From the NCBI GenBank assembly GCA_022833215.1, contig JAIPUZ010000113.1, positions 28,982 to 92,981 of the forward strand: a stretch of DNA of 64,000 nt, read 5' to 3'. The notes under the pieces are model-generated. The model did no database searches. It saw only the letters and a list, made by a program, of their open reading frames with translations, and was not told where the DNA came from. The position numbers were made by a program, and so were the translations under genes. Below, one piece after another: positions 1 to 64,000 of this stretch. Each line of letters begins with the position of its first letter. Position 1 is the first letter of the stretch. This DNA comes from Mesorhizobium sp. (GTDB lineage Bacteria > Pseudomonadota > Alphaproteobacteria > Rhizobiales > Rhizobiaceae).

Positions 1-273
1 CGCGTGACCAGCCGGTTGGTGCTGAGGGGGCGGGTCAGTCGGGAGAAGGTGCCGGGCACGTATTCCCGCTACTACTTGACCGACGAGCAACTTGCCATGT
101 TCCAGAGGCTGGTGTCCGGCGGGTTTCACCTGCGGCCGTCTGCTACCGACGCGGCGACTCGGCTGCGGTTTCTCAAGGATCTTCAGGAGCGGACGGTTTA
201 CCGGGACTCGGCAACGCTGGCGGCCATCGTCCAAGACTACGAGGTCGCGCTGCGCGAGGCTGCGGACATCTGA
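1..273 (+). CDS. Hypothetical protein, 5' end cut by window edge
   Basis: The frame is open from the first base to a TGA at 271-273, so at least 90 codons are visible; a GTG at position 4 could be a start but the gene more likely continues upstream. The visible protein is basic at its start, contains a YSRYYL tyrosine-rich stretch and ends in two predicted helices. I do not recognise the family. It is followed within 4 bases by the first copy of the GAGTCTG/GGGCGC composite element, which probably ends this transcription unit. Confidence is moderate that it is a real gene because of its position and coding character, low for any function. Confidence 0.5.
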   Translation, partial: RVTSRLVLRGRVSREKVPGTYSRYYLTDEQLAMFQRLVSGGFHLRPSATDAATRLRFLKDLQERTVYRDSATLAAIVQDYEVALREAADI

Positions 274-276
274 TCG

Positions 277-358
277 TGAGTCTGGTGCCGCGCGCCGTGA
301 CCGCCCGGATTTTCTGGCCTGTGCGGGTGGTTGCGATTGCCGGGCGCCGATAGGGCGC
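277..358 (+). repeat. Composite intergenic element, copy 1 (GAGTCTG ... GGGCGC-N5-GGGCGC)
   Basis: TGAGTCTGGTGCC starts 4 bases after the preceding stop codon. About 62 bases later lie two GGGCGC hexamers at 342-347 and 353-358, exactly 11 bp apart (spacer CGATA). Between the two parts ACCGCCC and GGGTGGT can pair. The same arrangement recurs at 3837, 6159, 8266, 13875 and 63707. It is the only long gap before the gene at 445, and a CATAAT hexamer near 413 may be its -10 box. Function as operator, terminator or both is inferred only from position and repetition. Confidence 0.65.
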
Positions 359-444
359 AAAGTTACAAAAAAGGTGTGGTAATTCCCGGCACTTCACGGG
401 AAATCACTGGCATAATTCGCCCATCGTCAACGACCACGCCCACC

Positions 445-696
445 ATGAAAATCATCAACGAAACCGCCCAGCCCGACGCCAGCGCGTGGTCGGCACTGGT
501 CGATCTGCGCGGCATCCGCTTCGTGGCGTCCTATGTCGCCGGCCGGCTGTCGGTGCGTCTGGCCCCGTACAAGCGCCCGCCTCGGGTGGCGACGTGGATG
601 GTTGGCTACGTGAAGGAGTGGGCCGGCAAGCGCCTCGCGCTACTGCCTGATGAATGGTTCGAAGCGCACCGGGCGCTGTATGGGGTGGCCGCGTGA
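445..696 (+). CDS. Hypothetical early protein (83 aa)
   Basis: I start it at the ATG at 445, preceded by a 60-base non-coding stretch, rather than at an in-frame TTG further upstream inside the repeat element. The product is a small basic protein rich in Trp, Arg and Ala with no recognisable domain. Its TGA overlaps the GTG start of the next gene (GTGA), so the two are translationally coupled. It is the first gene of a run of tightly packed small early genes ending at 3832. No family is recognised. Confidence 0.55.
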   Translation: MKIINETAQPDASAWSALVDLRGIRFVASYVAGRLSVRLAPYKRPPRVATWMVGYVKEWAGKRLALLPDEWFEAHRALYGVAA

Positions 697-935
697 TCCC
701 CACCAGCCTCCAAACCGTCGCCGCCGGGTTCGACGCGCTGTGGAAGCTGCGCGCGCGGCGCAACGATATCGACGCCGAGTTGCTGGTGCTGCAGGCCGGC
801 CCTTGCTCGGGGAAGGACCGTGCTCGCATCGCCAATCTCATGCAGCGCCGCGCCGATCTCGTCGAACGAATCCAGTCCATGTCCGCCCACGCGCGCGGCA
901 TGGCAAATGCAACCACGCGCCGCCTCGGCGCTTAA
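693..935 (+). CDS. Hypothetical early protein (80 aa)
   Basis: The start is the GTG at 693 that overlaps the preceding TGA by GTGA; an upstream in-frame GTG at 654 lies inside the previous gene and is less likely. The protein is predominantly helical, with an Ala/Arg-rich helical body and charged heptad-like stretches (for example RRADLVERIQS) suggesting a short coiled coil. Similar small coiled-coil proteins are common among phage early genes but no specific function follows. It ends 12 bases before the next ATG. Confidence 0.5.
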   Translation: MIPTSLQTVAAGFDALWKLRARRNDIDAELLVLQAGPCSGKDRARIANLMQRRADLVERIQSMSAHARGMANATTRRLGA

Positions 936-947
936 CCAAGGAAGGAT

Positions 948-1460
948 ATGCCCACACCTATACTGACCGACGAAGATCGCGCTCTGCTGCGGGCGGCGGC
1001 CAATGTCATCACGAACGCTGCCAACGTCACCACCGAGCGCGTTAAAGCCGCCGCCCTGCTGCGCAAGCTGGCCGTGCCGCCAACCGAAACCGGCCTGCTG
1101 GCCTTCGCCCAAGGCGAGCCCAACGAATATTTCATCACCAACAACGGCCATTGGCTGGCGGCGGTGAAGTTCAACGGCGAACTGACCGTCGCCGAGCAGG
1201 AGGCAAACCTGCGCGCGTGGCTGGCCGGGGCCTCGGCCCTGCAACTCGCCCAAGGTCGCATCGATGGCCTGCGCCGCCTGTGCGGGTATGTCGAGGATAG
1301 CAGCGATGAGTCGGTGGGGATTTACCAAGACGACGCGACCCGCGATTGGACCGTGCGTGTAGGGCCATCGCTGTCGCCGCGTGCGAAGCTCTTCCACGGT
1401 CACAGCATGATCGCTGCCCTCGACGCCGCTATCGCTGCCGACCAGCCGGAGGGATCATGA
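948..1460 (+). CDS. Hypothetical early protein (170 aa)
   Basis: A strong Shine-Dalgarno sequence (AAGGAAGG) sits 3 bases before the ATG; the 17-base leader AACCAAGGAAGGATATG is identical to the one in front of the gene at 6519. The N-terminal third is helical and Ala-rich, the centre carries a beta-type segment with NEYFITNNGHWL, and the C-terminus is Asp/Ala-rich. I do not recognise a domain. Its stop overlaps the next start by ATGA. Probably a phage accessory protein of the early operon. Confidence 0.6.
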   Translation: MPTPILTDEDRALLRAAANVITNAANVTTERVKAAALLRKLAVPPTETGLLAFAQGEPNEYFITNNGHWLAAVKFNGELTVAEQEANLRAWLAGASALQLAQGRIDGLRRLCGYVEDSSDESVGIYQDDATRDWTVRVGPSLSPRAKLFHGHSMIAALDAAIAADQPEGS

Positions 1461-1990
1461 GCGCGACCAGCAATCCCCTGCGAGGTTCCCTGACGATCTG
1501 CAAGGACTCGTCGGGCACGGTACGGGTCTACGTCCGGGATCAGGAGTCGCGGACGGTGTTCGCGGCTCTGCGACTGTCGCCGGAAGACTTTGCTGACGCC
1601 CTGTTCGGGCTGGCGGAGACGCATTGCGAGCTGGACGTGCACGGGCTCGATCGCATCGGGAAACGCCGCGTATCGGAAAGCCGGCAGATCGAGGTCTTGG
1701 GCGAGGCGAAAATTTACAAGAGGGATAATCTCCGCGCATGGTTGCGTGAAAATGCGCAGGAGCCGGGCTGGATCCTTGACGACTATCTCGGGACACAGGG
1801 CTCGGTGCTCTATCGTGACGGCAAGGTGCTCCTGAATTACCGCGTCTACAAGTTCGTGGACGTGGCCGAGGAATCCGCCGCCGCTGTCGTGCAGGGCAGC
1901 TGCGATCCGGATTGCGAGTGGGGGGCGCGCAAGGACGGCGATCCGGTGGGCCAAGAGTGCCAGAAGTGCGGCTTGATCATCCCGTTCTGA
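1457..1990 (+). CDS. Hypothetical protein with C-terminal zinc-ribbon-like cysteines (177 aa)
   Basis: The start is the ATG at 1457, overlapping the preceding stop (ATGA); longer versions would run back through the previous gene. The N-terminal half looks beta-rich (GTVRVYVRDQESRTVFAALR). Near the C-terminus the spacing CDPDC, then CQKCG, gives four cysteines that could bind one zinc ion, although the spacing is not that of a classical finger. No known family is recognised. It lies in a chain of overlapping early genes and is likely co-translated with them. Confidence 0.6.
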   Translation: MSATSNPLRGSLTICKDSSGTVRVYVRDQESRTVFAALRLSPEDFADALFGLAETHCELDVHGLDRIGKRRVSESRQIEVLGEAKIYKRDNLRAWLRENAQEPGWILDDYLGTQGSVLYRDGKVLLNYRVYKFVDVAEESAAAVVQGSCDPDCEWGARKDGDPVGQECQKCGLIIPF

Positions 1991-2003
1991 ATCAGGAGAC
2001 ATC

Positions 2004-2429
2004 ATGAATTTCGCTGACCTGCCGCTGGGCGGCTTGTTCTTGAACGACGGGGAGGCTTGGGAAAAGGTCGGTTGGCGCCGGGCGAAGCCGGCCGGAAAGC
2101 CCGGCCCGTCGTGTGCGATAAGCGACATCTTCACGGAAGTCCGCCCGATGTTCCGTCATCTCGGCTTGGCCTTCGTGGTGCTGGCCGAGTTCCCCGACAC
2201 GGACGACGGCGTGGACGCGGCGAACGCCTACATGGAGGCCAACCCCGGCGCTGCGGTGCTGGGGGTGGTCGACGGTCGCGCCGTGCTGGCCGACAAGGCC
2301 GACATGGGGGTTAAGCTGCCCCTGGCAGCGGAAGACTTCATCCGGCTCGGGGCCGAGCGCGGGCATGGCTCGGCCCGGCGCTTCGCCGAGAAGGTTGTCG
2401 CACGCCGGAAGGCGAAGGAGGCCGCATGA
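2004..2429 (+). CDS. Hypothetical early protein (141 aa)
   Basis: CAGGAG lies 6 bases before the ATG at 2004. The N-terminus (GGLFLNDGEAWEKVGWRRA) has the look of a small beta domain seen in phage proteins that begin by describing a surface-exposed loop, but I cannot assign it. The middle is hydrophobic (LAFVVLAEFP) and the last 30 residues are strongly basic, as in nucleic-acid-binding tails. It overlaps the next gene by ATGA. Function unknown. Confidence 0.6.
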   Translation: MNFADLPLGGLFLNDGEAWEKVGWRRAKPAGKPGPSCAISDIFTEVRPMFRHLGLAFVVLAEFPDTDDGVDAANAYMEANPGAAVLGVVDGRAVLADKADMGVKLPLAAEDFIRLGAERGHGSARRFAEKVVARRKAKEAA

Positions 2430-2668
2430 GCGCTGCCATCCGTGACGAGATTGCGCGCCTTCGGGCCGACGCTCGCCATTTCCGCGATCTGGCGAAGATG
2501 AAGCGCGCCGAGGTGGCGCGGTTGAAGGCGCTGCCGATAGGCCGGCGCGACCCCGTCGCCTTGCTGCGCGCCCGGGATCGGGTCGCCGAGTATGTCCGCG
2601 ACGCGCAGAATTGCGAGGCGAAGATCAAAGAATGGCGCGCGCAGATCCCGCGCAAGGGAGGCGCGTGA
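2426..2668 (+). CDS. Hypothetical coiled-coil protein (80 aa)
   Basis: Starts at the ATG overlapping the previous stop (ATGA) and ends in a GTGA overlap with the next gene. The product is almost entirely charged helix (IRDEIARLRADARHFRDL), consistent with a short coiled coil, and is very basic. Such small proteins are frequent in early phage operons; no specific role can be inferred. Coding by position in a perfectly overlapped gene chain. Confidence 0.55.
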   Translation: MSAAIRDEIARLRADARHFRDLAKMKRAEVARLKALPIGRRDPVALLRARDRVAEYVRDAQNCEAKIKEWRAQIPRKGGA

Positions 2669-2844
2669 CGCCCGCTCAATACCACGAGTTCCAGCTGCTG
2701 CGCATGGCGCTGGCGTTCGACAAGCTGAAGCTGCCCGGCATGGCTGCCGCGACGGAGGTGCTGCGCGATGCTGCAGGGTTCATCCGGGAGCAGGCGGCTG
2801 GTGGCGATGGGCAGGCGGTGGAGCCCGCCGAGGGAGGCGAGTGA
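2665..2844 (+). CDS. Hypothetical small helical protein (59 aa)
   Basis: I choose the GTG at 2665, which overlaps the preceding TGA, instead of an upstream in-frame ATG at 2611. The protein is a small alpha-helical protein (YHEFQLLRMALAFDKLKLPG) with an acidic tail; its stop overlaps the GTG of the methyltransferase gene. The chain of stop/start overlaps on both sides is the main evidence that it is real. No family recognised. Confidence 0.5.
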   Translation: MTPAQYHEFQLLRMALAFDKLKLPGMAAATEVLRDAAGFIREQAAGGDGQAVEPAEGGE

Positions 2845-3338
2845 GCCTGTCTGCCCACCAGTCTGCGCGAGCCGGCAAGGACGAATGGCTCACCCCGCCG
2901 GACATTCTGGCGGCGCTCGGGCCGTTCGATCTGGATCCGTGCGCGCCGGTCGTGCGCCCGTGGCCGACGGCGGCGCAGCACTTCACCATCCTCGACAACG
3001 GCCTGGTGCGTGCTTGGCATGGCCGTGTTTGGCTTAACCCGCCGTTCGGGCGTGCCGCGGCGACGTGGATGCGGCGCATGGTCGAGCACGGCAACGGCAT
3101 CGCACTGCTGCCGGCACGCACCGAGACGGAGATGTTCTACGAGACGGTGTGGTTTGCAGCCGACGCGGTGCTGTTCCTGCAGGGCCGGCCGCACTTCCAC
3201 CACGTCGACGGCAAGCGGGCATCGTTCAATTCCGGCGCGCCGATCTGCTTGATCGCGTATGGTGTCGCCAACGTGGCCGCGCTCTCGCGCTCGAACCTTG
3301 GGCACGTCGTGCCCGTTCTTCGGAGGACTGCAGCATGA
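2841..3338 (+). CDS. Phage DNA N6-adenine methyltransferase (Dam-like)
   Basis: The protein (165 aa from the GTG at 2841, which overlaps the preceding stop) follows the pattern of the phage Dam family: DEWLTPP near residue 14, FDLDPCA at 29-35, the catalytic-type NPPFG at 66-70, and LLPARTETEMF further on. Members transfer a methyl group from S-adenosylmethionine to adenine N6 and are used by phages to protect DNA from host restriction or to adjust regulation; that role is family knowledge, the target site is not visible here. It is embedded in the overlapping early operon and overlaps the next gene by ATGA. Confidence 0.88.
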   Translation: MSLSAHQSARAGKDEWLTPPDILAALGPFDLDPCAPVVRPWPTAAQHFTILDNGLVRAWHGRVWLNPPFGRAAATWMRRMVEHGNGIALLPARTETEMFYETVWFAADAVLFLQGRPHFHHVDGKRASFNSGAPICLIAYGVANVAALSRSNLGHVVPVLRRTAA

Positions 3339-3832
3339 ACGAATCCCACCCCGATTTCATTGGGCCGAGGTCGCCGTTTGCGACGCTGCGCGGCTTGCTG
3401 GGCACGTCAATCCCCCAAATTTCGATGCCGAAGGGCTTAGACCTGAACCGCCCCATCGGCGTTTCGCCGTCTGAATGGGCCGAACACAAGCTCAAGCTCA
3501 ACCAGAAGCCCGCCGCTGTGCGCGTGTGGGAGCGTAAGCGGTGGGCGCCTGGCACGCGTCAGGATCTGCTCGTCCCGATGTCCGCCGATGGACTGCTGTA
3601 CGTCGCGGCCGCCGACGCGGTCATCAAGCGCATGCTCTCCGGCAAGCTTCCGTCCGGCGCGGGCGCGAACACCGAGGCCGTGTCGTATGCCTTGACGCTA
3701 AGCCATCGGCTCGGCGAGGACGCGCCCTATGCGCAGTTCGTTGCGCATCCAACGCTTCCACGCCCCATCCCGGTTGTGCCCTTCCGGTCGGGGTTGGCGG
3801 AGCTGCGGCGGGCGCGTGGGCGGTCCATCTGA
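3335..3832 (+). CDS. Hypothetical protein (165 aa)
   Basis: GGAGG lies 8 bases upstream of the ATG at 3335, inside the end of the methyltransferase gene, and the ATGA overlap implies coupling. The protein has a proline-rich start, a central helical region with VRVWERKRWAPGTRQDL, and an Arg-rich C-terminus. I recognise no domain. It is the last gene of the first early run and is followed 5 bases later by the second GAGTCTG element containing a strong terminator. Confidence 0.6.
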   Translation: MNESHPDFIGPRSPFATLRGLLGTSIPQISMPKGLDLNRPIGVSPSEWAEHKLKLNQKPAAVRVWERKRWAPGTRQDLLVPMSADGLLYVAAADAVIKRMLSGKLPSGAGANTEAVSYALTLSHRLGEDAPYAQFVAHPTLPRPIPVVPFRSGLAELRRARGRSI

Positions 3833-3836
3833 CTCC

Positions 3837-3919
3837 GAGTCTGACGACAAAGCCCCGGCGCGCGTTGCGTTCCGGGGCTTTCTGCTGCCCACCGTTGCCG
3901 CCGGGCGCTGGTCGGGCGC
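3837..3919 (+). repeat. Composite intergenic element, copy 2
   Basis: GAGTCTG at 3837-3843 is followed by a 10-bp inverted repeat and then GGGCGC at 3903-3908 and 3914-3919 (spacer TGGTC), exactly 11 bp apart and 64 bp from the GTCTG, as in the other copies. The second hexamer touches the stop codon of the minus-strand VapC gene. It follows the preceding stop by 4 bases. Confidence 0.65.
3849..3881. terminator. Bidirectional rho-independent terminator
   Basis: AAAGCCCCGG and CCGGGGCTTT form a perfect 10-bp stem with a 13-base loop. The A run on one side and T run on the other let it act in both directions, which fits its place between the plus-strand early operon and the convergent VapBC genes. 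Confidence 0.85.
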
Positions 3920-4317
3920 TACGCCAGCCAGTTCTCGACCTTCAGGCCCCTGATCCGGCTGAACTCGCTCGTGTTGGCCGTGACCAGCGTTACCCCGAGC
4001 GCGTAGGCGTGGGCGGCGATAAAAAGGTCGTTGTGCCCGATGGGCTGGCCGGCTGCCTCCAGCTCGGCGCGGATGCCGCCGTATTCGGCGTCGGCGGGCA
4101 CGTCGAGCGGTAGGATCGCGATCTCGGCGAGGATTTCCTCGACCTTCTGCAGGAGGCGCTCAGACCCCTTTTTCGCGGTGCCGTAGCGCAGTTCCGAGGC
4201 CACGATAATGCTGGTGCAGACGGCATCCTCGCCGACGCGCAGCAGCGCCTTCGCGGCCGGGCCGATGGGATTGCGGATGATGTCGCTGATGATGTTCGTG
4301 TCGAGCATGTAGCGCAT
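3919..4317 (-). CDS. vapC: VapC/FitB-type PIN-domain toxin
   Basis: A 132-residue PIN-domain ribonuclease. The acidic metal-binding residues are in place: D6 in MLDTN, E42 in ASELRYG and D97 in GHNDLFIAAHA, with the late TANTSEFSRI segment that closes the active site. Family members cleave RNA (often tRNA) and are neutralised by the adjacent VapB antitoxin. The start ATG overlaps the vapB TAA by one base (TAATG), so the pair is co-translated. In a prophage such a module can stabilise the element or act in defence; which applies here is inference. It stands on the opposite strand from its neighbours, typical of an independently acquired cassette. Confidence 0.93.
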   Translation of the reverse strand: MRYMLDTNIISDIIRNPIGPAAKALLRVGEDAVCTSIIVASELRYGTAKKGSERLLQKVEEILAEIAILPLDVPADAEYGGIRAELEAAGQPIGHNDLFIAAHAYALGVTLVTANTSEFSRIRGLKVENWLA

Positions 4318-4583
4318 TAGAAAATGTTCTCCGGCTTGACCGGCTCATCGTCTATGTCAGGGAACTGGTCCTCCGGCCCGAGCGCTGGCTCCTTCGCCCA
4401 CTTCGCCAGAAGGGACGTGATCCCCGCCTTGCGGATCGGCTCGATGATCAGCCGGTCGCCCTCTCGCAGGACGCGCACCTTGTCGCCCGGCGCGCCGAAC
4501 TCCGGCGGGATCCGCACGGCGAGGCTGCGGTTGTTGCGGAAGATCGTGGTTTCCCTCGGTGGGGTTTGTGCGGGTGTTGCCAT
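4317..4583 (-). CDS. vapB: VapB-type antitoxin (AbrB/SpoVT-like swapped-hairpin domain)
   Basis: The 88-residue product has an N-terminal AbrB-type DNA-binding domain (FRNNRSLAVRIPPEF, then GDKVRVLREGDRLIIEP) and a C-terminal tail of the kind that wraps the toxin (LLAKWAKEPALG). AGGAGG 6 bases upstream supports the ATG at 4583 over an upstream in-frame start. VapB binds VapC and, in the complex, represses its own operon; a large palindrome 14 bases upstream of the start is the evident operator. First gene of a two-gene minus-strand operon. Confidence 0.92.
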   Translation of the reverse strand: MATPAQTPPRETTIFRNNRSLAVRIPPEFGAPGDKVRVLREGDRLIIEPIRKAGITSLLAKWAKEPALGPEDQFPDIDDEPVKPENIF

Positions 4584-4596
4584 GGGCGCCTCCTGT

Positions 4597-4620
4597 TGGG
4601 ATATGCCATGGTATATCCCA
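4597..4620. promoter_or_regulatory. VapBC operator palindrome
   Basis: TGGGATAT and ATATCCCA form an 8-bp inverted repeat around an eight-base near-palindromic centre (GCCATGGT), giving a nearly perfect 24-bp dyad 14 bp upstream of vapB. Its place and symmetry fit the autoregulatory site of an AbrB-type antitoxin. It may also influence the divergent gene at 4735, whose likely -10 (TATACT) lies near 4661. Confidence 0.75.
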
Positions 4621-4734
4621 TGGGGAAGCCCGGCGCAACCGACACTTTCTGCCGGGCCGGAGGTATACTCAAATCTGGTTATCCGCAGCCGGTCGGTCAC
4701 CGGCTATTTTGCCCTCCGGGGCGCAAGGGAAAGG

Positions 4735-5181
4735 ATGGAACTGAGAAAACCTGAAGGTATGAGCTGGGCAGAGTTTTTGCGCGGCTATCAAGACCAGTAC
4801 GCCGAAATGGTGAACAACCTGCAGGCGCTCTGCCACGGCTTGGCTTCCGAGGCCGGCTGGTGGAAAGCGAAGAACGGCACCGACGTGCGCGACCTCGACC
4901 CGGAGTTTTTCGGGTGGTGGGCTGGCACCAAGATCGCCCTGATCCACTCCGAGGCCAGCGAAGGGCTCGAGGGCCTGCGCAAAGGCTTGCCCGACGACAA
5001 GCTGCCGGAGTTCCCGATGTTCGGCGTCGAGCTGCAGGACGGCATTATCCGTTCGTGGGATCTGGCCGGCGGCTTGGGCTTCAACTCGGGCGCCATGTTC
5101 GTGCAGAAGCTGCTGTTCAACGCCCAGCGCGCGGACCACCGCCCCGAGAACCGCGCGCAGGCTGGCGGGAAGGCGTTCTGA
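4735..5181 (+). CDS. MazG-like nucleotide pyrophosphohydrolase
   Basis: A 148-residue all-helical protein of the MazG/all-alpha NTP pyrophosphohydrolase type. The paired metal-binding motifs are visible: E73 and E76 in HSEASEG, then E99 and D102 in GVELQDGII, followed by the conserved C-terminal NAQRADHRPENR and GGKAF. Relatives hydrolyse (d)NTPs to monophosphates, and in phages they may adjust nucleotide pools or alarmone levels. GGGAAAGG is very close to the ATG at 4735, so the ATG at 4759 is an alternative start. It diverges from VapBC and probably has its own promoter (TATACT near 4661). Confidence 0.85.
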   Translation: MELRKPEGMSWAEFLRGYQDQYAEMVNNLQALCHGLASEAGWWKAKNGTDVRDLDPEFFGWWAGTKIALIHSEASEGLEGLRKGLPDDKLPEFPMFGVELQDGIIRSWDLAGGLGFNSGAMFVQKLLFNAQRADHRPENRAQAGGKAF

Positions 5182-5183
5182 CT

Positions 5184-5417
5184 ATGGCGACCACATCAAA
5201 GATTCCTCGCACGCCTTGGTTCAATATGGACCAGCAGCCGCAACGCACGGGATGGTACGAAATCGGGCAGGACCAGGGCAGAAGGATACGCCGCCGTTAT
5301 TGGAACGGCTCGAGTTGGCGCCTGTTTCCAGATGGGCCTCGGGTGATATTCCTTCGGTCAGCCCGCTGGCGCGGCTTGACGGCCCCTTACCCCACGGAGG
5401 CGGCCCGTGCAGCATGA
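5184..5417 (+). CDS. Hypothetical protein (77 aa)
   Basis: Starts 2 bases after the MazG-like gene and overlaps the next gene by 11 bases. The product is rich in Trp, Arg and Pro (TPWFNMDQQPQRTGWYEIG, RRRYWNGSSWRLF), a pattern seen in small phage proteins with a single beta-sheet domain, but the family is not recognised. The real start is taken as ATG 5184 because longer frames overlap the neighbouring gene. Confidence 0.55.
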   Translation: MATTSKIPRTPWFNMDQQPQRTGWYEIGQDQGRRIRRRYWNGSSWRLFPDGPRVIFLRSARWRGLTAPYPTEAARAA

Positions 5418-5619
5418 CCCCGAAATCCTCGCCAAGTCCGGCCTCGACGATCTCCGGGAATGCCCCGATTGCCGGGGATCCGGCATTTATCAGCGCGACC
5501 ACTGCAGCCTGTGCAAGGGCAAGGGCGGGCTGAACATGCGCACCGGCGAGGCTGTGCCGGTCGATGAAGTGCCGCTCGGGCTGGGGGGCGTCACGGAGTC
5601 GTGTGATGAACGACCGTGA
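5407..5619 (+). CDS. DnaJ-type CXXCXGXG zinc-finger peptide (70 aa)
   Basis: Two CXXCXGXG motifs are visible, CPDCRGSG near residue 19 and CSLCKGKG near residue 33, the arrangement that binds one zinc in the central domain of DnaJ. No J domain is present, so it is not a chaperone cofactor itself; similar orphan fingers occur in many phages. The GTG start at 5407 overlaps the preceding gene and the stop overlaps the next. A role in protein or nucleic-acid binding is inference. Confidence 0.65.
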   Translation: MQHDPEILAKSGLDDLRECPDCRGSGIYQRDHCSLCKGKGGLNMRTGEAVPVDEVPLGLGGVTESCDERP

Positions 5620-5914
5620 ACTGTTGTCGCGGGCGGCTAAGGCGGCGGGGTACGACTACAAGCCAGCGAACGGCGCCATTGTTGTGGATGGCATACCGGG
5701 GCGCTGGGATCCGCTCTCTGATGACGGCGACGCGCTGCGCCTGGCGGTGCAGCTGCGGATCCTTGTGGAGTCGTGTGCATTCCAGTCGTATGCATGCGCA
5801 AGGGTGGATTCCAAACGGGTCTATGTAACCGAGCCACACGACGGCGATGTTTTTGCCTCCACCCGCCGCGCCATCGTGCGCGCCGCTGCCGCCCTTGCGC
5901 CGGAGGTCGCATGA
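5606..5914 (+). CDS. Hypothetical protein (102 aa)
   Basis: Begins at ATG 5606 within the end of the previous gene and ends in an ATGA overlap with the HTH gene. The sequence GRWDPLSDDGDALRLAVQLR and a C-terminal RRAIVRAAAALA segment are typical of a widespread but uncharacterised phage protein type that describes small acidic-basic single domains. I cannot give a function. Position in the overlapped early chain supports it as real. Confidence 0.6.
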   Translation: MNDRELLSRAAKAAGYDYKPANGAIVVDGIPGRWDPLSDDGDALRLAVQLRILVESCAFQSYACARVDSKRVYVTEPHDGDVFASTRRAIVRAAAALAPEVA

Positions 5915-6153
5915 CCGGCATCGCCCACATGGTCGCCCAGCTGCTGTCGGTGGTTGGTCACTCTGCCTCCGGCCGTGGCGGACGCCAGCCTAAGTTCGAC
6001 ATCCCGGTGCGCCGCGAGATCGCGCGGCTGCTGGCCGAGGGCGGGCTGACCCACCAGCAAATCGCCGATCAGGTGGGGCAGGGCGTGAAGCGGCACCACG
6101 TCAGCGAGGTGGCGCGCCGGGCTCGTCGTGGTCGCGGCCACATCGACACCTGA
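5911..6153 (+). CDS. Small helix-turn-helix protein, candidate regulator (80 aa)
   Basis: Residues about 28-68 (VRREIARLLAEGGLTHQQIA, followed by ADQVGQGVKRHHVSEVARR) match a helix-turn-helix of the kind found in resolvase-type or Crp-type DNA-binding regions, followed by a very basic tail. There is no effector or dimerisation domain. It is the last gene of the second early run and is followed by the third composite element and the CTCAAATTTGAG palindrome, making it a candidate for the protein that reads one of the repeated sites or switches on the late promoters. That link is inference from position. Confidence 0.65.
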   Translation: MTGIAHMVAQLLSVVGHSASGRGGRQPKFDIPVRREIARLLAEGGLTHQQIADQVGQGVKRHHVSEVARRARRGRGHIDT

Positions 6154-6158
6154 CCCCC

Positions 6159-6240
6159 AGTCTGTTTCGGGTGTGCGGTAACCCTTTGGGATCGCACACC
6201 TTTCCTCAAATTTGAGCCATAATGGGCGCACATCGGGCGC
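6159..6240 (+). promoter_or_regulatory. Composite element copy 3 with embedded promoter/operator
   Basis: CAGTCTG starts 5 bases after the preceding stop. GGTGTGCG (6170-6177) and CGCACACC (6193-6200) form a perfect 8-bp stem. The 12-bp palindrome CTCAAATTTGAG occupies 6205-6216, directly before a CATAAT -10-like box (6218-6223) and the GGGCGC pair at 6224-6229 and 6235-6240 (spacer ACATC). The segment from CCTTTCCTCAAA to the GGGCGC pair is repeated on the minus strand in front of the HicA-like gene. It most likely terminates upstream transcription and controls the gene at 6265. Confidence 0.7.
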
Positions 6241-6264
6241 TGTGCCCGTGTTTATGGGGGGCTT

Positions 6265-6501
6265 ATGACGCAAGTGCAGGTAACGGTGGACGTTGATGTC
6301 GAGCTGAATGTGTTCGACACTCAGGATCTGATCGATGAACTGGAGCGCCGGGGTAAGCAACCCTCGGAGTTCTTGCCCAGGACAGGGCTGGATACCCAGC
6401 GCCAAGCCATGCTCCGCTCGCTGTGGGCTGGCGACGACGCCAAGACCATCGAGTTGCTGAAAAACTACCTGTGCGACTGCCTCGGTCGCGCAACCATTTA
6501 A
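6265..6501 (+). CDS. Hypothetical early protein (78 aa)
   Basis: GGGGGG lies 5 bases before the ATG. The N-terminus alternates hydrophobic and polar residues (VQVTVDVDVELNVF), a clear beta strand, and is followed by an acidic helix (DTQDLIDELERRGKQPSEFL). The pattern is common in phage proteins encoded near single-stranded-DNA annealing or replication genes but I do not recognise a family. First gene behind a putative repressor-controlled promoter. Confidence 0.6.
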   Translation: MTQVQVTVDVDVELNVFDTQDLIDELERRGKQPSEFLPRTGLDTQRQAMLRSLWAGDDAKTIELLKNYLCDCLGRATI

Positions 6502-6518
6502 CCCAACCAAGGAAGGAT

Positions 6519-6995
6519 ATGGACCTGAAAATCCCGGCTGCCCGGACAGCCAGTGACGACGGCCTCTGCGCCGAGGCGTACAACGATTTCTATCACAAGA
6601 TCAAAGCCGAAGTCGGCTATGACAGCTGGCGCGCGATCTGGCAGTTCATCCGCCGTCGCATCGTCACGGAGGAAATGCTCCGGCATGCCGATCTCGGCTG
6701 CTCGGTCGAGAAGAGCGCCGGCACCATCCCCGAAGGCCACGAGCTGGTGTTCCTGAAAATCAGGTCGGCGTCCCTCAACGATGCCACCATGGTGTCGCTC
6801 GGGGCTCTCGCCGAGGCTATCTCGTCGGGCCAGCAGGTGTTTGTCGCGGTCGGCCCGGCTGGTGAGCGCCTGCAGGCGCTGCTGAAGCTGATCGACCAGA
6901 AGTTTGCCTCGGGCAACGATGTCCCGGTGGAGCGCATCACGCTGACACAGGCGGAACTCGAAGGGCTGGATGCGGCTCCGGGAGGTGCGGTATGA
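6519..6995 (+). CDS. Hypothetical early protein (158 aa)
   Basis: The leader AACCAAGGAAGGATATG repeats that of the gene at 948, giving a strong ribosome site directly before ATG 6519. The protein is a mixed alpha/beta domain, with an N-terminal helical region (YNDFYHKIKAEVGYDSWRAI) and a later stretch VFVAVGPAGERLQALLKLI. No catalytic motif is seen. Its stop overlaps the next start (ATGA). Function unknown. Confidence 0.6.
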   Translation: MDLKIPAARTASDDGLCAEAYNDFYHKIKAEVGYDSWRAIWQFIRRRIVTEEMLRHADLGCSVEKSAGTIPEGHELVFLKIRSASLNDATMVSLGALAEAISSGQQVFVAVGPAGERLQALLKLIDQKFASGNDVPVERITLTQAELEGLDAAPGGAV

Positions 6996-7495
6996 CGCAG
7001 CGGCCGCCCGTCAACCAATCTCGGCCTGAGATTGATCCCAAGCAGGCCGGCGCTGACCTGCTCGCCGACGCCCTGTCCGCCATCCTCTGGCTGGAGCGCC
7101 GGGTGGATCGTGGCTACCAGAGCGCTGACGGCACGGTGCGGTGCGTCGCGGACGTGAAGGCGAAGCTGGCGGCTGCAATACAGGCCGATGCCGGTTGCCC
7201 ATCCCCACCCTTGATGGCGTCCGTGAACAACGCCGCCGCAGACCGCGCCCAGCTCATGCGCGAGATCCTGCTGGCCGGGCAGCGTGCGGGCATCATCGAT
7301 CACAATCTGGAATCGGTCAGCGTGACGCAGTGCCTGCACATTCTGGAGTGCTTGTCGAAGCCTGCGGCGGTGCCGCCAGCCGGGTCCGGCATTGTGTCGT
7401 GCCCGGCTGGGCGAATGCTCTTGGGGGCGCAGTGCGCCGTCCACCGGGAGGCCATCGCAGCCTCCCTGCAGGCTGCGCAGAAGAAGGCGCTGTAG
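6992..7495 (+). CDS. Hypothetical early protein (167 aa)
   Basis: Starts at the ATG overlapping the previous stop. Mostly helical and Ala-rich, with a central loop of small residues; several cysteines (CVADV, CPSPP, CLHILECL, CPAGRM) are scattered without metal-binding spacing. No domain is recognised. The TAG stop is part of a perfect hairpin, GTAGGA/TCCTAC, at 7492-7509, which could protect or end the transcript. Confidence 0.55.
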   Translation: MTQRPPVNQSRPEIDPKQAGADLLADALSAILWLERRVDRGYQSADGTVRCVADVKAKLAAAIQADAGCPSPPLMASVNNAAADRAQLMREILLAGQRAGIIDHNLESVSVTQCLHILECLSKPAAVPPAGSGIVSCPAGRMLLGAQCAVHREAIAASLQAAQKKAL

Positions 7496-7532
7496 GATTG
7501 TTTTCCTACTCCCCCGGTTTTATATCGGGGGC
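7492..7532 (+). promoter_or_regulatory. Two adjacent hairpins directly before a start codon
   Basis: GTAGGA/TCCTAC (7492-7497, 7504-7509) is followed at once by CCCCCG/CGGGGG (7511-7516, 7526-7531). The second stem ends one base before the ATG at 7533 and leaves no room for a free Shine-Dalgarno sequence, so opening of this hairpin could control translation of the zinc-finger protein. No U run follows either stem. Confidence 0.5.
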
Positions 7533-7778
7533 ATGCGCCACTATCCGATCAGCGAGGCAAAGAAGAATATCCGCACCACCCTCGGCACGCTCGAGGAATG
7601 GTACGTGCTTTTCGGCAACTGCTACATGTGCGACCACATCGGTTTCATCGACCGCTGGCTGCTGGCGTCCAAGCTGGGGAAGGACTGCCGGATCAAGGCG
7701 CTGGAGCCCCGCCTGCGCTGCACGATGTGCGGGAACCGGATGCACAACGGGTTCTGTATCACCAAGCAGAAGCGGTGA
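7533..7778 (+). CDS. Small protein with two CXXC pairs (81 aa)
   Basis: The start at ATG 7533 is fixed by the hairpin just upstream. CYMCDHIG near residue 30 and CTMCGNRMHNGFC near residue 64 supply two CXXC knuckles about 34 residues apart, a probable zinc-binding site. Small zinc proteins of this kind are frequent in phage early-to-late junctions and can bind DNA or host proteins, but no family is recognised here. It is the last gene before the first late-type promoter. Confidence 0.6.
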   Translation: MRHYPISEAKKNIRTTLGTLEEWYVLFGNCYMCDHIGFIDRWLLASKLGKDCRIKALEPRLRCTMCGNRMHNGFCITKQKR

Positions 7779-7788
7779 GTCGTCCTCC

Positions 7789-7804
7789 GTCGTGACTGCA
7801 CCAT
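7789..7804 (+). promoter_or_regulatory. Late-type promoter element 1 (GTCGTGAC TG CACCAT)
   Basis: First member of a 15-copy family GTCGTGAY-N2-YANNMT. The predicted start of transcription, seven bases after the last T, is the A at 7811. The ATG at 7803 overlaps the -10-like box and would not be in the mRNA, which supports the ATG at 7851 for the next gene. Confidence 0.75.
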
Positions 7805-7850
7805 GCTGGGAGGGGCGATGCCTCCATGCTGGTCAACGACGGAGATTTCC

Positions 7851-7967
7851 ATGTTCTACATCCTCGCAGTTCTTTTCGGCGTCGCCGGCGGGATCTACGC
7901 CGAGCGCAAGGGCTGGGTGAAGCTGGCGCTGGCAAAGCTCGAAAAGATCGCGGACCCTTTCAACTAG
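7851..7967 (+). CDS. Small single-pass membrane protein (38 aa)
   Basis: ACGGAG lies 7 bases before the ATG at 7851. The product is one hydrophobic helix (FYILAVLFGVAGGIYA) followed by a short basic amphipathic tail, so it is probably anchored in the inner membrane with the tail in the cytoplasm. It is the first gene behind the first late-type promoter; a GGAGG/CCTCC hairpin lies in its leader. Similar tiny membrane peptides can act in lysis control or superinfection exclusion, which cannot be decided from sequence. Confidence 0.6.
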   Translation: MFYILAVLFGVAGGIYAERKGWVKLALAKLEKIADPFN

Positions 7968-7974
7968 GATTGGT

Positions 7975-8250
7975 ATGGCTGTAATCTTCGGCCGAGTTCC
8001 CAAGGCGGAACTCGGAACTGTCTATACACACGTCGGTCGGTTTTACGGCATCATCCCCGTCTACATCGGCGATCCATTTGGCCCCGCTCCAGTCGTGGCG
8101 GTGCGCAACGGGCTGCCGGAATGGCTGCTTGATGCCGCTGACCTCGTGTGGAATTTGGCGGTGGCTGCGCGCCGGCTGTTCGATCCCACCTTCCCGCATC
8201 CGGGCTTCATGATGGCTGTCACGGGCGAGATCAAAAAGCCCCGCTCGTGA
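7975..8250 (+). CDS. Hypothetical protein (91 aa)
   Basis: Begins 8 bases after the small membrane protein. It has a beta-type start (VYTHVGRFYGIIPVYIGDP) and a C-terminal region with an amphipathic helix (LLDAADLVWNLAVAARRLF). No family recognised. Followed by the fourth composite element, so it probably ends this short unit. Confidence 0.55.
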   Translation: MAVIFGRVPKAELGTVYTHVGRFYGIIPVYIGDPFGPAPVVAVRNGLPEWLLDAADLVWNLAVAARRLFDPTFPHPGFMMAVTGEIKKPRS

Positions 8251-8265
8251 CCGGGCACCTGATGC

Positions 8266-8349
8266 TGAGTCTGGCGCCGGCCGGCCAGAAGCCCTTGGTA
8301 TAGCCGGCCGGCGCCGGCATCTGCCCCGCCCCGGGCGCGTATAGGGCGC
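8266..8349 (+). repeat. Composite intergenic element, copy 4, with 13-bp inverted repeat
   Basis: TGAGTCTGGCGCC begins at 8266. The arms GGCGCCGGCCGGC (8273-8285) and its exact complement (8303-8315) form a perfect 13-bp stem around 17 bases, very stable in RNA. GGGCGC follows at 8333-8338 and 8344-8349 (spacer GTATA), 11 bp apart and 64 bp after the GTCTG. The late promoter for the next gene starts 17 bases further on. Likely a transcription boundary; there is no U run. Confidence 0.7.
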
Positions 8350-8365
8350 GCTCCGCCGCGAAATC

Positions 8366-8381
8366 GTCGTGACCGTACCCT
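8366..8381 (+). promoter_or_regulatory. Late-type promoter element 2 (GTCGTGAC CG TACCCT)
   Basis: Matches the family consensus. The ATG of the 993-residue protein at 8389 lies seven bases after the last T, one more than in the other leaderless members. TACCCTGCAGGGTA is a perfect palindrome overlapping the -10-like box and reaching the start codon. Confidence 0.8.
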
Positions 8382-8388
8382 GCAGGGT

Positions 8389-11370
8389 ATGTCGACGCCC
8401 TCCGTCTCCACGTTCCCCGTCTTGTTCCTGAAAGCCATGAAGAACAAGGCGGGTTATGCCCTCTACGGCAACCCGCCTCGCTGGCACAAGGTTGGCGGGG
8501 ACAAGACGGCGCCTGCCGACGCGCATCATGTTGCGATCTCTCACTACCATGTCGCTGCGGTCAAGAAGCTGCAAGCCGATGGCAAGCTGCACGGCCTCGC
8601 ACCGCATGAGCAGTCCGCCAAGGTAAAGGGCCTGGCTGCCGAACTGCAGGCGGCCGCATCGCAGTCTGCCGCAGTGTCGATGTGGAAGAAGGTTGCCAGC
8701 TCCGGCAAAAACCCGACGCCGGCGCAGTGGAAGGCGTTCTATGCGCTGTCCAAGGACAAGCAGTCGGACCTGCTGGGCCAGATCGGCGAGTCGACGGGCG
8801 GGCAGTGGTCGCACCTGTCGCCGCCGGACGAGGCCAAGCCGCAGGCGGCGCCCGCTCCCGAGCCGCCGAAGCCGGATCCTGCCACGCTCGCCTTGGCGGC
8901 GGTGGATTGGACCGGGATGACGCTGCCCGACACCAACGTCAACGCCGGAACGGTGAACAAGAAGCTGGCCGCACTGAAAGAGGCGGCGGCTACCGGCGAG
9001 CCCGAGAAGGTCGCGGCGCTGAAGTTCGGGGTGAACACCTACGGCAAGAAGCTCGCGGCTGCGCAGGCCAAGATCCTTGCCGCTCTCGGCGCGCCCGCGC
9101 AGGGCGTCGCTGCTGCGGTGGCCGCTACGCCCGCGCCGAAGGTGGCGAAGGTCGCAGCGGTGCCACCGTCCGCTGCGCCTGCGGCAGCTCCCGCACCGAA
9201 GCCGCCGCGCGTCGCCAAGGTGGCATCGTTCGCGCCCTCGTCGACCATCACCCTCGAGCACAAGACGGACGGCCACAACAAATTCTATTGGATCTCGGTC
9301 AGCGGCGATCAGGTATCCACGAAGTGGGGCGCGATCGGCACCACCGGCCAGACCACGACGAAGAAGTTCGATAACCCGTCCGTGGCGCTCGCCTATGCAA
9401 ATGCCCTTGCCGCTCAGAAGCTGAAGAAGGGCTATCAGCACACCTCGGGCAAGCTGCCCGACGCGCCGGCCTCGCCCAAGGTCGCCAGCGTCTCGCAGGC
9501 CGGCCCGAAGGAAGGCGACACGAAGCAGGGGGCGGACGGCATGCTCGTGCTGAAGCACGGGCGCTGGGTGAAGGTCGAACAGGACCAGCCGTCTGCGCCG
9601 GCCGCCCCGCATATAGATTCCCAGCCGCTGGACATCTCCGGCTGGAAGCAGGTAGGCCCGCAGGCCGGCTCGAACCCGGGTGGCGTGTTCGAAGCCCCGG
9701 ACGGCGCCCGCTACTACGTCAAATTCCCCAAAAATCCCGACCATGCGAAGTCCGAGGTTCTCGCGGCCAAGCTCTACGAGCTGGCCGGGATCACGGCCCC
9801 GATCTCGCGCATGGCGACGCAGAACGGCAAGGTCGGCATCGCCTCGCTCATGGACGAGTCCCTGAAGCACGACGTGCCGGCGCTGTCCTCTGGCAAGGTG
9901 CACAGCGTGAAGGCGGGCTTTGCCGCCGACGCCTGGCTGGCAAACTACGACGTGGCCGGCCTGGGCTTCGACAACGTCATGCTCAAGCCGACGGGCGGCG
10001 CCGTGCGCATCGACGTGGGTGCCTCGATGGAGTTCCGCGCGCAGGGTGCGAAGAAGCCTTTCGGCTCGAAGGTCGGGGAAACCAAGACCCTGCTGGATCC
10101 TAAGATCAACGCGCAGTCCTCGGCTATGTTCGCCGGCATCACGCCGGCCGACATCACCGCTGGCGTGGCGAAGATCGCCGCCATCCCCGACGAGGCCATC
10201 CGCTCGCTCGTGCTCGAGCACGGCCCCGGCACGGTCGCCGCGCGAAAAAAGCTGGCCGAGACGCTCATCGCCCGCAAGGCCGACCTGCTGAAGCAGTACC
10301 CGGCGGCTGCAAAGGCGGTGAAGAAGAAGCTGGACCCGACGAAGCTGCCTGTGGATCCCTTGCGGCTGCCGAAGGCGCACGACTTCGCCAACTGGAACGG
10401 GCCGGGCAATGGCCTGTCGTCGAAAGGCTACGTCAATGCTGCAAACGCGGCCGTCGAGCAGGAAATGCTCGCCATCGCTACGAAGGGCGACCTGCCGGCC
10501 CTGCGCGCCTTCACCTTCAAGTCCCTGAACAAGGAGTCCGGGCAGGCCACGGGCGCCTCGCACCCGATCTCGGAGCACCCGTCAAAGCACGTCGTGCAGC
10601 TGCATCAGGACTTGGTGACGCTGCTTGACGAAATCGCCAATCCGCCCGAGCCGCTGAAGCTGTTCCGCGCGACGGATGTGGGCTCCGTGGCCGGCATCGC
10701 CGCCGCGTTCCCGCCGAAGAAGTTCGGCACCACGGTCGCCAAGGTCAAATCCAACGAGAAGCTCGGCTTCTGGGTGGCGCTGGGGCAGGTGTCGTCGGTC
10801 GAGAAGTTCAAGCCGAAGGCGACCTCGCACTTCTCGTCGGCGGCGATCGCCGCGGCGAAGAAGAAGTTTTCGCAGGGTACGCCGCTGGCGCAGCACTTCA
10901 TTTCCTCGGTGCAGGCGTCGGGCTCCTACAACACCCTGTTCCGGGACGGGAAGACCCACGACCACTCCGGCCACAGCCTGGCGGACGTGGCGAAGGCCGC
11001 GCTCGAGCACGCCACTACCCAGCCGGAGGGCACCACGCTGTACCGCTGGCAGAATATGACGGACCCGATGGTGCAGCATGTGCTGAAATCGCCGGTCGGC
11101 ACGGTGGTGCAGGCCACCGGCCCGATGTGCACGTCCTACGATCCGACCGCCACGACGCACTTTGGCAAGCACCGGGTCATCATCCGCTATGCCAAAGGCG
11201 CAAAGGCGGTCGAGTCCTTCGGATCAGGAAAATACAAAGGCGAGAAGGAGGTGACCACGCTGCCGAACAGCCGCTTCGTCGTGCTCTCGCGGAAGATGGT
11301 TCCGTCCAGCACCGGTGGGCAGCGCCTCGATCTGGAATTGCTGATGTTGCCGCCTGACCTCGGCCTGTAA
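8389..11370 (+). CDS. Multidomain protein: WGR + kinase-like + ADP-ribosyltransferase
   Basis: At 993 residues this is a mosaic. Residues about 284-350 resemble a WGR domain (W313-GAIGTTGQ), as found next to poly(ADP-ribose) polymerases. Residues about 413-660 look like a HipA/PI3K-type kinase fold: K445 in YYVKF, NYD at 519-521, FDN at 527-529 and D542 in RIDVG. The last ~125 residues fit an R-S-E ADP-ribosyltransferase: R886 in LYRW, T915-S916 in CTSYD, and the ExE pair E952/E954 before TLPNSRFVVLSRK. Linkers are Ala/Pro/Lys-rich. The gene has no Shine-Dalgarno and sits on a late promoter among head genes, so an ejected virion effector that modifies host proteins is plausible. The kinase and WGR calls rest on pattern only. 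Confidence 0.72.
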   Translation: MSTPSVSTFPVLFLKAMKNKAGYALYGNPPRWHKVGGDKTAPADAHHVAISHYHVAAVKKLQADGKLHGLAPHEQSAKVKGLAAELQAAASQSAAVSMWKKVASSGKNPTPAQWKAFYALSKDKQSDLLGQIGESTGGQWSHLSPPDEAKPQAAPAPEPPKPDPATLALAAVDWTGMTLPDTNVNAGTVNKKLAALKEAAATGEPEKVAALKFGVNTYGKKLAAAQAKILAALGAPAQGVAAAVAATPAPKVAKVAAVPPSAAPAAAPAPKPPRVAKVASFAPSSTITLEHKTDGHNKFYWISVSGDQVSTKWGAIGTTGQTTTKKFDNPSVALAYANALAAQKLKKGYQHTSGKLPDAPASPKVASVSQAGPKEGDTKQGADGMLVLKHGRWVKVEQDQPSAPAAPHIDSQPLDISGWKQVGPQAGSNPGGVFEAPDGARYYVKFPKNPDHAKSEVLAAKLYELAGITAPISRMATQNGKVGIASLMDESLKHDVPALSSGKVHSVKAGFAADAWLANYDVAGLGFDNVMLKPTGGAVRIDVGASMEFRAQGAKKPFGSKVGETKTLLDPKINAQSSAMFAGITPADITAGVAKIAAIPDEAIRSLVLEHGPGTVAARKKLAETLIARKADLLKQYPAAAKAVKKKLDPTKLPVDPLRLPKAHDFANWNGPGNGLSSKGYVNAANAAVEQEMLAIATKGDLPALRAFTFKSLNKESGQATGASHPISEHPSKHVVQLHQDLVTLLDEIANPPEPLKLFRATDVGSVAGIAAAFPPKKFGTTVAKVKSNEKLGFWVALGQVSSVEKFKPKATSHFSSAAIAAAKKKFSQGTPLAQHFISSVQASGSYNTLFRDGKTHDHSGHSLADVAKAALEHATTQPEGTTLYRWQNMTDPMVQHVLKSPVGTVVQATGPMCTSYDPTATTHFGKHRVIIRYAKGAKAVESFGSGKYKGEKEVTTLPNSRFVVLSRKMVPSSTGGQRLDLELLMLPPDLGL

Positions 11371-11386
11371 GATGGGGTGTAGAATC

Positions 11387-11887
11387 ATGGCCATGGACAA
11401 ACGCGAAATTGAGGGCTCGCCGGAACGGGCGGCAGATCGGGGGCGGGCCGAGGATCTTGGCTGGCCGGCCGGTGATCGCCCGTCGCTGGGTGATCCCGAT
11501 GTCGTCCTGCAGGTCGTTCGCGAGTTCAGTGCCGCTGTGGTCGACGTCCGACGGCGCTACAACCTCGACGAGCTGACCAACGATGACGCGCTGGCCGATG
11601 TGGACAGGCTGGCTGGGCAGTATGGCGACGTCATCATGGGCCGCGACAGCGCATACACAGCGCTGCCTTGGAATTCTCCCGACCAGCTCGGTGCGCACAT
11701 CGATAAGCGGCTGCCCGAGGCCGGCGAAGACCCGGACCCCGGCAAGGCCCTGTTTCTCGCGCTGGCCCGCTCGCTGCTGGACGTGGTGGTCGCGCATGAG
11801 GACGGCAACCTGAAGGACGGCGAGGCAAAGAGCCATGTCGAGGCGGGGATCAGCGCCGTTGCCGACCTCATCCTCGGGGTTCGCTGA
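11387..11887 (+). CDS. Hypothetical protein (166 aa)
   Basis: Three in-frame ATGs (11372, 11387, 11393) compete; I take 11387, which has GGGGTG nine bases upstream. The protein is acidic and mainly helical, with DELTNDDALADVDRLAGQYG and a C-terminal Ala-rich helix. No family recognised. It ends in a TGATG overlap with the Nudix gene, so they are probably co-translated downstream of the ADP-ribosyltransferase gene. Confidence 0.6.
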   Translation: MAMDKREIEGSPERAADRGRAEDLGWPAGDRPSLGDPDVVLQVVREFSAAVVDVRRRYNLDELTNDDALADVDRLAGQYGDVIMGRDSAYTALPWNSPDQLGAHIDKRLPEAGEDPDPGKALFLALARSLLDVVVAHEDGNLKDGEAKSHVEAGISAVADLILGVR

Positions 11888-12675
11888 TGGAGTGCATCCT
11901 GTTCCTGAAGGGGTTCGTGGCTCCCCACCTGCGCGCAGGCGTTCAGGTAAAGGGGTACTACCGAAAAGATGCGCCGAAGGGGGTTGCAAAGCATCCTCAG
12001 AGGGACCACCACGGGGAAACTGTGACAGTCCAGAAGCCCACGGCGCCGACACCGCTGGAGACGTGGACCGACCCGCACGCCGTCGCGACGGTGGTGCCTG
12101 GCGGGCCGATGCCGACTGACCTGCATGGTGTGGCGTTCGAGCCGTGGGCCGACCATCCGCACACCGATGTCGGCTGGGAATACCTGCCCGAGATCAACGA
12201 CGATCTCGATGAGCCGCCCTTCCATGCCCCGAACGGCAAGCATGCCAGCGCTGGCGTCATCATCCGTGAGCCGGATGGCCGCGTCTGGCTCACCCACCCG
12301 ACCAACGGTTTCGGTGGGTACAAGTGCACGTTCCCCAAGGGCACGGCGGACGAGGGCATGTCACTGCAGGCCACGGCCGTGCGCGAGTGCTTCGAAGAGA
12401 CCGGGCTCCGGGTCAGGATCACCGGCTTCGTGGGCGACTTCCACCGCACCACGTCGGTCGCCCGCATATACCTTGCCGAGCGGGTCGGCGGTACGCCGTC
12501 CGCCATGGGCTGGGAGAGTCAGGCGGCGTCGCTTTGCCCGGTCGAGAAGCTCTATAGCGTGCTGAACATGCACACCGACCATGATATCGCCGAGGTCATC
12601 GGCGCCGGGCCGAAGCCCCCGAAGCCGAAATATTCGCCTCCGCCCGGGAAGACGGGCGACCTTTTCGGCGCATAA
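11887..12675 (+). CDS. Nudix-family protein with an altered Nudix box
   Basis: The 262-residue protein has a Nudix domain at about 120-235: KCTFPKGTADEGMSLQATAV then RECFEETGL. In the canonical box G-x5-E-x7-REUxEExGU the first Glu is Met158 here, while REUxEExGL (166-174) is complete, so activity may be reduced or the substrate different. Nudix enzymes hydrolyse nucleoside diphosphate-linked compounds such as ADP-ribose or NAD; next to an ADP-ribosyltransferase gene this is suggestive but unproven. The N-terminus has YYRKDAPK, a motif also seen as GYTRKDG in the gene at 14021, and the C-terminal tail is Pro/Lys-rich. TGATG overlap with the previous gene. Confidence 0.8.
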   Translation: MECILFLKGFVAPHLRAGVQVKGYYRKDAPKGVAKHPQRDHHGETVTVQKPTAPTPLETWTDPHAVATVVPGGPMPTDLHGVAFEPWADHPHTDVGWEYLPEINDDLDEPPFHAPNGKHASAGVIIREPDGRVWLTHPTNGFGGYKCTFPKGTADEGMSLQATAVRECFEETGLRVRITGFVGDFHRTTSVARIYLAERVGGTPSAMGWESQAASLCPVEKLYSVLNMHTDHDIAEVIGAGPKPPKPKYSPPPGKTGDLFGA

Positions 12676-12750
12676 AAACAAGCTATTTCAGACACTTGCA
12701 CTCATTTCTGAGTTAGCATACACCCGCTATTTCAATAGTTCGGGAGGTGT

Positions 12751-13290
12751 ATGACATGCGCAATATGTTCGCATTGCGGCTCTGAGTTTGAGAAACACCG
12801 CAGCGAGAAGGTCTGTTTTCTAAAATGCTCCGTTTTATCCAGAACGGCTGTCTCAGGGGAGAACGATTGTTGGGAATGGCTTGGCTCCATCGGTTCGCAT
12901 GGGTACGGCGTTTTCTCATTTCGAGGGATCCAGTACACCACGCATCGCGCCAGTTACCTCGCCCACAAGGGTGAGATACCCAGCCGAGATGGAGGACATG
13001 GCGGCGTTGTCATGCATAGTTGCGACAACCGCCCGTGCGTGAACCCATCGCATCTTTCTGCCGGCTCTCAGGGTGAAAACCTTGAGGATGCCGAAAACAA
13101 GGGACGGATGGTCCATGCCGGGCCGCGTGGCGAGTTGTCCAGAACGGCAATCCTAACCGCTGAAAAAGTGATGGCGATCCGGGGCCGATTGAGCGCCGGG
13201 GAGACGGGGCGTGCTCTGGCGAACGAATACGGGGTCACCCCCAGCACGATATCCAGCATCAAAACTGGGAAAATATGGAAACACATTTAG
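12751..13290 (+). CDS. HNH homing-type endonuclease
   Basis: The central part reads VMHSCDNRPCVNPSHL followed by SAGSQGENLEDAENKGRM, the signature of phage HNH endonucleases (His-Asn-His nuclease site), and the C-terminal 60 residues (TAEKVMAIRGRL ... YGVTPSTISSIKTGKIWKH) form a helix-turn-helix that usually sets target specificity. A CxxCxxC start adds a possible zinc site. GGGAGGTGT precedes ATG 12751. The gene and its 75-base upstream gap are visibly AT-richer than the neighbours, as expected of a mobile free-standing endonuclease. It lies between the Nudix gene and a group of genes leading to the terminase. Confidence 0.88.
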   Translation: MTCAICSHCGSEFEKHRSEKVCFLKCSVLSRTAVSGENDCWEWLGSIGSHGYGVFSFRGIQYTTHRASYLAHKGEIPSRDGGHGGVVMHSCDNRPCVNPSHLSAGSQGENLEDAENKGRMVHAGPRGELSRTAILTAEKVMAIRGRLSAGETGRALANEYGVTPSTISSIKTGKIWKHI

Positions 13291-13302
13291 AAGGTGAATG
13301 GC

Positions 13303-13665
13303 ATGTGGATTATGCTTTCGGACAGTTTCCTGTCCATCGTCCATAAGGACTGCAAGCCCGATGAGCTGCTTGTACGGGCGCGTCGGAAGGGTGACGTCGA
13401 GCGGGTTTTCCCTCACGCAAAGGTGATCAGGACGCCTGGGAATGACTACCTTTTCCGGGCGGTACTTAAGCGCGACGAAGTGGTCGCCGCGATTGCCAAC
13501 AGGTTGAACACGCTGGGCTACGGGAACTACAAGTCATCGGTCAAAAACCGTCCGTTCCATAATGCGCTGAGCCGGGTCTGGAGCATCATGGCCGGCCTGC
13601 AGACGTCCGCGCCCTATTCTGGCGTGCGCCGTGGTCGTCGGGATCTGTTCGAGGAAATGCATTGA
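13303..13665 (+). CDS. Conserved-type phage protein of unknown function (120 aa)
   Basis: I place the start at ATG 13303 because AAGGTG is seven bases upstream; a GTG at 13294 is an alternative. The protein begins WIMLSDSFLSIVHKDCKPDE and contains RVFPHAKVIRTPGNDYLFRA, with RPFHNALSRVWSIMAG later. This pattern is familiar from phage and integrated-element proteins of roughly this length encoded away from structural genes, whose role is unknown. It overlaps the next gene by TGATG. Confidence 0.65.
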   Translation: MWIMLSDSFLSIVHKDCKPDELLVRARRKGDVERVFPHAKVIRTPGNDYLFRAVLKRDEVVAAIANRLNTLGYGNYKSSVKNRPFHNALSRVWSIMAGLQTSAPYSGVRRGRRDLFEEMH

Positions 13666-13919
13666 TGGACACCAATATCCGCCCTCTGGAAGATGTCGCG
13701 CAGGAGCACATGCAGACCGTGCCCACTGCCATCTTGAGCGCGTTCGTCCGTGGCGACCTCGACCTGATGCTCTGCGTGCGTGCCGAACTGGCCGCGCGCG
13801 GGCTCGGCCTGCATGGCGAGTGGATTGGGTTCGAGGAAGCCATGCGGCTTCATCTCGGCCTTGATCCTGACTGCAAGTCTGATGCCCCGCCCGCGCCGGG
13901 CTTGGAAACGCTGGGGTGA
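13665..13919 (+). CDS. Hypothetical protein (84 aa)
   Basis: Starts in a TGATG overlap with the preceding gene. It is helical (LEDVAQEHMQTVPTAILSAF) with LMLCVRAELAARGL and a conserved-looking GEWIGFEEAMRLHLGL near the C-terminus. I do not know the family. The fifth composite element overlaps its last 45 bases, the only copy that begins inside a gene. Confidence 0.55.
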   Translation: MDTNIRPLEDVAQEHMQTVPTAILSAFVRGDLDLMLCVRAELAARGLGLHGEWIGFEEAMRLHLGLDPDCKSDAPPAPGLETLG

Positions 13920-13956
13920 CGGCCTCGGCCAGCGGCCTCGGGCGCTGGTCGGGCAC
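13875..13956 (+). repeat. Composite intergenic element, copy 5 (degenerate)
   Basis: AAGTCTGATGCC lies inside the end of the preceding gene; 63 bases after its GTCTG come GGGCGC (13940-13945) and GGGCAC (13951-13956), 11 bp apart with spacer TGGTC. GGCCTCGG is repeated between them and can form small stems. The late promoter at 13964 follows after eight bases. Confidence 0.55.
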
Positions 13957-13963
13957 ATTCCGG

Positions 13964-13979
13964 GTCGTGACCGCAGAAT
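13964..13979 (+). promoter_or_regulatory. Late-type promoter element 3 (GTCGTGAC CG CAGAAT)
   Basis: Matches the 15-copy family. Predicted transcription start is the A at 13986, giving a 35-base leader before the ATG at 14021. It is the one copy without a clear inverted repeat across the start region. Confidence 0.7.
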
Positions 13980-14020
13980 GGCAGCATCCCATTTATCGCT
14001 TCGGCTTCTGGAATCCTGTC

Positions 14021-14392
14021 ATGCAAAAATGCATTCTCCTGTTCGGCAAACCCGGTGCTCTCGGTGAACTAACCAAGTCCCGGATCAGTGGCTACACCCG
14101 AAAGGACGGGACTTTCGTTGCCGAGCACGACGACAAACGACAGGCCGCAGCCAAGTCGGCCCGCAGTTCCCTGTACCCTGACAATGAAGCACTCGGCCCG
14201 CACCGGGTCGGCGAAAAGGTTTCGTACAAGAACGATAAAGGTGTCACCCGGCAAGGGAAGGTGAAGGGTGGGCGCGACGGGAAGGTCGTTGTCGAGCACT
14301 CCGATGGGTACACCGAAACCGTGCACCATCGTGATCTCACCAATCACGAAATCGCCCGCAACAAGGCCAACAAGCCCGCCTTCGGCTGGTAG
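14021..14392 (+). CDS. Hypothetical protein with GYTRKDG motif and KOW-like segment (123 aa)
   Basis: ATG 14021 is chosen because it is the first start downstream of the predicted transcription start. Near the N-terminus it carries SRISGYTRKDGTFVAEHDDK, a motif common in phage head-region proteins, and the C-terminal half (GEKVSYKNDKGVTRQGKV, GGRDGKVVVEHSDGYTETV) looks like a small beta-barrel of KOW type. The gene at 19097 has a similar basic beta segment. It stands directly before the terminase gene. Function unknown. Confidence 0.65.
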   Translation: MQKCILLFGKPGALGELTKSRISGYTRKDGTFVAEHDDKRQAAAKSARSSLYPDNEALGPHRVGEKVSYKNDKGVTRQGKVKGGRDGKVVVEHSDGYTETVHHRDLTNHEIARNKANKPAFGW

Positions 14393-14395
14393 ACT

Positions 14396-14411
14396 GTCGT
14401 GATGCCATCCT
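14396..14411 (+). promoter_or_regulatory. Late-type promoter element 4 (GTCGTGAT GC CATCCT)
   Basis: The terminase ATG lies exactly six bases after the last T, at the expected transcription start, and no Shine-Dalgarno is present. GCCATCC-TGATT-GGATGGC forms a 7-bp inverted repeat across the box and the start codon. Confidence 0.85.
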
Positions 14412-14417
14412 GATTGG

Positions 14418-17054
14418 ATGGCTCAGCAGATCAAGGTCAGGCTGCCGGACCCTCACCCGGCTCAGAAGAAAGCGCTCGCTCGTGCCGAGCGCTTTAATAT
14501 TGTCGCGATGGGCGAGGATGGCGGAAAGACCACCCTCGGGATCGAGGCGCTTCTGGCTGGCGACAAGGGCGCTCTGCGCGGCCACCCGGTCGCGTGGTTC
14601 TCCGCCACCGATGCCGACCTGACCGACGCCCGGCGCCGCGTTCTCCGAGCTGTGGATGCCCTGATTTCGGCCCGGCCGAGCCGCCGCCGCGTGGAGCTGG
14701 TCACCGGCGGGATCATCGACTTCTACACCCTGGACGACAAGCGGCTTGATGCCGTGGAGCAGTACGCTACCATCGTGGTGGACGACGCGGCCGCTTGCGA
14801 TCGCCTGCTCGACCTGTGGGAGGACGTGTTCCTGCCGTCGCTGCGCCAGCATCAGGGCACGGCGTGGGTGCTCTCCCACGCATTCGGCAAGAAGAACCAC
14901 TTTTACAAGCTCTGGCGCATGGGCGCCGCCGATCCCGATTTCGCCTGCTGGCAGTTCCCTTCGGACGCGAACCCTCACCTTCCCGACGACACTCGGGCCG
15001 AAATGGATGCGGCCACCGAGCCCGAGCGCCAGCAGCGGTTCGAGGCGGAGTTCCTCGACGTTGCCTTCGTGCTCAATGCCGGGCAGCGCGTCATCAAGCC
15101 TGGCGAGACCTTCCGCCAGTGGTGCGAGCGGCTGTCGAAGGATGGCCTGAAGGTCGACGGCAAGGCGTTCAAGCTGGACGACCGGCCGGCCATGGCGTGG
15201 ATCTATGACCAGATCCCCAGCACCCACGAGGAAGCCTACAACTACGTGCTCGTGCTGATGAAGTGCGCGCAGGTGGGCTTCACCGTCATGGAAATGCTGG
15301 CCTGCATCTACCTTGGGCTGAAGTTCGGCCCGGCCACGGTCGGCATGTTCCTGCCCGACACCAATCTGGCGGACATCAAATCGTCCAAGCGCTTCATGCC
15401 CGTGGTGCGCTCGGTGCCTGATGTGCACGCGCTCATGACCATGGATGCGCTGGACGGGTCCGGGCGCAAGGCCGGCGAGGGTAACGTGCGCGTGCGCAAC
15501 ATCGGCTCGGCCATGTTCGTGTTCTCGTGGACCTCGGGCAAGGCGACCACCGAGTCGATCCCGATGGACGTGCTCTCCTTCGACGAAGTGCAGGAGATGA
15601 CGCTCGACCAGATGGAGAAGACCCGCGAGCGTCTGTCGGCCTCGCCCGTGCGCTTCACGCTCATGGGGTCGACCGCCAACTGGCCCGACGCGGACATCGA
15701 CGCCTGGTACAAGCGGGGCAGCCGGAACAAGTTTCACACCGAGTGCCCGCACTGCCTGGAGAAGAAGCCGCTCGACGACTATTTCCCGCAGTGCATCCGC
15801 TTTGACCCCGACCGGAACGTGCACAGGTATGTCTGCTTCTCCTGTGGGGGCTGGATCGACGACACCCAGCGCGGCGAATGGATTGCCGAGGCGCCGGAAC
15901 TCGAAGCGCCCGGTGATCCGAGCATCCCGCTGAAAGATCGGCCGATGCGGATCAAGTCGATCCACTTCCCGCAGTTCCTGTCGCCCACGATCAGCGCCGG
16001 CGAAATCATCCATGCCTACAACACCGCGGCCAGCCTGAAGAACTTCTACAACCGGAAGCTCGGCAAGCCGTGGGCCGACCCGTCGCAGATCCCGGTGAAC
16101 CTGGAGATCCTGCAGGCGTGCGCCGACGAGGGTATGCGCCTCGGCTTGGTGTGGAAGACGCGCGCCGCCGGCACGTTCATGGGCATCGACCAGATGGGCC
16201 AGTTCAACGTCGTCATCATCAAGGAGCGGCTGCCCGATGGGCGGCAGGCGACGGTGCACCTCGAGTACATCTTCGACTCGGATCCGTTCGCGCGCTGCTC
16301 GGACCTCATGGGGATCTACGGCGTGCAGTGCTGCGTCGTGGAAATCCTCCCGAACTACAACGACGCGAAGCGCTTTGCCCAGCGCCACCCCGGCCGGGTG
16401 TTCCTCGCCAATTACCGCAAGCTCGACGGGGAAATGCTGGTTTGGGGCGACACGCCCACCGCGAACGCCTCTGATCGCCGCACCGACGACGAGGCGCTGG
16501 ATCGCTACACGGTCGCGCTCGACCAGTACAAGTGCATGCAGGTGTCTATGGCCCGCTTCGTCAAGAAGCTGTGCCTGTTCCCGGATCCCGATGGGCTGGT
16601 GCAGGAGGTGATCGAGAAGGGCGTGCGCCAGAACATGGCGATCTGCCGCGAGCTGGCGTTCCTGCATTTCACAAAGACCGCGCTCGTCGTCGAAGAGGAC
16701 GAGGAAGAGAAGAAGTTCACGCGCAAGGTGGTGAAGGTGGGGATCGACCCGCACACCAGCTATGCCAATATGCTGTGCGACGTGGCATGGGCGCGCGCCT
16801 ACGGCACCTCAACCTTCCTCATGCCGCCGGCGGCGCCACCGGAGGAAGCACCCGTCCAGATCGTCCGCGGCGGCGGCTCGGCGGTGACGCAGTCGCTGCC
16901 GATGGCTGCGCAGGAGGTCATGGCGGCGCAGCATCTGTCCGGGGATGTGTGCGGCCGGTGCACGGCTTTTGCCGAGGGCCGCTGCGTCGAGCGCGGCGTG
17001 CTCGTGCGCCCGAAGGATCCCGGCTGTTTCCAGTTTATGGCTGTGGAATACTAG
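14418..17054 (+). CDS. terL: Terminase large subunit with an extra N-terminal ATPase-like domain
   Basis: At 878 residues this packaging motor is longer than usual because two terminase pieces are joined. Residues 1-215 resemble the ATPase of Terminase_6-type proteins: GEDGGKTT at 32-39 for Walker A, IVVDDAA at 119-125 for Walker B (catalytic Glu replaced by Asp), and a coupling-type SHAFGKKNHF near 153. Residues about 255-800 are a complete lambda gpA-type terminase: K282-CAQVGFT (compare lambda KSARVGYS), FDE at 388-390, a CPHC/CFSC zinc pair (443-476), nuclease acids at D591 and E642, and a late CDVAWARAY. The tail has CGRC and two further cysteines. The second half should be the working motor. 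Leaderless late promoter; 3' end overlaps the HicA-like gene by 20 bp. Confidence 0.93.
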   Translation: MAQQIKVRLPDPHPAQKKALARAERFNIVAMGEDGGKTTLGIEALLAGDKGALRGHPVAWFSATDADLTDARRRVLRAVDALISARPSRRRVELVTGGIIDFYTLDDKRLDAVEQYATIVVDDAAACDRLLDLWEDVFLPSLRQHQGTAWVLSHAFGKKNHFYKLWRMGAADPDFACWQFPSDANPHLPDDTRAEMDAATEPERQQRFEAEFLDVAFVLNAGQRVIKPGETFRQWCERLSKDGLKVDGKAFKLDDRPAMAWIYDQIPSTHEEAYNYVLVLMKCAQVGFTVMEMLACIYLGLKFGPATVGMFLPDTNLADIKSSKRFMPVVRSVPDVHALMTMDALDGSGRKAGEGNVRVRNIGSAMFVFSWTSGKATTESIPMDVLSFDEVQEMTLDQMEKTRERLSASPVRFTLMGSTANWPDADIDAWYKRGSRNKFHTECPHCLEKKPLDDYFPQCIRFDPDRNVHRYVCFSCGGWIDDTQRGEWIAEAPELEAPGDPSIPLKDRPMRIKSIHFPQFLSPTISAGEIIHAYNTAASLKNFYNRKLGKPWADPSQIPVNLEILQACADEGMRLGLVWKTRAAGTFMGIDQMGQFNVVIIKERLPDGRQATVHLEYIFDSDPFARCSDLMGIYGVQCCVVEILPNYNDAKRFAQRHPGRVFLANYRKLDGEMLVWGDTPTANASDRRTDDEALDRYTVALDQYKCMQVSMARFVKKLCLFPDPDGLVQEVIEKGVRQNMAICRELAFLHFTKTALVVEEDEEEKKFTRKVVKVGIDPHTSYANMLCDVAWARAYGTSTFLMPPAAPPEEAPVQIVRGGGSAVTQSLPMAAQEVMAAQHLSGDVCGRCTAFAEGRCVERGVLVRPKDPGCFQFMAVEY

Positions 17055-17238
17055 TGGCGGCGCGGCGTAGTTTCGCCAGCCCGTTCTTGAAGGCTCGCGC
17101 GTCGCTTGGTGTTGAACTGAAGAACACCGGCGGCGGATCGGGCCGGCTGAATTTCCAATGGTCGCCGCGTGTCTTGGATACGGCGAAGCCTAATTTTTTG
17201 GCCTCGGCGATCACCTTGTGCACTCCATCCTTGACCAT
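17035..17238 (-). CDS. HicA-like phage protein (67 aa)
   Basis: The start at ATG 17238 has GGAAAGGAA directly upstream; an ATG at 17271 lies in the putative operator. The protein has the HicA fold pattern, LGFAVSKTRGDHWKFSRPD with the active-type His in GDHWKF, then the tail STPSDARAFKNGLAKLRR that marks the phage-type subgroup. HicA toxins cleave mRNA, but no HicB antitoxin gene is adjacent, so it may be a domesticated RNA-binding protein. It is on the minus strand between terminase and portal and shares its promoter module with the early gene at 6265, so it may be expressed in the lysogen or early. Confidence 0.75.
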   Translation of the reverse strand: MVKDGVHKVIAEAKKLGFAVSKTRGDHWKFSRPDPPPVFFSSTPSDARAFKNGLAKLRRAATSIPQP

Positions 17239-17252
17239 TTCCTTTCCTTGAT

Positions 17253-17294
17253 GAGCCCAATACGCGCCCATTGTGTCTCAATTTTGAGGAAAGG
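17253..17294 (-). promoter_or_regulatory. Minus-strand promoter/operator of the HicA-like gene
   Basis: Read on the minus strand this is CCTTTCCTCAAAATTGAG, then CACAAT as -10-like box, then GGGCGC (17269-17264) and GGGCTC (17258-17253) 11 bp apart with spacer GTATT. It aligns base for base with 6199-6240 with few changes. The palindrome CTCAATTTTGAG (17277-17288) is the likely repressor site. Confidence 0.7.
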
Positions 17295-17353
17295 AGTGCA
17301 GTTACAAACGCTTGCCGGGGACCGGCGCCGGACTTCGTGTCTGATGCCGCCCC

Positions 17354-17369
17354 GTCGTGATCTTACGCT
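17354..17369 (+). promoter_or_regulatory. Late-type promoter element 5 (GTCGTGAT CT TACGCT)
   Basis: The portal ATG is six bases after the last T. No Shine-Dalgarno. A small dyad (CGC-TT-GCG) overlaps the box. Confidence 0.82.
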
Positions 17370-17375
17370 TGCGGT

Positions 17376-19100
17376 ATGAGCGACACTGCCCGTGCAATTG
17401 CCTTCGATCCCGCTGCGCCTGCCGACGAGCGGTTCGACGCCCAAGCTGAACTGCAGCAGGCGGCCGCGCCGTCGTCGGTGCCGGACATGCTCCCGCTCGT
17501 CCAGTACGTCGCGGAGCAGTACCGCGAGCAGCAGATGACAAAGTCCCTGGAGCGGGCCAAGGTCATCCCGTTCCCCTCGCGCGCCGTCGAGCGCGGCAAG
17601 CCCGGGATGCAATCGGTCTGGCTGGACGACCAGCGCGTCCACGTCATGGGCGACTGGTATGAGCGGCCCTCGGCCTTCTCCTACGACACCATGCGACAGA
17701 TGGTGGCGCAAACGCCGGTGCTGTCGTCCGTCATCCTGACCCGCGGAAGGCAGGTGAAGCGGTTCTGTCGCGTGTCGGAGGCCGGCAAGGGGCCGGGCTT
17801 CCAGATCCGTCTGAAGGATCCGAACGCCAAGGCCGGCCGGGCGGAAACGGAATCGATCGCGCTGCTGCAGGACTTTTTCACGAACTGCGGCTGGGAGAAG
17901 AACCCCCGCCAGCGCGCCCGGCTGCGTCGCGACAACTTCTCGAATTTCATGGCGAAGCTGGTGCGCGACAGCTTGACCATGGACTCGGCCCCCATCGAAA
18001 CCGAGTACAAGCGCGACCGCTCCCTCGGCCTGGATGGCATGTACGCCGTGGACGGCGCGACGCTGCGCTTGTGCACCGACGAGGGCTATCAGGGCGACGA
18101 CGAGATTTTCGCCCTGCAGGTGGTCGAGGGCCGGCCGCGCGCGGTCTACACCTACAACGACCTGATCTACGTCCCGCGCAACCCTGTCACGGACGTCATG
18201 TCCGGCGGCTATGGGATGTCCGAGACGGAGCTGCTGGTCCGCGTGGTGACGGGCTTCCTGAACGCCTTCACCTACAACACCAGCTATTTCGACAAGAACG
18301 CCATCCCGAAGGGGCTTCTGCATCTGACTGGCGATTATTCGCCGGAGGATCTGTCCGCCTTCAAGCGGTACTGGAACAGCATGGTCCGGGGCATCAACAA
18401 TGCTTGGACCCTGCCGGTCATGGTGTCGAAAAATCAGGAGAGCAAGGCCGCGTTCGAGAACTTCGGCATTGAGGTCTCCGACGTTCTGTTCGAGCGCTGG
18501 ATGACCTTCCTGACCGCGATCATCTGCGCGATCTATGGCATGTCGCCGGAAGAGATCAATTTCGACTCGTTCTCGACCCGGTCGTCGTCCCTGTCGGGCA
18601 ACGACACCGAGGAAAAGCTGATCTCGTCGAAGGACAAGGGGCTGCGGCCGCTGCTGACGCACTTCGAAGACCTGTTCTCGGACTACGTCGTGGCGGAGTT
18701 CTCCGACAAGTATGTGTTCCGCTGGACCGGGCTCGACGAGAAGGATGAGAAGCAGCTGTGGGACGAGGAAAAGACGCTCTCCACGGTGAACGAGGCCCGC
18801 CAATCGCGCGGGCAGGATCCGGTGAAGGGCAGCTGGGGCGACGCCCCGCTGAATCCCGCGCTGATGTCCGCCTGGCAGGCCGAGAACCAGACCAGCAGCG
18901 AGGACTACGGCGATCCCGATGAGGATGGGGACTTCGGCGGTGATGACGATCGCGACGGCCAGCTTGGCGGTGCCCCTGGCGACGACGAGGATGACGCCAG
19001 CGACGCGGGTGATGGCGCCCCTGGCGCCGACGAAGAAGACGACGATGGCGAGCCGATCCAGAAATCCTTCGGCCTGCCGGTCTTGAGGATCGAGGTATGA
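17376..19100 (+). CDS. Portal protein
   Basis: A 574-residue protein with the features of phage portals: a long N-terminal wing, the conserved ligand NPVTDVMSGGYGMSETELLV, then LNAFTYNTSYFDKNAIPKGL, and a central stem region. The portal forms the dodecameric ring at the capsid vertex through which the terminase pumps DNA. The last 100 residues are a very acidic Asp/Glu/Gly tail, often used in such proteins to bind scaffold or DNA-like surfaces. It starts on a leaderless late promoter and its stop overlaps the next gene by ATGA. Position after terminase confirms the call. Confidence 0.93.
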   Translation: MSDTARAIAFDPAAPADERFDAQAELQQAAAPSSVPDMLPLVQYVAEQYREQQMTKSLERAKVIPFPSRAVERGKPGMQSVWLDDQRVHVMGDWYERPSAFSYDTMRQMVAQTPVLSSVILTRGRQVKRFCRVSEAGKGPGFQIRLKDPNAKAGRAETESIALLQDFFTNCGWEKNPRQRARLRRDNFSNFMAKLVRDSLTMDSAPIETEYKRDRSLGLDGMYAVDGATLRLCTDEGYQGDDEIFALQVVEGRPRAVYTYNDLIYVPRNPVTDVMSGGYGMSETELLVRVVTGFLNAFTYNTSYFDKNAIPKGLLHLTGDYSPEDLSAFKRYWNSMVRGINNAWTLPVMVSKNQESKAAFENFGIEVSDVLFERWMTFLTAIICAIYGMSPEEINFDSFSTRSSSLSGNDTEEKLISSKDKGLRPLLTHFEDLFSDYVVAEFSDKYVFRWTGLDEKDEKQLWDEEKTLSTVNEARQSRGQDPVKGSWGDAPLNPALMSAWQAENQTSSEDYGDPDEDGDFGGDDDRDGQLGGAPGDDEDDASDAGDGAPGADEEDDDGEPIQKSFGLPVLRIEV

Positions 19101-19402
19101 GCAACCCCGAAAAACCGAATGCTGAACACCCGCGCCGCGCCGGGGTCCATGCCGGCGACGAGCTGTATTATCGCCATCCGCGCCACGGGGCCGTCTCCGG
19201 GAAGGTACTGGCGCACGGCCGCCACGGCTGCACCCTCCAGTGCGGCAAGCAACGCCATAAGGTGAAGTGGGACAATGTGCTCGGCCACAAGCGGCGCTCG
19301 CCGCAGGACTACACCGTGGTGGAGGAAGGCGAGGACGGCTTGGTCGTCACCGATGCCCGTGGCCGGCGTCGCTATGTGGGGAGCGTCGAACATGAAGGCT
19401 GA
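19097..19402 (+). CDS. Small basic beta-rich head-region protein (101 aa)
   Basis: Starts in an ATGA overlap with the portal gene. The sequence GDELYYRHPRHGAVSGKVLA, then HGRHGCTLQCGKQRHKVKWD and GEDGLVVTDARGRRRYVG, looks like one or two small SH3/KOW-type beta barrels. Proteins of this kind commonly follow the portal gene in Mu-like and Burkholderia/Pseudomonas phages, but their role is not known. Rich in His and Arg, so RNA or DNA binding is possible. Confidence 0.65.
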   Translation: MSNPEKPNAEHPRRAGVHAGDELYYRHPRHGAVSGKVLAHGRHGCTLQCGKQRHKVKWDNVLGHKRRSPQDYTVVEEGEDGLVVTDARGRRRYVGSVEHEG

Positions 19403-19464
19403 AGGTTGGGATGGTTAGGGTATTACCTACGGTTCGCGGCCTCATTTCGTGGTATTATTCCGGC

Positions 19465-19542
19465 CGTGGAGTAGCGCAGTCTGGCAGCGCGTCGGTCTCA
19501 TAAGCCGAAGGTCGCGTGGTTCGAATCCCGCCTCCGCAACCA
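19465..19542 (+). tRNA. tRNA-Met (anticodon CAT)
   Basis: The cloverleaf can be drawn with acceptor CGTGGAG/CTCCGCA, D stem GCGC/GCGC, anticodon stem TCGGT/GCCGA with loop CTCATAA (anticodon CAT), variable AGGTC, T stem GCG-GG/CCCGC and encoded ACCA end. Base 1 (C) does not pair with A72, as in bacterial initiators, but the anticodon stem lacks the three G-C pairs and the D stem is elongator-like. One extra T bulges in the 5' T stem, making 78 bases. A CAT anticodon could also be an isoleucine tRNA if lysidine-modified. TATTAT lies 7 bases upstream as a possible -10. Confidence 0.88.
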
Positions 19543-19597
19543 ATTCCCTCACGCCCCACCGCGATAAGTCCTGCCGAGACTTTAAAAACCTGCCGAG

Positions 19598-19630
19598 AGC
19601 CCGCCGGTTGAAACAGCCGGCGGGCTTTTC
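19598..19630 (+). terminator. Rho-independent terminator after tRNA-Met
   Basis: AGCCCGCCGG (19598-19607) and CCGGCGGGCT (19617-19626) form a perfect 10-bp stem with a nine-base loop followed by TTTC. It would end transcripts of the portal unit and the tRNA. Confidence 0.88.
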
Positions 19631-19633
19631 GTT

Positions 19634-19649
19634 GTCGTGACGGCACGAT
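19634..19649 (+). promoter_or_regulatory. Late-type promoter element 6 (GTCGTGAC GG CACGAT)
   Basis: A full match to the family directly after the terminator, but with no convincing gene before the next promoter at 19781. The predicted transcript would start near 19656. Confidence 0.7.
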
Positions 19650-19655
19650 CATCTT

Positions 19656-19780
19656 CGTAGCTTGTGCGTGTGCCCCGATGGCGGATTTACTCGGGTAAAA
19701 GGTCCGCAGCCTGTCACGTTGTTCCATTCCTCCCCAGCGGGGGCAGGCCGGTGCCCTGCCGCAGTGATCTGCGGCCGGGT
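19656..19780 (+). ncRNA. Candidate short structured RNA or leader
   Basis: This 125-base stretch lies between two late promoters and has no convincing reading frame (one six-codon frame, MADLLG, near 19677). Two strong hairpins are visible: GGCAGG with CCTGCC (about 19743-19760) and CCGCAG-TGAT-CTGCGG (about 19760-19775). It may be a small RNA, or simply a long leader shared with the MuF gene. No terminator follows. Confidence 0.35.
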
Positions 19781-19796
19781 GTCGTGATGCCATTCT
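19781..19796 (+). promoter_or_regulatory. Late-type promoter element 7 (GTCGTGAT GC CATTCT)
   Basis: The MuF gene ATG is six bases after the last T and there is no Shine-Dalgarno. GCCA-TTC-TGGC overlaps the box. Confidence 0.82.
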
Positions 19797-19802
19797 GGCC
19801 TC

Positions 19803-20954
19803 ATGGGCCTGTTCCTCGACATCATCCACCTCTCCGAGCCGCAGACCGAGCGCGCCCTGTCGGAGATCTATAAATCCGTGCATGACCACGACGCCGGGGA
19901 CACGCCCCACGAGTCGCCGTTTGTGCGCCGGATCATCGAGCTTTTCCACCAGCGTGGGCTCGCCTACCTCGATACGGTGCAGGCCGAGCTGCAGAAGTGG
20001 GCGGCCGGCAAGTATCACAAGGCCGGCGAGGTGCCGCCGCGTCCGCTTGGCACGATGCAGCGCTGGACGCAGGCCGAGGCCGATCTCGTGCGCATCTACC
20101 TGCGCGCGCTGCCGCCGGCCGACTGGACGCTGCAGGACCACATGATGATGGTCGACTATGTGTTCCAGCGCTACCTGCCCCCCGATGCACTGGTGGCGGA
20201 GGCCGAATGGATGGCTACGCGGTCGACGCTCATGGGGAAGGTGCAGGCCAACCTCGACAAACCGCCCACGATCTCGCAGGCCGATACCATCCTGGTGGCG
20301 CTGCCGAACACGGTCGCCGCGGCCCTGGAGCAGTTTCCGCTCACGCGCACGCAGCAGGCCGTGCTCGATGTGGCGGCTGCGCGGGGCGCTGAGTACGTCA
20401 CCAACTTCGCGGACGATGCCCGGCGGCGCCTGCGCGGCATCATCCGCCGGCACGCCGAGGAAAGTATGCTCCGGGTGCGCGGCACGCCGGGCCAGTCCCT
20501 CCAGACCCAGCTTGTGGACGCCTTCGCGGACTTGAACCGCGACTGGCGGCGGATCGCCGTGACGGAGGCCGGCAACAACGCTTTGGTCGGGTTCATCGCC
20601 AGCTTGAAGCCCGGCACGAAGGTCAAGCGGGTGGAGCAGTACATGAACGCGTGCCCGCACTGCAGGAAGATCGACGGGCGGGTCATGACGGTGGTGGCGC
20701 CGGAAAAGCCCGGCAAGAATCCTGACACCGAGGTATGGGTCGGCAAGACCAACTACGGGCGTGCGGCTGCCACGCACAAGCGGGTAGGGAACCAGTTGGT
20801 GCCGCGCACGAAGGATGAGCTGTGGTTCATCCCCGCCGGACTGATGCATCCCAACTGCCGGGGGCGCTGGGTGCGCGTCTTGGAGGCGCAGGAGGGGGAC
20901 GATCCCGAGTTCGCTGGCTGGCTGCAGGACTTGCTGTCGAAAAAGCCTAGCTGA
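19803..20954 (+). CDS. MuF-like minor head protein
   Basis: A 383-residue protein of the phage Mu gpF (SPP1 gp7) type. The C-terminal half carries the family pattern: DWRRIAVTEAGNNALVG, then NACPHCRKIDGRVM and later GLMHPNCRGRWVRV, with Cys/His residues that may bind metal. Such proteins are present in few copies in the head, interact with the portal and may enter the cell with the DNA. Leaderless late promoter. The 3' end overlaps the convergent AraC gene by 8 bp. Confidence 0.9.
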   Translation: MGLFLDIIHLSEPQTERALSEIYKSVHDHDAGDTPHESPFVRRIIELFHQRGLAYLDTVQAELQKWAAGKYHKAGEVPPRPLGTMQRWTQAEADLVRIYLRALPPADWTLQDHMMMVDYVFQRYLPPDALVAEAEWMATRSTLMGKVQANLDKPPTISQADTILVALPNTVAAALEQFPLTRTQQAVLDVAAARGAEYVTNFADDARRRLRGIIRRHAEESMLRVRGTPGQSLQTQLVDAFADLNRDWRRIAVTEAGNNALVGFIASLKPGTKVKRVEQYMNACPHCRKIDGRVMTVVAPEKPGKNPDTEVWVGKTNYGRAAATHKRVGNQLVPRTKDELWFIPAGLMHPNCRGRWVRVLEAQEGDDPEFAGWLQDLLSKKPS

Positions 20955-21339
20955 CCCTCGCCGAGGCCCCCAATATCTCCCACAGGGGGCACTCCGCGCA
21001 GATCGGCGTCGCCATCGGCGGCGGCTCGCTTTGCCTGCGGTAGGTCGCCGGCGTTATCCCCGTCGCGGCCTTGAACGCCGTCGTGAGGCTGCTCTGGCTG
21101 CTGAAACCGCACTCGACCGCGACATGGATGATCGGCATTGCCGTGGTCGCCAGCAGCACCTTTGCCTTCTCGATCCTGACCGCCGTCAAATACCTGGCAG
21201 GGGTGATGCCCATCGCCTGCTTGAAGCGACGGGTGAAATAGCTTCTGCTCATTCCTGCCGCTCGCGCCATGTCGGAGACATCGATGTGGCCAGCGGCATG
21301 CGTGGCGGCATAAGTGGCTGCCGTCAGGAGTCGGTTCAT
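20947..21339 (-). CDS. AraC-family transcriptional regulator (DNA-binding domain only)
   Basis: The 130-residue product contains the two helix-turn-helix motifs of AraC-type proteins: HIDVSDMARAAGMSRSYFTR, FKQAMGITPARYL and the conserved ECGFSSQSSLTTAFKAATGI. There is no ligand-binding domain; a C-terminal MATPICAECPLWEIL adds two cysteines. It lies on the minus strand among late head genes and diverges from the helicase across a 380-base AT-rich region with paired TCAGGTT/AACCTGA sites, which are good candidates for its own operator. Could be a host-gene regulator carried by the prophage or a phage switch. Confidence 0.85.
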   Translation of the reverse strand: MNRLLTAATYAATHAAGHIDVSDMARAAGMSRSYFTRRFKQAMGITPARYLTAVRIEKAKVLLATTAMPIIHVAVECGFSSQSSLTTAFKAATGITPATYRRQSEPPPMATPICAECPLWEILGASARVS

Positions 21340-21363
21340 TTTTCACTGTGGCTCGCGGCTTGA

Positions 21364-21725
21364 GCGTGCCGGCTCGGTCTAGTCTGATCGGTCCTCTCCG
21401 CGGGTCAGGTTATGTCCAACCTGAAAAACCTTGACGGTTAAGGTGCAGGTTACGCCCTATACCTATGATTATTAAAATAAAAATGGAACACGTAACCGTC
21501 AAACCGGGTTTTCAAAAAATGGATATATAGATCCCATGCATGCGCGCGTATGTGTGCACCTGTGCATGTATATATATATATAAATAATTATATGGTTACA
21601 TAAGTTATATTATATATAAGGCATTGATTTTCGGGCACTTTTTCGTAACTTTCAGGCGTAACCTGAACGGAACCGCCGAAAGGTCAGGTTAGGTTCGGGT
21701 TTTCCCCTCGCGGGCGGGTCACGTT
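21364..21725. other. AT-rich intergenic region with repeated CAGGTT sites (operator or origin candidate)
   Basis: In contrast to its surroundings this region is AT-rich, above all 21568-21622 with alternating TA. CAGGTT occurs five times: 21406 (+), 21418 (-), 21446 (+), 21660 (-) and 21685 (+). TCAGGTT-ATGTCC-AACCTGA (21405-21424) is a perfect 7-bp dyad, TTCAGG-CGTAA-CCTGAA (21651-21667) a perfect 6-bp dyad, and TTGACGGTTA (21431) pairs with TAACCGTCAA (21493). It separates the AraC gene from the helicase gene. Repeats flanking an easily melted stretch fit a replication origin as well as a regulatory region; sequence alone does not decide. No gene is seen in it. Confidence 0.6.
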
Positions 21726-21741
21726 GTCGTGACCGCACCAT
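21726..21741 (+). promoter_or_regulatory. Late-type promoter element 8 (GTCGTGAC CG CACCAT)
   Basis: The helicase ATG is six bases after the last T. GTCACG-TTGT-CGTGAC makes the upstream octamer part of a perfect 6-bp inverted repeat, and ACCATGGT is a palindrome over the box. No Shine-Dalgarno. Confidence 0.83.
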
Positions 21742-21747
21742 GGTCGG

Positions 21748-24700
21748 ATGCGTCGCCACCCTGCCATCGCTGACCTGCTCAAAGCCGCTGCCCCGCTCGG
21801 GCCGGGAGAGAGGTGGATCACGGTCCGCCCGCCCGGCCACGAAAAGGGCAGCCCTGTCCTGATCCGGGAGAACCCGGACGGCTCCGCGCACATCATCGGC
21901 GGCGCAGGCGGAAAATTGACCGGACTGCGCATCACCCCCTCCCGGACTGGCGAAAGCGCCTCACAGGCCGCACAGCGGCGTCAGGAAGCCCGTAAGAAGG
22001 CGAGGGCCGACCGGGTAGCGCAGGACAAGGAATCCGGGCTCCACGAGGGCAAACAGGCCGCGCGCAAATCGCTGCAGGAGCAGAAGAAGGCTGCCGAGCA
22101 GGAATTCATCGCTGTCGTGGCGAAGGCCAAGGGCTGGAACGAGGCTGATCTGCAGTTCGATCCCGGCAAGTTCCCCGACCTGTCGCCGCGTGCCATGAAA
22201 TCGCTCGAAGCTCGCCACCACCGCGAAACCCTGAAGGCGGCGCATGCGGCTGCCCGGGAGGCTGGCGATCAGGCCCGCCTTGATCATGGCGCCCGCGAGG
22301 CAGCCGTGGGCGAAATCCCGCTTGCCTCCGAAGACCCGGACACGTTGTCGGTGGCGGACATCGACCCGGTGAAGCCGGCCGGCTCGGGGCTGGGCTTCTC
22401 GGCGGACTACGGCAAACGAGCGGCCGAGGCCGGCGTCGGCCCGGCCGAGGCTGCTGCCGTGCTCGCGCAGGCCCGGGAGGCCAAGCTCGCGGCGATGACG
22501 CCTGAAGAGCGCGAGGCGGTGCTGGCGCGCGGCAAGGCCAAGGAGCAGCTGGCGCAGGAGCTGGATGCCGTGCGCGACACGCCCCTTTTCGACCCGAAGG
22601 GGGCCGAGCGGCAGGCGGACATGAAGGCGTCGCTTGAAATTCTGAAAGCCCGGAAGAAGCTGCAACTCCTGCAGCAACAGGCCGCTACCGCCGGGAGGGA
22701 GATCGACGAAGCCGACGCGCTGCCGAAAGCCTACCGCTTGGACGTATCGGACGATGACGCCCAGCTGGAGGCGTCCGTGCGTGCCGATATCGAGAATGAC
22801 CTGCGCACGGCTGCTGCGCGGTCGTTCCTGTCCGAAATCGACCAGCACGACCGTGGGGCGCTCGGGCGCCATATCGGCGTCGGCGCGTACAACGCCATGA
22901 ATTCGCTGTCCCTGACTGTCGCCGGGCAGGGGCTGATCGACCGCTCCGTGGTCGACGTGCTGGGCGTGGCCGGTGCCGCGCAGGTGCTGGCGCGCCGGCT
23001 GCGGTCGTCGCTGTCGCCGGCAGAGTTCGAGCAGGTCAGCGATGCGCTGGGCAGCTTTCATGCCGACACCTATGCCACGGCTACCGCCGACGCCCTGAAG
23101 CAGGCGAAGGATTGGCACGGGATCGCCGCCGGGATCGAATTGCCGACGGCCATCACCACGGCCGAGGACATGCAGCTCGCACAGGATCTGAACGAGCGGC
23201 GTCGTGGTGCTGTTGGCGAGGCCAAGCGGATCCTCGGGACGGTGCTGGGCGAGACGGAGGCGAACGCCGCCCTGGTGGCTGCCCTGCAGGCGCCTGGCAC
23301 CGACAAACTCGAAGTGCCCATGGGGAAAATGCGCGAGGACGCGGCCGTGAAGCAGGCGGCGGCGCTCGGGCTGCAGGACGGCGACTACGCCTTGGAGCGT
23401 GTCGGTGCGGAACTGGTCATGACCGTCGCGCCCGAGGGCATGGACCGGCTGGCGAAGCCGGTAGACCGCGAGGATCTGGCGCAGATCAAGCGCAGCCAAG
23501 CCATCATTCGTGGTGGCCACGACGAGGAAGGCTGGCTGCCGCTCGGGTTCGCTTTCCGGCCCGATCTGGCCATGCCGCCGGTATCGCCCGGCGTCGCCCC
23601 GCGTTTGGCGCGGCCGTTCGACCCTGCCGGCGGTGAGCTGGCGGAAGCCCTGCAGGACTACATCGGCGGCCGAATGGCTGATGGTGACCTGCCGGCTGAC
23701 ATTCTGGCCGACGTCCAGTCGGCGGAAATGTTCCAGAAAGCCGGCGATAGCGACGCCTACCGCACCGCTCTGGACGCTGTCGCCCCTTTGAAGGGCGCGG
23801 ACGGGAAGATGCAGACGGCTGACGCCCTGGCGCCGCTGTTCGACCAGTATGCCGACGCCTTCGTGAAGAAAGCCTACGGCGGCGAGCGCTCGACGCTAAA
23901 CCGCCAGACGGTGGCGATGGACAAGGTGTCCGTCGAGGCCATGCACCGGGCGCTGTCGGATCACCCCGAGGGTGTCGTCGCCTACAAGCCGGTGGGCGAT
24001 CTCACGCCGCAGGACCAGCGGGCGCTGCGGGAATATTTCGCCAAGAACGTTGCTCGCGAGTCGCCGGAGGAATCGTCCCTGCGTGCGCGGGTGGAGGAAC
24101 TGGACGCGGCCGAGCCCCAACGCACGGCCACCGACATGTTCGGCGAGGTTTCCGAAAACCCCGCCTGGGCGCAGTGGAAGGCCGAACGCGACGAGTCGGC
24201 TGCCAAGCACAACGCCGCGTCGCTCACCTGGGACAAGTACGTCAAGGCCCACCGCGGCACGGCGCGCGCCTACGAATCCATGCAGGATCTGATCCGCTCG
24301 AACGTGGCGGACAAGTTCGCGCATCATCACAACGCGCTGCGGCCGGACGCCCCGCTGAAGGTAGGCCGGGCTTCGATCCGCAACAACCTCACCCACCTCG
24401 ACACGGTGGACCCGGCGGCGCGGGCCGCGCGGCAGGCCAAGGAGGCGGCGCTGCGGGACTCTCTGCGCGAGCGCGTCGGAGGCAAATATGCCGGCGGCGC
24501 GATCTCGGGCAAGCTGGATGCTGCCCGCGAGCAGCAGGCCGCGTTCGAGCAGGCGCAGATGGGCTTCTTCTCGTCGGAGGAAGCCCCGGCGTCTGCCCCG
24601 GACACGAAGCTGGCGGCGGACCAGCGGCACACCCTCGGCCATGTCGCCGAGCGTCAGCTGGCGCAGATGGCCGGTATGGTCGGGCAGAACTTCAAGCCGG

Positions 24701-26295
24701 GCGATCCCGTCAAGCTGTGGAATCCCTCCATGTCGGGGAAGTACGCCCCGCAGCAGCGCGCGATCAAGATGTGGGAGGCGAACCGGCGGCTGGGCGGCGC
24801 GCTCGGCGCGGGCTCGGGCAAGACCGCCATCATGCTGGGCGGCTTCTCGCACCTGCATGCCAAGGGCAAGGTCAAGCGGGCGATCATGCTGGTGCCCTCG
24901 ATCGTGCAGGGCCAGTTCGCCGGCGAGGCGCTGCGCTACCTCGAGCCGGGCAAGTACAAGTGGCATATCCAGCCGGGCGCCAGCCGGGATGAGCGCATCG
25001 CCGCCTACAAGGATCCGTCGCACCACTTCTGTGTCATGACGCACCAGTCCTTCCGGGATGACATGATCCACCTGGGTGCGAAGCATGCCGGGGTCGACGA
25101 GGCCGCGATGGCCCAGCAGCTTGCCGGCATGCAGCCTGGCGAGCGGCAAGCCTGGATCCGCAGTGTCATGGAAAAAGAGGGCATCCGCTTCGACATGACG
25201 GCCGTGGACGAGGCCCACGAAACGGTGAATCGTGCGGGCAAGCAGGACTCCAGTCTGTCCAACCTGACCGAGGCGCTGGGCGACCACACCCCGTATTACG
25301 GCTATTTCTCCGGCGACCCGGTGAAGAATGACGCCTCCGAGATTCACTCGGTCCTGCAGAAGCTGGACCGCAGCCGGTATGGCGACCGGGCCGAGTTCAT
25401 GCGCAAATACGGCGCGGACACCATGTCGTCGAAGGACGCCCTGCGCCGGGAAATGTCGCGCTACGTGTTCCCGAACAAGATCAGCTCCGGGGTGAACGCC
25501 GATCGGCAGCGCGTGCAGGTCGAGCTTTCCGCCGGCCAGAAGAAGGCCCTGCGCGACCTGGACGGCCATTTCTCGACGGCGCGCCTGGCGAAGATGCGCG
25601 GCGAGGTCGCGGTCGATGCGATGAAGGCGATCTCGCCCGGCTCGTTCGAGGGCGTCCCGGACGACCAGCACAAGGCCGTGGCCGAAAAGCTGCAGAAGTC
25701 GCTGGGCATCTTGAAAAACTCCGCGACGCGCCGGGTCATCAATTCCCACCCCGACAACGCGAAATACGAGGCTACGGTGAAGGAGGTCATGGCGCGGCCG
25801 GATCGGCAAGGCGTCGTGTTCGCCCATGCCCGTGCCGATGTTGCCGGCCTGAAGGCCAAGCTGGAGGCGGCGGGCAAGCGCGTGGTCACGATTACGGGCT
25901 CGGACAGCGCGGCGGAGAAGGACCGGAAAAAGAAGATGTTCAACCCGGAAAAGGGCGAGGCGCAGGCCGATATCCTGCTGGCCTCGGACGCCGGCGCCGT
26001 GGGCATGAACCTGCAGTCGGGCCGCTACCTGATCCAGCACGATATCCCCGACACAGCCAAGACCCACGGCCAGCGCAATGCCCGGATCGACCGTCTCGGG
26101 CAGAAGAACGACGTCGAGCTTATCGACATGGTCGCCAACCACCGGGAGGAATTCCGCGCTCGGGATCGGCTGGAGAAAAAGTACGGGATCCGCGACCTGA
26201 TGACGTCGCCGCTGGAAGGGCTCGATGACAGCGGACTCGCATGGTATCTCCGGCAGCGTCAGGCTGCAGATGCGGGACACTTGTCCGAAAATTGA
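21748..26295 (+). CDS. Giant SF2 (DEAD/DEAH, SNF2-like) helicase, probable virion protein
   Basis: At 1515 residues the protein has a long Ala/Glu-rich helical N-terminal two thirds of unknown function and a C-terminal SF2 motor: GAGSGKT at 1020-1026 (Walker A), DEAH at 1154-1157 (Walker B), DAGAVGMNLQ near 1415 (motif V) and Q1442-RNARIDRLGQ (motif VI). The motor is a translocase of the SNF2/DarB kind. In P1-type phages such helicases are injected with the DNA and block restriction; location between MuF and protease genes suggests the same here, as inference. Leaderless late promoter; followed 14 bases later by a small secreted protein gene. Confidence 0.85.
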   Translation: MRRHPAIADLLKAAAPLGPGERWITVRPPGHEKGSPVLIRENPDGSAHIIGGAGGKLTGLRITPSRTGESASQAAQRRQEARKKARADRVAQDKESGLHEGKQAARKSLQEQKKAAEQEFIAVVAKAKGWNEADLQFDPGKFPDLSPRAMKSLEARHHRETLKAAHAAAREAGDQARLDHGAREAAVGEIPLASEDPDTLSVADIDPVKPAGSGLGFSADYGKRAAEAGVGPAEAAAVLAQAREAKLAAMTPEEREAVLARGKAKEQLAQELDAVRDTPLFDPKGAERQADMKASLEILKARKKLQLLQQQAATAGREIDEADALPKAYRLDVSDDDAQLEASVRADIENDLRTAAARSFLSEIDQHDRGALGRHIGVGAYNAMNSLSLTVAGQGLIDRSVVDVLGVAGAAQVLARRLRSSLSPAEFEQVSDALGSFHADTYATATADALKQAKDWHGIAAGIELPTAITTAEDMQLAQDLNERRRGAVGEAKRILGTVLGETEANAALVAALQAPGTDKLEVPMGKMREDAAVKQAAALGLQDGDYALERVGAELVMTVAPEGMDRLAKPVDREDLAQIKRSQAIIRGGHDEEGWLPLGFAFRPDLAMPPVSPGVAPRLARPFDPAGGELAEALQDYIGGRMADGDLPADILADVQSAEMFQKAGDSDAYRTALDAVAPLKGADGKMQTADALAPLFDQYADAFVKKAYGGERSTLNRQTVAMDKVSVEAMHRALSDHPEGVVAYKPVGDLTPQDQRALREYFAKNVARESPEESSLRARVEELDAAEPQRTATDMFGEVSENPAWAQWKAERDESAAKHNAASLTWDKYVKAHRGTARAYESMQDLIRSNVADKFAHHHNALRPDAPLKVGRASIRNNLTHLDTVDPAARAARQAKEAALRDSLRERVGGKYAGGAISGKLDAAREQQAAFEQAQMGFFSSEEAPASAPDTKLAADQRHTLGHVAERQLAQMAGMVGQNFKPGDPVKLWNPSMSGKYAPQQRAIKMWEANRRLGGALGAGSGKTAIMLGGFSHLHAKGKVKRAIMLVPSIVQGQFAGEALRYLEPGKYKWHIQPGASRDERIAAYKDPSHHFCVMTHQSFRDDMIHLGAKHAGVDEAAMAQQLAGMQPGERQAWIRSVMEKEGIRFDMTAVDEAHETVNRAGKQDSSLSNLTEALGDHTPYYGYFSGDPVKNDASEIHSVLQKLDRSRYGDRAEFMRKYGADTMSSKDALRREMSRYVFPNKISSGVNADRQRVQVELSAGQKKALRDLDGHFSTARLAKMRGEVAVDAMKAISPGSFEGVPDDQHKAVAEKLQKSLGILKNSATRRVINSHPDNAKYEATVKEVMARPDRQGVVFAHARADVAGLKAKLEAAGKRVVTITGSDSAAEKDRKKKMFNPEKGEAQADILLASDAGAVGMNLQSGRYLIQHDIPDTAKTHGQRNARIDRLGQKNDVELIDMVANHREEFRARDRLEKKYGIRDLMTSPLEGLDDSGLAWYLRQRQAADAGHLSEN

Positions 26296-26309
26296 GTATT
26301 ATCAGTGTC

Positions 26310-26531
26310 ATGAAACGATCCCTCGCCATCCTGTGCCTCGCCGTCGCGGCGGCGATCGCACTGCCCGGTTCCGTCGCAGCCGTCGCTGCGGATGCCGGCT
26401 CGTGCTACGCCATCGCCGATGGCGATGCGCGCATGTACTGCCTCGCGCGTGCTCATGGCGATCCGGGCCGGTGCTACGCCATCCACGATTCCGGTATGCG
26501 GTCGCAGTGCTTGGCCGAGGTGCGGAAATGA
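26310..26531 (+). CDS. Small exported protein with two cysteine repeats (73 aa)
   Basis: Start at ATG 26310. A typical signal peptide (MKRSLAILCLAVAAAIALPG with Ala-x-Ala sites after it) is followed by two copies of a CYAI-x(7)-R-x2-CLA unit (CYAIADGDARMYCLA and CYAIHDSGMRSQCLA), each able to form a disulphide in the periplasm. The gene lies between helicase and protease. Similar small Cys-repeat exported proteins occur in phages without known role; superinfection exclusion or lysis control are guesses. It overlaps the next gene by ATGA. Confidence 0.7.
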   Translation: MKRSLAILCLAVAAAIALPGSVAAVAADAGSCYAIADGDARMYCLARAHGDPGRCYAIHDSGMRSQCLAEVRK

Positions 26532-26776
26532 AACCCGATGGTGTCCGCTCTCAGCTTGCCGATCTGTCCGCGCTGCAGGCGCGCACCGATGCCGACGAGC
26601 GGAAGATTCTCGCGGCGGCGGAGAAGCGCCACGATGATCTGCAGGCGCAGATGCACGCCACGAAAAAGGACGCCGTTCTGGATGAGGGTGCCGCCTCGCG
26701 GTATCTCGCCATGACCGAGGAACTCGGGCAGGTCAGTATTGTCATCGCCAAGGCACGAGAGGCGCTTGGCGTGTAG
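26528..26776 (+). CDS. Hypothetical coiled-coil protein (82 aa)
   Basis: Starts in an ATGA overlap with the exported protein. The product is one long charged helix (ADLSALQARTDADERKILAA and so on), likely a coiled coil. Its TAG stop belongs to a GTAGG/CCTAC hairpin, and a rho-independent terminator follows. No family recognised; coding by context. Confidence 0.6.
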   Translation: MKPDGVRSQLADLSALQARTDADERKILAAAEKRHDDLQAQMHATKKDAVLDEGAASRYLAMTEELGQVSIVIAKAREALGV

Positions 26777-26801
26777 GTTTTCCCCTACCTTGGGATGCCT
26801 T

Positions 26802-26826
26802 GGGCCGCTTTTTGCGGCCCCTTTTT
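26802..26826 (+). terminator. Rho-independent terminator
   Basis: GGGCCGC and GCGGCCC form a 7-bp stem around a T-rich loop, followed by CTTTTT. It ends the helicase unit 25 bases before the protease promoter. Confidence 0.9.
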
Positions 26827-26850
26827 GTGGCCCCATGCGCGGCCCGGAGA

Positions 26851-26866
26851 GTCGTGACGTCAACAT
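26851..26866 (+). promoter_or_regulatory. Late-type promoter element 9 (GTCGTGAC GT CAACAT)
   Basis: The protease ATG is six bases after the last T; no Shine-Dalgarno. TGACG and CGTCA form a dyad across the region. Confidence 0.83.
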
Positions 26867-26872
26867 TGCGTC

Positions 26873-27754
26873 ATGCGATCCGACGATCAACTTCTCGGGC
26901 AAGTCCCGGACTTCATCTGCATCGAGTCCATGCTCAAGGCCACGCCGGCCGAGGAAGCAGGGGAGCGCTTCGTCTATATGGAAGCGTCCAAGGAGGATCG
27001 CGACCAGCAGAACGAGATCGTCCTGCAGAAGGCCCTCGGGGACAGCGCCGAGCACTTCCTGAAATTCGGAAATCTGGACATCGACCACAAGTCGATGCCC
27101 TCGGTCGCTCGCCGCTATGGCATCGACCAGCCCGAGTTGTGGGAGGTCGGCGTGCCCGTCGACGTCAGGTTCCGCGACGGGGCCACGTTCGTAAAGGCCA
27201 AGCTGTTCTCGGGCGACACCCCGCTGGCCGGGCGCGCCAATATGGTGTGGGACAGCATGACCAAGCTGAACCCGGCAAAGCGCTGGTATCCCAGCGTCGG
27301 CGGGGCGGTCATGGCGAAGTCCATCCAGCTCGACAAGAAGACCGGCGACCGGGTTGCCGTCGTCTCTAAGGTCCGCTGGACCAATCTCGCGATCAGCCAG
27401 CACCCGGTGAACCAGCATGTGGGCGGACTGTCGACCGTGCCTTTCGGCGCGCTGGCGAAGTCCTGGACCGCTGACGGCTTGGTGATCTCGAAATCTCTGG
27501 AGGCGGGCTACGGCTCCGACGTCGCCCAGCTATCCGGCGGCTCCGCGCTGCGCGTCCAGTCCTTGGACGGCGCGCCCGCCACCTATCACGAATTCCGCGA
27601 TGCCATCTCGCGTCAGGTGCTCGAAGGCCGGACCGGCCAGAGCAAGGACGCGCTGATCAAGCATTGCGGCGAAGTATTCGGCCTTTCGTCCGACGCGGCG
27701 ACCGAATGGGTATCGCGCTTCCTGCGCGATCTGAAAAATGGACTCAGGAGTTAA
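26873..27754 (+). CDS. Prohead protease with a capsid-like C-terminal segment
   Basis: A 293-residue protein. The N-terminal ~200 residues fit phage prohead serine proteases: FVYMEASKEDRDQQNEIV, the His in NLDIDHKSMP and the Ser in YPSVGGAVM. Such enzymes trim scaffold and capsid during head maturation. Residues 207-232 (KSLEAGYGSDVAQLSGGSAL and following) match residues 28-53 of the major capsid protein at about 21 of 26 positions, which suggests a common cleavage or scaffold-binding site. A 60-residue helical tail follows. First gene of the protease-scaffold-capsid unit, on a leaderless late promoter. Confidence 0.82.
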   Translation: MRSDDQLLGQVPDFICIESMLKATPAEEAGERFVYMEASKEDRDQQNEIVLQKALGDSAEHFLKFGNLDIDHKSMPSVARRYGIDQPELWEVGVPVDVRFRDGATFVKAKLFSGDTPLAGRANMVWDSMTKLNPAKRWYPSVGGAVMAKSIQLDKKTGDRVAVVSKVRWTNLAISQHPVNQHVGGLSTVPFGALAKSWTADGLVISKSLEAGYGSDVAQLSGGSALRVQSLDGAPATYHEFRDAISRQVLEGRTGQSKDALIKHCGEVFGLSSDAATEWVSRFLRDLKNGLRS

Positions 27755-27756
27755 TT

Positions 27757-28389
27757 ATGGACTTCAAGGAGCTTCTGGCGGCCGCGAACGAGGCGGCCGA
27801 CGAGCTGAAAAAGTCGCAGGTCGACGATGGCGATCAGGACGAGAAAATCCACGCTGCCGCTGGCGAAGATGACAACGACGCGGGCGATGCCGATGCCGGC
27901 GCTGACGAAGGTCAGGACGGCGAGGAAACCCTCGGCAAGTCGTTCAAGTTCACGCTGGAGGACGGCACCGAAATCGAGGCGCAGGACGGCACCGAACTGG
28001 TGAAGTCGCTCTTCACCCGTGTCGAAGAATCCGAGGGCGCGATCCAGCAGGCGCTGGGCGCCACGTTCGACCTGGTGAAATCGCAGGGCGCGGTGATCAA
28101 GTCGCAGGGCGAAATGATCAAGAACCTGCAGGCGCAGATCGGCAAGGTTTCGACCGCTGGTCGTGGCCGCAAAGCCATCCTGTCCGTGAACGAGCGTCAG
28201 GATCCGACCGCGCTGCGCAAGTCGCAGGCCGATGAACCCAAGGGCCTCAAGGCCGAGGAATTCATGGCGAAGGCCCTCGACCTGCAGGCCAGCGGCAAGC
28301 TCACCGGCCTCGACGTGGCGCGCATCGAAGCCTCGCTCAACGAAGGTGTTCCCGTCGCCGACGACCTCGTTCGTCGCGTGATGGCCTGA
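27757..28389 (+). CDS. Scaffold-like head protein
   Basis: CAGGAG lies seven bases before ATG 27757. The 210-residue product has an extremely acidic N-terminal half (runs of Asp/Glu/Ala), a helical middle (ESEGAIQQALGATFDLVKSQ then GAVIKSQGEMIKNLQAQIG) that should form a coiled coil, and a C-terminal basic-acidic part. Composition, length and place between protease and capsid fit an internal scaffold protein that directs capsid assembly and is then degraded. No sequence signature beyond that. Confidence 0.75.
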   Translation: MDFKELLAAANEAADELKKSQVDDGDQDEKIHAAAGEDDNDAGDADAGADEGQDGEETLGKSFKFTLEDGTEIEAQDGTELVKSLFTRVEESEGAIQQALGATFDLVKSQGAVIKSQGEMIKNLQAQIGKVSTAGRGRKAILSVNERQDPTALRKSQADEPKGLKAEEFMAKALDLQASGKLTGLDVARIEASLNEGVPVADDLVRRVMA

Positions 28390-28448
28390 TCGGCCAAGCC
28401 GCACCCTAGCGCATCCATAAAACGTCCGCATACCTCTCAGGAGAAAAC

Positions 28449-29927
28449 ATGGACTTCCTTACCAATCCGAACACCTCCGGCCTGGGGGTGGCGGGCGAGA
28501 TGACCTCGCAGCAGCTGCAGGAACTGCAGAAATCGCTGCAAGCCGGCTATGGCTCGGACATGGCTGAACTGCAGGGCGGCTCGGCGCTGCGTATCCAGTC
28601 CCTGGATACCACGCTGCAGGCCACCGTGCAGGACAACAAGCACTTCGCGCTGTTCAACGCGCTGGCGAAGCCCAAGGCGACGGCGGTGCTGGACGAATGG
28701 TCCGAGCAGAAGTCGATCGGCGGCTGGCTGGGCTCGACCTTCAACACGCAGGACGGCGCGGCCATGGAAACGCATGGCGAGTACCAGCGCATGGTCGGCA
28801 AGGTCAAATACCAGACGACCTACCGCAAGATCCCGATCGTGCTCGACCGCCAGAACAACCTGTCCGATCCGGTCGCACTGGAAACCGTCAACGGCACCAA
28901 GCAGCTGCTGTCCGATATCGAGTTCGGCCTGTTCGAGGGCGACGACGAAGTTCTGCCCCTGTCGTTCCCCGGCATCACCAAGCAGATCGAAGATCTCGGC
29001 AGCACCGATCACGTCATCGACATGAACGGCCAGCCGCTGGACAAGGTCGACCCCGTGATGAAGGCAGCGCAGACCGTGTTCGGCTTCGGCAACTTCGGGG
29101 TGATCACCGACCTGTACATCCCGCCCAGCATCCAGACCGACCTGAACAACCATCTGGATCCCGCCTTCCGCGTGGCGCTGGACAACACGCCGAACAGTAT
29201 CGCCTACGGCACCCACGTTCGTGCGATCCAGACGTCTTGGGGCGCCATCGCCACTCGCAACGACGTGTTCATCCGCGATGCCGAGGGCTACCTGAAGAAG
29301 CCCTTCGAGGTCCGCAACCCCATCCTGCTGGAAGTGGCCGTCAAGAACGCCAACTTCAAGCCCGCGGGCGTGACGGCGGTAGCCGATGCCAGCGGCGGTG
29401 CCAGCTCGCGCTGGAACGCTGATCGTGCCGGCGACTACGTCTACGCGGTCACCGGCATCAACAAGGACGGCGAGACGCAGGCGGTGTTCCCGTCCGGCGG
29501 CGCGGTGACCGTGGCGGCCGGTGGCAAGGTGGTGATCACCATCACTCCGTCTGCGGCTGGTTCCGAGACGGGTTACGTGATCTATCGCGGCCGGCAGGAC
29601 TCCGCCAGCACCGAACTGCACGATCTGCGTGAAATGGTTCGCGTACCGAAGGAGCAGTCCGGCAACACGGTGTACGAGGACATCTGCCGCGCGATCCCCG
29701 GCTCGACCTCGGCCTACGCGCTGAACCTGTCGGCGGCGGACCATGCCATCGCCTGGCGGCAGTTCCTGCCGATGCTGAAGATCCCGATGGCGGCGGTGAA
29801 CTCGCCGATCATCCCGTGGCTGCAGATGATCTGCGGCTACCTGCGGATCACCAAGCGCAACCAGCACGTCGTCATCAAGAACGTCGTGCCGCGCAGCGCG
29901 AGCTGGAAGCCTTTCACGAACGCGTAA
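28449..29927 (+). CDS. Major capsid protein with inserted beta-sandwich domain
   Basis: The 492-residue protein begins with a helical arm (MTSQQLQELQKSLQAGYGSD) of the kind removed on maturation and continues with a HK97-type body (KYQTTYRKIPIVLDRQNNLS, GFGNFGVITDLYIPPS). Residues about 305-395 (from FKPAGVTAVADASGG to GSETGYVIYRGRQ) look like an inserted Ig/FnIII-type decoration domain exposed on the shell. CAGGAG is seven bases before the ATG. Followed by a UUCG hairpin that may stabilise the message or set the ratio to the downstream genes. Confidence 0.88.
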   Translation: MDFLTNPNTSGLGVAGEMTSQQLQELQKSLQAGYGSDMAELQGGSALRIQSLDTTLQATVQDNKHFALFNALAKPKATAVLDEWSEQKSIGGWLGSTFNTQDGAAMETHGEYQRMVGKVKYQTTYRKIPIVLDRQNNLSDPVALETVNGTKQLLSDIEFGLFEGDDEVLPLSFPGITKQIEDLGSTDHVIDMNGQPLDKVDPVMKAAQTVFGFGNFGVITDLYIPPSIQTDLNNHLDPAFRVALDNTPNSIAYGTHVRAIQTSWGAIATRNDVFIRDAEGYLKKPFEVRNPILLEVAVKNANFKPAGVTAVADASGGASSRWNADRAGDYVYAVTGINKDGETQAVFPSGGAVTVAAGGKVVITITPSAAGSETGYVIYRGRQDSASTELHDLREMVRVPKEQSGNTVYEDICRAIPGSTSAYALNLSAADHAIAWRQFLPMLKIPMAAVNSPIIPWLQMICGYLRITKRNQHVVIKNVVPRSASWKPFTNA

Positions 29928-29939
29928 TGGCTTGAAACT

Positions 29940-29957
29940 GGGCGGCTTCGGCCGCCC
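29940..29957 (+). promoter_or_regulatory. Very stable UUCG tetraloop hairpin after the capsid gene
   Basis: GGGCGGC-TTCG-GCCGCCC is a perfect 7-bp stem closed by a UUCG loop, with no U run after it. Such structures protect mRNA 3' ends or attenuate read-through, which would fit a capsid gene that needs far more product than its neighbours. Confidence 0.7.
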
Positions 29958-29980
29958 GGTTCATCACAGGAGGTTTCACT

Positions 29981-30391
29981 ATGAGCAAGACCGTTCAGGT
30001 AGTCCGGCAGAAGCCCGGCCTGCTGACCCCCATCAACGGCGTGGCCTTCAAGCCGCACGCCGAAGGCTCGATCTCGGAGCCGATCACCGTCGAGGTGGCC
30101 GAGAAGTTCCTCTGCGCCCCGGGCTACGTGGTGGTCGAGGACACCAAGGCTGCCGAACGTCAGCTGGCCGCTGCCGAGCAGAAGGCTGCAGATGAAAAGG
30201 CCGCGAAGGAAGCTGCCGAGAAGGAAGCCGCTGCCACTGCTGCCGCTGCTAAGGCGGCTGCAGACGCGGCTGCCGAAAAGGCTGCCGTCGAAGAAGCGGG
30301 CAAGAAGGCCGAGGCGAAGGGCTCACGCTCGAAGTCCGGCGACACCAAGCAGACCACCGGCGCCCCGGAAGGCGAGGGCTCGGTTTTCTAA
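29981..30391 (+). CDS. Small head-region protein with Ala/Lys-rich helix (136 aa)
   Basis: AGGAGG lies eight bases before ATG 29981. An N-terminal domain of about 55 residues (VQVVRQKPGLLTPINGVAFK) is followed by a long Ala/Glu/Lys helix of about 65 residues and a disordered tail. It directly follows the capsid gene, where decoration or head-tail joining proteins are usual. The helix resembles TolA-like low-complexity segments and carries no family information. Confidence 0.65.
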   Translation: MSKTVQVVRQKPGLLTPINGVAFKPHAEGSISEPITVEVAEKFLCAPGYVVVEDTKAAERQLAAAEQKAADEKAAKEAAEKEAAATAAAAKAAADAAAEKAAVEEAGKKAEAKGSRSKSGDTKQTTGAPEGEGSVF

Positions 30392-30400
30392 GGAGCGACT

Positions 30401-30799
30401 ATGTCGGATCCGTTTTTCCCCGTCAGCGTGCGCGAGACGCTGAACAAGATGAACCCGGCCGCAGCCCGCGTTGGGCTCGGAGATATCGTCGCCGATCTGC
30501 AAGAGAAAGCGGCGGAGCCGGATGCTCCGGCGGATATTCCCCCGGCCACGACGGCCGAGCCCGGGCTGATGTCGGCGCAGGACAAGTCGAAGCTGAACGG
30601 GATCGCTGCTCAAGCAACCCGCAACGAGACCGACGCGAACCTCCGAGACCGTGCGAACCACAGCGGCTCGCAGGCGGCGACCACGGTGAACGTGGCGGCT
30701 GACGCAGCCTCGGGAGTCGCCGCTGGTAACCTGCAGGTGGCGTTCGTTGCCCTGGCGAACCGGGTGAAGACGCTCGAGGACGCCGCCGGCGGCGGCTGA
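30401..30799 (+). CDS. Head fibre-like protein (132 aa)
   Basis: GGAGCG lies before ATG 30401. The middle, TTAEPGLMSAQDKSKLNGIA, is the pattern of phage fibre repeats that trimerise; the same phrase occurs in head and tail fibre proteins of many phages. The C-terminus is helical. Next to capsid genes a head fibre or decoration role is more likely than a tail fibre. Followed by a hairpin terminator. Confidence 0.65.
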   Translation: MSDPFFPVSVRETLNKMNPAAARVGLGDIVADLQEKAAEPDAPADIPPATTAEPGLMSAQDKSKLNGIAAQATRNETDANLRDRANHSGSQAATTVNVAADAASGVAAGNLQVAFVALANRVKTLEDAAGGG

Positions 30800-30827
30800 T
30801 TCCCCTCCTGTTTCATGGCCCTTTGGG

Positions 30828-30853
30828 CGCGGGCCGCATCTGCGGCCCATTTA
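30828..30853 (+). terminator. Hairpin terminator
   Basis: GGGCCGC-ATCT-GCGGCCC (7-bp stem, four-base loop) is followed by ATTTATTT. It probably ends or thins out capsid-unit transcripts before the connector genes. Confidence 0.75.
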
Positions 30854-30866
30854 TTTGCGAGGCATC

Positions 30867-31958
30867 ATGGCATCCATCATCGCCGGTACGGACTCTACCT
30901 TCACCGTCTCGGTGCAGACCGATGGCCGGCCTGTGCCACTCAGCGGCAGCGTGACCGCCCGGGTCATGACCATGGACGCGCGCACGACTGTCGTGCCGCA
31001 GTTCAATCTCGACGAGAACGGCGAGGGTGCGGATTGGCCCGATGGCGTGGCTGCGGTGACGCTGACCGGCGCCCAGACCGCAGCGCTGGAGCCGCGCGAG
31101 CACATGCTGGTGCTGCAGGGAGGCTTCGGCATCAAACGTTTCAGCCTGCGGGTGGAGACGCTGACCGTGCCGACCCGTAATTCCCTGTTTGTGCGGGATC
31201 TGGTTGTGGACGAAATCCGCCGCGACCGCATCATGGCTGCCGCTACCAGCCTGCTTGCCGGGATCGAGGTATCCGACGACTATATCTGGGACAAGGTCCG
31301 CGCGGCTGAGTCCGAGGTCGCGCACACGTTGCGCGTGCCGCTGGTGCCGACGAAGTTCTTCCCGATCAAGCCCACGCAGGCACAGATCGACGCTCTTGAG
31401 GGCATGGCGTGGGCGGTTGATCCTGCCTACGACTACCACCCCGACATGTTCCACTTCGAGAAGTGGGGCTATTTCATTGCTCGTCAGCGGCCGATTATCT
31501 CGGTCGAAAGCCTGCGCTTCGCATACCCGTCACAGGAGTCCGGCTTCTTCGACATCCCCTTGGACTGGATCCGTATCGACGCGAAATACGGCCACGTCCG
31601 CCTGGTGCCGTCCAGCCCGGCGGTGTTCGCCACCATGGACGCCTTCATCATGACGGCGCTCGCCAGTTCGCGGTCGATCCCCTTCATGATCCAGCTTTCC
31701 TATACGGCCGGGCTGGAGGACGTGGACCAGAACTACCCGGAGCTGCCCGACATCGTGAAGCGCCTTGCGGTGCTGAAAATCGTCTCCGACACCTTCCTTC
31801 CGCAGTCCGGCTCGATCAGCGCCGATGGCCTGTCACAGTCCATCAGCGTGGACATGGACAAATATCAGGAGGCGATTGACGCCGCGCTCAATGGCCCGCC
31901 GGGCGCGAATGGTGGCCTTGTCGCCAAGCTGCACGGCATCCGCACGCTGGTGATCTGA
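30867..31958 (+). CDS. Head-tail connector protein with N-terminal beta domain
   Basis: GCGAGG is four bases before ATG 30867. The N-terminal ~100 residues (STFTVSVQTDGRPVPLSGSV) form a beta domain like that at the start of BppU-type baseplate proteins. The remainder, with IRRDRIMAAATSLLAGIEVS, DDYIWDKVRAAESEVAHTLR and a helical C-terminal region, fits the gp6/gp15-like adaptor that sits under the portal. The fusion of both in one 363-residue chain is unusual. TGATG overlap with the next gene. Confidence 0.7.
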   Translation: MASIIAGTDSTFTVSVQTDGRPVPLSGSVTARVMTMDARTTVVPQFNLDENGEGADWPDGVAAVTLTGAQTAALEPREHMLVLQGGFGIKRFSLRVETLTVPTRNSLFVRDLVVDEIRRDRIMAAATSLLAGIEVSDDYIWDKVRAAESEVAHTLRVPLVPTKFFPIKPTQAQIDALEGMAWAVDPAYDYHPDMFHFEKWGYFIARQRPIISVESLRFAYPSQESGFFDIPLDWIRIDAKYGHVRLVPSSPAVFATMDAFIMTALASSRSIPFMIQLSYTAGLEDVDQNYPELPDIVKRLAVLKIVSDTFLPQSGSISADGLSQSISVDMDKYQEAIDAALNGPPGANGGLVAKLHGIRTLVI

Positions 31959-32611
31959 TGAGGCTCAATCCAAGCGCTTTCAACCGGTTTCTCGACGGGA
32001 TCGGTCAGTCGTTCCTGTGGCGGCGCAGCGATGCGTGCCCTTGCTACAATCCCAACTCCGGCGCGGCCAATCCTCGGTGCCCGCACTGTGGCGGGAAGGG
32101 ACGCATGTGGCACCCACCGGTCCCAGCAAAGGCCGGCGTCGCCTCGGCGAACGTCCAGCGAGAGTGGGCGCGCTCCGGCATGTGGGAGAACGGCGACCTT
32201 GTCCTGGCGATCCCCGGCAACTCTCCTATGTGGGGCATGGGCCAGTACGACCGCGTGACCATGCTCAACGCCACCGACCAGTTCTCGGTGACGTTGACGC
32301 GCGGTTCGCCGGTGGAGAGCTTGCGCTTCACCGTGGTGGCCGTCGAGCGCGTGTTCTGGATCGATCCGCAGACGCAGGAGCTGGTCGACGGGTCTGCGCC
32401 GGCGGTATCGGATGACGGGACGCTTGCGTGGCCGAATGGCGGGCCACCCGTGGGCGTGGGCTACACCATCACCGGCACCAAGCACCTCGACTACTATGTC
32501 TATGGGCAGCTTCCCCGGAACCGGAACGAGCACCACGGTGCCCGGCTGCCGAAGGCCGCGGTCCTGCGCAAGTGGGATCTGCTCGGGCGCGGCAACGCCG
32601 CCGGCTACTAG
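31958..32611 (+). CDS. Head completion/closure protein with zinc knuckle
   Basis: A 217-residue protein that starts in an overlap with the connector gene. Near the N-terminus ACPCYNPNSGAANPRCPHCG supplies four Cys residues for one zinc ion, followed by a beta-barrel-type middle (YDRVTMLNATDQFSVTLTRG, VVAVERVFWIDP). Proteins with this order occur at this place in other contractile-tailed phages and are thought to close the head. Its stop overlaps the convergent neck gene by 4 bp. Confidence 0.7.
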   Translation: MRLNPSAFNRFLDGIGQSFLWRRSDACPCYNPNSGAANPRCPHCGGKGRMWHPPVPAKAGVASANVQREWARSGMWENGDLVLAIPGNSPMWGMGQYDRVTMLNATDQFSVTLTRGSPVESLRFTVVAVERVFWIDPQTQELVDGSAPAVSDDGTLAWPNGGPPVGVGYTITGTKHLDYYVYGQLPRNRNEHHGARLPKAAVLRKWDLLGRGNAAGY

Positions 32612-33474
32612 CCGAGGGTGCGCTTGACGGCTTCCTGAAACGCCTTCTCCGCGAGAGGGCGCATTTCTTGCTCGACCTGCTGGGCGATGTTGCGCGCACC
32701 CTCGGGCTTGGTCACCCAGCCGGCCTGGCCTTCCATGATGATCCTGAAGGTGAGGAAGGCGCTGGACGGCGCGTTCGGCGTGCCAGTGTCGAAGCGCACC
32801 ATGCCTTTGAAGCGGCGGCGTTCCTCGGCGGTCAGGCCCTCGACGCCCTTCAGGTCTTTGCCGCGCAGGCGCTGGCCCCACGCATAGATGTTCTTGTTCA
32901 CCATCGTTGCGTTCCGGCTGGCCGGGCTGGACAGAAACGCGCTTTGCCCAGCCGCCGGCGCCATTCCCGATCCTGGCGACATGGAGGTGATCTGGCCTGC
33001 GGGGCGCTCTGTCCGGCCGATGACGGTCGTGGGCGACAGCGCCTTCGCCATGGCGTGCACGGACGGCGGCATGGGCTTGCTGTGCGCACCGTGGCCGGGC
33101 GTGTTGTGGCGCATGGGGATCACCAAGAACCGCTTCCCGTTCTTGGCCGAGCGCCGCACCTTGGGGCTCGTGTCGAGCATCTTCTTGAGGTCGCGCCCAG
33201 GGCGGCCTGACTCGATCTCGCTGGCTTGGTCGTAGGACGCTTCCACGACGGCGGAGAAGTCGCCCGTCATATGCCATTTGATCGACTCGGCATAGGCGTC
33301 CTTCTCGCCAGACCAAATGCCGGACTGCTTGAGCACCGCTTCCTTCCAGTTCTCGTGCATCTGGAACGCGATGGCGCGCACGGCCTGATTCAGCAGCGGG
33401 AACACCTCCTTGGTGATCGCGCCCTTGATGTCCATGACATGGCCGAGGTCGAGGTTGACTTTAAATCTGATCAT
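32608..33474 (-). CDS. HK97-gp10-like neck/tail-completion protein, inverted
   Basis: The 288-residue protein has the gp10-type N-terminal helix and pattern: LLNQAVRAIAFQMHENWKEA, then GDFSAVVEASYDQASEIESG, with RPGRDLKKMLDTSPKVRRS, all typical of head-tail joining proteins. It lies on the minus strand, although all other virion genes are on the plus strand. Its ATG is six bases after a minus-strand copy of the late promoter and lacks a Shine-Dalgarno, which shows that it is still transcribed with the late genes after inversion. Confidence 0.83.
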   Translation of the reverse strand: MIRFKVNLDLGHVMDIKGAITKEVFPLLNQAVRAIAFQMHENWKEAVLKQSGIWSGEKDAYAESIKWHMTGDFSAVVEASYDQASEIESGRPGRDLKKMLDTSPKVRRSAKNGKRFLVIPMRHNTPGHGAHSKPMPPSVHAMAKALSPTTVIGRTERPAGQITSMSPGSGMAPAAGQSAFLSSPASRNATMVNKNIYAWGQRLRGKDLKGVEGLTAEERRRFKGMVRFDTGTPNAPSSAFLTFRIIMEGQAGWVTKPEGARNIAQQVEQEMRPLAEKAFQEAVKRTLG

Positions 33475-33480
33475 GCTGCC

Positions 33481-33496
33481 AGCGTACCGTCACGCC
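33481..33496 (-). promoter_or_regulatory. Minus-strand late-type promoter element (GGCGTGAC GG TACGCT)
   Basis: One mismatch in the octamer (GGCGTGAC for GTCGTGAC), a perfect -10-like box and the standard six bases to the ATG at 33474. It stands back to back with element 10, only three bases apart, making a divergent pair. Confidence 0.8.
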
Positions 33497-33499
33497 ACG

Positions 33500-33515
33500 G
33501 TCGTGACGGCATCAT
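33500..33515 (+). promoter_or_regulatory. Late-type promoter element 10 (GTCGTGAC GG CATCAT)
   Basis: The ATG at 33522 is six bases after the last T, without Shine-Dalgarno. CATG-CTTT-CATG overlaps the box and start. Confidence 0.82.
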
Positions 33516-33521
33516 GCTTTC

Positions 33522-34394
33522 ATGGTCATTTCGGTCCATCCCCTTCCTGTCGGTAACGCCATGAAGCTGCGCCTCGCCCCTCCGGCCGGGGCTGCAGCTT
33601 GGCGCATCCTGCGCAAGGATGGGGACACGTTCACCGGCCCGGACGATCCCGGCGCCCTTATCGCCTATCAGGGCGACGACCTGACCGTTATCGACCACCA
33701 GTTTCTGCGCAACGCCGTCGAGGTGTTCTATCGGCCGTATTACCTGGTGGACGGCCAGTTCGTCGCCGGGGAGAGCGTCAGCGGCGTTCCGGCACCGGCC
33801 TACGAGGACCAGTCGCAGGATGCGTTTGATATCCTGCGCGAGCGGCTTGAAGCCGGCCTTAAGGTCGAGGTCGATCGTGGTGTGCTGCGCGCCGACGCGG
33901 GCTTTATCCAAGTGATGACCGCGCCGCCGCCCTACGACAACAACCTGCGCTTCCCGCTCGTGTCGATCCATCTGGAGAGCGATGCACCGCAGGAGCGAGC
34001 CATCGGCGAGGAATTCGACGGGATCGGCGAGGATCCGCTGACCGGCGATTTCCTCGACGGCCATGGCTGGGTCGCCTCGGTTCGCATTTCCGTTGTCGGC
34101 TGGTCGCTGAACCCCGACGAGCGCAACGAGCTACGCAAGGCCCTGCGCCGCGTGGTCATAGCGAATTTCGAAGTTTTCGCCTCCCACGGCATGGATCAGG
34201 TGAACTTCGAGCAAACGAACAACGAACTGCTGAACGGCGAGCAGGGGGCCAACCTCTACCTCGCCGAGGGCACCTTCTCCTGCATCGCGCCCGTGTCTGT
34301 GGCGACCCGTCGCGAGCCGCAGCAACTCCAATCCATATCCATCGGGGTCAACGATGTCGAAAATCCGTTCAGCGACTGCGGATGCTCCGGCTGA
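33522..34394 (+). CDS. Neck/tail-terminator-region protein (290 aa)
   Basis: Follows the divergent late promoter pair. The N-terminal 90 residues (MKLRLAPPAGAAAWRILRKD) form a beta domain; the rest, VTAP-like FPLVSIHLESDAPQERAIGE, and LRKALRRVVIANFEVFASHG, resembles proteins placed between neck and sheath genes in contractile phages, presumably tail terminator or completion proteins. The Cys-containing end (FSDCGCSG) is unusual. Overlaps the next gene by 41 bp. Function is assigned from position and general pattern. Confidence 0.6.
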   Translation: MVISVHPLPVGNAMKLRLAPPAGAAAWRILRKDGDTFTGPDDPGALIAYQGDDLTVIDHQFLRNAVEVFYRPYYLVDGQFVAGESVSGVPAPAYEDQSQDAFDILRERLEAGLKVEVDRGVLRADAGFIQVMTAPPPYDNNLRFPLVSIHLESDAPQERAIGEEFDGIGEDPLTGDFLDGHGWVASVRISVVGWSLNPDERNELRKALRRVVIANFEVFASHGMDQVNFEQTNNELLNGEQGANLYLAEGTFSCIAPVSVATRREPQQLQSISIGVNDVENPFSDCGCSG

Positions 34395-34605
34395 AAAGCC
34401 GGACGCCGCTCCGCCCGCAACCGTCCCGCCCGCACCCGTCGAGCGTGTCGTGCTCGATGAGTTCTGCCGCCGGCTGTCCACGACGGACCGGCGGGTGGAA
34501 CTGATCGCCGCGTTCCATTTCACGGAGCGCGATGCTGGCCGCACCTCCGATACCGAGCAGCAGTACCAGGCTCGGTACGAGGCCCTCATCAAGAAGCCTG
34601 TCTAA
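34354..34605 (+). CDS. Hypothetical tail-region protein (83 aa)
   Basis: ATG 34354 lies inside the end of the previous gene. A Pro/Ala-rich start precedes a helical domain (LDEFCRRLSTTDRRVELIAA) with FTERDAGRTSDTEQQYQARY. Small proteins of this type precede the sheath gene in several myoviruses, function unknown. Ends 12 bases before the sheath gene. Confidence 0.65.
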   Translation: MSKIRSATADAPAEKPDAAPPATVPPAPVERVVLDEFCRRLSTTDRRVELIAAFHFTERDAGRTSDTEQQYQARYEALIKKPV

Positions 34606-34617
34606 GCCGAGGTCATC

Positions 34618-36075
34618 ATGCCTGTATTTTTCAACGGTCGGCTGCTGATCACGCCGACCAGCGCCACGAAGGTCGACGACTCGGCCATGGCAAACCGGAA
34701 CCTGACGGTCGGAAACAACATCCTGCTGATCGGTTCCAGCCTGGGCGGTACGCCGCAGAAGCCCCTGCGCTTCGGCGACCCCAACGAGGCCATTGCCCTG
34801 CTGCGCGGCGGCGACCTGCTGGATGCCGTCAAGAAGGCTTTCGATCCCTCGAACCAGACCGGCGGGCCGGCCGTGGTCACCGTCATCCGCGTGGATCCGG
34901 CGGCTGGCTCGGAGATCGTGCTGCAGAACGACGATGACGACTCTCCCGTCCCTGGCGTGAAGGTCGTTTCGGTGGATGCCGGCGAGCACACCACGAATAT
35001 TCAGGTGCGCGTCGAGGAAGGTTCCGTCGCCGGCACGGTACGGATCACCGTGCGCTTCGGGAACGACTATTGCGGCCCGAGCCCTGACATTTCGACGGTC
35101 GAGGAAGCCGTGGCGTGGTTCAACGGCAGTGCCTTCCAGTTCGTGAAGGCCGAGCTGCTGTCGGGCGCCACAGGCAATCTGGCGATCCGCCCCTACACGT
35201 CGCTGACTGGTGGCACCAACGGTACGACCTCGGTCGGAGATTGGGCCGACGCCTTCCAGATCGCGCAGACCGTGGACGCGCAGTGGATCACCCCGGTGAC
35301 GGGCGATCCGGCCGTACACGCCATGTGCGATGCCCACGTCGCCTTCATGTCGGATCAGGGCCGCAAGGAGCGCCGGGCGAACTGCGGCACTGTCGCCAGC
35401 ACGAGCGATGAAGATGCCGCGACCGCCGCATTCAGCCTTAACAGCGACCGTACCTCGCTGTGCCACATCGGCTTCTACGACTACGACGAGAACGGCGAAC
35501 TGAAGCTGTTTCCGCCCTACGTCACGGCCGCTGGCCTGTCCGGCATGTTCGCCGGCGTGAATCCTGGCACGGCGCTGACCAACAAGACGTTCAAGTGCCG
35601 CGGGCTGGAGCGCGAACTGCGCAACCCGACCGACACCGACGTGCTCATTCAGGCCGGTGTGCTGTGCCTGGAGACGACGGAGCAGGGCTACAAGGTGGTG
35701 CAGTCGATTTCGACCTGGCGCCAGAACCGCAACTACAACCGCGTGGAAATCTCGTGCGGTGCGGCGCTGGACCAAGTCGTGCGCAACGTGCGCGAGGCGC
35801 TGGACGTGCTGCGCGGCGAGAAGGGCAACCCGCTCCTGCTGTCGCGCGCGGTCAGCATCACCGAGAGCACGCTGCGCGAGTGTGCGCGCGAAGAGCCGCA
35901 AGGCCCGGGCCTGCTGGCCGGCAACGAGGAAAGCCCGCCCTATCGCGGCATTCGCGCTTCGCTGGAGGGCGACGTCCTGCGCGTACAGTTCGAGTGCTCG
36001 CCCGTGATCCCCGTCAACTACGTCCTCACCAACGTGTTCGCTGTCCCGTTCAGCGGCACTGCGGTGGCGATCTAA
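34618..36075 (+). CDS. Tail sheath protein
   Basis: The 485-residue protein shows the sheath pattern: a beta-rich N-terminal region (LLITPTSATKVDDSAMANRN), a variable middle with GGTNGTTSVGDWADAFQIAQ, and the conserved C-terminal core STWRQNRNYNRVEISCGAAL, then VNYVLTNVFAVPF, which forms the interlocked arms of the contractile layer. Followed immediately by the tube gene. With the baseplate genes this fixes the phage as contractile-tailed. Confidence 0.92.
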   Translation: MPVFFNGRLLITPTSATKVDDSAMANRNLTVGNNILLIGSSLGGTPQKPLRFGDPNEAIALLRGGDLLDAVKKAFDPSNQTGGPAVVTVIRVDPAAGSEIVLQNDDDDSPVPGVKVVSVDAGEHTTNIQVRVEEGSVAGTVRITVRFGNDYCGPSPDISTVEEAVAWFNGSAFQFVKAELLSGATGNLAIRPYTSLTGGTNGTTSVGDWADAFQIAQTVDAQWITPVTGDPAVHAMCDAHVAFMSDQGRKERRANCGTVASTSDEDAATAAFSLNSDRTSLCHIGFYDYDENGELKLFPPYVTAAGLSGMFAGVNPGTALTNKTFKCRGLERELRNPTDTDVLIQAGVLCLETTEQGYKVVQSISTWRQNRNYNRVEISCGAALDQVVRNVREALDVLRGEKGNPLLLSRAVSITESTLRECAREEPQGPGLLAGNEESPPYRGIRASLEGDVLRVQFECSPVIPVNYVLTNVFAVPFSGTAVAI

Positions 36076-36088
36076 GGAGTAGCCTTCC

Positions 36089-36514
36089 ATGGCCCAGCAA
36101 AACATCAAGGTCCATTCCGGCAACCGGATCGCCATCGTGATCGATGGCAAGCAGGTCGGGGCGCTGCAGTCGGTGCGCGCCAGCGACGACTACGGTCCCG
36201 AGCCTGCCTCCGGTATCGGCGATATCCACGTATTCGAGCACGTTCCGACCATGGCGCGCCACAGCCTGTCGGTCAGTTCGATGGTGCTGCGCCGCGCGTC
36301 CCTTCGTTCCCTCGGCATCGCCCTGGAGAATGGCGACGACGCACTTCGCGGCCTCGTGTTCGACATCGAGTCCTATGACAAGCTGTCCGGCGATCTCATC
36401 TACAAATACACCGGCTGCTCGTATGCGTCCGGTGACGTCGAGGTCAATAAGCACAGCATCGTCATGGCCTCCGGCATGTTCAACGCCATCGACCGTGTTG
36501 GCGTCGGCGCCTAA
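36089..36514 (+). CDS. Tail tube protein
   Basis: A 141-residue protein directly after the sheath gene, as in nearly all myoviruses. The beta-rich sequence GNRIAIVIDGKQVGALQSVR and LIYKYTGCSYASGDVEVNKH suits the tube fold that stacks in hexameric rings. AAGGAG precedes the ATG. A strong hairpin follows. Confidence 0.85.
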   Translation: MAQQNIKVHSGNRIAIVIDGKQVGALQSVRASDDYGPEPASGIGDIHVFEHVPTMARHSLSVSSMVLRRASLRSLGIALENGDDALRGLVFDIESYDKLSGDLIYKYTGCSYASGDVEVNKHSIVMASGMFNAIDRVGVGA

Positions 36515-36532
36515 CCCCTTCTGACGCAGTTC

Positions 36533-36563
36533 GCCGCCCCGCTTCTGGCCGGGCGGCATTTTC
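36533..36563 (+). terminator. Hairpin after tail tube gene (terminator or attenuator)
   Basis: GCCGCCC (36533-36539) and GGGCGGC (36551-36557) form a 7-bp stem with an 11-base loop followed by ATTTTCATT. It would limit transcription of the low-abundance genes that follow the tube gene. Confidence 0.7.
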
Positions 36564-36576
36564 ATTGGAGCACCAC

Positions 36577-36969
36577 ATGGCCCGCACCCCCGATCCCTCC
36601 GACTTCACCGTCGACGTCGATGGCGTCGGCACCTTCACCTTTGCCCGCCGCCGGATGGCCGACGAGTTCAAGATTCAGGTGGAGTACGCTCGCATCTTGG
36701 ATGGCGTGAAGCCGACCGAGTGGCTGGAGCTGGTTGCCGGCTGGAAGTCGGTCCTGAAGGTCTTGACGGTCCGGGCTCCTGAAGCCTGGGGCAAGGACAT
36801 TTTCGGCGAGCCCACTGCGGAAATCGACGACATGGACCCGCAGGACAAGGATGTCTACGCGCGCATGGGGAAGGTCCACATGGCGCTGATCGAAAAGGAG
36901 CGCTCCTTTCGACGCGGACCTGCCAAAGCGGGCGCGGGAGAAGGGCAAGGCGCAGGCGGGGTCACTTGA
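36577..36969 (+). CDS. Tail assembly chaperone, short form (gpG-like)
   Basis: TTGGAG precedes ATG 36577. The 130-residue protein (DPSDFTVDVDGVGTFTFARR, then MADEFKIQVEYARILDGVKP) is the normal-frame product of the tail chaperone gene between tube and tape measure. It would end at 36969; the reading frame one base ahead continues with a conserved tail to 37195. Short and long forms in a fixed ratio chaperone the tape measure protein in most long-tailed phages. Confidence 0.82.
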   Translation: MARTPDPSDFTVDVDGVGTFTFARRRMADEFKIQVEYARILDGVKPTEWLELVAGWKSVLKVLTVRAPEAWGKDIFGEPTAEIDDMDPQDKDVYARMGKVHMALIEKERSFRRGPAKAGAGEGQGAGGVT

Positions 36970-37195
36970 GTTCTGGTTTCGCCGGAAATACGGCCTCACG
37001 CCGCATGATCCGCGATACCTGGCCGTCAGTCGTGAGGACATGCTTACGGACTGGTGGGCTCACCAGTATCTGGAGAACCCGAAGCTCGACGATCAGGCTG
37101 TCGTAGACGAGGACTTCGACCAAGACGCGCTGCTGCGCAAGCTGGACGAAAACCCCGACAGTGAAGATTTCGATTGGGAACAACTGACACCCTGA
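36902..37195 (+). CDS. Tail assembly chaperone frameshift extension (gpT-like)
   Basis: This frame has no start codon of its own. It reads APFDADLPKRAREKGKAQAG, then SLEFWFRRKYGLTPHDPRYL and an acidic end, typical of the C-terminal T part of tail chaperones. The likely shift site is UUU-CGA at 36907-36912: tRNA-Phe can slip from UUU to the better-matched UUC (+1) while the slow CGA codon waits, giving GAC as next codon and a fused product of about 205 residues (36577-37195). It ends one base before the tape measure ATG. Confidence 0.75.
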   Translation, partial: APFDADLPKRAREKGKAQAGSLEFWFRRKYGLTPHDPRYLAVSREDMLTDWWAHQYLENPKLDDQAVVDEDFDQDALLRKLDENPDSEDFDWEQLTP

Positions 37196-37196
37196 T

Positions 37197-40100
37197 ATGG
37201 CCGGCATCAAGATCCCCGTAGCGGCGGAGTTTTCCAGCGCGGACGCCGAGAAATCTGTCCAGCAGTTCCGGCAGCAGATGAACTCGCTCGGCCAGCAAAT
37301 CGCCCAGACGAACCGGGTAAAGTTCACCCCGATCGACAAAGCCACCGTCGAGGACGTGCGTCGCGTCGTGCAGCAGTTCGAGCAGCTGCGGCGGATTCAG
37401 GGCGGGCTGAATCAACGCTTGAAGGCGACCGGCCAGTCCAACGCCGGTTTCCTCGACGTGGACTGGAACCGCCTGTACGCGGACGCCAATGCGCGCGGCC
37501 GCGCGATGCAGAAGGCGTTCGAGTACGTCACGGGCAGCACGTTTCAGGACGCTGGCGCCGGCCCGGGCACCGCACCGCCCGGCCGGCAGCGCCACCGCGC
37601 GCCCGACCCTAACCCGAACCGGCAGCCGCGCTCGCCGGGTGGCGGTTCCGGTGGGGGCGGGGGCGGCGGTGTGCCGGGGATGGCCGCTGGGGTCGCACAG
37701 GCCGGCCTGCGGGCGGCCGGGCCGGCCGGCGGCGTGGCCGCTGGCGCGCTGGGCACCGGCATGTCCGCTGGCTTTGGCGCCGGCCTCATGGGGCTGGTGG
37801 GCGGCATGCTCGCGCTCGGAGTCGGCAAGGCGGTCAGCGCTGTGCGGGAAAAGGTGGGCGCGGCCGAGCAGGAGTCCATCCAATATGACACGCTGAAGCG
37901 TTCGCTCGGGGACGTGAATGTCAGCTTCCGTCTCCTGCGCGACAGTGTTCGGGCGTCGGCTGCCACCCTCGGCGTCAACTTCGATGAGGCGCAGCGCCTG
38001 GCTGTCTCGTTCGCGCGGCTGTCGAACGCCACCCATGAGCATGCCAACGCGCTTGGTGAGGAAGTCCGCGTCGGCGGGGGCCTGTCGCGCGCCTTCGGCA
38101 TGGACCCTTCGCAGGGCGTCGGCTTCTCAGCGCAGATGCGCCTGTTCGGAGTCACGCAGAATGAGCAGGACAGTCGCCGCATGGCCCTGCTCGTCGGCGA
38201 AACCATTGCGCGCGCCAGCGGCTTCTCGCAGGCCGGCCAGATCCTGCAGGCGATCTCGTCCTACACGGAGCAGCAGACCCGGCTTGGCCTTAACTCGGCG
38301 AACGTCGCCGGGTATTCCGGCTACCTGTCCGCCGCGGCGGGCTCCGGCATCGCTGGTCTGGACCCGATGGGCGCCGCCGGCCTGCTGGCAAGGGTGAACT
38401 CGTCGGTTCAGTCCGGCGGAGCGGCCGGCGAGGCCGGCCAGAACTTCTTCGCTCGCATCGGGCGCATGCGCGGGCTGGATCCGCTGCAGATGGCGGTTTG
38501 GCGGGAGCAGGGTGCGTTCGGCACGGGCGCCTCGGCTTTCGGTCCCGGTAGCGTCTATTCCCGCTTCGCGGCCGCCAACGGGCTCGGCACGCCCGCGCGG
38601 GCCGGTTCCAACCGCATGCTGATCTTCGATGCGATGGACCAGGCGCGCAAGGAGTACGGCAACAATCCGCTGATGATGGCGAATGCTGTGCAGAACCTGT
38701 TCGGCATCGGCATCAATCAGGCCATGGCGCTATCGACGCTGTCGCCGGGTCAGCTCGGTGGGATGGAGTCGCGTCTGGGGCGTCTGAACATCGACCTTGG
38801 TAACGTCAACGAGACGGGATTCAACCTGTTGAGCCAGATCGAGGCCGGCGATCGGAACGCGCTGGCACTGGTGGCCCGCGATCTGGCCGGTCGGGAAGGG
38901 GATCGGGCGCTGTCCTCGTCCGAGCAGGCGGCTCTGCAGGGGGCATGGGACTCCGGCGACGATGATGCGCTGCGGGACACCTTGGCGACGTTGGTTGCCC
39001 GCCATGGGCAGGCCGAAACCGAGGGCGAGAAGGTGCGTAACTCCATCGCCGGCGTCGAGCGCGTCGTGCAGGAGTTCGCCAGCCGCCTTGTCCCGCTCAC
39101 CACCGATATCCGGCACGGCGTCATGTTCCTCGCAGGCGAGCGCGGCGGGTCGCCGAACGATATTCGCGCGGCGGTGCTCCGGTCGGAGTCCAGTGCCCGC
39201 ATCGGCGACATCGAGGTCAACAAGCAGCGCGAGATCGACGCACAGCGTGCCCTTATTGATGGGCTCAGCACTGAATATGGCGACCTGTTCGAGCAGCGTC
39301 GCAAGGAAGCGTGGGCTGGAACGCTGGATGATGACAAGCTCGCCGCCTACAACAAGCGGCTGGGTGAGATCACCGAACAGAGGACCACGGCGTCCAACCG
39401 GATCCGCGAGCTGTACGACGAGCAGACCAAGCTGATCGAGCAGGAAAATCAGGCCCTGCAGCGTCGAATCGACGACATGCTGGAGGCCGAGCGCGTCCGG
39501 CGCAAAGCCGAGGATGAGGCAATGGCTGCTCGGGCCGGCGGCTCTGGCGGGTCTGTTTCCTATGGCTCGATGGTCGAGCGGTTCCCGCAAACCGGGCCTG
39601 CTTCGTATGGCGGCGGTGGGGGCCTTGGCGCGGCTCCTGCGGGCACGAGCGCAGGGGATGGTGGTGGTATCACCCCCGTGCCGGCCGGCCCGGCCAGCGG
39701 CCGCTATGGCGGCGGCTCTGGCATCATCGGCCCGGAGATAGCTGCGGCGCTGGATGCGGAGGGCATCACCGATCCTGCCGAGCGCCGGAACATTGCCTCG
39801 ATGCTGTCCGGCATCTCCGGTGTCGAAGGTGCGGGCTGGAACACGATTGTGGGTGGCGGCTCCTTCTCGGATTTCAGCCGGCACCCGAACAAAATCGGTA
39901 TTCGGACGGCAGACGGTCCGAGCACTGCCGCTGGCGCCTACCAGATCACCGGTACTACCTGGAGGCGCGTCTCGGCGCGTCTGGGACTGACGGACTTTTC
40001 GCCGACCAGCCAGACCCGCGCGGCCATCGAGCTGATGCGGGGGAGGGGTGCTCTGGGCCTGGCTGCCGCAGGCGACTTCAGCGGTGCGGCCAGCCGGCTC

Positions 40101-40397
40101 GGCCACGAGTGGCAGGGCCTGCCCACGGGCGCAAGCCGCAACCAAGGCCGACGCTCGTGGGGGGCTTTCTACGACCATGTGAGCGCTGGCGCCAGCAACT
40201 ACGACGCTTTGACGACGCTGCCCGAACTTCAGGCGCCCGCGAACGATGGCTTGGGCAGCGGGCTGTTCTCCCCGATGCCTCTGTCAGGGTCGTTCACGCA
40301 CCAGCTTGACCTCACGCCGGAGGCCAAGCGCATGATGAATCCTCTGCCTGACGTGAAGACTACCTTCGGCCCGCCCATGCCCAGCGGAGTCCAATAA
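37197..40397 (+). CDS. Tape measure protein with lambda R-like lysozyme domain
   Basis: The 1066-residue protein has helical N- and C-terminal scaffolding parts, a Gly-rich hydrophobic region (about 155-215) and long helices, as expected of the ruler of the tail. Residues about 855-1005 match a GH104 lytic transglycosylase of the lambda R type: E877 in GVEGAGW, NTIVGGGSFSDFSRHPNKIG, AGAYQITGTTWRRVSARLGL and DFSPTSQTRAAIELMRGRGA. The domain probably opens the peptidoglycan during DNA entry. Follows the frameshifted chaperone genes; next gene starts in an overlap. Confidence 0.9.
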   Translation: MAGIKIPVAAEFSSADAEKSVQQFRQQMNSLGQQIAQTNRVKFTPIDKATVEDVRRVVQQFEQLRRIQGGLNQRLKATGQSNAGFLDVDWNRLYADANARGRAMQKAFEYVTGSTFQDAGAGPGTAPPGRQRHRAPDPNPNRQPRSPGGGSGGGGGGGVPGMAAGVAQAGLRAAGPAGGVAAGALGTGMSAGFGAGLMGLVGGMLALGVGKAVSAVREKVGAAEQESIQYDTLKRSLGDVNVSFRLLRDSVRASAATLGVNFDEAQRLAVSFARLSNATHEHANALGEEVRVGGGLSRAFGMDPSQGVGFSAQMRLFGVTQNEQDSRRMALLVGETIARASGFSQAGQILQAISSYTEQQTRLGLNSANVAGYSGYLSAAAGSGIAGLDPMGAAGLLARVNSSVQSGGAAGEAGQNFFARIGRMRGLDPLQMAVWREQGAFGTGASAFGPGSVYSRFAAANGLGTPARAGSNRMLIFDAMDQARKEYGNNPLMMANAVQNLFGIGINQAMALSTLSPGQLGGMESRLGRLNIDLGNVNETGFNLLSQIEAGDRNALALVARDLAGREGDRALSSSEQAALQGAWDSGDDDALRDTLATLVARHGQAETEGEKVRNSIAGVERVVQEFASRLVPLTTDIRHGVMFLAGERGGSPNDIRAAVLRSESSARIGDIEVNKQREIDAQRALIDGLSTEYGDLFEQRRKEAWAGTLDDDKLAAYNKRLGEITEQRTTASNRIRELYDEQTKLIEQENQALQRRIDDMLEAERVRRKAEDEAMAARAGGSGGSVSYGSMVERFPQTGPASYGGGGGLGAAPAGTSAGDGGGITPVPAGPASGRYGGGSGIIGPEIAAALDAEGITDPAERRNIASMLSGISGVEGAGWNTIVGGGSFSDFSRHPNKIGIRTADGPSTAAGAYQITGTTWRRVSARLGLTDFSPTSQTRAAIELMRGRGALGLAAAGDFSGAASRLGHEWQGLPTGASRNQGRRSWGAFYDHVSAGASNYDALTTLPELQAPANDGLGSGLFSPMPLSGSFTHQLDLTPEAKRMMNPLPDVKTTFGPPMPSGVQ

Positions 40398-41884
40398 TGC
40401 CGCGCATCCAGTCCCATGTGCCCCAGCTCGAGGTGCGCCTCTACAAGACGATCTCGCGGTCGACGGATGGCGAGCTGCCCGTGTCCGAGCGCTATGCCGG
40501 GAAGGCCGACTACATCAACCTGACCCCGTTCCTTGGCGATGGGAGTTCCGTCCGTACTTCCAAGTCGGTGCGCGAGGCCGCTGGCGGCTTCACCATCACC
40601 ATCCCCGACAAGCCGAATGGCGACGGGACTGCGCTAGAGTCCGTCGCCGGTCTGGTGGAGCCGCAGGACGTCGTCGAAATCCGCATGAGCCACCATCCGG
40701 TTCCTGTTCCTCCGGTCGTCATGCGCGGCTTCGTTTCCACCATCCGCCGCACGCAGACCATGGGCGCGCAGGGCCGACCGCAGCGCTCGGTCGTCATCTC
40801 CGGGCTCGACTACGGGAAAATCTGGCAGATGCTGCAGATCCTGTTCCTGCCGCGCATGCTGACCGGCGAGAGCCTGCTTACCAACTTCAAGATGTACGAA
40901 GCCTTCGGCGTCGGCTTCGAGAATGCGATGCCGGCCGGCGACTTCATCCGGCAGGCCATCGAACAGATCGTCAACGACCATCTGAAAAAGATGATGCCGG
41001 ATAAGTCCGTGAACCCGGTCCAGATCACGCCGGACATTCTGGTCAAGCACGGCACCGTCAGCGTGCACATGGACGGTCAGGACGGCCAGTCGGTGTACGA
41101 CATCATGAAGTTTCATGGTGACGTGGGGATCTGGAACGAGCTGTATGTCGAGGACCGGCAGGATGGCGTCTACGGCGTATATCGCCCGGTTCCCGCCCTG
41201 CACGTCGTCGCGCCCGATGGGAGCAAGAGCCGCCTGATTCAGGAGGACGCGCCGGAGCCTGTCTATGTCGAGGTAAACGATAACGACATCATCAGCCTCG
41301 GCGTGGAGCGGTCCGACGCGAACGTCGCAAACTTCTACTGGGTCCGTGGCCCGAAGTTCAATCTGGTGACCGACGTCTATCGCATGCAGTACGGCATGGG
41401 CGACGAGAGCGTGTTCCTGGCGGACTACGCCAACACGGCGGTGAAATACTATGGCCCGCGCGCCATGTATGCCGACACCCAGCAGGGCGGGGATGCGGTC
41501 CTCAACCACGGCAGCGGGCAGGATGCTGAATCCGAGCAGCGCCGCCGGGTCGAGGTCAAGGACTGGATCGACTATCGGCGTCAAGCCATGGTCGACATGA
41601 ACAAGGACAACGTGATCCTCGAGCGCGGCACGGCGCGGATCAAGGGCGGTATCATGCGGGCCGATGGCCTGGAGCCGATGAAGCCCGGCGACTATGCCCG
41701 CATCCGCCAAGGGCGTTTCACGGCCGACTATTACGTGCCCATGATCGAGCACGAATTCCTGCCCTATCAGGGCTTTTTCTCCACCCTGCATCTCGAACGC
41801 GGCGAGGGCTTCGTCGAGCGCGTCCGCCTGGCTGGCGGGCGCCAGTCGCCGTGGCTGGTCGAACAGATGCGCCGTCTTGCTTGA
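40397..41884 (+). CDS. Baseplate hub protein
   Basis: A 495-residue protein right after the tape measure gene and before the spike. The beta-rich N-terminal region (YAGKADYINLTPFLGDGSSV), IPDKP and VVISGLDYGKIWQMLQILFL, and a C-terminal domain with GDYARIRQGRFTADYYVPMI, fit the T4 gp27-like hub that joins the tube to the spike. The order tape measure-hub-spike is standard. Overlaps the tape measure gene by one base. Confidence 0.78.
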   Translation: MPRIQSHVPQLEVRLYKTISRSTDGELPVSERYAGKADYINLTPFLGDGSSVRTSKSVREAAGGFTITIPDKPNGDGTALESVAGLVEPQDVVEIRMSHHPVPVPPVVMRGFVSTIRRTQTMGAQGRPQRSVVISGLDYGKIWQMLQILFLPRMLTGESLLTNFKMYEAFGVGFENAMPAGDFIRQAIEQIVNDHLKKMMPDKSVNPVQITPDILVKHGTVSVHMDGQDGQSVYDIMKFHGDVGIWNELYVEDRQDGVYGVYRPVPALHVVAPDGSKSRLIQEDAPEPVYVEVNDNDIISLGVERSDANVANFYWVRGPKFNLVTDVYRMQYGMGDESVFLADYANTAVKYYGPRAMYADTQQGGDAVLNHGSGQDAESEQRRRVEVKDWIDYRRQAMVDMNKDNVILERGTARIKGGIMRADGLEPMKPGDYARIRQGRFTADYYVPMIEHEFLPYQGFFSTLHLERGEGFVERVRLAGGRQSPWLVEQMRRLA

Positions 41885-41892
41885 GGTCACCC

Positions 41893-42636
41893 ATGAGCCT
41901 TGCTCTGGCGCGCGTCGCCGCCACCCACCCCGAGGACAATTCCGTCGATCTCGTCTTGATCGACAATGGCTCCCGGCTGGCCGGCGTGCAGATCATCTCG
42001 CAGTCGGCGAGCAGCCGGGCTGGGACCGTTGACCTTCCCGTCGTCGATCAGCCGAGCGACGGGAAGTGGGGCATGCAGGGGACCGGGCAGGACATGATTG
42101 CGGTGGTGGGGTACATCGGCCGGCAGCCGGTGGTGACCGGGTTCCTCTACCCGCAGGTGAACCAGATGCTGTTCAAGGATCCTCGGCTCAAGCTGTCGCG
42201 GCACCAGTCGGACGTCTACACGTCAATCGACGGCGATGGGAACACGCAGATCGTGCACCCGAGTGGGACGTACATCCGCATCGGGGAAAGTCCGGACCTC
42301 GACAATCTGGCGGGCAAGGACGCCGACGCCAACATGACGGTCGACCGGAACACGGGGCGCAAGGTCAATGTGCGGATCGGCATGGGCGGCGGGACTGCCG
42401 ACCTGACGATTTCGCCGGATGGAGCGGTGACGCTGAACACCCAGCAGACCGTGACGGTCAACGCGCAGGGCAATGTCATGGTGAAGGCTGCGCACGTCGA
42501 GGTGGATACGCCAGAGGTGCACTGCACCGGGGACGTGATCGTGGACGGCGACGTGGTCGCCTCGGGCATCAGCTTGGTGAACCACGTTCACGGAGGTGTG
42601 CAAAGCGGCAGGTCGAATACGTCGGAGCCGGTTTAG
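41893..42636 (+). CDS. Baseplate central spike (gpV/gp5.4-like)
   Basis: The 247-residue protein combines an N-terminal OB-fold region (PEDNSVDLVLIDNGSRLAGV), a middle with IVHPSGTYIRIGESPDLDNL, and a C-terminal beta-helix of short repeats (VTLNTQQTVTVNAQGNVMVK) ending in VNHVHGG. The HxH pair near the tip binds an iron ion in related spikes such as P2 gpV. It pierces the outer membrane during infection. Its stop overlaps the convergent secreted-protein gene by 4 bp. Confidence 0.88.
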   Translation: MSLALARVAATHPEDNSVDLVLIDNGSRLAGVQIISQSASSRAGTVDLPVVDQPSDGKWGMQGTGQDMIAVVGYIGRQPVVTGFLYPQVNQMLFKDPRLKLSRHQSDVYTSIDGDGNTQIVHPSGTYIRIGESPDLDNLAGKDADANMTVDRNTGRKVNVRIGMGGGTADLTISPDGAVTLNTQQTVTVNAQGNVMVKAAHVEVDTPEVHCTGDVIVDGDVVASGISLVNHVHGGVQSGRSNTSEPV

Positions 42637-43271
42637 TGGTAGTAGATGTCCGGCACGTCTACGACCACTTCGAAGTTTGCAGGCATAGAGTAGCCGGTTT
42701 CGCCGTTGTAAATCGCCCGCACATTTAGGATGATGATATGTCCTTGCTGCGTCCAACACCCAGCACCGTAGCCCTTCCCGAAGATGGGCATATTGACGAA
42801 GCTGCCGTCTCCTTCGCCGAAGTCGCAGCGGCCACGCTGGTTTAGGAGAACTTCTTGTCTCCCTTGCCCGATAGTGATTATTCCGCCGCTGAAGTGGGGT
42901 GTCGGTACTCGCTCACCTGCGGTGGGATACGATGCTCGGATGGCTTCGCACCCATTCTTGCTATTTGAGTAGGCATATACAGCTGGCTCGTCGCCGAAAT
43001 CGCTCTGTGTGACGACGATGAAGGCGGATTTCTCGCCCGTGGTGAAATATTCCGAGACGTCGCCGAAATTGGCATGGAAGGTCGGGATGCTGGGCATCTC
43101 CGCGCAGCTTTCGTCCTCACCGGGCATAAACCGGTAGACCGGCCCCATCATGTAGGCATCCTGGAACGCTTGAGATCCGTGCTCGATCCTTTGCAGGTTG
43201 GCCGCGCCGCTTGCCGCGGCGGCGGTGGTGAGGGCTACGGCGAGCCCTGCTGCGATTGCGATTTTCTTCAT
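42633..43271 (-). CDS. Exported protein of unknown function (212 aa), probable moron
   Basis: A signal peptide (MKKIAIAAGLAVALTTAAAA) is followed by about 190 residues rich in Gly, Phe and Asn, with four cysteines (SCAEMP, NGCEAIR, RCDFG, GCWTQ) that could form two disulphides in the periplasm. No family recognised. It lies on the minus strand within the baseplate operon and is AT-richer than its neighbours, both marks of an acquired cargo gene expressed from the lysogen. The ATG at 43271 is chosen because the signal peptide begins there. Could alter the cell surface or exclude other phages. Confidence 0.72.
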   Translation of the reverse strand: MKKIAIAAGLAVALTTAAAASGAANLQRIEHGSQAFQDAYMMGPVYRFMPGEDESCAEMPSIPTFHANFGDVSEYFTTGEKSAFIVVTQSDFGDEPAVYAYSNSKNGCEAIRASYPTAGERVPTPHFSGGIITIGQGRQEVLLNQRGRCDFGEGDGSFVNMPIFGKGYGAGCWTQQGHIIILNVRAIYNGETGYSMPANFEVVVDVPDIYYH

Positions 43272-43296
43272 GATTCCGAGTAATTTAGCCCCAAGT

Positions 43297-43312
43297 GTCG
43301 TGACCATACTCT
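43297..43312 (+). promoter_or_regulatory. Late-type promoter element 11 (GTCGTGAC CA TACTCT)
   Basis: The ATG at 43319 is six bases after the last T. CCATACTC-TGA-GAGTATGG is a perfect 8-bp dyad over the box and start codon, the best of the family. Confidence 0.85.
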
Positions 43313-43318
43313 GAGAGT

Positions 43319-44509
43319 ATGGCGATCATCAACACCCCCACTTCACAGAAAGCGGGTGCGCGTCCTATCTCGTTCGTCTTGGACGACCGGGCGGGCGGCG
43401 CTGCACCGTCGTGGGTGCCGTTGGTGATCCGGCCGGAAGACCTGACGCGAACCGAGCCGGCCCGCGTAGCGACGCACCAGACCCTTGGCCGCGATGTCAT
43501 CGGCTGGTCCGACCATTTCGGCGCCGGTCTGCCGACGCTGGCGATCTCGGGCCACACCGGCTGGCGCCAGCACAGCAGCTACGGCGATGGCCAGCGAGAG
43601 TTCGAGCGCTTGAACCAGATGGTGGCACGGGACTATCCGGCCGCGAAGCAGCGCGCCATCGACATGGGCCGGGATCCTTCTCTGGTCCGCCTGGTATTCG
43701 CCGACACGCTGAACAACGCGGTCTGGACGGTTGAGCCGACGGCCTTTGTGCTGCGCCGCTCCCGTACCCGGCCGCTCCTTTATCAGTACAACATCACCAT
43801 GAACGCCATCGACACGAGCGCGAGCGCGCCCGTGATCGACTTGCCGTTCGCCGGCGACACGATGGCTGGCCTCGGAGCGCTGGAGCGTGCCCTGCGGACC
43901 ATCGAGGGCTATGCCGGCAACGTAGAGGCATGGGTGAACGACGCCGTGCGCATGGTGGATCAGGGCTGGGCGCCGATTGGCGGGACCATCCGCTCGTTCA
44001 TGGATGTGTCGAACCGCGTATTCGGTTCGGTGGAGCGGGTCGGTCGCGCGGCCAGCGGCGGCATCGGTGCGGTGGGCAATATCCTGATCGGCTCGGCTGG
44101 CGATCTGGCGACCATCGGCAGGAATGTGTTCCGCGCTGTTTCTGCCATCCACTCGGTGCCGTACCAGCTGAAGCACACCCTCGGCATGGTGTCGTCGGCC
44201 TACACCGAGGTGTATTGCATCTTCAACAACGCCCTGCGGCCTCGCCGTTTCTATGACGACTACACCGACCTGTTCGGGGCCTCGAACTGCTCGTCGACCA
44301 CGGGCATGCATGGCTTCTCCCGCTTTGCCGATGGCAATGCCTTCGACCTGATGCAGCAGCGCACCTCTCCCGTCATGTTCAACGAAGCCGCCCTGACCTC
44401 GATCTCGGCGCTTCGCTCCCTCGACCCGGTCCTGCACGAGGTGCCTCTGTCGGAGATCAATCGCAACCTGCTCAATGTGGTGTCGGGCTTTGGGGGCGTG
44501 GCTGAATGA
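43319..44509 (+). CDS. Baseplate/tail hub-associated protein (396 aa)
   Basis: Located between spike and gp25-like genes. The N-terminal half (FVLDDRAGGAAPSWVPLVIR, then LPTLAISGHTGWRQHSSYGD and LYQYNITMNAIDT) has the pattern of large-phage tail proteins annotated as baseplate or DNA-circularisation-type proteins, with a helical C-terminal half containing RRFYDDYTDLFGASNCSSTT. It starts on a leaderless late promoter and overlaps the next gene by ATGA. Exact role uncertain. Confidence 0.6.
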   Translation: MAIINTPTSQKAGARPISFVLDDRAGGAAPSWVPLVIRPEDLTRTEPARVATHQTLGRDVIGWSDHFGAGLPTLAISGHTGWRQHSSYGDGQREFERLNQMVARDYPAAKQRAIDMGRDPSLVRLVFADTLNNAVWTVEPTAFVLRRSRTRPLLYQYNITMNAIDTSASAPVIDLPFAGDTMAGLGALERALRTIEGYAGNVEAWVNDAVRMVDQGWAPIGGTIRSFMDVSNRVFGSVERVGRAASGGIGAVGNILIGSAGDLATIGRNVFRAVSAIHSVPYQLKHTLGMVSSAYTEVYCIFNNALRPRRFYDDYTDLFGASNCSSTTGMHGFSRFADGNAFDLMQQRTSPVMFNEAALTSISALRSLDPVLHEVPLSEINRNLLNVVSGFGGVAE

Positions 44510-45234
44510 GCGGCGTATTCGAGCGCAGCGTCGATGGCTTCCGCCATGCCGAGACGCATCACGGCGATGATCTGAAGGCGGTTGCTCTGCGTGAGCTGGG
44601 CGACGCAAACCGCTGGCATGAGCTGGCCTGGTTGAATGACCTGGTCCCGCCGTACCTAACGGACGACCCCAAGCGCGCGGGCGACCACGTCCTTCTTGCC
44701 GGATCGATGCTCTTGGTGCCCTCGGCGCCCATGCCGTACCAGCCGAACCGCAACACCGACGAAGTGTTCCTGCGGGACTGCGTGCTGGTGCAGGGGGAAC
44801 TGCGTGATGATGGCCTTGGCGACCTCGGTATCGTGGCGGGTCGTGCGAACCTGAAGCAGCAGCTGCTGCATCGTCTGAATACGCCGCTGGCCCAGCTGTA
44901 CCGGCATCCGAACTACGGCTGCGGTGTTTACCGCATCCTGGGCGTCATCAACGGGCCGACGGCCGGGCAACTGGGCGCGGACTATGTCCAGACCGCGCTC
45001 CTGTCCGATTTCCGTGTCGATCAGGTGACGCAGACCGAGGCCGAAATCTCGGGCGACACGGTGCGCATCGCGGCGGAAGTGATCCCGGTCACGGGCGGCA
45101 AGCCTGTGGATCTGTCGTCCCTCGGCAACTGGAACCCGTGGCCATGGCAGCGCCCGCCGGAAACCGGCGGCGAGGATCCGGGTGCCGGCGGCTGGGGTGA
45201 GAGCTGGGGCGATAACTTCGGTGGCGGTGCATGA
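44506..45234 (+). CDS. LysM-like plus gp25-like baseplate wedge protein
   Basis: The N-terminal ~65 residues (DDLKAVALRELGDANRWHEL, AWLNDLVPPYL) resemble a LysM-type module, as in tail proteins that touch peptidoglycan. Residues about 110-200 (RANLKQQLLHRLNTPLAQLY then RHPNYGCGVYRILG) fit the gp25/W family of wedge proteins that start sheath assembly. A Gly/Trp-rich tail follows. Both ends overlap the neighbours by ATGA. Confidence 0.82.
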   Translation: MSGVFERSVDGFRHAETHHGDDLKAVALRELGDANRWHELAWLNDLVPPYLTDDPKRAGDHVLLAGSMLLVPSAPMPYQPNRNTDEVFLRDCVLVQGELRDDGLGDLGIVAGRANLKQQLLHRLNTPLAQLYRHPNYGCGVYRILGVINGPTAGQLGADYVQTALLSDFRVDQVTQTEAEISGDTVRIAAEVIPVTGGKPVDLSSLGNWNPWPWQRPPETGGEDPGAGGWGESWGDNFGGGA

Positions 45235-48200
45235 ACGCTAAGCCTTCTCCCAATCAGGGGCTGATCGCCGGCTGGCGCACGGGTGAATCCGGTTGGGGCG
45301 ATCCGATGAACCGCAACCTGCGGACCGTCGACGCCATCCAGCACATCTATGTCCGCTCAGCCACGGCGCAGACGCCGCCACCCTTCCCCACGGATGGGGA
45401 TCGCTACATCGTGCCGCTTGATGGTGCCGGCCTGTGGGCTGAGCATCGTGGCAAGCTGGCGGTCTGCACCGAGGGCTGGTGGTCCTACTACGACCCCCGC
45501 GCCGGTTGGACCGCCTTTGTCGAGGACGAGAACAACCGGCAGGTGTTCTTCGACGGGACGCGGTGGAATACGCGGTCATTCCGCATCGACTATCCCGACG
45601 AGTCCGAGGGGCTGGAAAGCCAGCTTGAGCGTACCCAGCGCGAACTGGAGCAGATGACGGAGGATCTGCTCGAGCAGTCCGAGCGGATCGTGAAGGAGTC
45701 GCGCGATCGTGCCTCGCAGACCTTGGAGCTGTCGGACCGGCTGGACGCCGAGGCGCAGGAGCGTCTGGACCAGGCGTCCGAGCTGCACGGCAGGATCCAG
45801 CAGGAAGCCCAGCGCGTGTCGGCCGTGTCTGATCGTGTGCAGGCCGAGGTGCAGAACCGGGTATCTGCGATGTCGCAGCTGAACCGCGACATCATGGAGG
45901 AAATGACCGACCGTTTGGCCGAGGTCACGAACCTGCCCGACGAAATCATCCGCATTGCAAACGAGCTGAATGAGGGGCTTGAGGGCCTCTATCACGATAT
46001 CCGGGAGAACGCAGGCGCTATCGCGCAGGAGGCGTCCGACCGTGAGGCTGCGGTGTCGGCCATCGCGGACAGCTTGGAGGCCGAGGCGCAGGAGCGGCTC
46101 GCTCTGGCGCAGAATGTCAGCGAGACCCTGCAGCAGCACGCCGATAGCATCTCGGAGCAAGCCCAAGGCATCGCGGACAATGCTGCTGGGCTCGCGCGCG
46201 AAATCTTGGATCGGGAGTCCGACACGGAGGTGCTCGGGGCTCAGATCGTCTCGGTGTCCTCGTCGCTCGATGGAGTGGCGATGCAGCTTTCCGGGCTGAT
46301 CTCCCGAACGGAGGACGCCGAGTCTTCCATTGTTGACCTCGACCGCGTGACGGCCGATCTGGCGTCGCGCGTGTCGGTGGTGGAGACAACTTCCGGCGAG
46401 AACCGAAGCCGGATCACGTCAGTGGAGGAGACGTCCGCTGATCATGCGCTAATGCTGGCCGAGCTGCAGTCCACCGCTGAGGAGAACGAGTCGGTTATCA
46501 CCAGCATGATCGAGGCGTCGTCCTCCCACGCGCGGTGGCTTGAGCGTTTGCAGACTGTCAGCTCGGATTCCGCCTCGTCAATCACCGATCTGCGGGAGAC
46601 GACGGCTGGGAACGCTTCCCGCCTGGGCGTTGTGGAGACGCAGGCCGGTGATGCGCTGTCCCGGGTGACGTCTGTCGAGCAGACCGCCGCCGGCCATGCT
46701 TCTCGGCTGGATACGGTCGAGGTGAGCGTCGGCGCGGCGGAGTCCTCCATTTCCGAGCTGCATGATGTGCAGGCCGGGCAGGCCACCCGTATCTCGTCGG
46801 TCGAGACCGTGGCCGGTGATGCGCAGTCGCGGGTCGGCGTCGTGGAACAGACCACCGCAGGGCATGCGTCCCGCCTCACGACCGTAGAAGCGACGGCGGA
46901 TGATGCCGTGGGCCGGGTTCGCACCCTGGAGACGGCCAGCGCCGACCATGCCTCGCGGCTCGTCACCGTCGAGGCGTCGGCTTTGGACAGCGCCTCGCGC
47001 GTGGTGACCTTGGAGGAAGCGTCGGCCGACCAAGCGATGCGCATGGTTTCGCTCGAAGCCGCCGCTGGCGAGAGTGACGGCGTCTTGACCGAGCTTCGCG
47101 TCGTCCAGTCAGGTCATGCGATGGCGCTTGACCGTCTGGCGGTCCGCTCCGGCACCGCCGAATCGGTGATCGAGGATATCCGCGAGGTGCAGGCCGGGCA
47201 CGCCAGCCGGCTGGGGACCGTCGAGACGAACGTCGGCGGGGTGACCTCCCGCGTGTCGTCGCTCGAAACCACCAGCGCGGGCCACGCCACCCGGCTTGAA
47301 AATGTCGAGGTGAAGGCTGGCGACAGCGCCTCCAAGATTTCCACCCTGGAGACGGCCAGCGCCGACCATGCTGCGCGCTTGGTGACGGTTGAGCGGACGT
47401 CGGGGGATAACTCCACCGCGGTCACCGAACTGCAGACGGCGACGGAAAGCCTGGCGACGCGCTCGGGTATCGTCGAGGCGGACATTGCCGGGGTGAAGTC
47501 GCGGGTGTCTACTGTCGAGCAGGCCGGGGTGGACTATGCCTCCCGGCTCAGCCAGCTGGAGACTGATGGTGTTGCCGCTTCGTCGCGGATCACTACGCTG
47601 GAGGAAACCAGCGAGGACCACGCCAGCCGGCTGTCCTCGGTCGAGTCCGGCGTGGGCGACGCTGGCAGCCGTGTGCGCAGCCTGGAAGAGGCCACCGCCG
47701 ATCATGGTGTTCGCCTGGAGTCCGTCGAGACGAGGACCGGCGCCAGCGAGGCGCTGATCAGCACACTCGAAATCACGACGGCCGACCATGCGTCCCGTCT
47801 GTCGACGGTGGAGGTTTCGGCCGGCGACGCCGTGGGCCGCGTCCAGTCCCTGGAGGAAGCGACGGCGGATCAGGCGATGCGGGTAACCACCCTGGAGGCT
47901 GCCGCCGGCGAGAACGACGGAGTCCTGACGGAAATCCGCGTCGTGCAGTCGGGCCACGCGACGGCCATCGATCGCCTGGCGGTCCGCTCGGGCTCGTCGG
48001 AGTCCGCCATCGAGGACATTCGGGACGTGCAGGCCGGACAGGCGACGAGGCTCGGCACCGTGGAGACCAATGTCGGCGGCGTGGCCTCGCGCGTGTCGTC
48101 TCTGGAAACTACCAGCGCCGGCCACGCGGCCCGGCTCACCACGGTCGAGACTGGTGTTGGCGATCTGCGGTTCTCCGTCTCCACGCTCGACAACGTCACC

Positions 48201-50786
48201 GACGACCACGCCACCCGGCTGTCAACGGTAGAGGCGTCCTCGGCGGCCGCGGGGTCGAAGATCACGGACCTGCTCGAGGTGCAATCCCAGCACGCAACCC
48301 GGATCGGGCAGGTGGAGACGGTCGCCGGCGATGCCCGTTCGCGCGTCACGGCGGTGGAAACGACGACCGGCAATCATGCCTCCCGCCTCGGCCGCCTGGA
48401 GACGGACGTGGAGGGGGTGGAAACCAGCATTACCACCCTGCAGGGGACGACGGCCGGGCATGCCCAGCAACTGACGAACCTGCAAACCAGCGTTTCCGGC
48501 CAGGGTTCGCAGATCACGGAACTTCTGGACGTGACCGGCGATCATGCCGAGGCGCTCTCGGATATCTCCGTGGAGCAGGGCACGCAGTCGGGCCGGCTGA
48601 CGACGGTCGAAAATGCGCAGGCCGGGCACGCGACGCGGATCTCCAACGTGGAGGCCGCGTCCAGCTCGAACATTGGCAGGATCACCACCGTCGAGCAGGC
48701 GCAGTCCGATCAGGCGACGCGGCTCACGTCAGTCGAAACCAAGACCGCCACGCACGAGTCCAAGATCAACACGCTGGAGACGACCTCCGGCAATCATGCG
48801 TCTCGCCTGTCCACGGTGGAAACCGCCACCGCCACGGCGTCGAGCAAGATTTCGACGCTGGAGGACGCCACCAGCAGTCATGCCGGCAGGTTGTCCACGG
48901 TCGAGCATACGGCCGACGATGCTGCCTCTCGTGTCCACGTGCTGGAGGCGGCGACGGGCGACTTGGCGATCCGGCAGGCGATGCTCGAAGCCTCCGCCGG
49001 GGAGAGCGATGGCGTGCTCGCGGAGATCCGTACCGTCTCGGGCAGCCAAGCGCAGGCCATCGACCGGCTGCGGTTCCAGTCTGGGCTCGCCACTTCGGCC
49101 ATCGAGGACGTGCGCACCGTCGCTGCCGACCACGCCTCCCGGCTGACTAGCGTCGAGTCAGTGGCGGCTGACGCCAGCTCCGTCGCCAACAACGCGCGGT
49201 CACGCGTCAGTACGCTGGAGACCACCGCAAGCAATCACGCTTCGCGGCTGTCCATCGTGGAGTCCACGCAGGGCACGCAAGGGTCGAGCATCACGTCCCT
49301 GCAGCAGGCGTCCAGCTCGCAGGCGCAGGCAATCTCGCAGATGGGCACTCGCGTCGGCACGGCCGAGTCCAAGATCAGCACGTTGGAGACGACGTCGGGC
49401 AACCACGCTTCGCGCGTCGGTGCCCTGGAGACGTCGGTCGGCGGCAACAGGTCGGCCATCGACCAGCTGGAGGAAACCACCGAGGACGCCGCTCGCATGC
49501 TGGCGATCCTGACCTCGCAGAACGGCGAAGACGACCCGTCGCTGTCAATGTTCCAACGCGATCAGGAAGCCATCACTCAGCGCAACCTCGCCATTGCGCG
49601 CCGGCTGGACGTCGTGACCGGCCGGGTGGCGCAGGCCGAGGCCGACATAACCACGGAAACGCAGGCTCGGTCCGATGGCAATACGGCGCTGGCCCAGCAG
49701 ATCACCGCGGTCCGCTCGACTGCGGAGGATGCCGACGCGCGCGTCACCGATGCGATGAGCACGCTGGCTACCCTTGGCAATTCCGTGAGCGCGATCCGCT
49801 CTCTCGGCGTCGAGGCGCGCGCCGGCGGCCGCTATGCCTTCGCGGGCATCGACATGGTGATCGACGGCTCGGTGGAGCGGCTGGACAGCGTCATGCGCTT
49901 CTCTGCCGACAAGCTCGTTTTCGAGAACGGGCAGGGCCAAGATGTGCAGCTCATGACCTTCCAGAACGGTCAGCTGAAGCTGAACTCCCTTCTGGCCGAG
50001 GATATCAGCACAGCGAAACTCTCGGCCGGGCAGCTGCAGCTTGGTGATGGCGTGGTGGGCGGAAACCTGCGCAGTTCCACCTATGGAACTGGCTCTGGCT
50101 GGCAACTGGAGCCGAACGGCAATGGCCAGATCGGCGGGATCCTCGTCCGCTCGAACTACATGCAGACGTCCAATTTCAACTCCAGCAACGGGGTAGGCTG
50201 GCGCCTGCATGCGAACGGTACGCTCACGCTCCCCAACGCGGCGATCAAGAGCGCCAACATCGACACCCTCAACGGGGATAAGATCCAAGGGAACACCATT
50301 GCCGGCGAGAAGCTGATCGCGGACTCCGTGGCGACGCGGCTGTCCACGAGCGACGTGGCCTACATCAAGACGGCGAACATCGGCTTCCTGCAGGTCGACA
50401 ATGCGCGGCTTGCAAATGGCGCGGTGACCGCCGGCGTGACGCAGGATTTCTATCTTGATTTCGGTCGTTCATCGGGGACCAACGAAGCAGTCGCCTATGT
50501 GAATCTGCCGAACGATGGTGCGGGATTCGCTGTGGCGTCCTTCAAGGTAACCGGGGGTAGTGAGTTCAATGGCAGGTCTTGGTCCGTGTACGTCAATGGC
50601 GTGCTCGTAAGCAGCGGAGTTTTCGACAGCAACTCCGACTCATCGAGCACCCCGCCCACACTGGTATTTTGGGCATCAAACATGAGCGCTGGTCCCTCGA
50701 ACCACGTTCAGTTGGTGTGTGACCGGCCGCTGTCCAGTTCCTATCGGGTAACCGGAACCCTATTCATGAATTCTTGGATGAAATGA
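45231..50786 (+). CDS. Giant tail fibre/central fibre with coiled-coil repeats
   Basis: At 1851 residues it is the longest protein here. The N-terminal ~130 residues (NQGLIAGWRTGESGWGDPMN, FPTDGDRYIVPLDGAG) form a DUF2793-like attachment domain. Then some 1300 residues consist of about 14-residue units of the type TTSGNHASRLSTVE, two heptads each, predicted to form a trimeric coiled coil. A larger block of about 280 residues is repeated three times. The C-terminal part (VEARAGGRYAFAGIDMVIDG, SVERLDSVMRFSADKLVFEN) is like the end of lambda J-type fibres, with a final beta domain likely to bind the receptor. ATGA overlaps on both sides. Confidence 0.85.
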   Translation: MNAKPSPNQGLIAGWRTGESGWGDPMNRNLRTVDAIQHIYVRSATAQTPPPFPTDGDRYIVPLDGAGLWAEHRGKLAVCTEGWWSYYDPRAGWTAFVEDENNRQVFFDGTRWNTRSFRIDYPDESEGLESQLERTQRELEQMTEDLLEQSERIVKESRDRASQTLELSDRLDAEAQERLDQASELHGRIQQEAQRVSAVSDRVQAEVQNRVSAMSQLNRDIMEEMTDRLAEVTNLPDEIIRIANELNEGLEGLYHDIRENAGAIAQEASDREAAVSAIADSLEAEAQERLALAQNVSETLQQHADSISEQAQGIADNAAGLAREILDRESDTEVLGAQIVSVSSSLDGVAMQLSGLISRTEDAESSIVDLDRVTADLASRVSVVETTSGENRSRITSVEETSADHALMLAELQSTAEENESVITSMIEASSSHARWLERLQTVSSDSASSITDLRETTAGNASRLGVVETQAGDALSRVTSVEQTAAGHASRLDTVEVSVGAAESSISELHDVQAGQATRISSVETVAGDAQSRVGVVEQTTAGHASRLTTVEATADDAVGRVRTLETASADHASRLVTVEASALDSASRVVTLEEASADQAMRMVSLEAAAGESDGVLTELRVVQSGHAMALDRLAVRSGTAESVIEDIREVQAGHASRLGTVETNVGGVTSRVSSLETTSAGHATRLENVEVKAGDSASKISTLETASADHAARLVTVERTSGDNSTAVTELQTATESLATRSGIVEADIAGVKSRVSTVEQAGVDYASRLSQLETDGVAASSRITTLEETSEDHASRLSSVESGVGDAGSRVRSLEEATADHGVRLESVETRTGASEALISTLEITTADHASRLSTVEVSAGDAVGRVQSLEEATADQAMRVTTLEAAAGENDGVLTEIRVVQSGHATAIDRLAVRSGSSESAIEDIRDVQAGQATRLGTVETNVGGVASRVSSLETTSAGHAARLTTVETGVGDLRFSVSTLDNVTDDHATRLSTVEASSAAAGSKITDLLEVQSQHATRIGQVETVAGDARSRVTAVETTTGNHASRLGRLETDVEGVETSITTLQGTTAGHAQQLTNLQTSVSGQGSQITELLDVTGDHAEALSDISVEQGTQSGRLTTVENAQAGHATRISNVEAASSSNIGRITTVEQAQSDQATRLTSVETKTATHESKINTLETTSGNHASRLSTVETATATASSKISTLEDATSSHAGRLSTVEHTADDAASRVHVLEAATGDLAIRQAMLEASAGESDGVLAEIRTVSGSQAQAIDRLRFQSGLATSAIEDVRTVAADHASRLTSVESVAADASSVANNARSRVSTLETTASNHASRLSIVESTQGTQGSSITSLQQASSSQAQAISQMGTRVGTAESKISTLETTSGNHASRVGALETSVGGNRSAIDQLEETTEDAARMLAILTSQNGEDDPSLSMFQRDQEAITQRNLAIARRLDVVTGRVAQAEADITTETQARSDGNTALAQQITAVRSTAEDADARVTDAMSTLATLGNSVSAIRSLGVEARAGGRYAFAGIDMVIDGSVERLDSVMRFSADKLVFENGQGQDVQLMTFQNGQLKLNSLLAEDISTAKLSAGQLQLGDGVVGGNLRSSTYGTGSGWQLEPNGNGQIGGILVRSNYMQTSNFNSSNGVGWRLHANGTLTLPNAAIKSANIDTLNGDKIQGNTIAGEKLIADSVATRLSTSDVAYIKTANIGFLQVDNARLANGAVTAGVTQDFYLDFGRSSGTNEAVAYVNLPNDGAGFAVASFKVTGGSEFNGRSWSVYVNGVLVSSGVFDSNSDSSSTPPTLVFWASNMSAGPSNHVQLVCDRPLSSSYRVTGTLFMNSWMK
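47016..49250 (+). repeat. Three long tandem repeats within the fibre gene
   Basis: Blocks beginning at 47016, 47856 and 48945 share the order EAS/EAT-DQAMR, LEA-AGES/ENDGVL, VVQSGHA, IDRLAVRSG, IEDIR and (in the first two) LGTVETNVGGV then RVSSLETTSAGHA. The first interval is 840 bp, exactly 20 of the 14-residue units. Within the blocks the 14-residue unit itself is repeated throughout about 46300-49500. Confidence 0.85.
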
Positions 50787-51175
50787 AAACGAGCGCGTAC
50801 TCTCTGCACCTCGATACTGGTGAGATCGTGTCCGTCATGACTGTGACGGGATCGGCGAACACACGCCGGCGCAGCCGTCGTGCCACATTGGACGCTGGGC
50901 CGTATGCCGGCTATGTCGGCGGCCGGCACGACGGCCGCACGACCTACGTGCTGGGCGAGAAGCCCACGCCGCGCCCTGCCCAGCGCACCAGTCTGGACGG
51001 CTTGACGCTGCGCGATCTGCCGGCGCCCTGCGCCATCATCATCAATGGTCAGGAATATCAGTGCGTCGACACGGTGGCCGAGCTGGATCTGGCGGGCGCT
51101 GCCATGTACCACATTCGGGTCCGCGCCTGGCCGCACATGGATTGGGAGTGCACCGTTGAAAATCCGGCACCATGA
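50783..51175 (+). CDS. Fibre-region protein of unknown function (130 aa)
   Basis: Starts in an ATGA overlap with the giant fibre gene. The N-terminal YSLHLDTGEIVSVMTVTGSA and the later PCAIIINGQEYQCVDTVAEL suggest a small beta protein. Genes at this place often encode fibre-assembly or fibre-cap proteins. The next gene begins within its last 20 bases from a TTG start. Confidence 0.6.
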   Translation: MKTSAYSLHLDTGEIVSVMTVTGSANTRRRSRRATLDAGPYAGYVGGRHDGRTTYVLGEKPTPRPAQRTSLDGLTLRDLPAPCAIIINGQEYQCVDTVAELDLAGAAMYHIRVRAWPHMDWECTVENPAP

Positions 51176-51353
51176 GGATCCTCGGGCGGCGCGCGCGTCG
51201 TCGTATGGGGAGGTGGGCGACCAGCTCGACGCCATCATGAAGATGGCCGACGCGCTCGCCGCGCAGGGCGTGGCCCTGCCGCAGGAGACCCTGGACTGGA
51301 TCGAGCAATGCAAGGGGGTGAAGACCCGCTTCCCGGCTCGTCCACCGTCGTGA
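51156..51353 (+). CDS. XkdW-like small tail protein (65 aa)
   Basis: I take the TTG at 51156 because GGGAG lies six bases upstream and the conserved text begins there. SSYGEVGDQLDAIMKMADAL is a close variant of the YPPIGDQLDALWK-type motif found in small proteins after fibre genes of many phages, usually annotated as XkdW-like or tail-fibre assembly. Function is not known. The TGA stop is part of the next late promoter. Confidence 0.65.
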   Translation: MKIRHHEDPRAARASSYGEVGDQLDAIMKMADALAAQGVALPQETLDWIEQCKGVKTRFPARPPS

Positions 51354-51362
51354 CGATAACCT
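51347..51362 (+). promoter_or_regulatory. Late-type promoter element 12 (GTCGTGAC GA TAACCT)
   Basis: Overlaps the preceding stop. Predicted transcription start near 51369 gives a leader of about 22 bases with AGGAG before ATG 51391. CCTGCTCC and GGAGCAGG form an 8-bp dyad across the start region. Confidence 0.78.
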
Positions 51363-51390
51363 GCTCCGGTATTCTAGGAGCAGGCTAACC

Positions 51391-51690
51391 ATGGCAATGA
51401 CGCCCACCTCTGCAGTCAGGACCACGTCGGGCGATACGTGGACCGACCTGATTTCCGGCCCGGCGATCGTTACGCAGGCCATTTGCGCTAACAACGGGGT
51501 TGGTGACGCTAAGGTATCCCTGCGGTTCATGAAGGGCTCCGCAACGGCCAACCTCGTGCCTGGCGACATCTTGGCGTTTGGAGCGTCCTCTCGGTTTCGT
51601 ATCGGGGCGCTCTCGCTGGCGTCTGGCGACAAGCTGCAGGCCAAGTCGTTTGGGACCGTGGACTGGACTATCTCGGGGACCACGGTATGA
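51391..51690 (+). CDS. Small fibre-region protein (99 aa)
   Basis: First gene of a unit behind late promoter 12. It is beta-rich (AIVTQAICANNGVGDAKVSL) with LVPGDILAFGASSRFRIGAL, like small trimeric fibre-tip or adaptor domains. It overlaps the next gene, a probable receptor-binding protein, by ATGA. The segment 51391-53347 is less GC-rich than the baseplate genes, as usual for exchangeable host-range modules. Confidence 0.65.
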   Translation: MAMTPTSAVRTTSGDTWTDLISGPAIVTQAICANNGVGDAKVSLRFMKGSATANLVPGDILAFGASSRFRIGALSLASGDKLQAKSFGTVDWTISGTTV

Positions 51691-52955
51691 GCCGGGGAAC
51701 GCTACTTGGTCCTGTCTCGACGCTTTCGCGCTGGACCGGCGATGATGAGTTCTTCTTGGATTTCACGCAAGGTGATCTTGTTGATGACCGGTTGCGACTG
51801 GGGCGGTCCAGCTCGGCAACCTATGTTGGCCCGGATGGGTTGCTGAAAATCTCCCAGCCCAACACGCCGCGGTTGCACTATGATCCGGTTTCGCTGGAAA
51901 GCCGGGGCCTTCTGCTGGAGCGGGCCTCGGAGAACTACCTTCCGAATTTCAGTCATGGTGGCGGGACGGCATGGAACACGTCTCATTATCCAGTTGTCCA
52001 AACGGCTGAAACGCGATCTCCAGATGGCTCATTTAATGCCTACAAGCTGGTGAAAAACGCCGGTACTAGTCTGACCAGCACTGGCACCGTAGCCACCGTA
52101 AACAAGGCCGCCGAGAGCGGCAGGTGGACGTTTAGCGTGTTCGCAAAGGGAGCAGAGTACGACATAGTCCGCGTCTACATGAGCGGCGCATCTGTAGATA
52201 CAGTTCGCTATTCAGTTGACGTAGATCTGCTGACTGGGGCGGTTTTCAACGAACGAGTTGCTTCGTTCACGAACACTTCCGTCGCTGTCGCCCGTATGCG
52301 GGATGGCTGGTTCAGGATCGCGATCAGAGCCACCGTAGACGCCCATAATTCGCTCACTTCGAGGATCTACTCCCTGAGTTCCAACCCTAATGTTACCCAA
52401 GGTGACGGGGTGTCTGGAATCTATGTCTATGGCCCTCAGCTTGAAAATCTGCCCGCCGAAACGAGCTACATTCCGACTGAAGATGTGCCGGTTTCGCGCG
52501 CCAGTGAAGGAGCAGAGTTCCCTCTCAGCAACCTGCCCGATCAATTCACTTTCTTTGCCGATTGCAGGTTCTTGAATGACTCACCGTCGAACTGGACCTA
52601 TTCCGCGTCACTGAATAGCGGGAACGTGAATTCATTCTTTGCCCTGACGATTTCATCCAGTACTGGCTTGGACGGGATTCGCGCTCAAGAGGACGGAGGG
52701 CCTCTGCGATCCGTCTATGGGAGCAACGAGATCGAGCGCTTCAAACATGCTGCTTCGTTCAATGGGACCAACATTCGATATGCTTCCCGAGGCAAGTATC
52801 ATGGTGCCACAGGCTCATCCATCGACCTGTCCAAGCTCAGCGTTATGAGCCTGGGAACGGCGGGTCGGGGCGGAACGAGTTCCCTTATTGAAATCTACAG
52901 CGTCGGTCTGTTCCGTGGCTATGTGGGCTCGGTTCGTATCGCGGAGATGGTCTGA
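51687..52955 (+). CDS. Probable receptor-binding fibre/lectin-like protein (422 aa)
   Basis: The N-terminal region (RLRLGRSSSATYVGPDGLLK, then SLESRGLLLERASENYLPNF) is the common start of phage fibre proteins that carry carbohydrate-binding modules. Two beta-sandwich domains follow (WTFSVFAKGAEYDIVRVYMS; FTFFADCRFLNDSPSNWTYS), the second like a concanavalin/LamG fold. This design binds surface sugars. Overlaps on both sides; lower GC than neighbours suggests recent exchange. Confidence 0.72.
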   Translation: MSRGTLLGPVSTLSRWTGDDEFFLDFTQGDLVDDRLRLGRSSSATYVGPDGLLKISQPNTPRLHYDPVSLESRGLLLERASENYLPNFSHGGGTAWNTSHYPVVQTAETRSPDGSFNAYKLVKNAGTSLTSTGTVATVNKAAESGRWTFSVFAKGAEYDIVRVYMSGASVDTVRYSVDVDLLTGAVFNERVASFTNTSVAVARMRDGWFRIAIRATVDAHNSLTSRIYSLSSNPNVTQGDGVSGIYVYGPQLENLPAETSYIPTEDVPVSRASEGAEFPLSNLPDQFTFFADCRFLNDSPSNWTYSASLNSGNVNSFFALTISSSTGLDGIRAQEDGGPLRSVYGSNEIERFKHAASFNGTNIRYASRGKYHGATGSSIDLSKLSVMSLGTAGRGGTSSLIEIYSVGLFRGYVGSVRIAEMV

Positions 52956-53347
52956 TGAAACGGATTGTTCTCGGAATACCGGTTGGCCTGACCTTTGCTG
53001 ACCTGTCTCCTGATCAGCAGCAAGCGCTCGGTGGCGATGGCTTCCAGTGTAAATGCCCGATGACGGGCACCATTGAGCGGGACGGCTACTTCTTGGCAGA
53101 TTGCCTGACGTCGGACGAGGTCGACCACGAGTCCTTCGCCACGTTGGGCATGGACTGGCCCATCGTGGTGGTCTGCACATGGAGTGGATCGGGTGTTTTG
53201 CACGAAGTTGTCCCTGTAGATGGCGACCTGCTTCTGTCTTTCCTCGCCCCGGTGACGATTTTCGACGACGAGGGACAGGTCGTGGAAACCCGCGACCCAG
53301 TGTTGCACGAGCCTTCTCGCTGGAGCGGCTGGCCACCCCTTTTCTGA
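52955..53347 (+). CDS. Hypothetical tail-region protein (130 aa)
   Basis: Shares one base with the receptor-binding gene. It has IPVGLTFADLSPDQQQALGG at the start and ATLGMDWPIVVVCTWSGSGV in the middle, a small alpha/beta domain that I cannot place in a family. It ends 10 bases before the baseplate J gene, which starts with GTG. May be a chaperone or wedge component by position. Confidence 0.55.
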   Translation: MKRIVLGIPVGLTFADLSPDQQQALGGDGFQCKCPMTGTIERDGYFLADCLTSDEVDHESFATLGMDWPIVVVCTWSGSGVLHEVVPVDGDLLLSFLAPVTIFDDEGQVVETRDPVLHEPSRWSGWPPLF

Positions 53348-53357
53348 TGGAGCCGCT

Positions 53358-54455
53358 GTGGCCTTCCAGATCAAGCATTTCACCGACATCGTCGCTTCCG
53401 AGATCAATGCGGCGCGGGCGGCAACCACCAAGCTGACCGACTTCCAGCCGGGCTCCGTGGCGCGCACGATGCTGGAAGCGCCGGCCGTCGAGATCGAAGA
53501 GCTTTACCACCAGTGTTTCATCGGCCTGCGCGAGGCGATCCCGGTCGCCACGTTCCGCAGCTTCGGTTTCAACCGGCTGCCGGCGTCCCGCGCCCGTGGC
53601 TATGTGACCGTGGCGTCCGAGTTCCCGCGGACGCAGGATCTGACGATCCCGGCTGGCACCGAGTTCCGCCGCATCGACGGCTACAAATACACCAGCACGG
53701 CGGACACCATGTGGCCGGCCGGCTCGTCCATGGTCGTGGTCTTCGTCGAGGCCGAGGGCCTGGGCATCGGCGGCAACGCCGCGACGGGCGCGATCAATGC
53801 GTCGCCGTATTTTGCGAATTCGCCGATCACAATCAGCAACCAAGGGATCAACACCGGGCGTGAGGCCGAGAGCGAGGTGGAGCGCGAAGCCCGGTTCGCC
53901 GAGTTCATCGCAGCCCTGTCGCGCGGCACCATCGAGACCTGCCTTTACGCGGCCCGGCAGGCGCAGGTTATCGACGGCAATGGCGTGCAGACCGAGTATG
54001 TGACGCGCTCCGGCAAGGTCGAGAACGCGGGGCACGTCAGGATCTACCTCTATTCCTCGCTCGGGCTGCCCAGCCCGGAGCTGCTGGCGGATGCCCAGCG
54101 CCGGCTTGATGGCTGGCGCGACGAGGTCACCGGCGAAATCACGCCCGGGTTTCGGCCGGCCGGCGTGCGTGTCGATGCCCTGCCGATGGTCGAGCGGGCC
54201 GTGACGCTGTCGATCCGGGTGAGCATGCTTCCGGGCGCCGCGCTGTCCAACGAGGTGCGCCAGCGCATGCGGGATATCTTCTCGTCGGCGGTCGTCACCG
54301 TGCTCCCGGGCGAGACGCTGTTTCTCGGCAACGTGGTCGAAATGCTCCTGCACGTCCCGGGCGTGCGCGCCATCGTGCCGGTGAGCACCGAGAACTACGT
54401 TTGCGCCGAGAATGAAGTCCTGATCCCCGGTTCCTTCTCGGCCTCGGTCCTGTAA
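53358..54455 (+). CDS. Baseplate J-like protein
   Basis: The 365-residue protein begins at a GTG with GGAG 8 bases before. FQPGSVARTMLEAPAVEIEE is the classic start of J proteins, followed by RARGYVTVASEF, TIPAGTEFRR, REAESEVEREARFAEFIAAL and the C-terminal LSIRVSMLPGAALSNEVRQR. J forms the outer wedge of contractile baseplates (T4 gp6 type). One-base overlap with the next gene (TAATG). Confidence 0.93.
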   Translation: MAFQIKHFTDIVASEINAARAATTKLTDFQPGSVARTMLEAPAVEIEELYHQCFIGLREAIPVATFRSFGFNRLPASRARGYVTVASEFPRTQDLTIPAGTEFRRIDGYKYTSTADTMWPAGSSMVVVFVEAEGLGIGGNAATGAINASPYFANSPITISNQGINTGREAESEVEREARFAEFIAALSRGTIETCLYAARQAQVIDGNGVQTEYVTRSGKVENAGHVRIYLYSSLGLPSPELLADAQRRLDGWRDEVTGEITPGFRPAGVRVDALPMVERAVTLSIRVSMLPGAALSNEVRQRMRDIFSSAVVTVLPGETLFLGNVVEMLLHVPGVRAIVPVSTENYVCAENEVLIPGSFSASVL

Positions 54456-55813
54456 TGGCGACGCCTCAGACCACCCTGCAGCGGCTGCTCCGCTACCCGC
54501 ACGGCGTTTTCGACAAGCGCCCGGCGGCGGAGCTGGCGATCCGCATCCGGCACATGGCCGGCTGCCGGTGGCAGGTGGCCGAGGAAGTGCTGACCGTGAC
54601 CGTGGGCGACGACCTCGCTGTGCACACCTACGATCTGGCAGGCCGCACGCTCGTGCAGCTTTCCATGGATCTGGTCGAGGACGGGTTCGAGATTCCCTAC
54701 CTGTCGCCGACGCTGCGCTCGTTGGGCGCGGCCGTGCTGGTCGAGGGGGAGGGCGATCAGGACACGTCGAACGGCGACCATCTGCAGGCGTATACGTCCC
54801 TCCTGTGGGTTGTGCTCAGCGCCTACGCCCGGGAACTGCGCGAGGCCGGCGTCCAGAAGGAGGAAGCCCTCCGGCAGATGGTGATCCCGCAGGCCGAGGG
54901 CTACTGGCTGGACGTCTGGGGCCTGCTCTACGGGATCGGGCGCTTGCCTGGTGAGAACGACGGCGACTATGCGCCGCGCATCCCCGAGGAAGCTTTTCGG
55001 ATCCGGGTGAACGCCCTCGCCATCGAGAAGGCGATCAAGGACATCACCGGCAAGGACGTGCGGATCCTTGAGCCGTGGCGCAACATGTTCCGGCTCAACG
55101 AGTCGGAGCTGTCCGGGATCGACCACCTCTACGACGGTGCGAACTACGGCTATCACCTGATCCAGCCGGTGTCGGAAACCGTCATCAGCTGGGACGACGT
55201 CCTGCCGGTGATCGACCGCAACCGGCCGGCCGGCGTGCTGATACTGAAGCCGCGCATGGAGTGGTCCACGTGGGTGAATGCGAAGCTCGACGGCACCGTG
55301 TGGTCCGGGGGCATGTCGGCCACGGGCGCATACCTCACGGCCTGGCAGAACGCAGCGCTGGGCTGGATGGTTCTCGATCAGGATGACCTGATCCGCAACT
55401 ACCGCAGCGCGACCCTTTCCATTCGCTCGGTCACGAACTCGGTAGGTGTGTCTTGGAAGGAGGCGGGCGGGACGTGGGATCGTCGCAAGTGGCGGGCCGG
55501 CAGTTCGGTCACGGACCTCGCCGGCGAGGTGTTCGCTGGCGCGCAGCAGGTCCGCGCAGCCCTGGTTTCGGTTGGGCCTGACTTCGGCACTTCCTGGCGT
55601 GTCTCGCCACCGTCCACTCGCGGCTATCTCGTCGTGTATGGCCTGCCTGCGGCGTCGCCATTCGGCGGCACGTCCGAGTTCGGCACGGCAATTCCGGCCA
55701 TGCTGGACGGCTCGGCGTGGGCCGCCGGCATGGCGCTGGCAAAGCGCTGGTCGGAAGGCGGGACGTGGTCGGGCGATGCACGCTGGGCTGGTGGACCCAC
55801 GCCGATGGATTGA
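54455..55813 (+). CDS. Baseplate protein after J (gpI/wedge-like)
   Basis: A 452-residue protein in the place where gpI/gp7-type wedge proteins are found. The helical stretch LWVVLSAYARELREAGVQKE, then AEGYWLDVWGLLYGIGRLPG and YAPRIPEEAFRIRVNALAIE, matches the pattern of YmfQ/gpI-like tail proteins, followed by a long C-terminal beta extension rich in Gly/Trp with WSGGMSATGAYLTAW repeats. Its exact family is not certain. Ends just before late promoter 13. Confidence 0.72.
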   Translation: MATPQTTLQRLLRYPHGVFDKRPAAELAIRIRHMAGCRWQVAEEVLTVTVGDDLAVHTYDLAGRTLVQLSMDLVEDGFEIPYLSPTLRSLGAAVLVEGEGDQDTSNGDHLQAYTSLLWVVLSAYARELREAGVQKEEALRQMVIPQAEGYWLDVWGLLYGIGRLPGENDGDYAPRIPEEAFRIRVNALAIEKAIKDITGKDVRILEPWRNMFRLNESELSGIDHLYDGANYGYHLIQPVSETVISWDDVLPVIDRNRPAGVLILKPRMEWSTWVNAKLDGTVWSGGMSATGAYLTAWQNAALGWMVLDQDDLIRNYRSATLSIRSVTNSVGVSWKEAGGTWDRRKWRAGSSVTDLAGEVFAGAQQVRAALVSVGPDFGTSWRVSPPSTRGYLVVYGLPAASPFGGTSEFGTAIPAMLDGSAWAAGMALAKRWSEGGTWSGDARWAGGPTPMD

Positions 55814-55817
55814 ATTG

Positions 55818-55833
55818 GTCGTGACGCCACAAT
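55818..55833 (+). promoter_or_regulatory. Late-type promoter element 13 (GTCGTGAC GC CACAAT)
   Basis: Predicted start at A55840 gives a 15-base leader beginning with AGGAGG, so the Shine-Dalgarno would be the very 5' end of the mRNA. ATCCTC-ACAG-GAGGAT is a 6-bp dyad. Confidence 0.78.
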
Positions 55834-55854
55834 CCTCACAGGAGGATAGATCGA

Positions 55855-56337
55855 ATGGCGATCCTGACCAATTCCGGCCGCTCGGCCGTTGCCGAAATCC
55901 TGAAGGACCAGCCCATCCACATGGCGTGGGGTTCCGGCGTGGCTGCGTGGGACACAGAGTCCGTGCCCGAACCGCTGACGGCGGTGGCGCTCGAAAACGA
56001 GATCGGCCGGCGCGTGGCGACGCAGGTGCAGTACTGCACGCCCAGCTCGTCCGGCGAGATCGAGGTGCCGAACGGTAAATTCGCCATCTCTGCGGAGCCG
56101 ACCAACTTCCTGTTCATGCGCTTCACCTTCGCGTTCTTGGACGCGCCCTCAGCCACCATCCGTGAGCTGGGCGTGTTCGTTGGGACGACGATCCGATCGT
56201 CGGTGCCTTCGAGCCAGCAATACTTCGTTCCTGCGGACGTCCAGACGCCCGGGCGCCTGCTGCTGCTTGAGCGCATCCCGAAACTCGACCGCTCGCCGGA
56301 TATCCGCCAGCAGTTCGAGTTCGTCGTCCAGTTCTAA
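55855..56337 (+). CDS. Baseplate/fibre-attachment protein (160 aa)
   Basis: First gene behind late promoter 13, with AGGAGG nine bases before ATG. The sequence TNSGRSAVAEILKDQPIHMA, WGSGVAAWDTESVPEPLTAV, and FAFLDAPSATIRELGVFVGT is a recurring phage pattern for proteins that link fibres to the baseplate. It precedes the DUF4815-like gene by 8 bases. Function by position and pattern only. Confidence 0.65.
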   Translation: MAILTNSGRSAVAEILKDQPIHMAWGSGVAAWDTESVPEPLTAVALENEIGRRVATQVQYCTPSSSGEIEVPNGKFAISAEPTNFLFMRFTFAFLDAPSATIRELGVFVGTTIRSSVPSSQQYFVPADVQTPGRLLLLERIPKLDRSPDIRQQFEFVVQF

Positions 56338-56345
56338 GGATCGAC

Positions 56346-58322
56346 ATGGCGGCTCCCCTCGACAGCTACTACAACCGGTTCGACCCCGCGCAGAACTTCG
56401 AACGGCACATGTTCCGTGCCGGAAAAGTTCTCCAGTCGGCCGAACTGAACGAAATTCAGGACGCTTCGGCGCACCGTGTGCGCTCGATTGGCGATGCCAT
56501 CTTCATGGACGGCGACGTGGTGCGCGATGCCCGTGTCGTCGTGGACCCCGAAAGCGGGGTGACGAAGTGCGAGGCCGGCGCCATCTACCTCGACGGCATG
56601 GTGCGGGGAGTGCCGCCAGGGGAGCTGCGCGTTCCCGTCGAGGGCACGATCCTTGTCGGCATCTTCCTTCAGGAGAAGGTGGTCACCGAGGCAGAAGACG
56701 AGAGCCTGCTGGACCCGGCAGCGGAAACCCGAAACTACAACGAGCCTGGCGCGGGGCGCCTGGTGGTCGAGCCGGCGTGGGGCTACCACGGCGACGGGCA
56801 GGACGGCGAGTTCTACCCCGTCTATTACGTCGACGACGGCGTGCTGCGCGGCAAGGAAGCGCCCCCCTCGCTGGGCAGTGTCTCGCAGGCCATCGCCCGC
56901 TACGACCGCGACAGCACGGGCTCGAACTACGTCGTTTCCGGCATGACCGTCTCCATGCTGCCCGACAATACCGCCGGCGAGCAGGTCTACTCGGTGGACC
57001 AAGGCCGGGCGCGCGTGAACGGTTTCGCGGTGGACCTGCACACTTCCCGCCGCTCTATCTACCCTGCCGAGCCGGTGATCCGGTTCATCGACTCCGAGCC
57101 GAAGCTGTCGGAGACGCTCTCCCTGCAGCGCATCAACGTCGACCGGCCGCCCCTGCGCAACGTCACGCAGGTGCGGATCACACAGCAGCAGACGTCCAAC
57201 ATCACCCGCGGCCCGGCCGCCGGCACCAGCGACGCCCTCCCGCAGCAGGCCGTGGTCGATATCGTGTCGATCACCCAAGGCGGCACGACCTACGTGAAGG
57301 GCACCGACTACCGCCTGACCGGCGGGCAGGTCGATTGGTCGCCGAGCGGCGCGGAGCCGGCTTCCGGCTCGACCTACTCCTGCACGTTCCAGTACATCTC
57401 CACCGTCACGCCGCAGGACGTGGATGCGCGCGGTTTCAGCGTCATGGGCGCGGTTCCAGGCACGCTGGTGATGACCAGCTACAACACGATGCTGCCGCGC
57501 ATCGACCGGCTGTGCCTGAACGAGGACGGCCAGCTGCTCTGGATCGAGGGCGTCTCGACGGACTTCAACCCCGTCCGCCCGCCCGTCCCGAATACCATGC
57601 TGGCGCTGGCACAGGTCTATCAGTATTGGGACGAGCGCCGCTACATCATCAACGATGGCGTTCGCGTGGTGCCGATGAACGTCATCGAGGCGTATCAGGA
57701 TCGCCTTGACCTGCTGACCGATCTGGTCGCGCAGAACACGCTGGTCCAAGACATCAACACCCGTGAAATGGTGGCGAAGAAGGGCTTGTTCGTCGATCCG
57801 TTCATCGACGATAGCCACCGCGACCAAGGGCTGGCGCAGAACGCGGCCTCGTTCGATGGCGGGCTGCGAATGCCCATCGCTGCCGCGCCGCGCGGCTTCT
57901 CCAACGACGTGACCAAGCAGACCACCTGCGCCTACGTCTTGGAGCCGCTCCTGCAGCAGACGTCCCGCACGGGGTCGATGAAGATCAACCCCTACATGTC
58001 GTTCGGCATCCCGCCCAGCAGCGTCACGCTGAATCCGTCAATCGACCGCTGGACCGAGCACCAGACCAACTGGACCAGCGCCGTGACGAGGGAGTTCACG
58101 CGCACGGTCATCCAGTACGAACGCAAGTGGCACTGGAGCAAGACCAGCGAAAGCTCGTCGACCGACACGCGGACCACGACCGAGCTGCTGTCCACGGAGC
58201 AGTCACAAATCGCCAACCTGCGGCAGATCGACGTGCAGTTCCGAGTCGATGGGTTCGGCCCGAACGAGCAGCTGCTGAATGTGACGTTCGACGGGCTGAC
58301 GGTCACCCCTGAACCACTCTGA
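56346..58322 (+). CDS. DUF4815-like baseplate/tail protein (658 aa)
   Basis: The N-terminus YYNRFDPAQNFERHMFRAGK, then VLQSAELNEIQDASAHRVRS is typical of DUF4815 proteins of large contractile phages, followed by beta domains (GAIYLDGMVRGVPPGELRVP; VVDIVSITQGGTTYVKGTDY). Such proteins lie at the baseplate periphery and hold fibres. The C-terminal region has a Ser/Thr-rich segment. It precedes another fibre-like protein by 12 bases. Confidence 0.75.
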   Translation: MAAPLDSYYNRFDPAQNFERHMFRAGKVLQSAELNEIQDASAHRVRSIGDAIFMDGDVVRDARVVVDPESGVTKCEAGAIYLDGMVRGVPPGELRVPVEGTILVGIFLQEKVVTEAEDESLLDPAAETRNYNEPGAGRLVVEPAWGYHGDGQDGEFYPVYYVDDGVLRGKEAPPSLGSVSQAIARYDRDSTGSNYVVSGMTVSMLPDNTAGEQVYSVDQGRARVNGFAVDLHTSRRSIYPAEPVIRFIDSEPKLSETLSLQRINVDRPPLRNVTQVRITQQQTSNITRGPAAGTSDALPQQAVVDIVSITQGGTTYVKGTDYRLTGGQVDWSPSGAEPASGSTYSCTFQYISTVTPQDVDARGFSVMGAVPGTLVMTSYNTMLPRIDRLCLNEDGQLLWIEGVSTDFNPVRPPVPNTMLALAQVYQYWDERRYIINDGVRVVPMNVIEAYQDRLDLLTDLVAQNTLVQDINTREMVAKKGLFVDPFIDDSHRDQGLAQNAASFDGGLRMPIAAAPRGFSNDVTKQTTCAYVLEPLLQQTSRTGSMKINPYMSFGIPPSSVTLNPSIDRWTEHQTNWTSAVTREFTRTVIQYERKWHWSKTSESSSTDTRTTTELLSTEQSQIANLRQIDVQFRVDGFGPNEQLLNVTFDGLTVTPEPL

Positions 58323-58334
58323 TAGGAAAATTCC

Positions 58335-59552
58335 ATGGCCCTTTTCGCCGACAACAACGGCGTCGTGCAGGGGAAATTCACGATTCCTGAAGGTGTTCCC
58401 GCCGGCCGCAAATCCGTCCATTTCGAGGGCAGCGGCGGCAGCTTCGGCGATGCGGTGTTTACCGGGCAGGGGACGCTCATCACCGAGACCATGCAGGAGG
58501 TCATCGAGCAGACGACTACCACCGTCCAGCGCGTCGGGACTGACCCGCTGGCGCAGACCTTTTCGCTTACGCGCCGGGGCATGCTGGGTGCCGTCGATCT
58601 GTTCGTCGTCACGCTCGGCACCACCCCGATCATTGTCCAGATCCGCGATACGATGGTGGGCATCCCCACCTCGACCGTGCTGGCGGAGGCCCGTCTCAAG
58701 CCCAGCGAAATCACGGTCGATCGGTGGAATCGCTGGATCTTCCCGCAGCTGCTGACGCTGAACCCCGATCAGGAATACTCCATTGTCGTCCTATGCGACG
58801 ACGCCGACTCTGAGGTCGCCATCGCGGAAATGGGCGCTTGGGACACCGAGAACAACCGTTGGGTGACCAGCCAGCCCTTCCAGATCGGCACGCTGCTGTC
58901 CTCGTCGAACGCCAGCACTTGGACCCCACACCAAGACCGCGACCTGTCGTTCCGTCTGCAGTTCGCCCGCTTCACCGAAAGCGAGCGCGTGGTGAACCTG
59001 GGCAACGTAGCGGTCACCAACGCGACCGACCTGCTGGCCTCCCTGCTCACGATCTCGCCAGCCAACGGTGCGACGAGTTCAATCGAGCTTGACCTGCCGG
59101 ATGGCCGGCGGGTGACGGCCGATGATGGCCAGCTGATCGGGCTGGAAGGGCTCACCTCGGGCAATATCCCCGTGCGCGCCCGGCTGCGCGCCACGCCGGA
59201 TCTGAGTGCCCAGATTTATCCAGGCTCGCAGATCATTCAGGGCCGGGTCGCCACAACCGCGACCTACATCTCGCGCGCCGTCCAAATGGACGCCGCCGGC
59301 AGCAACGTGCGGGTCGTTTTCAGTGCCTTCGTTCCCTCCGGTGCGTCCATGGGCGTGTCGATCTCGAACAACGGGACCGAGTGGCAGAGCATCAATATGG
59401 ATGGGAACCCGATGGCTATCGGGGACGGGGTTTTTGAGTACCAGTACTATGCGCAGAACCTGACGTGGCCGATGGTCCGGGTAAGGATCCAGATGACGGG
59501 AACCGTCACCGTGCGTCCGATCGTCGGGCGCCTGCGCGTAAGCGTCACCTGA
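58335..59552 (+). CDS. Baseplate-associated beta-rich protein (405 aa)
   Basis: Follows the DUF4815-like gene and is likely its partner: FADNNGVVQGKFTIPEGVPA at the start, then TDPLAQTFSLTRRGMLGAVD and FVVTLGTTPIIVQIRDTMVG, two beta-sandwich domains of the kind seen in fibre-connecting baseplate proteins, and a C-terminal lectin-like domain. No enzyme motif is seen. The pair DUF4815 plus this type recurs in related tails. Confidence 0.65.
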   Translation: MALFADNNGVVQGKFTIPEGVPAGRKSVHFEGSGGSFGDAVFTGQGTLITETMQEVIEQTTTTVQRVGTDPLAQTFSLTRRGMLGAVDLFVVTLGTTPIIVQIRDTMVGIPTSTVLAEARLKPSEITVDRWNRWIFPQLLTLNPDQEYSIVVLCDDADSEVAIAEMGAWDTENNRWVTSQPFQIGTLLSSSNASTWTPHQDRDLSFRLQFARFTESERVVNLGNVAVTNATDLLASLLTISPANGATSSIELDLPDGRRVTADDGQLIGLEGLTSGNIPVRARLRATPDLSAQIYPGSQIIQGRVATTATYISRAVQMDAAGSNVRVVFSAFVPSGASMGVSISNNGTEWQSINMDGNPMAIGDGVFEYQYYAQNLTWPMVRVRIQMTGTVTVRPIVGRLRVSVT

Positions 59553-59559
59553 GAAAGTT

Positions 59560-60480
59560 ATGACCGATGATCGCACCAGTTTTTTGGATTTGCCCCTTCC
59601 GCACGAGGAAAACTTCCTTGATGCCGACGTGCTCCGGCTTCGCACGGCGCTGACCAGCCTTGACAGCGCCATCTCGTCGTTGACCGACGATGTCACAGCC
59701 TTGGCTATTCTTGTCCCGTCGAACTTGCCCGATAAGCTGTCGGGGCTTTCCAGCGACGTCAGCGATTTAGAGACGACTCTCATGTCGGTTCAAAGCGACG
59801 TGAATACCCATGGTTCGGCAATTTCTGCCTTGGAGGGGGCTCGCGGCGCTGCCAATGGGATCTGCGATCTGAACGCGAGCCGGCTCGTGCCCGTCGAGCG
59901 GCTCCCGAACCTCAACGCCTCGAAGATCACCGCCGGCACGTTCGACGTGGCGCGCCTGCCCGGCCTCGACGCCTCCAACATCGGCACTGGCGTATTCGTC
60001 GTGGACCGGATCCCCAACCTTGCCGCGTCCAAAATCACGAGCGGCACCCTCAACGCAGCCCGCATCCCTGCGCTGGCTACGAGCAAGATCACCGGCCTCG
60101 ATGCAGCGCTGGACAGCAAGTTCAACGCCGCCGGCGGCACGATCTCAGGCGCCGTGAGCGTGACCGGCAACGTCAGCGTGACGGGCCAGATCACCGCCTC
60201 GGGCGATATCACGGCCTTTTCGGACGAGCGCCTGAAAACCAAAGTCACCACCCTTGCCGATGCGCTGGAAAAGGTCCGCGCGCTGCGGGGTGTGAGCTTC
60301 CACATGGGCGGTGCTCGCAGGATCGGCGTCATCGCGCAGGAAGTTCGGCGCGTCGTGCCCGAGGTTGTCGCCGATGGCGGAGAGTACCTGTCCGTGGCCT
60401 ATGGCAACCTCGTCGGCCTGCTGATCGAAGCGGTCAAGGAGCTGGCTGGCCGCGTCGATTCCCTTTCCGACCGCGTGTAG
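59560..60480 (+). CDS. Tail fibre with C-terminal S74 self-cleaving chaperone
   Basis: The 306-residue protein has a helical start, repeats of LPNLNASKITAGTFDVARLP type that form a trimeric beta stalk, and a C-terminal intramolecular chaperone of the peptidase S74 family: SDERLK at 221-226 with the catalytic Ser-Lys pair, then RIGVIAQEVRRVVPEVV and YGNLVGLLIEAVKEL. The chaperone trimerises the fibre and cuts itself off. Last structural gene before the lysis cassette. Confidence 0.9.
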   Translation: MTDDRTSFLDLPLPHEENFLDADVLRLRTALTSLDSAISSLTDDVTALAILVPSNLPDKLSGLSSDVSDLETTLMSVQSDVNTHGSAISALEGARGAANGICDLNASRLVPVERLPNLNASKITAGTFDVARLPGLDASNIGTGVFVVDRIPNLAASKITSGTLNAARIPALATSKITGLDAALDSKFNAAGGTISGAVSVTGNVSVTGQITASGDITAFSDERLKTKVTTLADALEKVRALRGVSFHMGGARRIGVIAQEVRRVVPEVVADGGEYLSVAYGNLVGLLIEAVKELAGRVDSLSDRV

Positions 60481-60490
60481 GCGCTGAAAC

Positions 60491-60506
60491 GTCGTGACGG
60501 GACACT
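60491..60506 (+). promoter_or_regulatory. Late-type promoter element 14 (GTCGTGAC GG GACACT)
   Basis: The box has G at the first position, the only departure from Y. Predicted start near 60513 gives an 18-base leader with GAGGG before ATG 60531. TCCCTC and GAGGGA form a 6-bp dyad. Confidence 0.75.
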
Positions 60507-60530
60507 CCCTCCTGTAACGAGGGATTTCGC

Positions 60531-61073
60531 ATGTCAGCTATCGAAAAAATCATCGACGACGTCATCAGGGCCGAGGGCGGCTATGCCAACGACCCCGATG
60601 ACCGTGGGGGTGAGACCATGTACGGCATCACTGTCGCCGTGGCTCGCGCCAACGGCTACGCAGGCCCGATGCGCAACCTGCCCCTTTCGCTGGCACGCCG
60701 AATCTACAGGGATCGGTACGTGGTGATCCCCGGCTTCGACAAGGTGTCGGAAATCGACGCCAAGATCGCGGCGGAGCTGGTCGACACTGGCGTCAACATG
60801 GGGCCGGCGATCGCAGCCACGTTCCTGCAGCGCTGGCTGGCCGGCTTCTGCGCCCCGGGCGCGCCCTATCAGGCCCCCTTCGCCGACGGGCGGGTCGGGC
60901 CGATCACCCTCGACGCTCTTTCCAAGTTTCTGCGCTGGCGCGGCACCGACGGCCGCACGGCGCTGTTCCGGGGCCTGAATGGTGTGCAGGCGACCCGCTA
61001 TCTCGAAATCACCGAAGCTCGCCCCTCTCAGCGAAAGTTTTTGTTCGGCTGGCTCATGAACCGGGTCGAGTGA
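60531..61073 (+). CDS. Endolysin, GH108-type muramidase
   Basis: A 180-residue lysozyme of the GH108 family: IIDDVIRAEGGYANDPDDRG, with the catalytic Glu15 in AEGGY and GGETMYGITVAVAR, plus a C-terminal peptidoglycan-binding region with GVNMGPAIAATFLQRWL and ADGRVGPITLDAL. It degrades the cell wall at the end of infection. No signal peptide, so it depends on the holin that follows. First gene of the lysis unit on late promoter 14. Confidence 0.9.
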   Translation: MSAIEKIIDDVIRAEGGYANDPDDRGGETMYGITVAVARANGYAGPMRNLPLSLARRIYRDRYVVIPGFDKVSEIDAKIAAELVDTGVNMGPAIAATFLQRWLAGFCAPGAPYQAPFADGRVGPITLDALSKFLRWRGTDGRTALFRGLNGVQATRYLEITEARPSQRKFLFGWLMNRVE

Positions 61074-61132
61074 ACGGGAATGGCGCAGAGGCTCAACCCA
61101 TGTCACGCGGCCACTCTAGGACGGTAATCCCA

Positions 61133-61627
61133 ATGGAGCCAGCATCCGCCAGTTCTGCGGCCAGCGTTGCGCTGGCCAAATATTTTGGCTCGCAGATCGT
61201 CATGGGGGTCATCGCGACCGCCTTGGCCTTTCTCGTCCTGCCGCCCAAGACCAAGACCGAGTTTTTCGGCCGGATGATCTGTACGCTCTTGGCGTCCTAT
61301 CTGTTCGGCCCGATCCTCGTCGCCGTCGTGCACGGGTGGTTTCCCGGCCTGTTCGACTCCGCCGCCGCCGTGGCGGCGCTGAACGGGCAAGACCCGTCGT
61401 TCGGCGTGCTCTACATTTCGGCGCCGCTGCAGGTCATCGCCGGCATGCCGGCCTGGTGGATCATCGGTGCCTTCGTGCGCTGGTTCGACCGGCGCCAGAG
61501 CGGCGACATCGGCGACATGTTCGCCGACGTGCGCGGCATGTTCCTGCCGGGCAGCCGCCGCGGCGCGGACGCCGAGAAGCGGCAGCCCCGCATCTCTCCA
61601 CGCCCGGATGACCTCGGCGATGTCTAA
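61133..61627 (+). CDS. Holin-like membrane protein
   Basis: I start at ATG 61133 (AGGACGG nine bases upstream); a GTG at 61070 overlapping the endolysin stop and an ATG at 61100 are alternatives. Three hydrophobic segments are seen: QIVMGVIATALAFLVLP, CTLLASYLFGPILVAVV and a third around APLQVIAGMPAWWIIGAFV, followed by a charged C-terminal tail. The topology and place between endolysin and spanins fit a class I holin. The end overlaps the Rz-like gene by 8 bp. Confidence 0.75.
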   Translation: MEPASASSAASVALAKYFGSQIVMGVIATALAFLVLPPKTKTEFFGRMICTLLASYLFGPILVAVVHGWFPGLFDSAAAVAALNGQDPSFGVLYISAPLQVIAGMPAWWIIGAFVRWFDRRQSGDIGDMFADVRGMFLPGSRRGADAEKRQPRISPRPDDLGDV

Positions 61628-62021
61628 GCAGGTCGGGCTGGGATATGTGCTGGCGGTTGCCGGCCTTGTGGCCTCGGGCTGGCTGGCGGCGGGGTGGCTC
61701 TACTACTCGCCCCGGCTGGAACTGGCGGCGCAGGCCGTGGAGGCCGCGCGCGGCGAGGCTGCCCGGCAGCGGGAGTCGGCCCGGGCTTGTACCGACCGCG
61801 TGGACCAGCAGAACAGCGCTTTGGAGGATCTTCGCGGCCGGCTCGCGGCCTCCGAGGATCAAGCCGCGCACGCGCGCCGGGAGGCCGTGCTCGAGCGCGA
61901 GAAGCACGACCGGCTGGCGCAGGAGGTCATGAGCGAGGCCACGCCGCCCGGCGCGGACGCCTGTGACGCTGCCAGCGCTGCGTTCGACGCCGAACTGCGG
62001 CGGGAGAGGGGGCTGCGATGA
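61620..62021 (+). CDS. Rz-like inner-membrane spanin
   Basis: The 133-residue protein has an N-terminal transmembrane helix (GYVLAVAGLVASGWLAAGWL) followed by a long periplasmic coiled coil (AARGEAARQRESARACTDRV, then NSALEDLRGRLAASEDQAAH), the i-spanin design. With the lipoprotein encoded next it joins inner and outer membranes and fuses them at lysis. Overlaps the holin and Rz1-like genes. Confidence 0.85.
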   Translation: MSKQVGLGYVLAVAGLVASGWLAAGWLYYSPRLELAAQAVEAARGEAARQRESARACTDRVDQQNSALEDLRGRLAASEDQAAHARREAVLEREKHDRLAQEVMSEATPPGADACDAASAAFDAELRRERGLR

Positions 62022-62320
62022 TCCCGCGTCTCGTTTTTTACGCCTGCTGCCTGTTCGTTCTCTCCATGGTCCTGTCGGGCTGCGCCACGCGCCCGCCGGA
62101 GACCATCCTCGAGACGGTGGAGGTGCGGGTGCCCGTTCCGGTTCCATGCATCGCCGTGGTGCCGACCAAACCAGCCTTCGCCGTCGACCACCTCCCGCTG
62201 GGCGCGGGCATCGATGTCCAGATGCGCGCCCTGCGCGCCGAGCGCCAGCAGCGCATCGGCTACGAACGCGAGCTTGAAACCTCGCTCAAGAATTGCACCG
62301 CGAGGCAGAATGTCGATTGA
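62018..62320 (+). CDS. Rz1-like outer-membrane spanin lipoprotein
   Basis: The 100-residue protein has a signal peptide with lipobox LSGC at 19-22, so Cys22 should be lipidated, followed by a Pro-rich segment (RPPETILETVEVRVPVPVPC) as in o-spanins. It partners the preceding i-spanin. The ATGA overlap with that gene is usual. Presence of a two-component spanin shows a Gram-negative host. Confidence 0.88.
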   Translation: MIPRLVFYACCLFVLSMVLSGCATRPPETILETVEVRVPVPVPCIAVVPTKPAFAVDHLPLGAGIDVQMRALRAERQQRIGYERELETSLKNCTARQNVD

Positions 62321-62522
62321 AGATAAGGCCCAAGAGCAGGAGGCCATGGAATGGGCGCGGGTCAATGCACCCCGTCCCGGCCCCCTGAAATATGCCGAGG
62401 GCGAACCCGGTTACGGACCCGCCCTGTGCGTAGAGTGTGAGGCTGATATGCCAGCCGTGCGGCGCTCCTACGGCTACCACATCTGCGTGGACTGCAAGAC
62501 CGTGCAGGAGCGCCGCCGATAG
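62310..62522 (+). CDS. DksA/TraR-like zinc-finger protein (70 aa)
   Basis: ATG 62310 overlaps the end of the spanin gene. ALCVECEADMPAVRR and YHICVDCKTVQERR give a C-x2-C-x16-C-x2-C finger and the flanking basic residues typical of TraR/DksA-type C4 fingers. TraR binds the secondary channel of host RNA polymerase and changes promoter choice without ppGpp. As the last gene of the lysis unit it could help redirect the polymerase late in infection. Convergent with the integrase gene, one base apart. Confidence 0.8.
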   Translation: MSIEDKAQEQEAMEWARVNAPRPGPLKYAEGEPGYGPALCVECEADMPAVRRSYGYHICVDCKTVQERRR

Positions 62523-62523
62523 G

Positions 62524-63696
62524 TCACCACGCCGCCGTGATGGTCTGCGACATCTTGTCCGCGATGGTGGCCTGCGTGCCGTTGTGGCCGTGCAGGTAAC
62601 GCTCCGTCGTCGACAGCTGCCGGTGGCCGAGCATGATGGCGATTTCCTTCTGGCTTAATCCCGCCATGTGTCCCAGCGATCCTGCGCTGTGCCGTAGGTC
62701 GTGGATGCGCAGCTTTTCCGGTAGGCCGGCGCGCTTCTTCACCAGCCGCCATGGCCGGTAGGGGGTCTGCATGGGCTCCCCGTGCACCCGGCCCGGGATG
62801 AGCCATTCGTCCGCCCTTGGGATCGTGTTGATGATCTCCATGCACTGTGGGGATAAGGCGATTCGGCGCTGCCCGACCTTGCTGTCCGGCAGCAGGAGCA
62901 GGCGGCGGGTTTCGTCGATCCACTCCCGCTTGGCGTGCATGATCTCGCGCAGGCGGCAGCCGGTGAGCAGCAGCAGCCGGACGAGGTTGGCAAAGGGCTG
63001 GGTGATGTCGTTTCCCTCGACCATCTCGGTCATGATGGCGTTCAGCCGCTTGATCTGTGCCAGCGTCAAGATCAGCTCGCGCTCGATGATCTCGTATTTC
63101 CTGACCTTGTGGCAGGGGTTCGTGTTCCGGTCCCGCAGCTCCCAATCCTCGGCCAGATTGAACGCCTTGGAGAGCAGCGCGAGGCACTGATTCGCCGTGG
63201 CCGGCTTGGTCGACAAGCTGCCGTGCAGGGTGAGGATGTCGGCCTTCGTGACCTCACGCACGAACTTCTTGCCAAGCACTGGCAGGATGTGGATGCGCCA
63301 GTTCTTCTCGTCCAGCTCGGCGCTGGCCGGCTTCTTGAACGGCTTGGCATGCTCTCGCATGTACCGCTCTTTCATGTCATCCACCGTCTTGGCGTCAGCG
63401 ACAGCCTTGCGCTGATCACCGACCGGATCGCGGCCCTCGGCCACGGCACTGAACGCCTTGCGGGCAAGGTCTCGGGCGCGATCTGGCGGCATCTCGGCGC
63501 AGCGCGCCACCGTCATCTTGCGCTGGACGTGGGTGTCTCGCGCCCGGTAGCGGATAACGTAGGTCTTTCGCCCGCTCGGCTGGACCCTGATGCCGAAGCC
63601 CGGCAGTTCAGTGTCCCACAACCATATCTCGTTCGCGCCGGGCGCGATGTTATCCACAATAGTTTTCGTGAGTTTCGCTTTTTTTCGGTTTTCCAT
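62524..63696 (-). CDS. int: Tyrosine recombinase, P4-type prophage integrase
   Basis: The 390-residue protein starts at ATG 63696 (GGGTCGAAAA upstream) rather than at 63747. An N-terminal DUF4102-like arm-binding domain (FGIRVQPSGRKTYVIRYRAR) and a core-binding domain precede the catalytic part with R248 in TGCRLRE, K273, H332-x2-R335 in IHDLRH, H358 and the nucleophile Y367 in TTERYLHG. It catalyses integration at the tRNA-Arg 3' end 170 bases away. The gene reads away from the attachment site, into the prophage. Confidence 0.95.
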   Translation of the reverse strand: MENRKKAKLTKTIVDNIAPGANEIWLWDTELPGFGIRVQPSGRKTYVIRYRARDTHVQRKMTVARCAEMPPDRARDLARKAFSAVAEGRDPVGDQRKAVADAKTVDDMKERYMREHAKPFKKPASAELDEKNWRIHILPVLGKKFVREVTKADILTLHGSLSTKPATANQCLALLSKAFNLAEDWELRDRNTNPCHKVRKYEIIERELILTLAQIKRLNAIMTEMVEGNDITQPFANLVRLLLLTGCRLREIMHAKREWIDETRRLLLLPDSKVGQRRIALSPQCMEIINTIPRADEWLIPGRVHGEPMQTPYRPWRLVKKRAGLPEKLRIHDLRHSAGSLGHMAGLSQKEIAIMLGHRQLSTTERYLHGHNGTQATIADKMSQTITAAW

Positions 63697-63706
63697 TTTT
63701 CGACCC

Positions 63707-63771
63707 TGAGTCTGGTGCTCTTTCAGGGCTCCCAATCTCGGGCGCACATCGGGCGCACTTTCTCGGGAGCC
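63707..63771 (+). repeat. Composite element, copy 6 (between integrase and attachment site)
   Basis: TGAGTCTGGTGC at 63707 is followed after 30 bases by GGGCGC at 63740-63745 and 63751-63756 (spacer ACATC, as in copy 3). Here the pair lies inside a perfect 7-bp inverted repeat GGCTCCC (63727) / GGGAGCC (63765). It lies upstream of the integrase start on the opposite strand and may control it, or be an arm-type site for integration. Confidence 0.65.
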
Positions 63772-63862
63772 TCGGTGAACAATGGGGCACCGATTGACGT
63801 GGCGTCTCGCGGTAACCCATTGAAAACCGGAGTCGAATGGGGTTTAAGTGCAGGTAGCGTGA

Positions 63863-63932
63863 TCGCCCGTGATTCTATAGTCTCGGACTACGAATCTGGG
63901 GGTCAGAGGTTCGAATCCTTTCGGGCGCGCCA
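63863..63932 (+). other. Truncated tRNA-Arg(ACG)-like segment: right attachment site
   Basis: From the anticodon stem on (CTACGAA loop, anticodon ACG; variable region; T arm AGAGG/CCTTT with TTCGAAT loop; acceptor CGGGCGC; encoded GCCA) this is a proper tRNA-Arg. The 5' part CGCCCG still fits the acceptor but the D arm is missing, so no working tRNA is made. This is what remains at the phage-side junction when integration occurs in the 3' half of a tRNA gene; the intact gene should be at the left end outside the window. Core identity probably covers about 63883-63932. Confidence 0.75.
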
Positions 63933-63959
63933 ATTATTTCAAAGACTTAGCAAAATCAC

Positions 63960-63992
63960 ACCGTTTCAAAATGCCGGCTTGAAACGGTTTTT
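63960..63992 (+). terminator. Terminator downstream of the attachment site
   Basis: ACCGTTTCAA and TTGAAACGGT form a perfect 10-bp stem with a nine-base loop, followed by TTTT; TTGAAACGGT is then repeated at 63991-64000. It is probably the native terminator of the host tRNA-Arg gene. Confidence 0.75.
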
Positions 63993-64000
63993 GAAACGGT

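Follow-up and report, generated by a model that had tools for sequence, protein, structure and literature searches.

A putative late promoter family of a Mesorhizobium phage and a Cys-rich protein as its candidate activator

In a Mesorhizobium assembly, a phage contig of 93 kb (C113) contains in its late part 15 copies of a two-part element, GTCGTGAY-N2-YANNMT, which appears to constitute a family of late promoters. In the model that we consider probable, these promoters are used by the host RNA polymerase with the help of a 174-amino-acid phage activator bound to the octamer, the transcription units are in part leaderless, and small plasmids carry a copy of the activator. The window is the whole stretch of 64,000 nucleotides that was analysed; the phage that it belongs to is probably a temperate myovirus of about 93 kb.

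Results

The motif family in the window

The 15 sites listed in the first-pass annotation are a real motif family, and the list stands. There are 13 exact matches to the full pattern in the window, all on the plus strand, against 0.05 expected, and none of 100 shuffles reached this number; the sites at 60491-60506 (plus strand, hexamer GACACT) and 33481-33496 (minus strand, GGCGTGAC) are members with one mismatch. The octamer GTCGTGAY as such occurs 16 times (6.1 expected), and two of these octamers, at 47772 on the minus strand and at 49611, both within the gene 45231-50786, are not followed by such a hexamer. A candidate outside the list, with one mismatch (37029-37044, plus strand, octamer GTCGTGAG), is a possible extra member in front of the tape-measure-region genes; it has CTG, not ATG, at +22. 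The earlier statement that the motif is missing from the early genes holds true: none of the 13 exact matches lies before 7.8 kb, and the 29 kb of the contig to the left of the window do not contain the octamer.

Most sites stand at the start of a gene, as had been claimed for all of them. At nine of the 15 an AUG follows at exactly 22-23 nt from the start of the octamer. Seven of these are exact plus-strand motifs, putative leaderless-type late promoters with the ATG at +22, at 14396-14411 (terminase large subunit, 14418-17054), 17354-17369 (portal, 17376-19100), 19781-19796 (minor head protein, 19803-20954), 21726-21741 (large helicase, 21748-26295), 26851-26866 (head maturation protease, 26873-27754), 33500-33515 (gene 33522-34394) and 43297-43312 (virion structural protein, 43319-44509). 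The minus-strand site 33481-33496 stands back-to-back with the one at 33500 and has its ATG also at +22; it would serve, as a leaderless-type promoter, the antisense gene 32608-33474 (minus strand, phrog_16819, unknown function), which is conserved and lies inside the late region; each of the five named relatives compared has a homolog. The exact site 8366-8381 (plus strand) has the ATG at +23 and precedes the gene 8389-11370, of whose 993-aa product about 570 aa match ORFs annotated as ADP-ribosyltransferase in Dolphis, ST4 and fHe-Yen8-01. Three more plus-strand sites, predicted promoters with a leader, are each followed by an ORF that begins between +37 and +44: 51347-51362 (exact, ORF 51391), 55818-55833 (exact, ORF 55855 behind the Shine-Dalgarno sequence aggagg) and 60491-60506 (ORF 60531). 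The assignment to a gene start is less clear for three exact plus-strand matches. The site 7789-7804 precedes a 38-aa ORF (7851-7967), and 13964-13979 lies inside a called ORF, 57 nt before the in-frame ATG 14021 (gene end 14392). The third, 19634-19649, is located 3' of a tRNA-Met, the tRNA being the only match of an Rfam search, and a gene of its own before 19803 is not convincing.

Occurrence outside the window

The strict pattern has 13 matches in the phage contig and is nearly absent from the other 4.46 Mb of the assembly, with a single match (reversed control, 3). The relaxed pattern gave 14 matches in the 93-kb contig and 13 in the rest of the assembly (reversed control, 5), eight of the latter 13 being one repeated 16-mer. 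For six of seven sets of related phages, a de novo search for 8-mers in front of -10-like hexamers ranked GTCGTGAC/T first, and the same motif is present in phages whose annotated sources are Pseudomonas, Aeromonas, Yersinia and Bordetella. Among 43 terminase-related records 39 contain the motif, the reversed control none. This enrichment and the de novo recovery support the original proposal of a phage promoter family that marks the late region.

The hexamer as a -10 box and the leaderless start

In the window and its relatives, a hexamer that has A at -11 and T at -7 accompanies 222 of 287 octamers. An AUG is found at +22 or +23 at 120 of these 222 sites (+22 in 105, +23 in 15), compared with a mean of 3.07 ATGs at each other offset, and of the 65 octamers without the hexamer only two have an ATG at +22 and one at +23. 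This fixed spacing of 22 nt to the AUG had escaped the first-pass annotation. From the distance of 22-23 nt between octamer start and AUG it follows that the hexamer would be a degenerate -10 box (NANNMT) at -12 to -7, with the octamer at -22 to -15 and the start expected on the AUG. A Shine-Dalgarno sequence of three or more nt is missing at 106 of 116 leaderless-type sites; it is present at 55 of the 71 remaining sites that have an ATG 28-60 nt downstream, a count that took the best of all ATGs and so favours a match. In leaderless promoters the -10 box lies 6-7 nt before the ATG, and the sites described here, with transcription starts predicted from the sequence, have this spacing and no Shine-Dalgarno sequence. 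They resemble such promoters in the inferred start on the AUG, and differ in being linked to an upstream octamer and limited to the late phage region. The pattern suggests that at roughly half of the sites the transcripts start on the AUG and are leaderless late mRNAs. The constant distance to the AUG at many sites could also be read as a sign that the element is a translation-start signal or an operator rather than a promoter. We give this hardly any credence, because octamer and -10 half go together and because elsewhere the AUG is farther off and mostly behind a Shine-Dalgarno sequence, as expected for a promoter, not for a ribosome signal.

The claim that a classical -35 box is absent was borne out: the best match to TTGACA has on average 2.6 of 6 bases at the 15 sites, against 2.64 at random positions. 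In a logo of 288 sites the 25 nt that precede the octamer carry no information and no dyad. The A/C at -8 is present in 93% of the sites. The coupled hexamer would by itself be compatible with host sigma70 polymerase acting alone on an unusual extended -10 promoter, with no phage activator. We think this very unlikely: the logo has no TGn at -15/-14 (-15 to -13, positions 7-9), and the -10 is poor, 53% of the sites having C at -12. Outside the phage contig the assembly hardly contains the motif, yet phages of four other host genera have it unchanged, and its restriction to the late region suggests control of timing. Even less probable, in our view, is that a phage RNA polymerase or sigma factor reads octamer and hexamer as one element. 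The strict spacing of the two halves would agree with this, but the assembly has 13 sigma70 region-2 matches, all outside the phage contig, and a search for single-subunit polymerases found no match, its positive control also remaining unmatched. Between the two modes of recognition considered earlier, the phage polymerase found no support in this search, and host polymerase with a phage factor is favoured by the octamer-hexamer coupling, by the lack of a sigma match on the phage contig and by the co-occurrence of a candidate factor.

A candidate activator

This candidate is a Cys-rich protein of 174 aa. Its gene, at 22974-23498 of contig C113, about 5.5 kb to the left of the window, is the first of a pair and is directly followed by that of a second Cys-rich protein. 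In Dolphis the corresponding gene lies at L084:16689-17213, of which only a part is annotated, as gp82. It had no Pfam or PHROG family, and no fold match in the PDB at E 0.001. Its AlphaFold model is confident (pLDDT 90) and matched a single 90-aa entry in a viral fold search, which looks like Dolphis gp82 from its length, identity and accession series. The family has seven invariant Cys and one nearly invariant. The protein may bind zinc and DNA, although the model itself gives no evidence of DNA binding.

The factor is present in 34 of the 43 terminase-related records, among them every one of the 26 that are longer than 65 kb, a threshold set after the fact. Conversely, 29 of 32 factor-bearing virus records contain the motif (reversed-pattern control 0 in all). 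Because the phage records are related by descent, most of this co-occurrence is not independent. Of 16 records checked from a motif-only scan, five contain the factor; eight of the other 11 have 3-12 sites in 37-69 kb and may be fragments, and the remaining three have two sites each (33 and 137 kb) or one (37 kb). The factor occurs without the motif in three records that seem to belong to a single phage type (G115 type, 37% identical) and in Mecenats66 (31%). Divergence of the factor alone does not explain these exceptions, since factors of 30-38% identity come with 10-14 motif copies. The G115-type records have YCGGGAC at late genes, which is only suggestive of a variant element, the single-base counts of TCGGGA and CCGTGA being equal (3 each). 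In Mecenats66 a de novo search gave nothing clear; inspection of upstream regions by hand found a few degenerate sites, e.g. ATCGTGAT-N2-GATAAT before ORF71. A phylogenetic profiling argument that Mecenats66 lacks the 174-aa gene was wrong and was dropped, the 31% ortholog spanning the ends of the record.

At four of 88 factor loci (five by alternative start codons) the motif lies within the 400 nt before the factor match, thus autoregulation is not general; in three bacterial genome loci it precedes the factor gene by 49-90 nt.

Satellite-like plasmids

All eight of the small factor-bearing plasmids that were retrieved contain the motif, these eight representing few types; the chance expectation in the four tested was 0.01-0.08. 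Such plasmids look like satellites or parasites of these phages. Some related satellite-like plasmids carry resistance genes. In the 10-kb and 13-kb plasmids L096 and L098, of which 6 and 14 genes were compared, the strong match to the phages is a factor-type domain, and nearly nothing else is shared in this comparison.

These plasmids bear on the possibility that the element is a late promoter whose octamer is the target of a different phage protein (the second Cys-rich protein, a small HTH protein or the antisense-gene product), with the 174-aa protein travelling along. Those genes are likewise common to the motif-bearing phages, and the second Cys-rich protein resembles the C-terminus of 300-aa satellite-type proteins (hhalign E 0.00023, probability only 44%). 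L096 and L098, however, keep the motif with the factor-type domain, and neither the antisense gene nor the HTH protein has a match in them, so we regard recognition by another protein as unlikely. The antisense-gene product was set aside as the factor because its gene is present in Mecenats66 and unmatched among the satellite genes compared. The 174-aa protein is the likely recogniser of the octamer, as a candidate suggested by the sequence comparisons.

Discussion

The first-pass annotation knew of no described promoter of this form. None of the matches listed for the motif, the phage group, leaderless late promoters and satellites contained a description, and the word 'promoter' does not occur in the Mecenats66 paper (PMC9503643). 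The P1 late promoters are, however, similar: the record annotates a 9-bp '-22 region' and a -10 without an own -35, and one divergent pair (LP26/LPpmgL) with a common -22 region. The P1 system depends on the host protein SspA. In P1 the spacing between the -22 element and the -10 is 4 bp (LPpac, LP26, LPsit, LP23, LPpmgL) or 9 bp (LPhot), here it is 2 bp. P1 late genes are driven by the small phage activator Lpa (gp10), according to PMC8198154. The likeness consists of a -10 without -35 and an activator element near -22; homology of the 174-aa protein to Lpa was rejected at the sequence level (hhalign probability 0.1).

According to PMC8628076, P2 Ogr and P4 delta represent a late activator common to phage and satellite. 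Ogr is a zinc-finger protein, and the sites of the P2-like phage in PMC5694545 are TGTTGT-N13-ACAACA dyads that precede the start codon by 50-90 nt. A possible parallel is that factor homologs occur here in plasmids together with the motif, these plasmids being putative satellites; the difference is a dyad upstream there, a single octamer beside the -10 here. The 16 families matched at E 0.1 by 48 members of the factor family include neither PF04606 (Ogr) nor the GcrA family.

GcrA reads methylated DNA and, to our knowledge, has no Cys pairs of the kind seen in the factor family. The likeness is that the 174-aa protein would work beside the -10 by way of sigma domain 2, as do GcrA and other activators of this type (PMC7403470).

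In the proposed mechanism the main sigma factor of the host and its RNA polymerase would read NANNMT at -12 to -7, and the phage-encoded activator, most likely the 174-aa protein, would sit on GTCGTGAY at -22 to -15, adjoining the -10, and replace the -35 contact. An ordinary promoter would supply the activator ahead of the late phase, and the activator would then turn on the scattered late units. At about half of the sites transcription would start on the A of the AUG and give leaderless mRNA, the other transcripts having a 5' leader, mostly with a Shine-Dalgarno sequence. Satellite-like plasmids would have their own activator copy, in some of them behind the same promoter, and so respond to the late phase of the helper. 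Transcription starts, use of sigma70, activation, timing and satellite behaviour are what we infer here from comparison of sequences. A broader proposal could equally well turn out right or wrong: that a hitherto unrecognised family of zinc-binding sigma70 co-activators runs largely leaderless late regulons of widespread 90-kb temperate phages, and that satellite plasmids with the activator behind the same promoter are self-amplifying sensors of the helper's late phase.

If the model is correct, it would provide a testable late switch for a group of phages that has many hosts and little regulatory annotation, and a simple promoter with one octamer for the study of activation next to the -10. 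It would also mean that phages of Gram-negative bacteria have natural leaderless mRNAs of structural genes, and the motif and the protein together would be a sequence handle for recognising related phages and satellite-like plasmids.

Motif abundance and conservation among phages

The window makes up the last 64 kb (28982-92981) of the 92,981-bp contig C113 in a 4.55-Mb assembly of 131 contigs. C113 has phage-family matches for terminase, portal, protease and major head proteins. Its eight best named relatives by terminase (Pseudomonas phages Dolphis, Jeremy and Touem01, Aeromonas ST4, Enterobacter phiT5282EW, Yersinia fHe-Yen8-01, Morganella Mecenats66, Bordetella PHB04) are phages of 86-96 kb, thus C113 is about one phage genome long; no overlap was found between its ends. 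A conserved antisense gene (phrog_16819; window 32608-33474, minus strand) lies between the head and tail genes; each of the five named relatives used for comparison has a homolog of it.

The octamer GTCGTGAY occurs 16 times in the window (6.1 expected) and is absent from the first 29 kb of C113. With the hexamer, as GTCGTGAY-N2-YANNMT, it occurs 13 times against 0.05 expected, always on the plus strand; the 15 sites claimed by the first-pass annotation are these exact matches plus two one-mismatch members. The octamers at 47772-47779 (minus strand) and 49611-49618, which lack the hexamer and fall within the gene at 45231-50786, are probably due to chance. The strict pattern was found 13 times on C113 and once in the remaining assembly (reversed control, 3). 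The relaxed pattern GTCGTGAYN3AN3T gave 14 copies on C113 and 13 elsewhere (reversed control, 5), eight of the latter being one repeated 16-mer. This identical sequence, GTCGTGATGTGAATCT, found eight times, on contigs C13, C17, C19, C37, C42, C114, C116 and C126, in three cases near the contig start, is probably a repeated host element separate from the late-promoter family. With an ATG attached, the motif matched 2 of 101 genomes: the source genome seven times, all on C113, and one other genome once.

When all 8-mers present at least four times before NANNNT were ranked in seven phage sets, GTCGTGAC or GTCGTGAT came first in six (C113, Dolphis, ST4, fHe-Yen8-01, PHB04 and a 40-kb piece of a Rhodovastum phage-like plasmid), Mecenats66 being the sole exception. 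By annotation, the same kinds of genes, e.g. portal and capsid protease, stand behind the sites in Dolphis and ST4. The relaxed motif was present in 61 of 79 terminase loci from viral contigs; its copies there totalled 188, where five rearranged octamers averaged 4.0.

Anatomy of the promoter-like element

Among 288 distinct sites, selected by the core TCGTGA and the A and T of the hexamer, the final octamer base was C or T in 89% and position -8 was A or C in 93%; no information content was seen in the 25 nt that precede the octamer. The hexamer accompanied 222 of 287 distinct full-octamer sites in the window and its relatives. Of these 222, 105 had an ATG at +22 from the octamer start and 15 at +23, against 3.07 per other offset; for the 65 octamers lacking the hexamer the numbers were two and one. 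The window has eight sites with ATG at +22 and one at +23. The back-to-back octamers at 33481 and 33500, with divergent genes behind them, are both of this leaderless type. With the A of the AUG as +1, the octamer falls at -22 to -15 and the hexamer at -12 to -7, the place of a sigma70 -10 box.

A Shine-Dalgarno match of even 3 nt was absent at 106 of 116 leaderless-type sites and present at 55 of the 71 remaining sites with an ATG 28-60 nt away (here the best of all ATGs was scored; shuffled upstream sequence gave none in 1060 of 2000). Two such classes, one with AUG at a fixed distance and no Shine-Dalgarno, the other with a farther ATG and a Shine-Dalgarno, agree with the prediction for a promoter whose start point is fixed. 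If the element were a ribosome signal or an operator, this pattern would not be expected. We are almost certain that the motif is real, conserved and promoter-like, and consider it very likely that transcripts would start leaderless on the AUG at leaderless-type sites.

A candidate activator and its co-occurrence with the motif

Script-called ORFs of six phages were compared, and for 32 C113 ORFs a homolog was present in all of Dolphis, ST4, fHe-Yen8-01 and PHB04. One encodes a 174-aa Cys-rich protein (C113 22974-23498; 13975-14499 of the left-flank stretch L080), with a second Cys-rich protein gene directly 3' of it; the assembly gave no other match of this kind to the 174-aa protein. In the alignment of 48 members, cysteines C17, C29, C46, C49, C72, C90 and C93 are invariant, C75 is nearly so, and there is a basic stretch, NRxRExxxGxNAxG. 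Searches of Pfam and PHROG, and of NCBIfam for the members given, yielded no convincing family assignment. For an ortholog with 63% identity AlphaFold gave a confident model (pLDDT 90.3), and a PDB search with it returned no fold match. Sequence comparison showed no relation to Lpa. Two orthologs are easily missed: that of Mecenats66 spans the record ends (OL614104, 85704-14), and Dolphis gp82 (16689-17213 of stretch L084) is annotated from an internal start.

The relaxed motif was present, in 1-26 copies, in 29 of the 32 virus records listed with a factor, out of 67 loci; the reversed control was present in none of them. Stretches around 88 factor loci had it in 63 cases (110 copies, 2.8 for controls). 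Of the 43 records listed as terminase-related, out of 79 loci, the motif was present in 39 and the factor in 34, the latter including all 26 records above 65 kb, a cut chosen afterwards; these phage counts are not independent because of shared ancestry. The four motif-negative records are apparently one phage type three times and a 33-kb fragment. The motif persists in 10-14 copies in some records whose factor shares just 30-38% identity with that of C113. A motif-only scan speaks against the link: it gave at least 120 stretches, and of 16 larger records checked, five had the factor and 11 gave no match, eight of the latter being 37-69 kb long with 3-12 copies. These eight, two of which look like the same phage, may be fragments. 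We regard the 174-aa protein as probably the specific activator of the motif sites.

Small plasmids

The best independent evidence for the link comes from small plasmids. The factor matched 42 plasmid records, 41 from Enterobacterales genera and one from Rhodovastum, all typed non-mobilizable. All eight of the small plasmids chosen from these and similar matches for inspection (L095-L099, L316-L318) carried the motif (4, 2, 1, 2, 3, 2, 2 and 2 copies; 0.01-0.08 expected in the four tested), and are not eight independent cases because they represent few plasmid types; one copy, in an insertion sequence of pEC224_4, is probably chance. Three units stand behind motifs in L095 and L099: small ORF plus factor, HTH plus primase, and one that leads into the transglycosylase. 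In the 19- and 27-kb plasmids, the primase, the small-terminase-like protein and the tape-measure-type transglycosylase of the phages also have relatives. In L096 (10 kb, 6 genes compared) the factor was the only match, and L098 (13 kb, 14 genes compared) gave the factor and one weak primase match. At 13320-17644 the 19-kb L099 encodes a tape-measure-type transglycosylase (45% to ST4) and a tail protein (71% identity with its ST4 counterpart), which suggests that this plasmid may contribute tail components of its own to a helper particle.

In the 10-14-kb plasmids L316 (8873) and L317 (8378) the motif is followed by a terminator-like hairpin with a T run, seen by eye, and a strong Shine-Dalgarno, possibly an attenuated leader or a small RNA. 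L095 (NZ_CP018944.1) and L318 (NZ_OQ821212.1) combine factor homolog and motif with resistance genes, CTX-M-14 beside ISEcp1 and KPC-3 with Tn4401 genes, respectively.

Possible mechanism

Each mechanistic step past the sequence pattern we infer. What fits best is that host sigma70 holoenzyme would read the -10, and an activator would bind the octamer directly upstream. The first-pass annotation had noted the lack of a classical -35, and our scan of the motif sites likewise found no -35 element; its suggestion of host polymerase plus a phage factor is favoured by this and by the absence of a sigma70 region 2 match on C113. The -10 is poor and should need help, because C is common at -12.

Earlier expression of the factor than of the motif-driven genes would fit, since the octamer is absent from the 160 nt upstream of eight factor genes (seven from phages or virus records). 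A motif copy in the 400 nt upstream was seen for 4 of 88 factor loci; bacterial genomes supplied three loci (Burkholderia, two Noviherbaspirillum) with the motif 49-90 nt ahead of the factor gene. In virus record G160, in contrast to the eight genes above, a copy (18345-18360, minus strand) directly adjoins the beginning of the factor match, possibly a case of autoregulation in a phage; a factor gene behind the motif would give positive feedback.

Among described layouts, the closest found is that of phage P1, whose late promoters have an annotated -22 region next to a -10. Phages and plasmids sharing a factor appear to follow a logic similar to P2 Ogr and P4 delta, and the factor-bearing small plasmids would live as satellites. 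Late-promoter activator systems are a known kind, and the system described here would be a variant of them.
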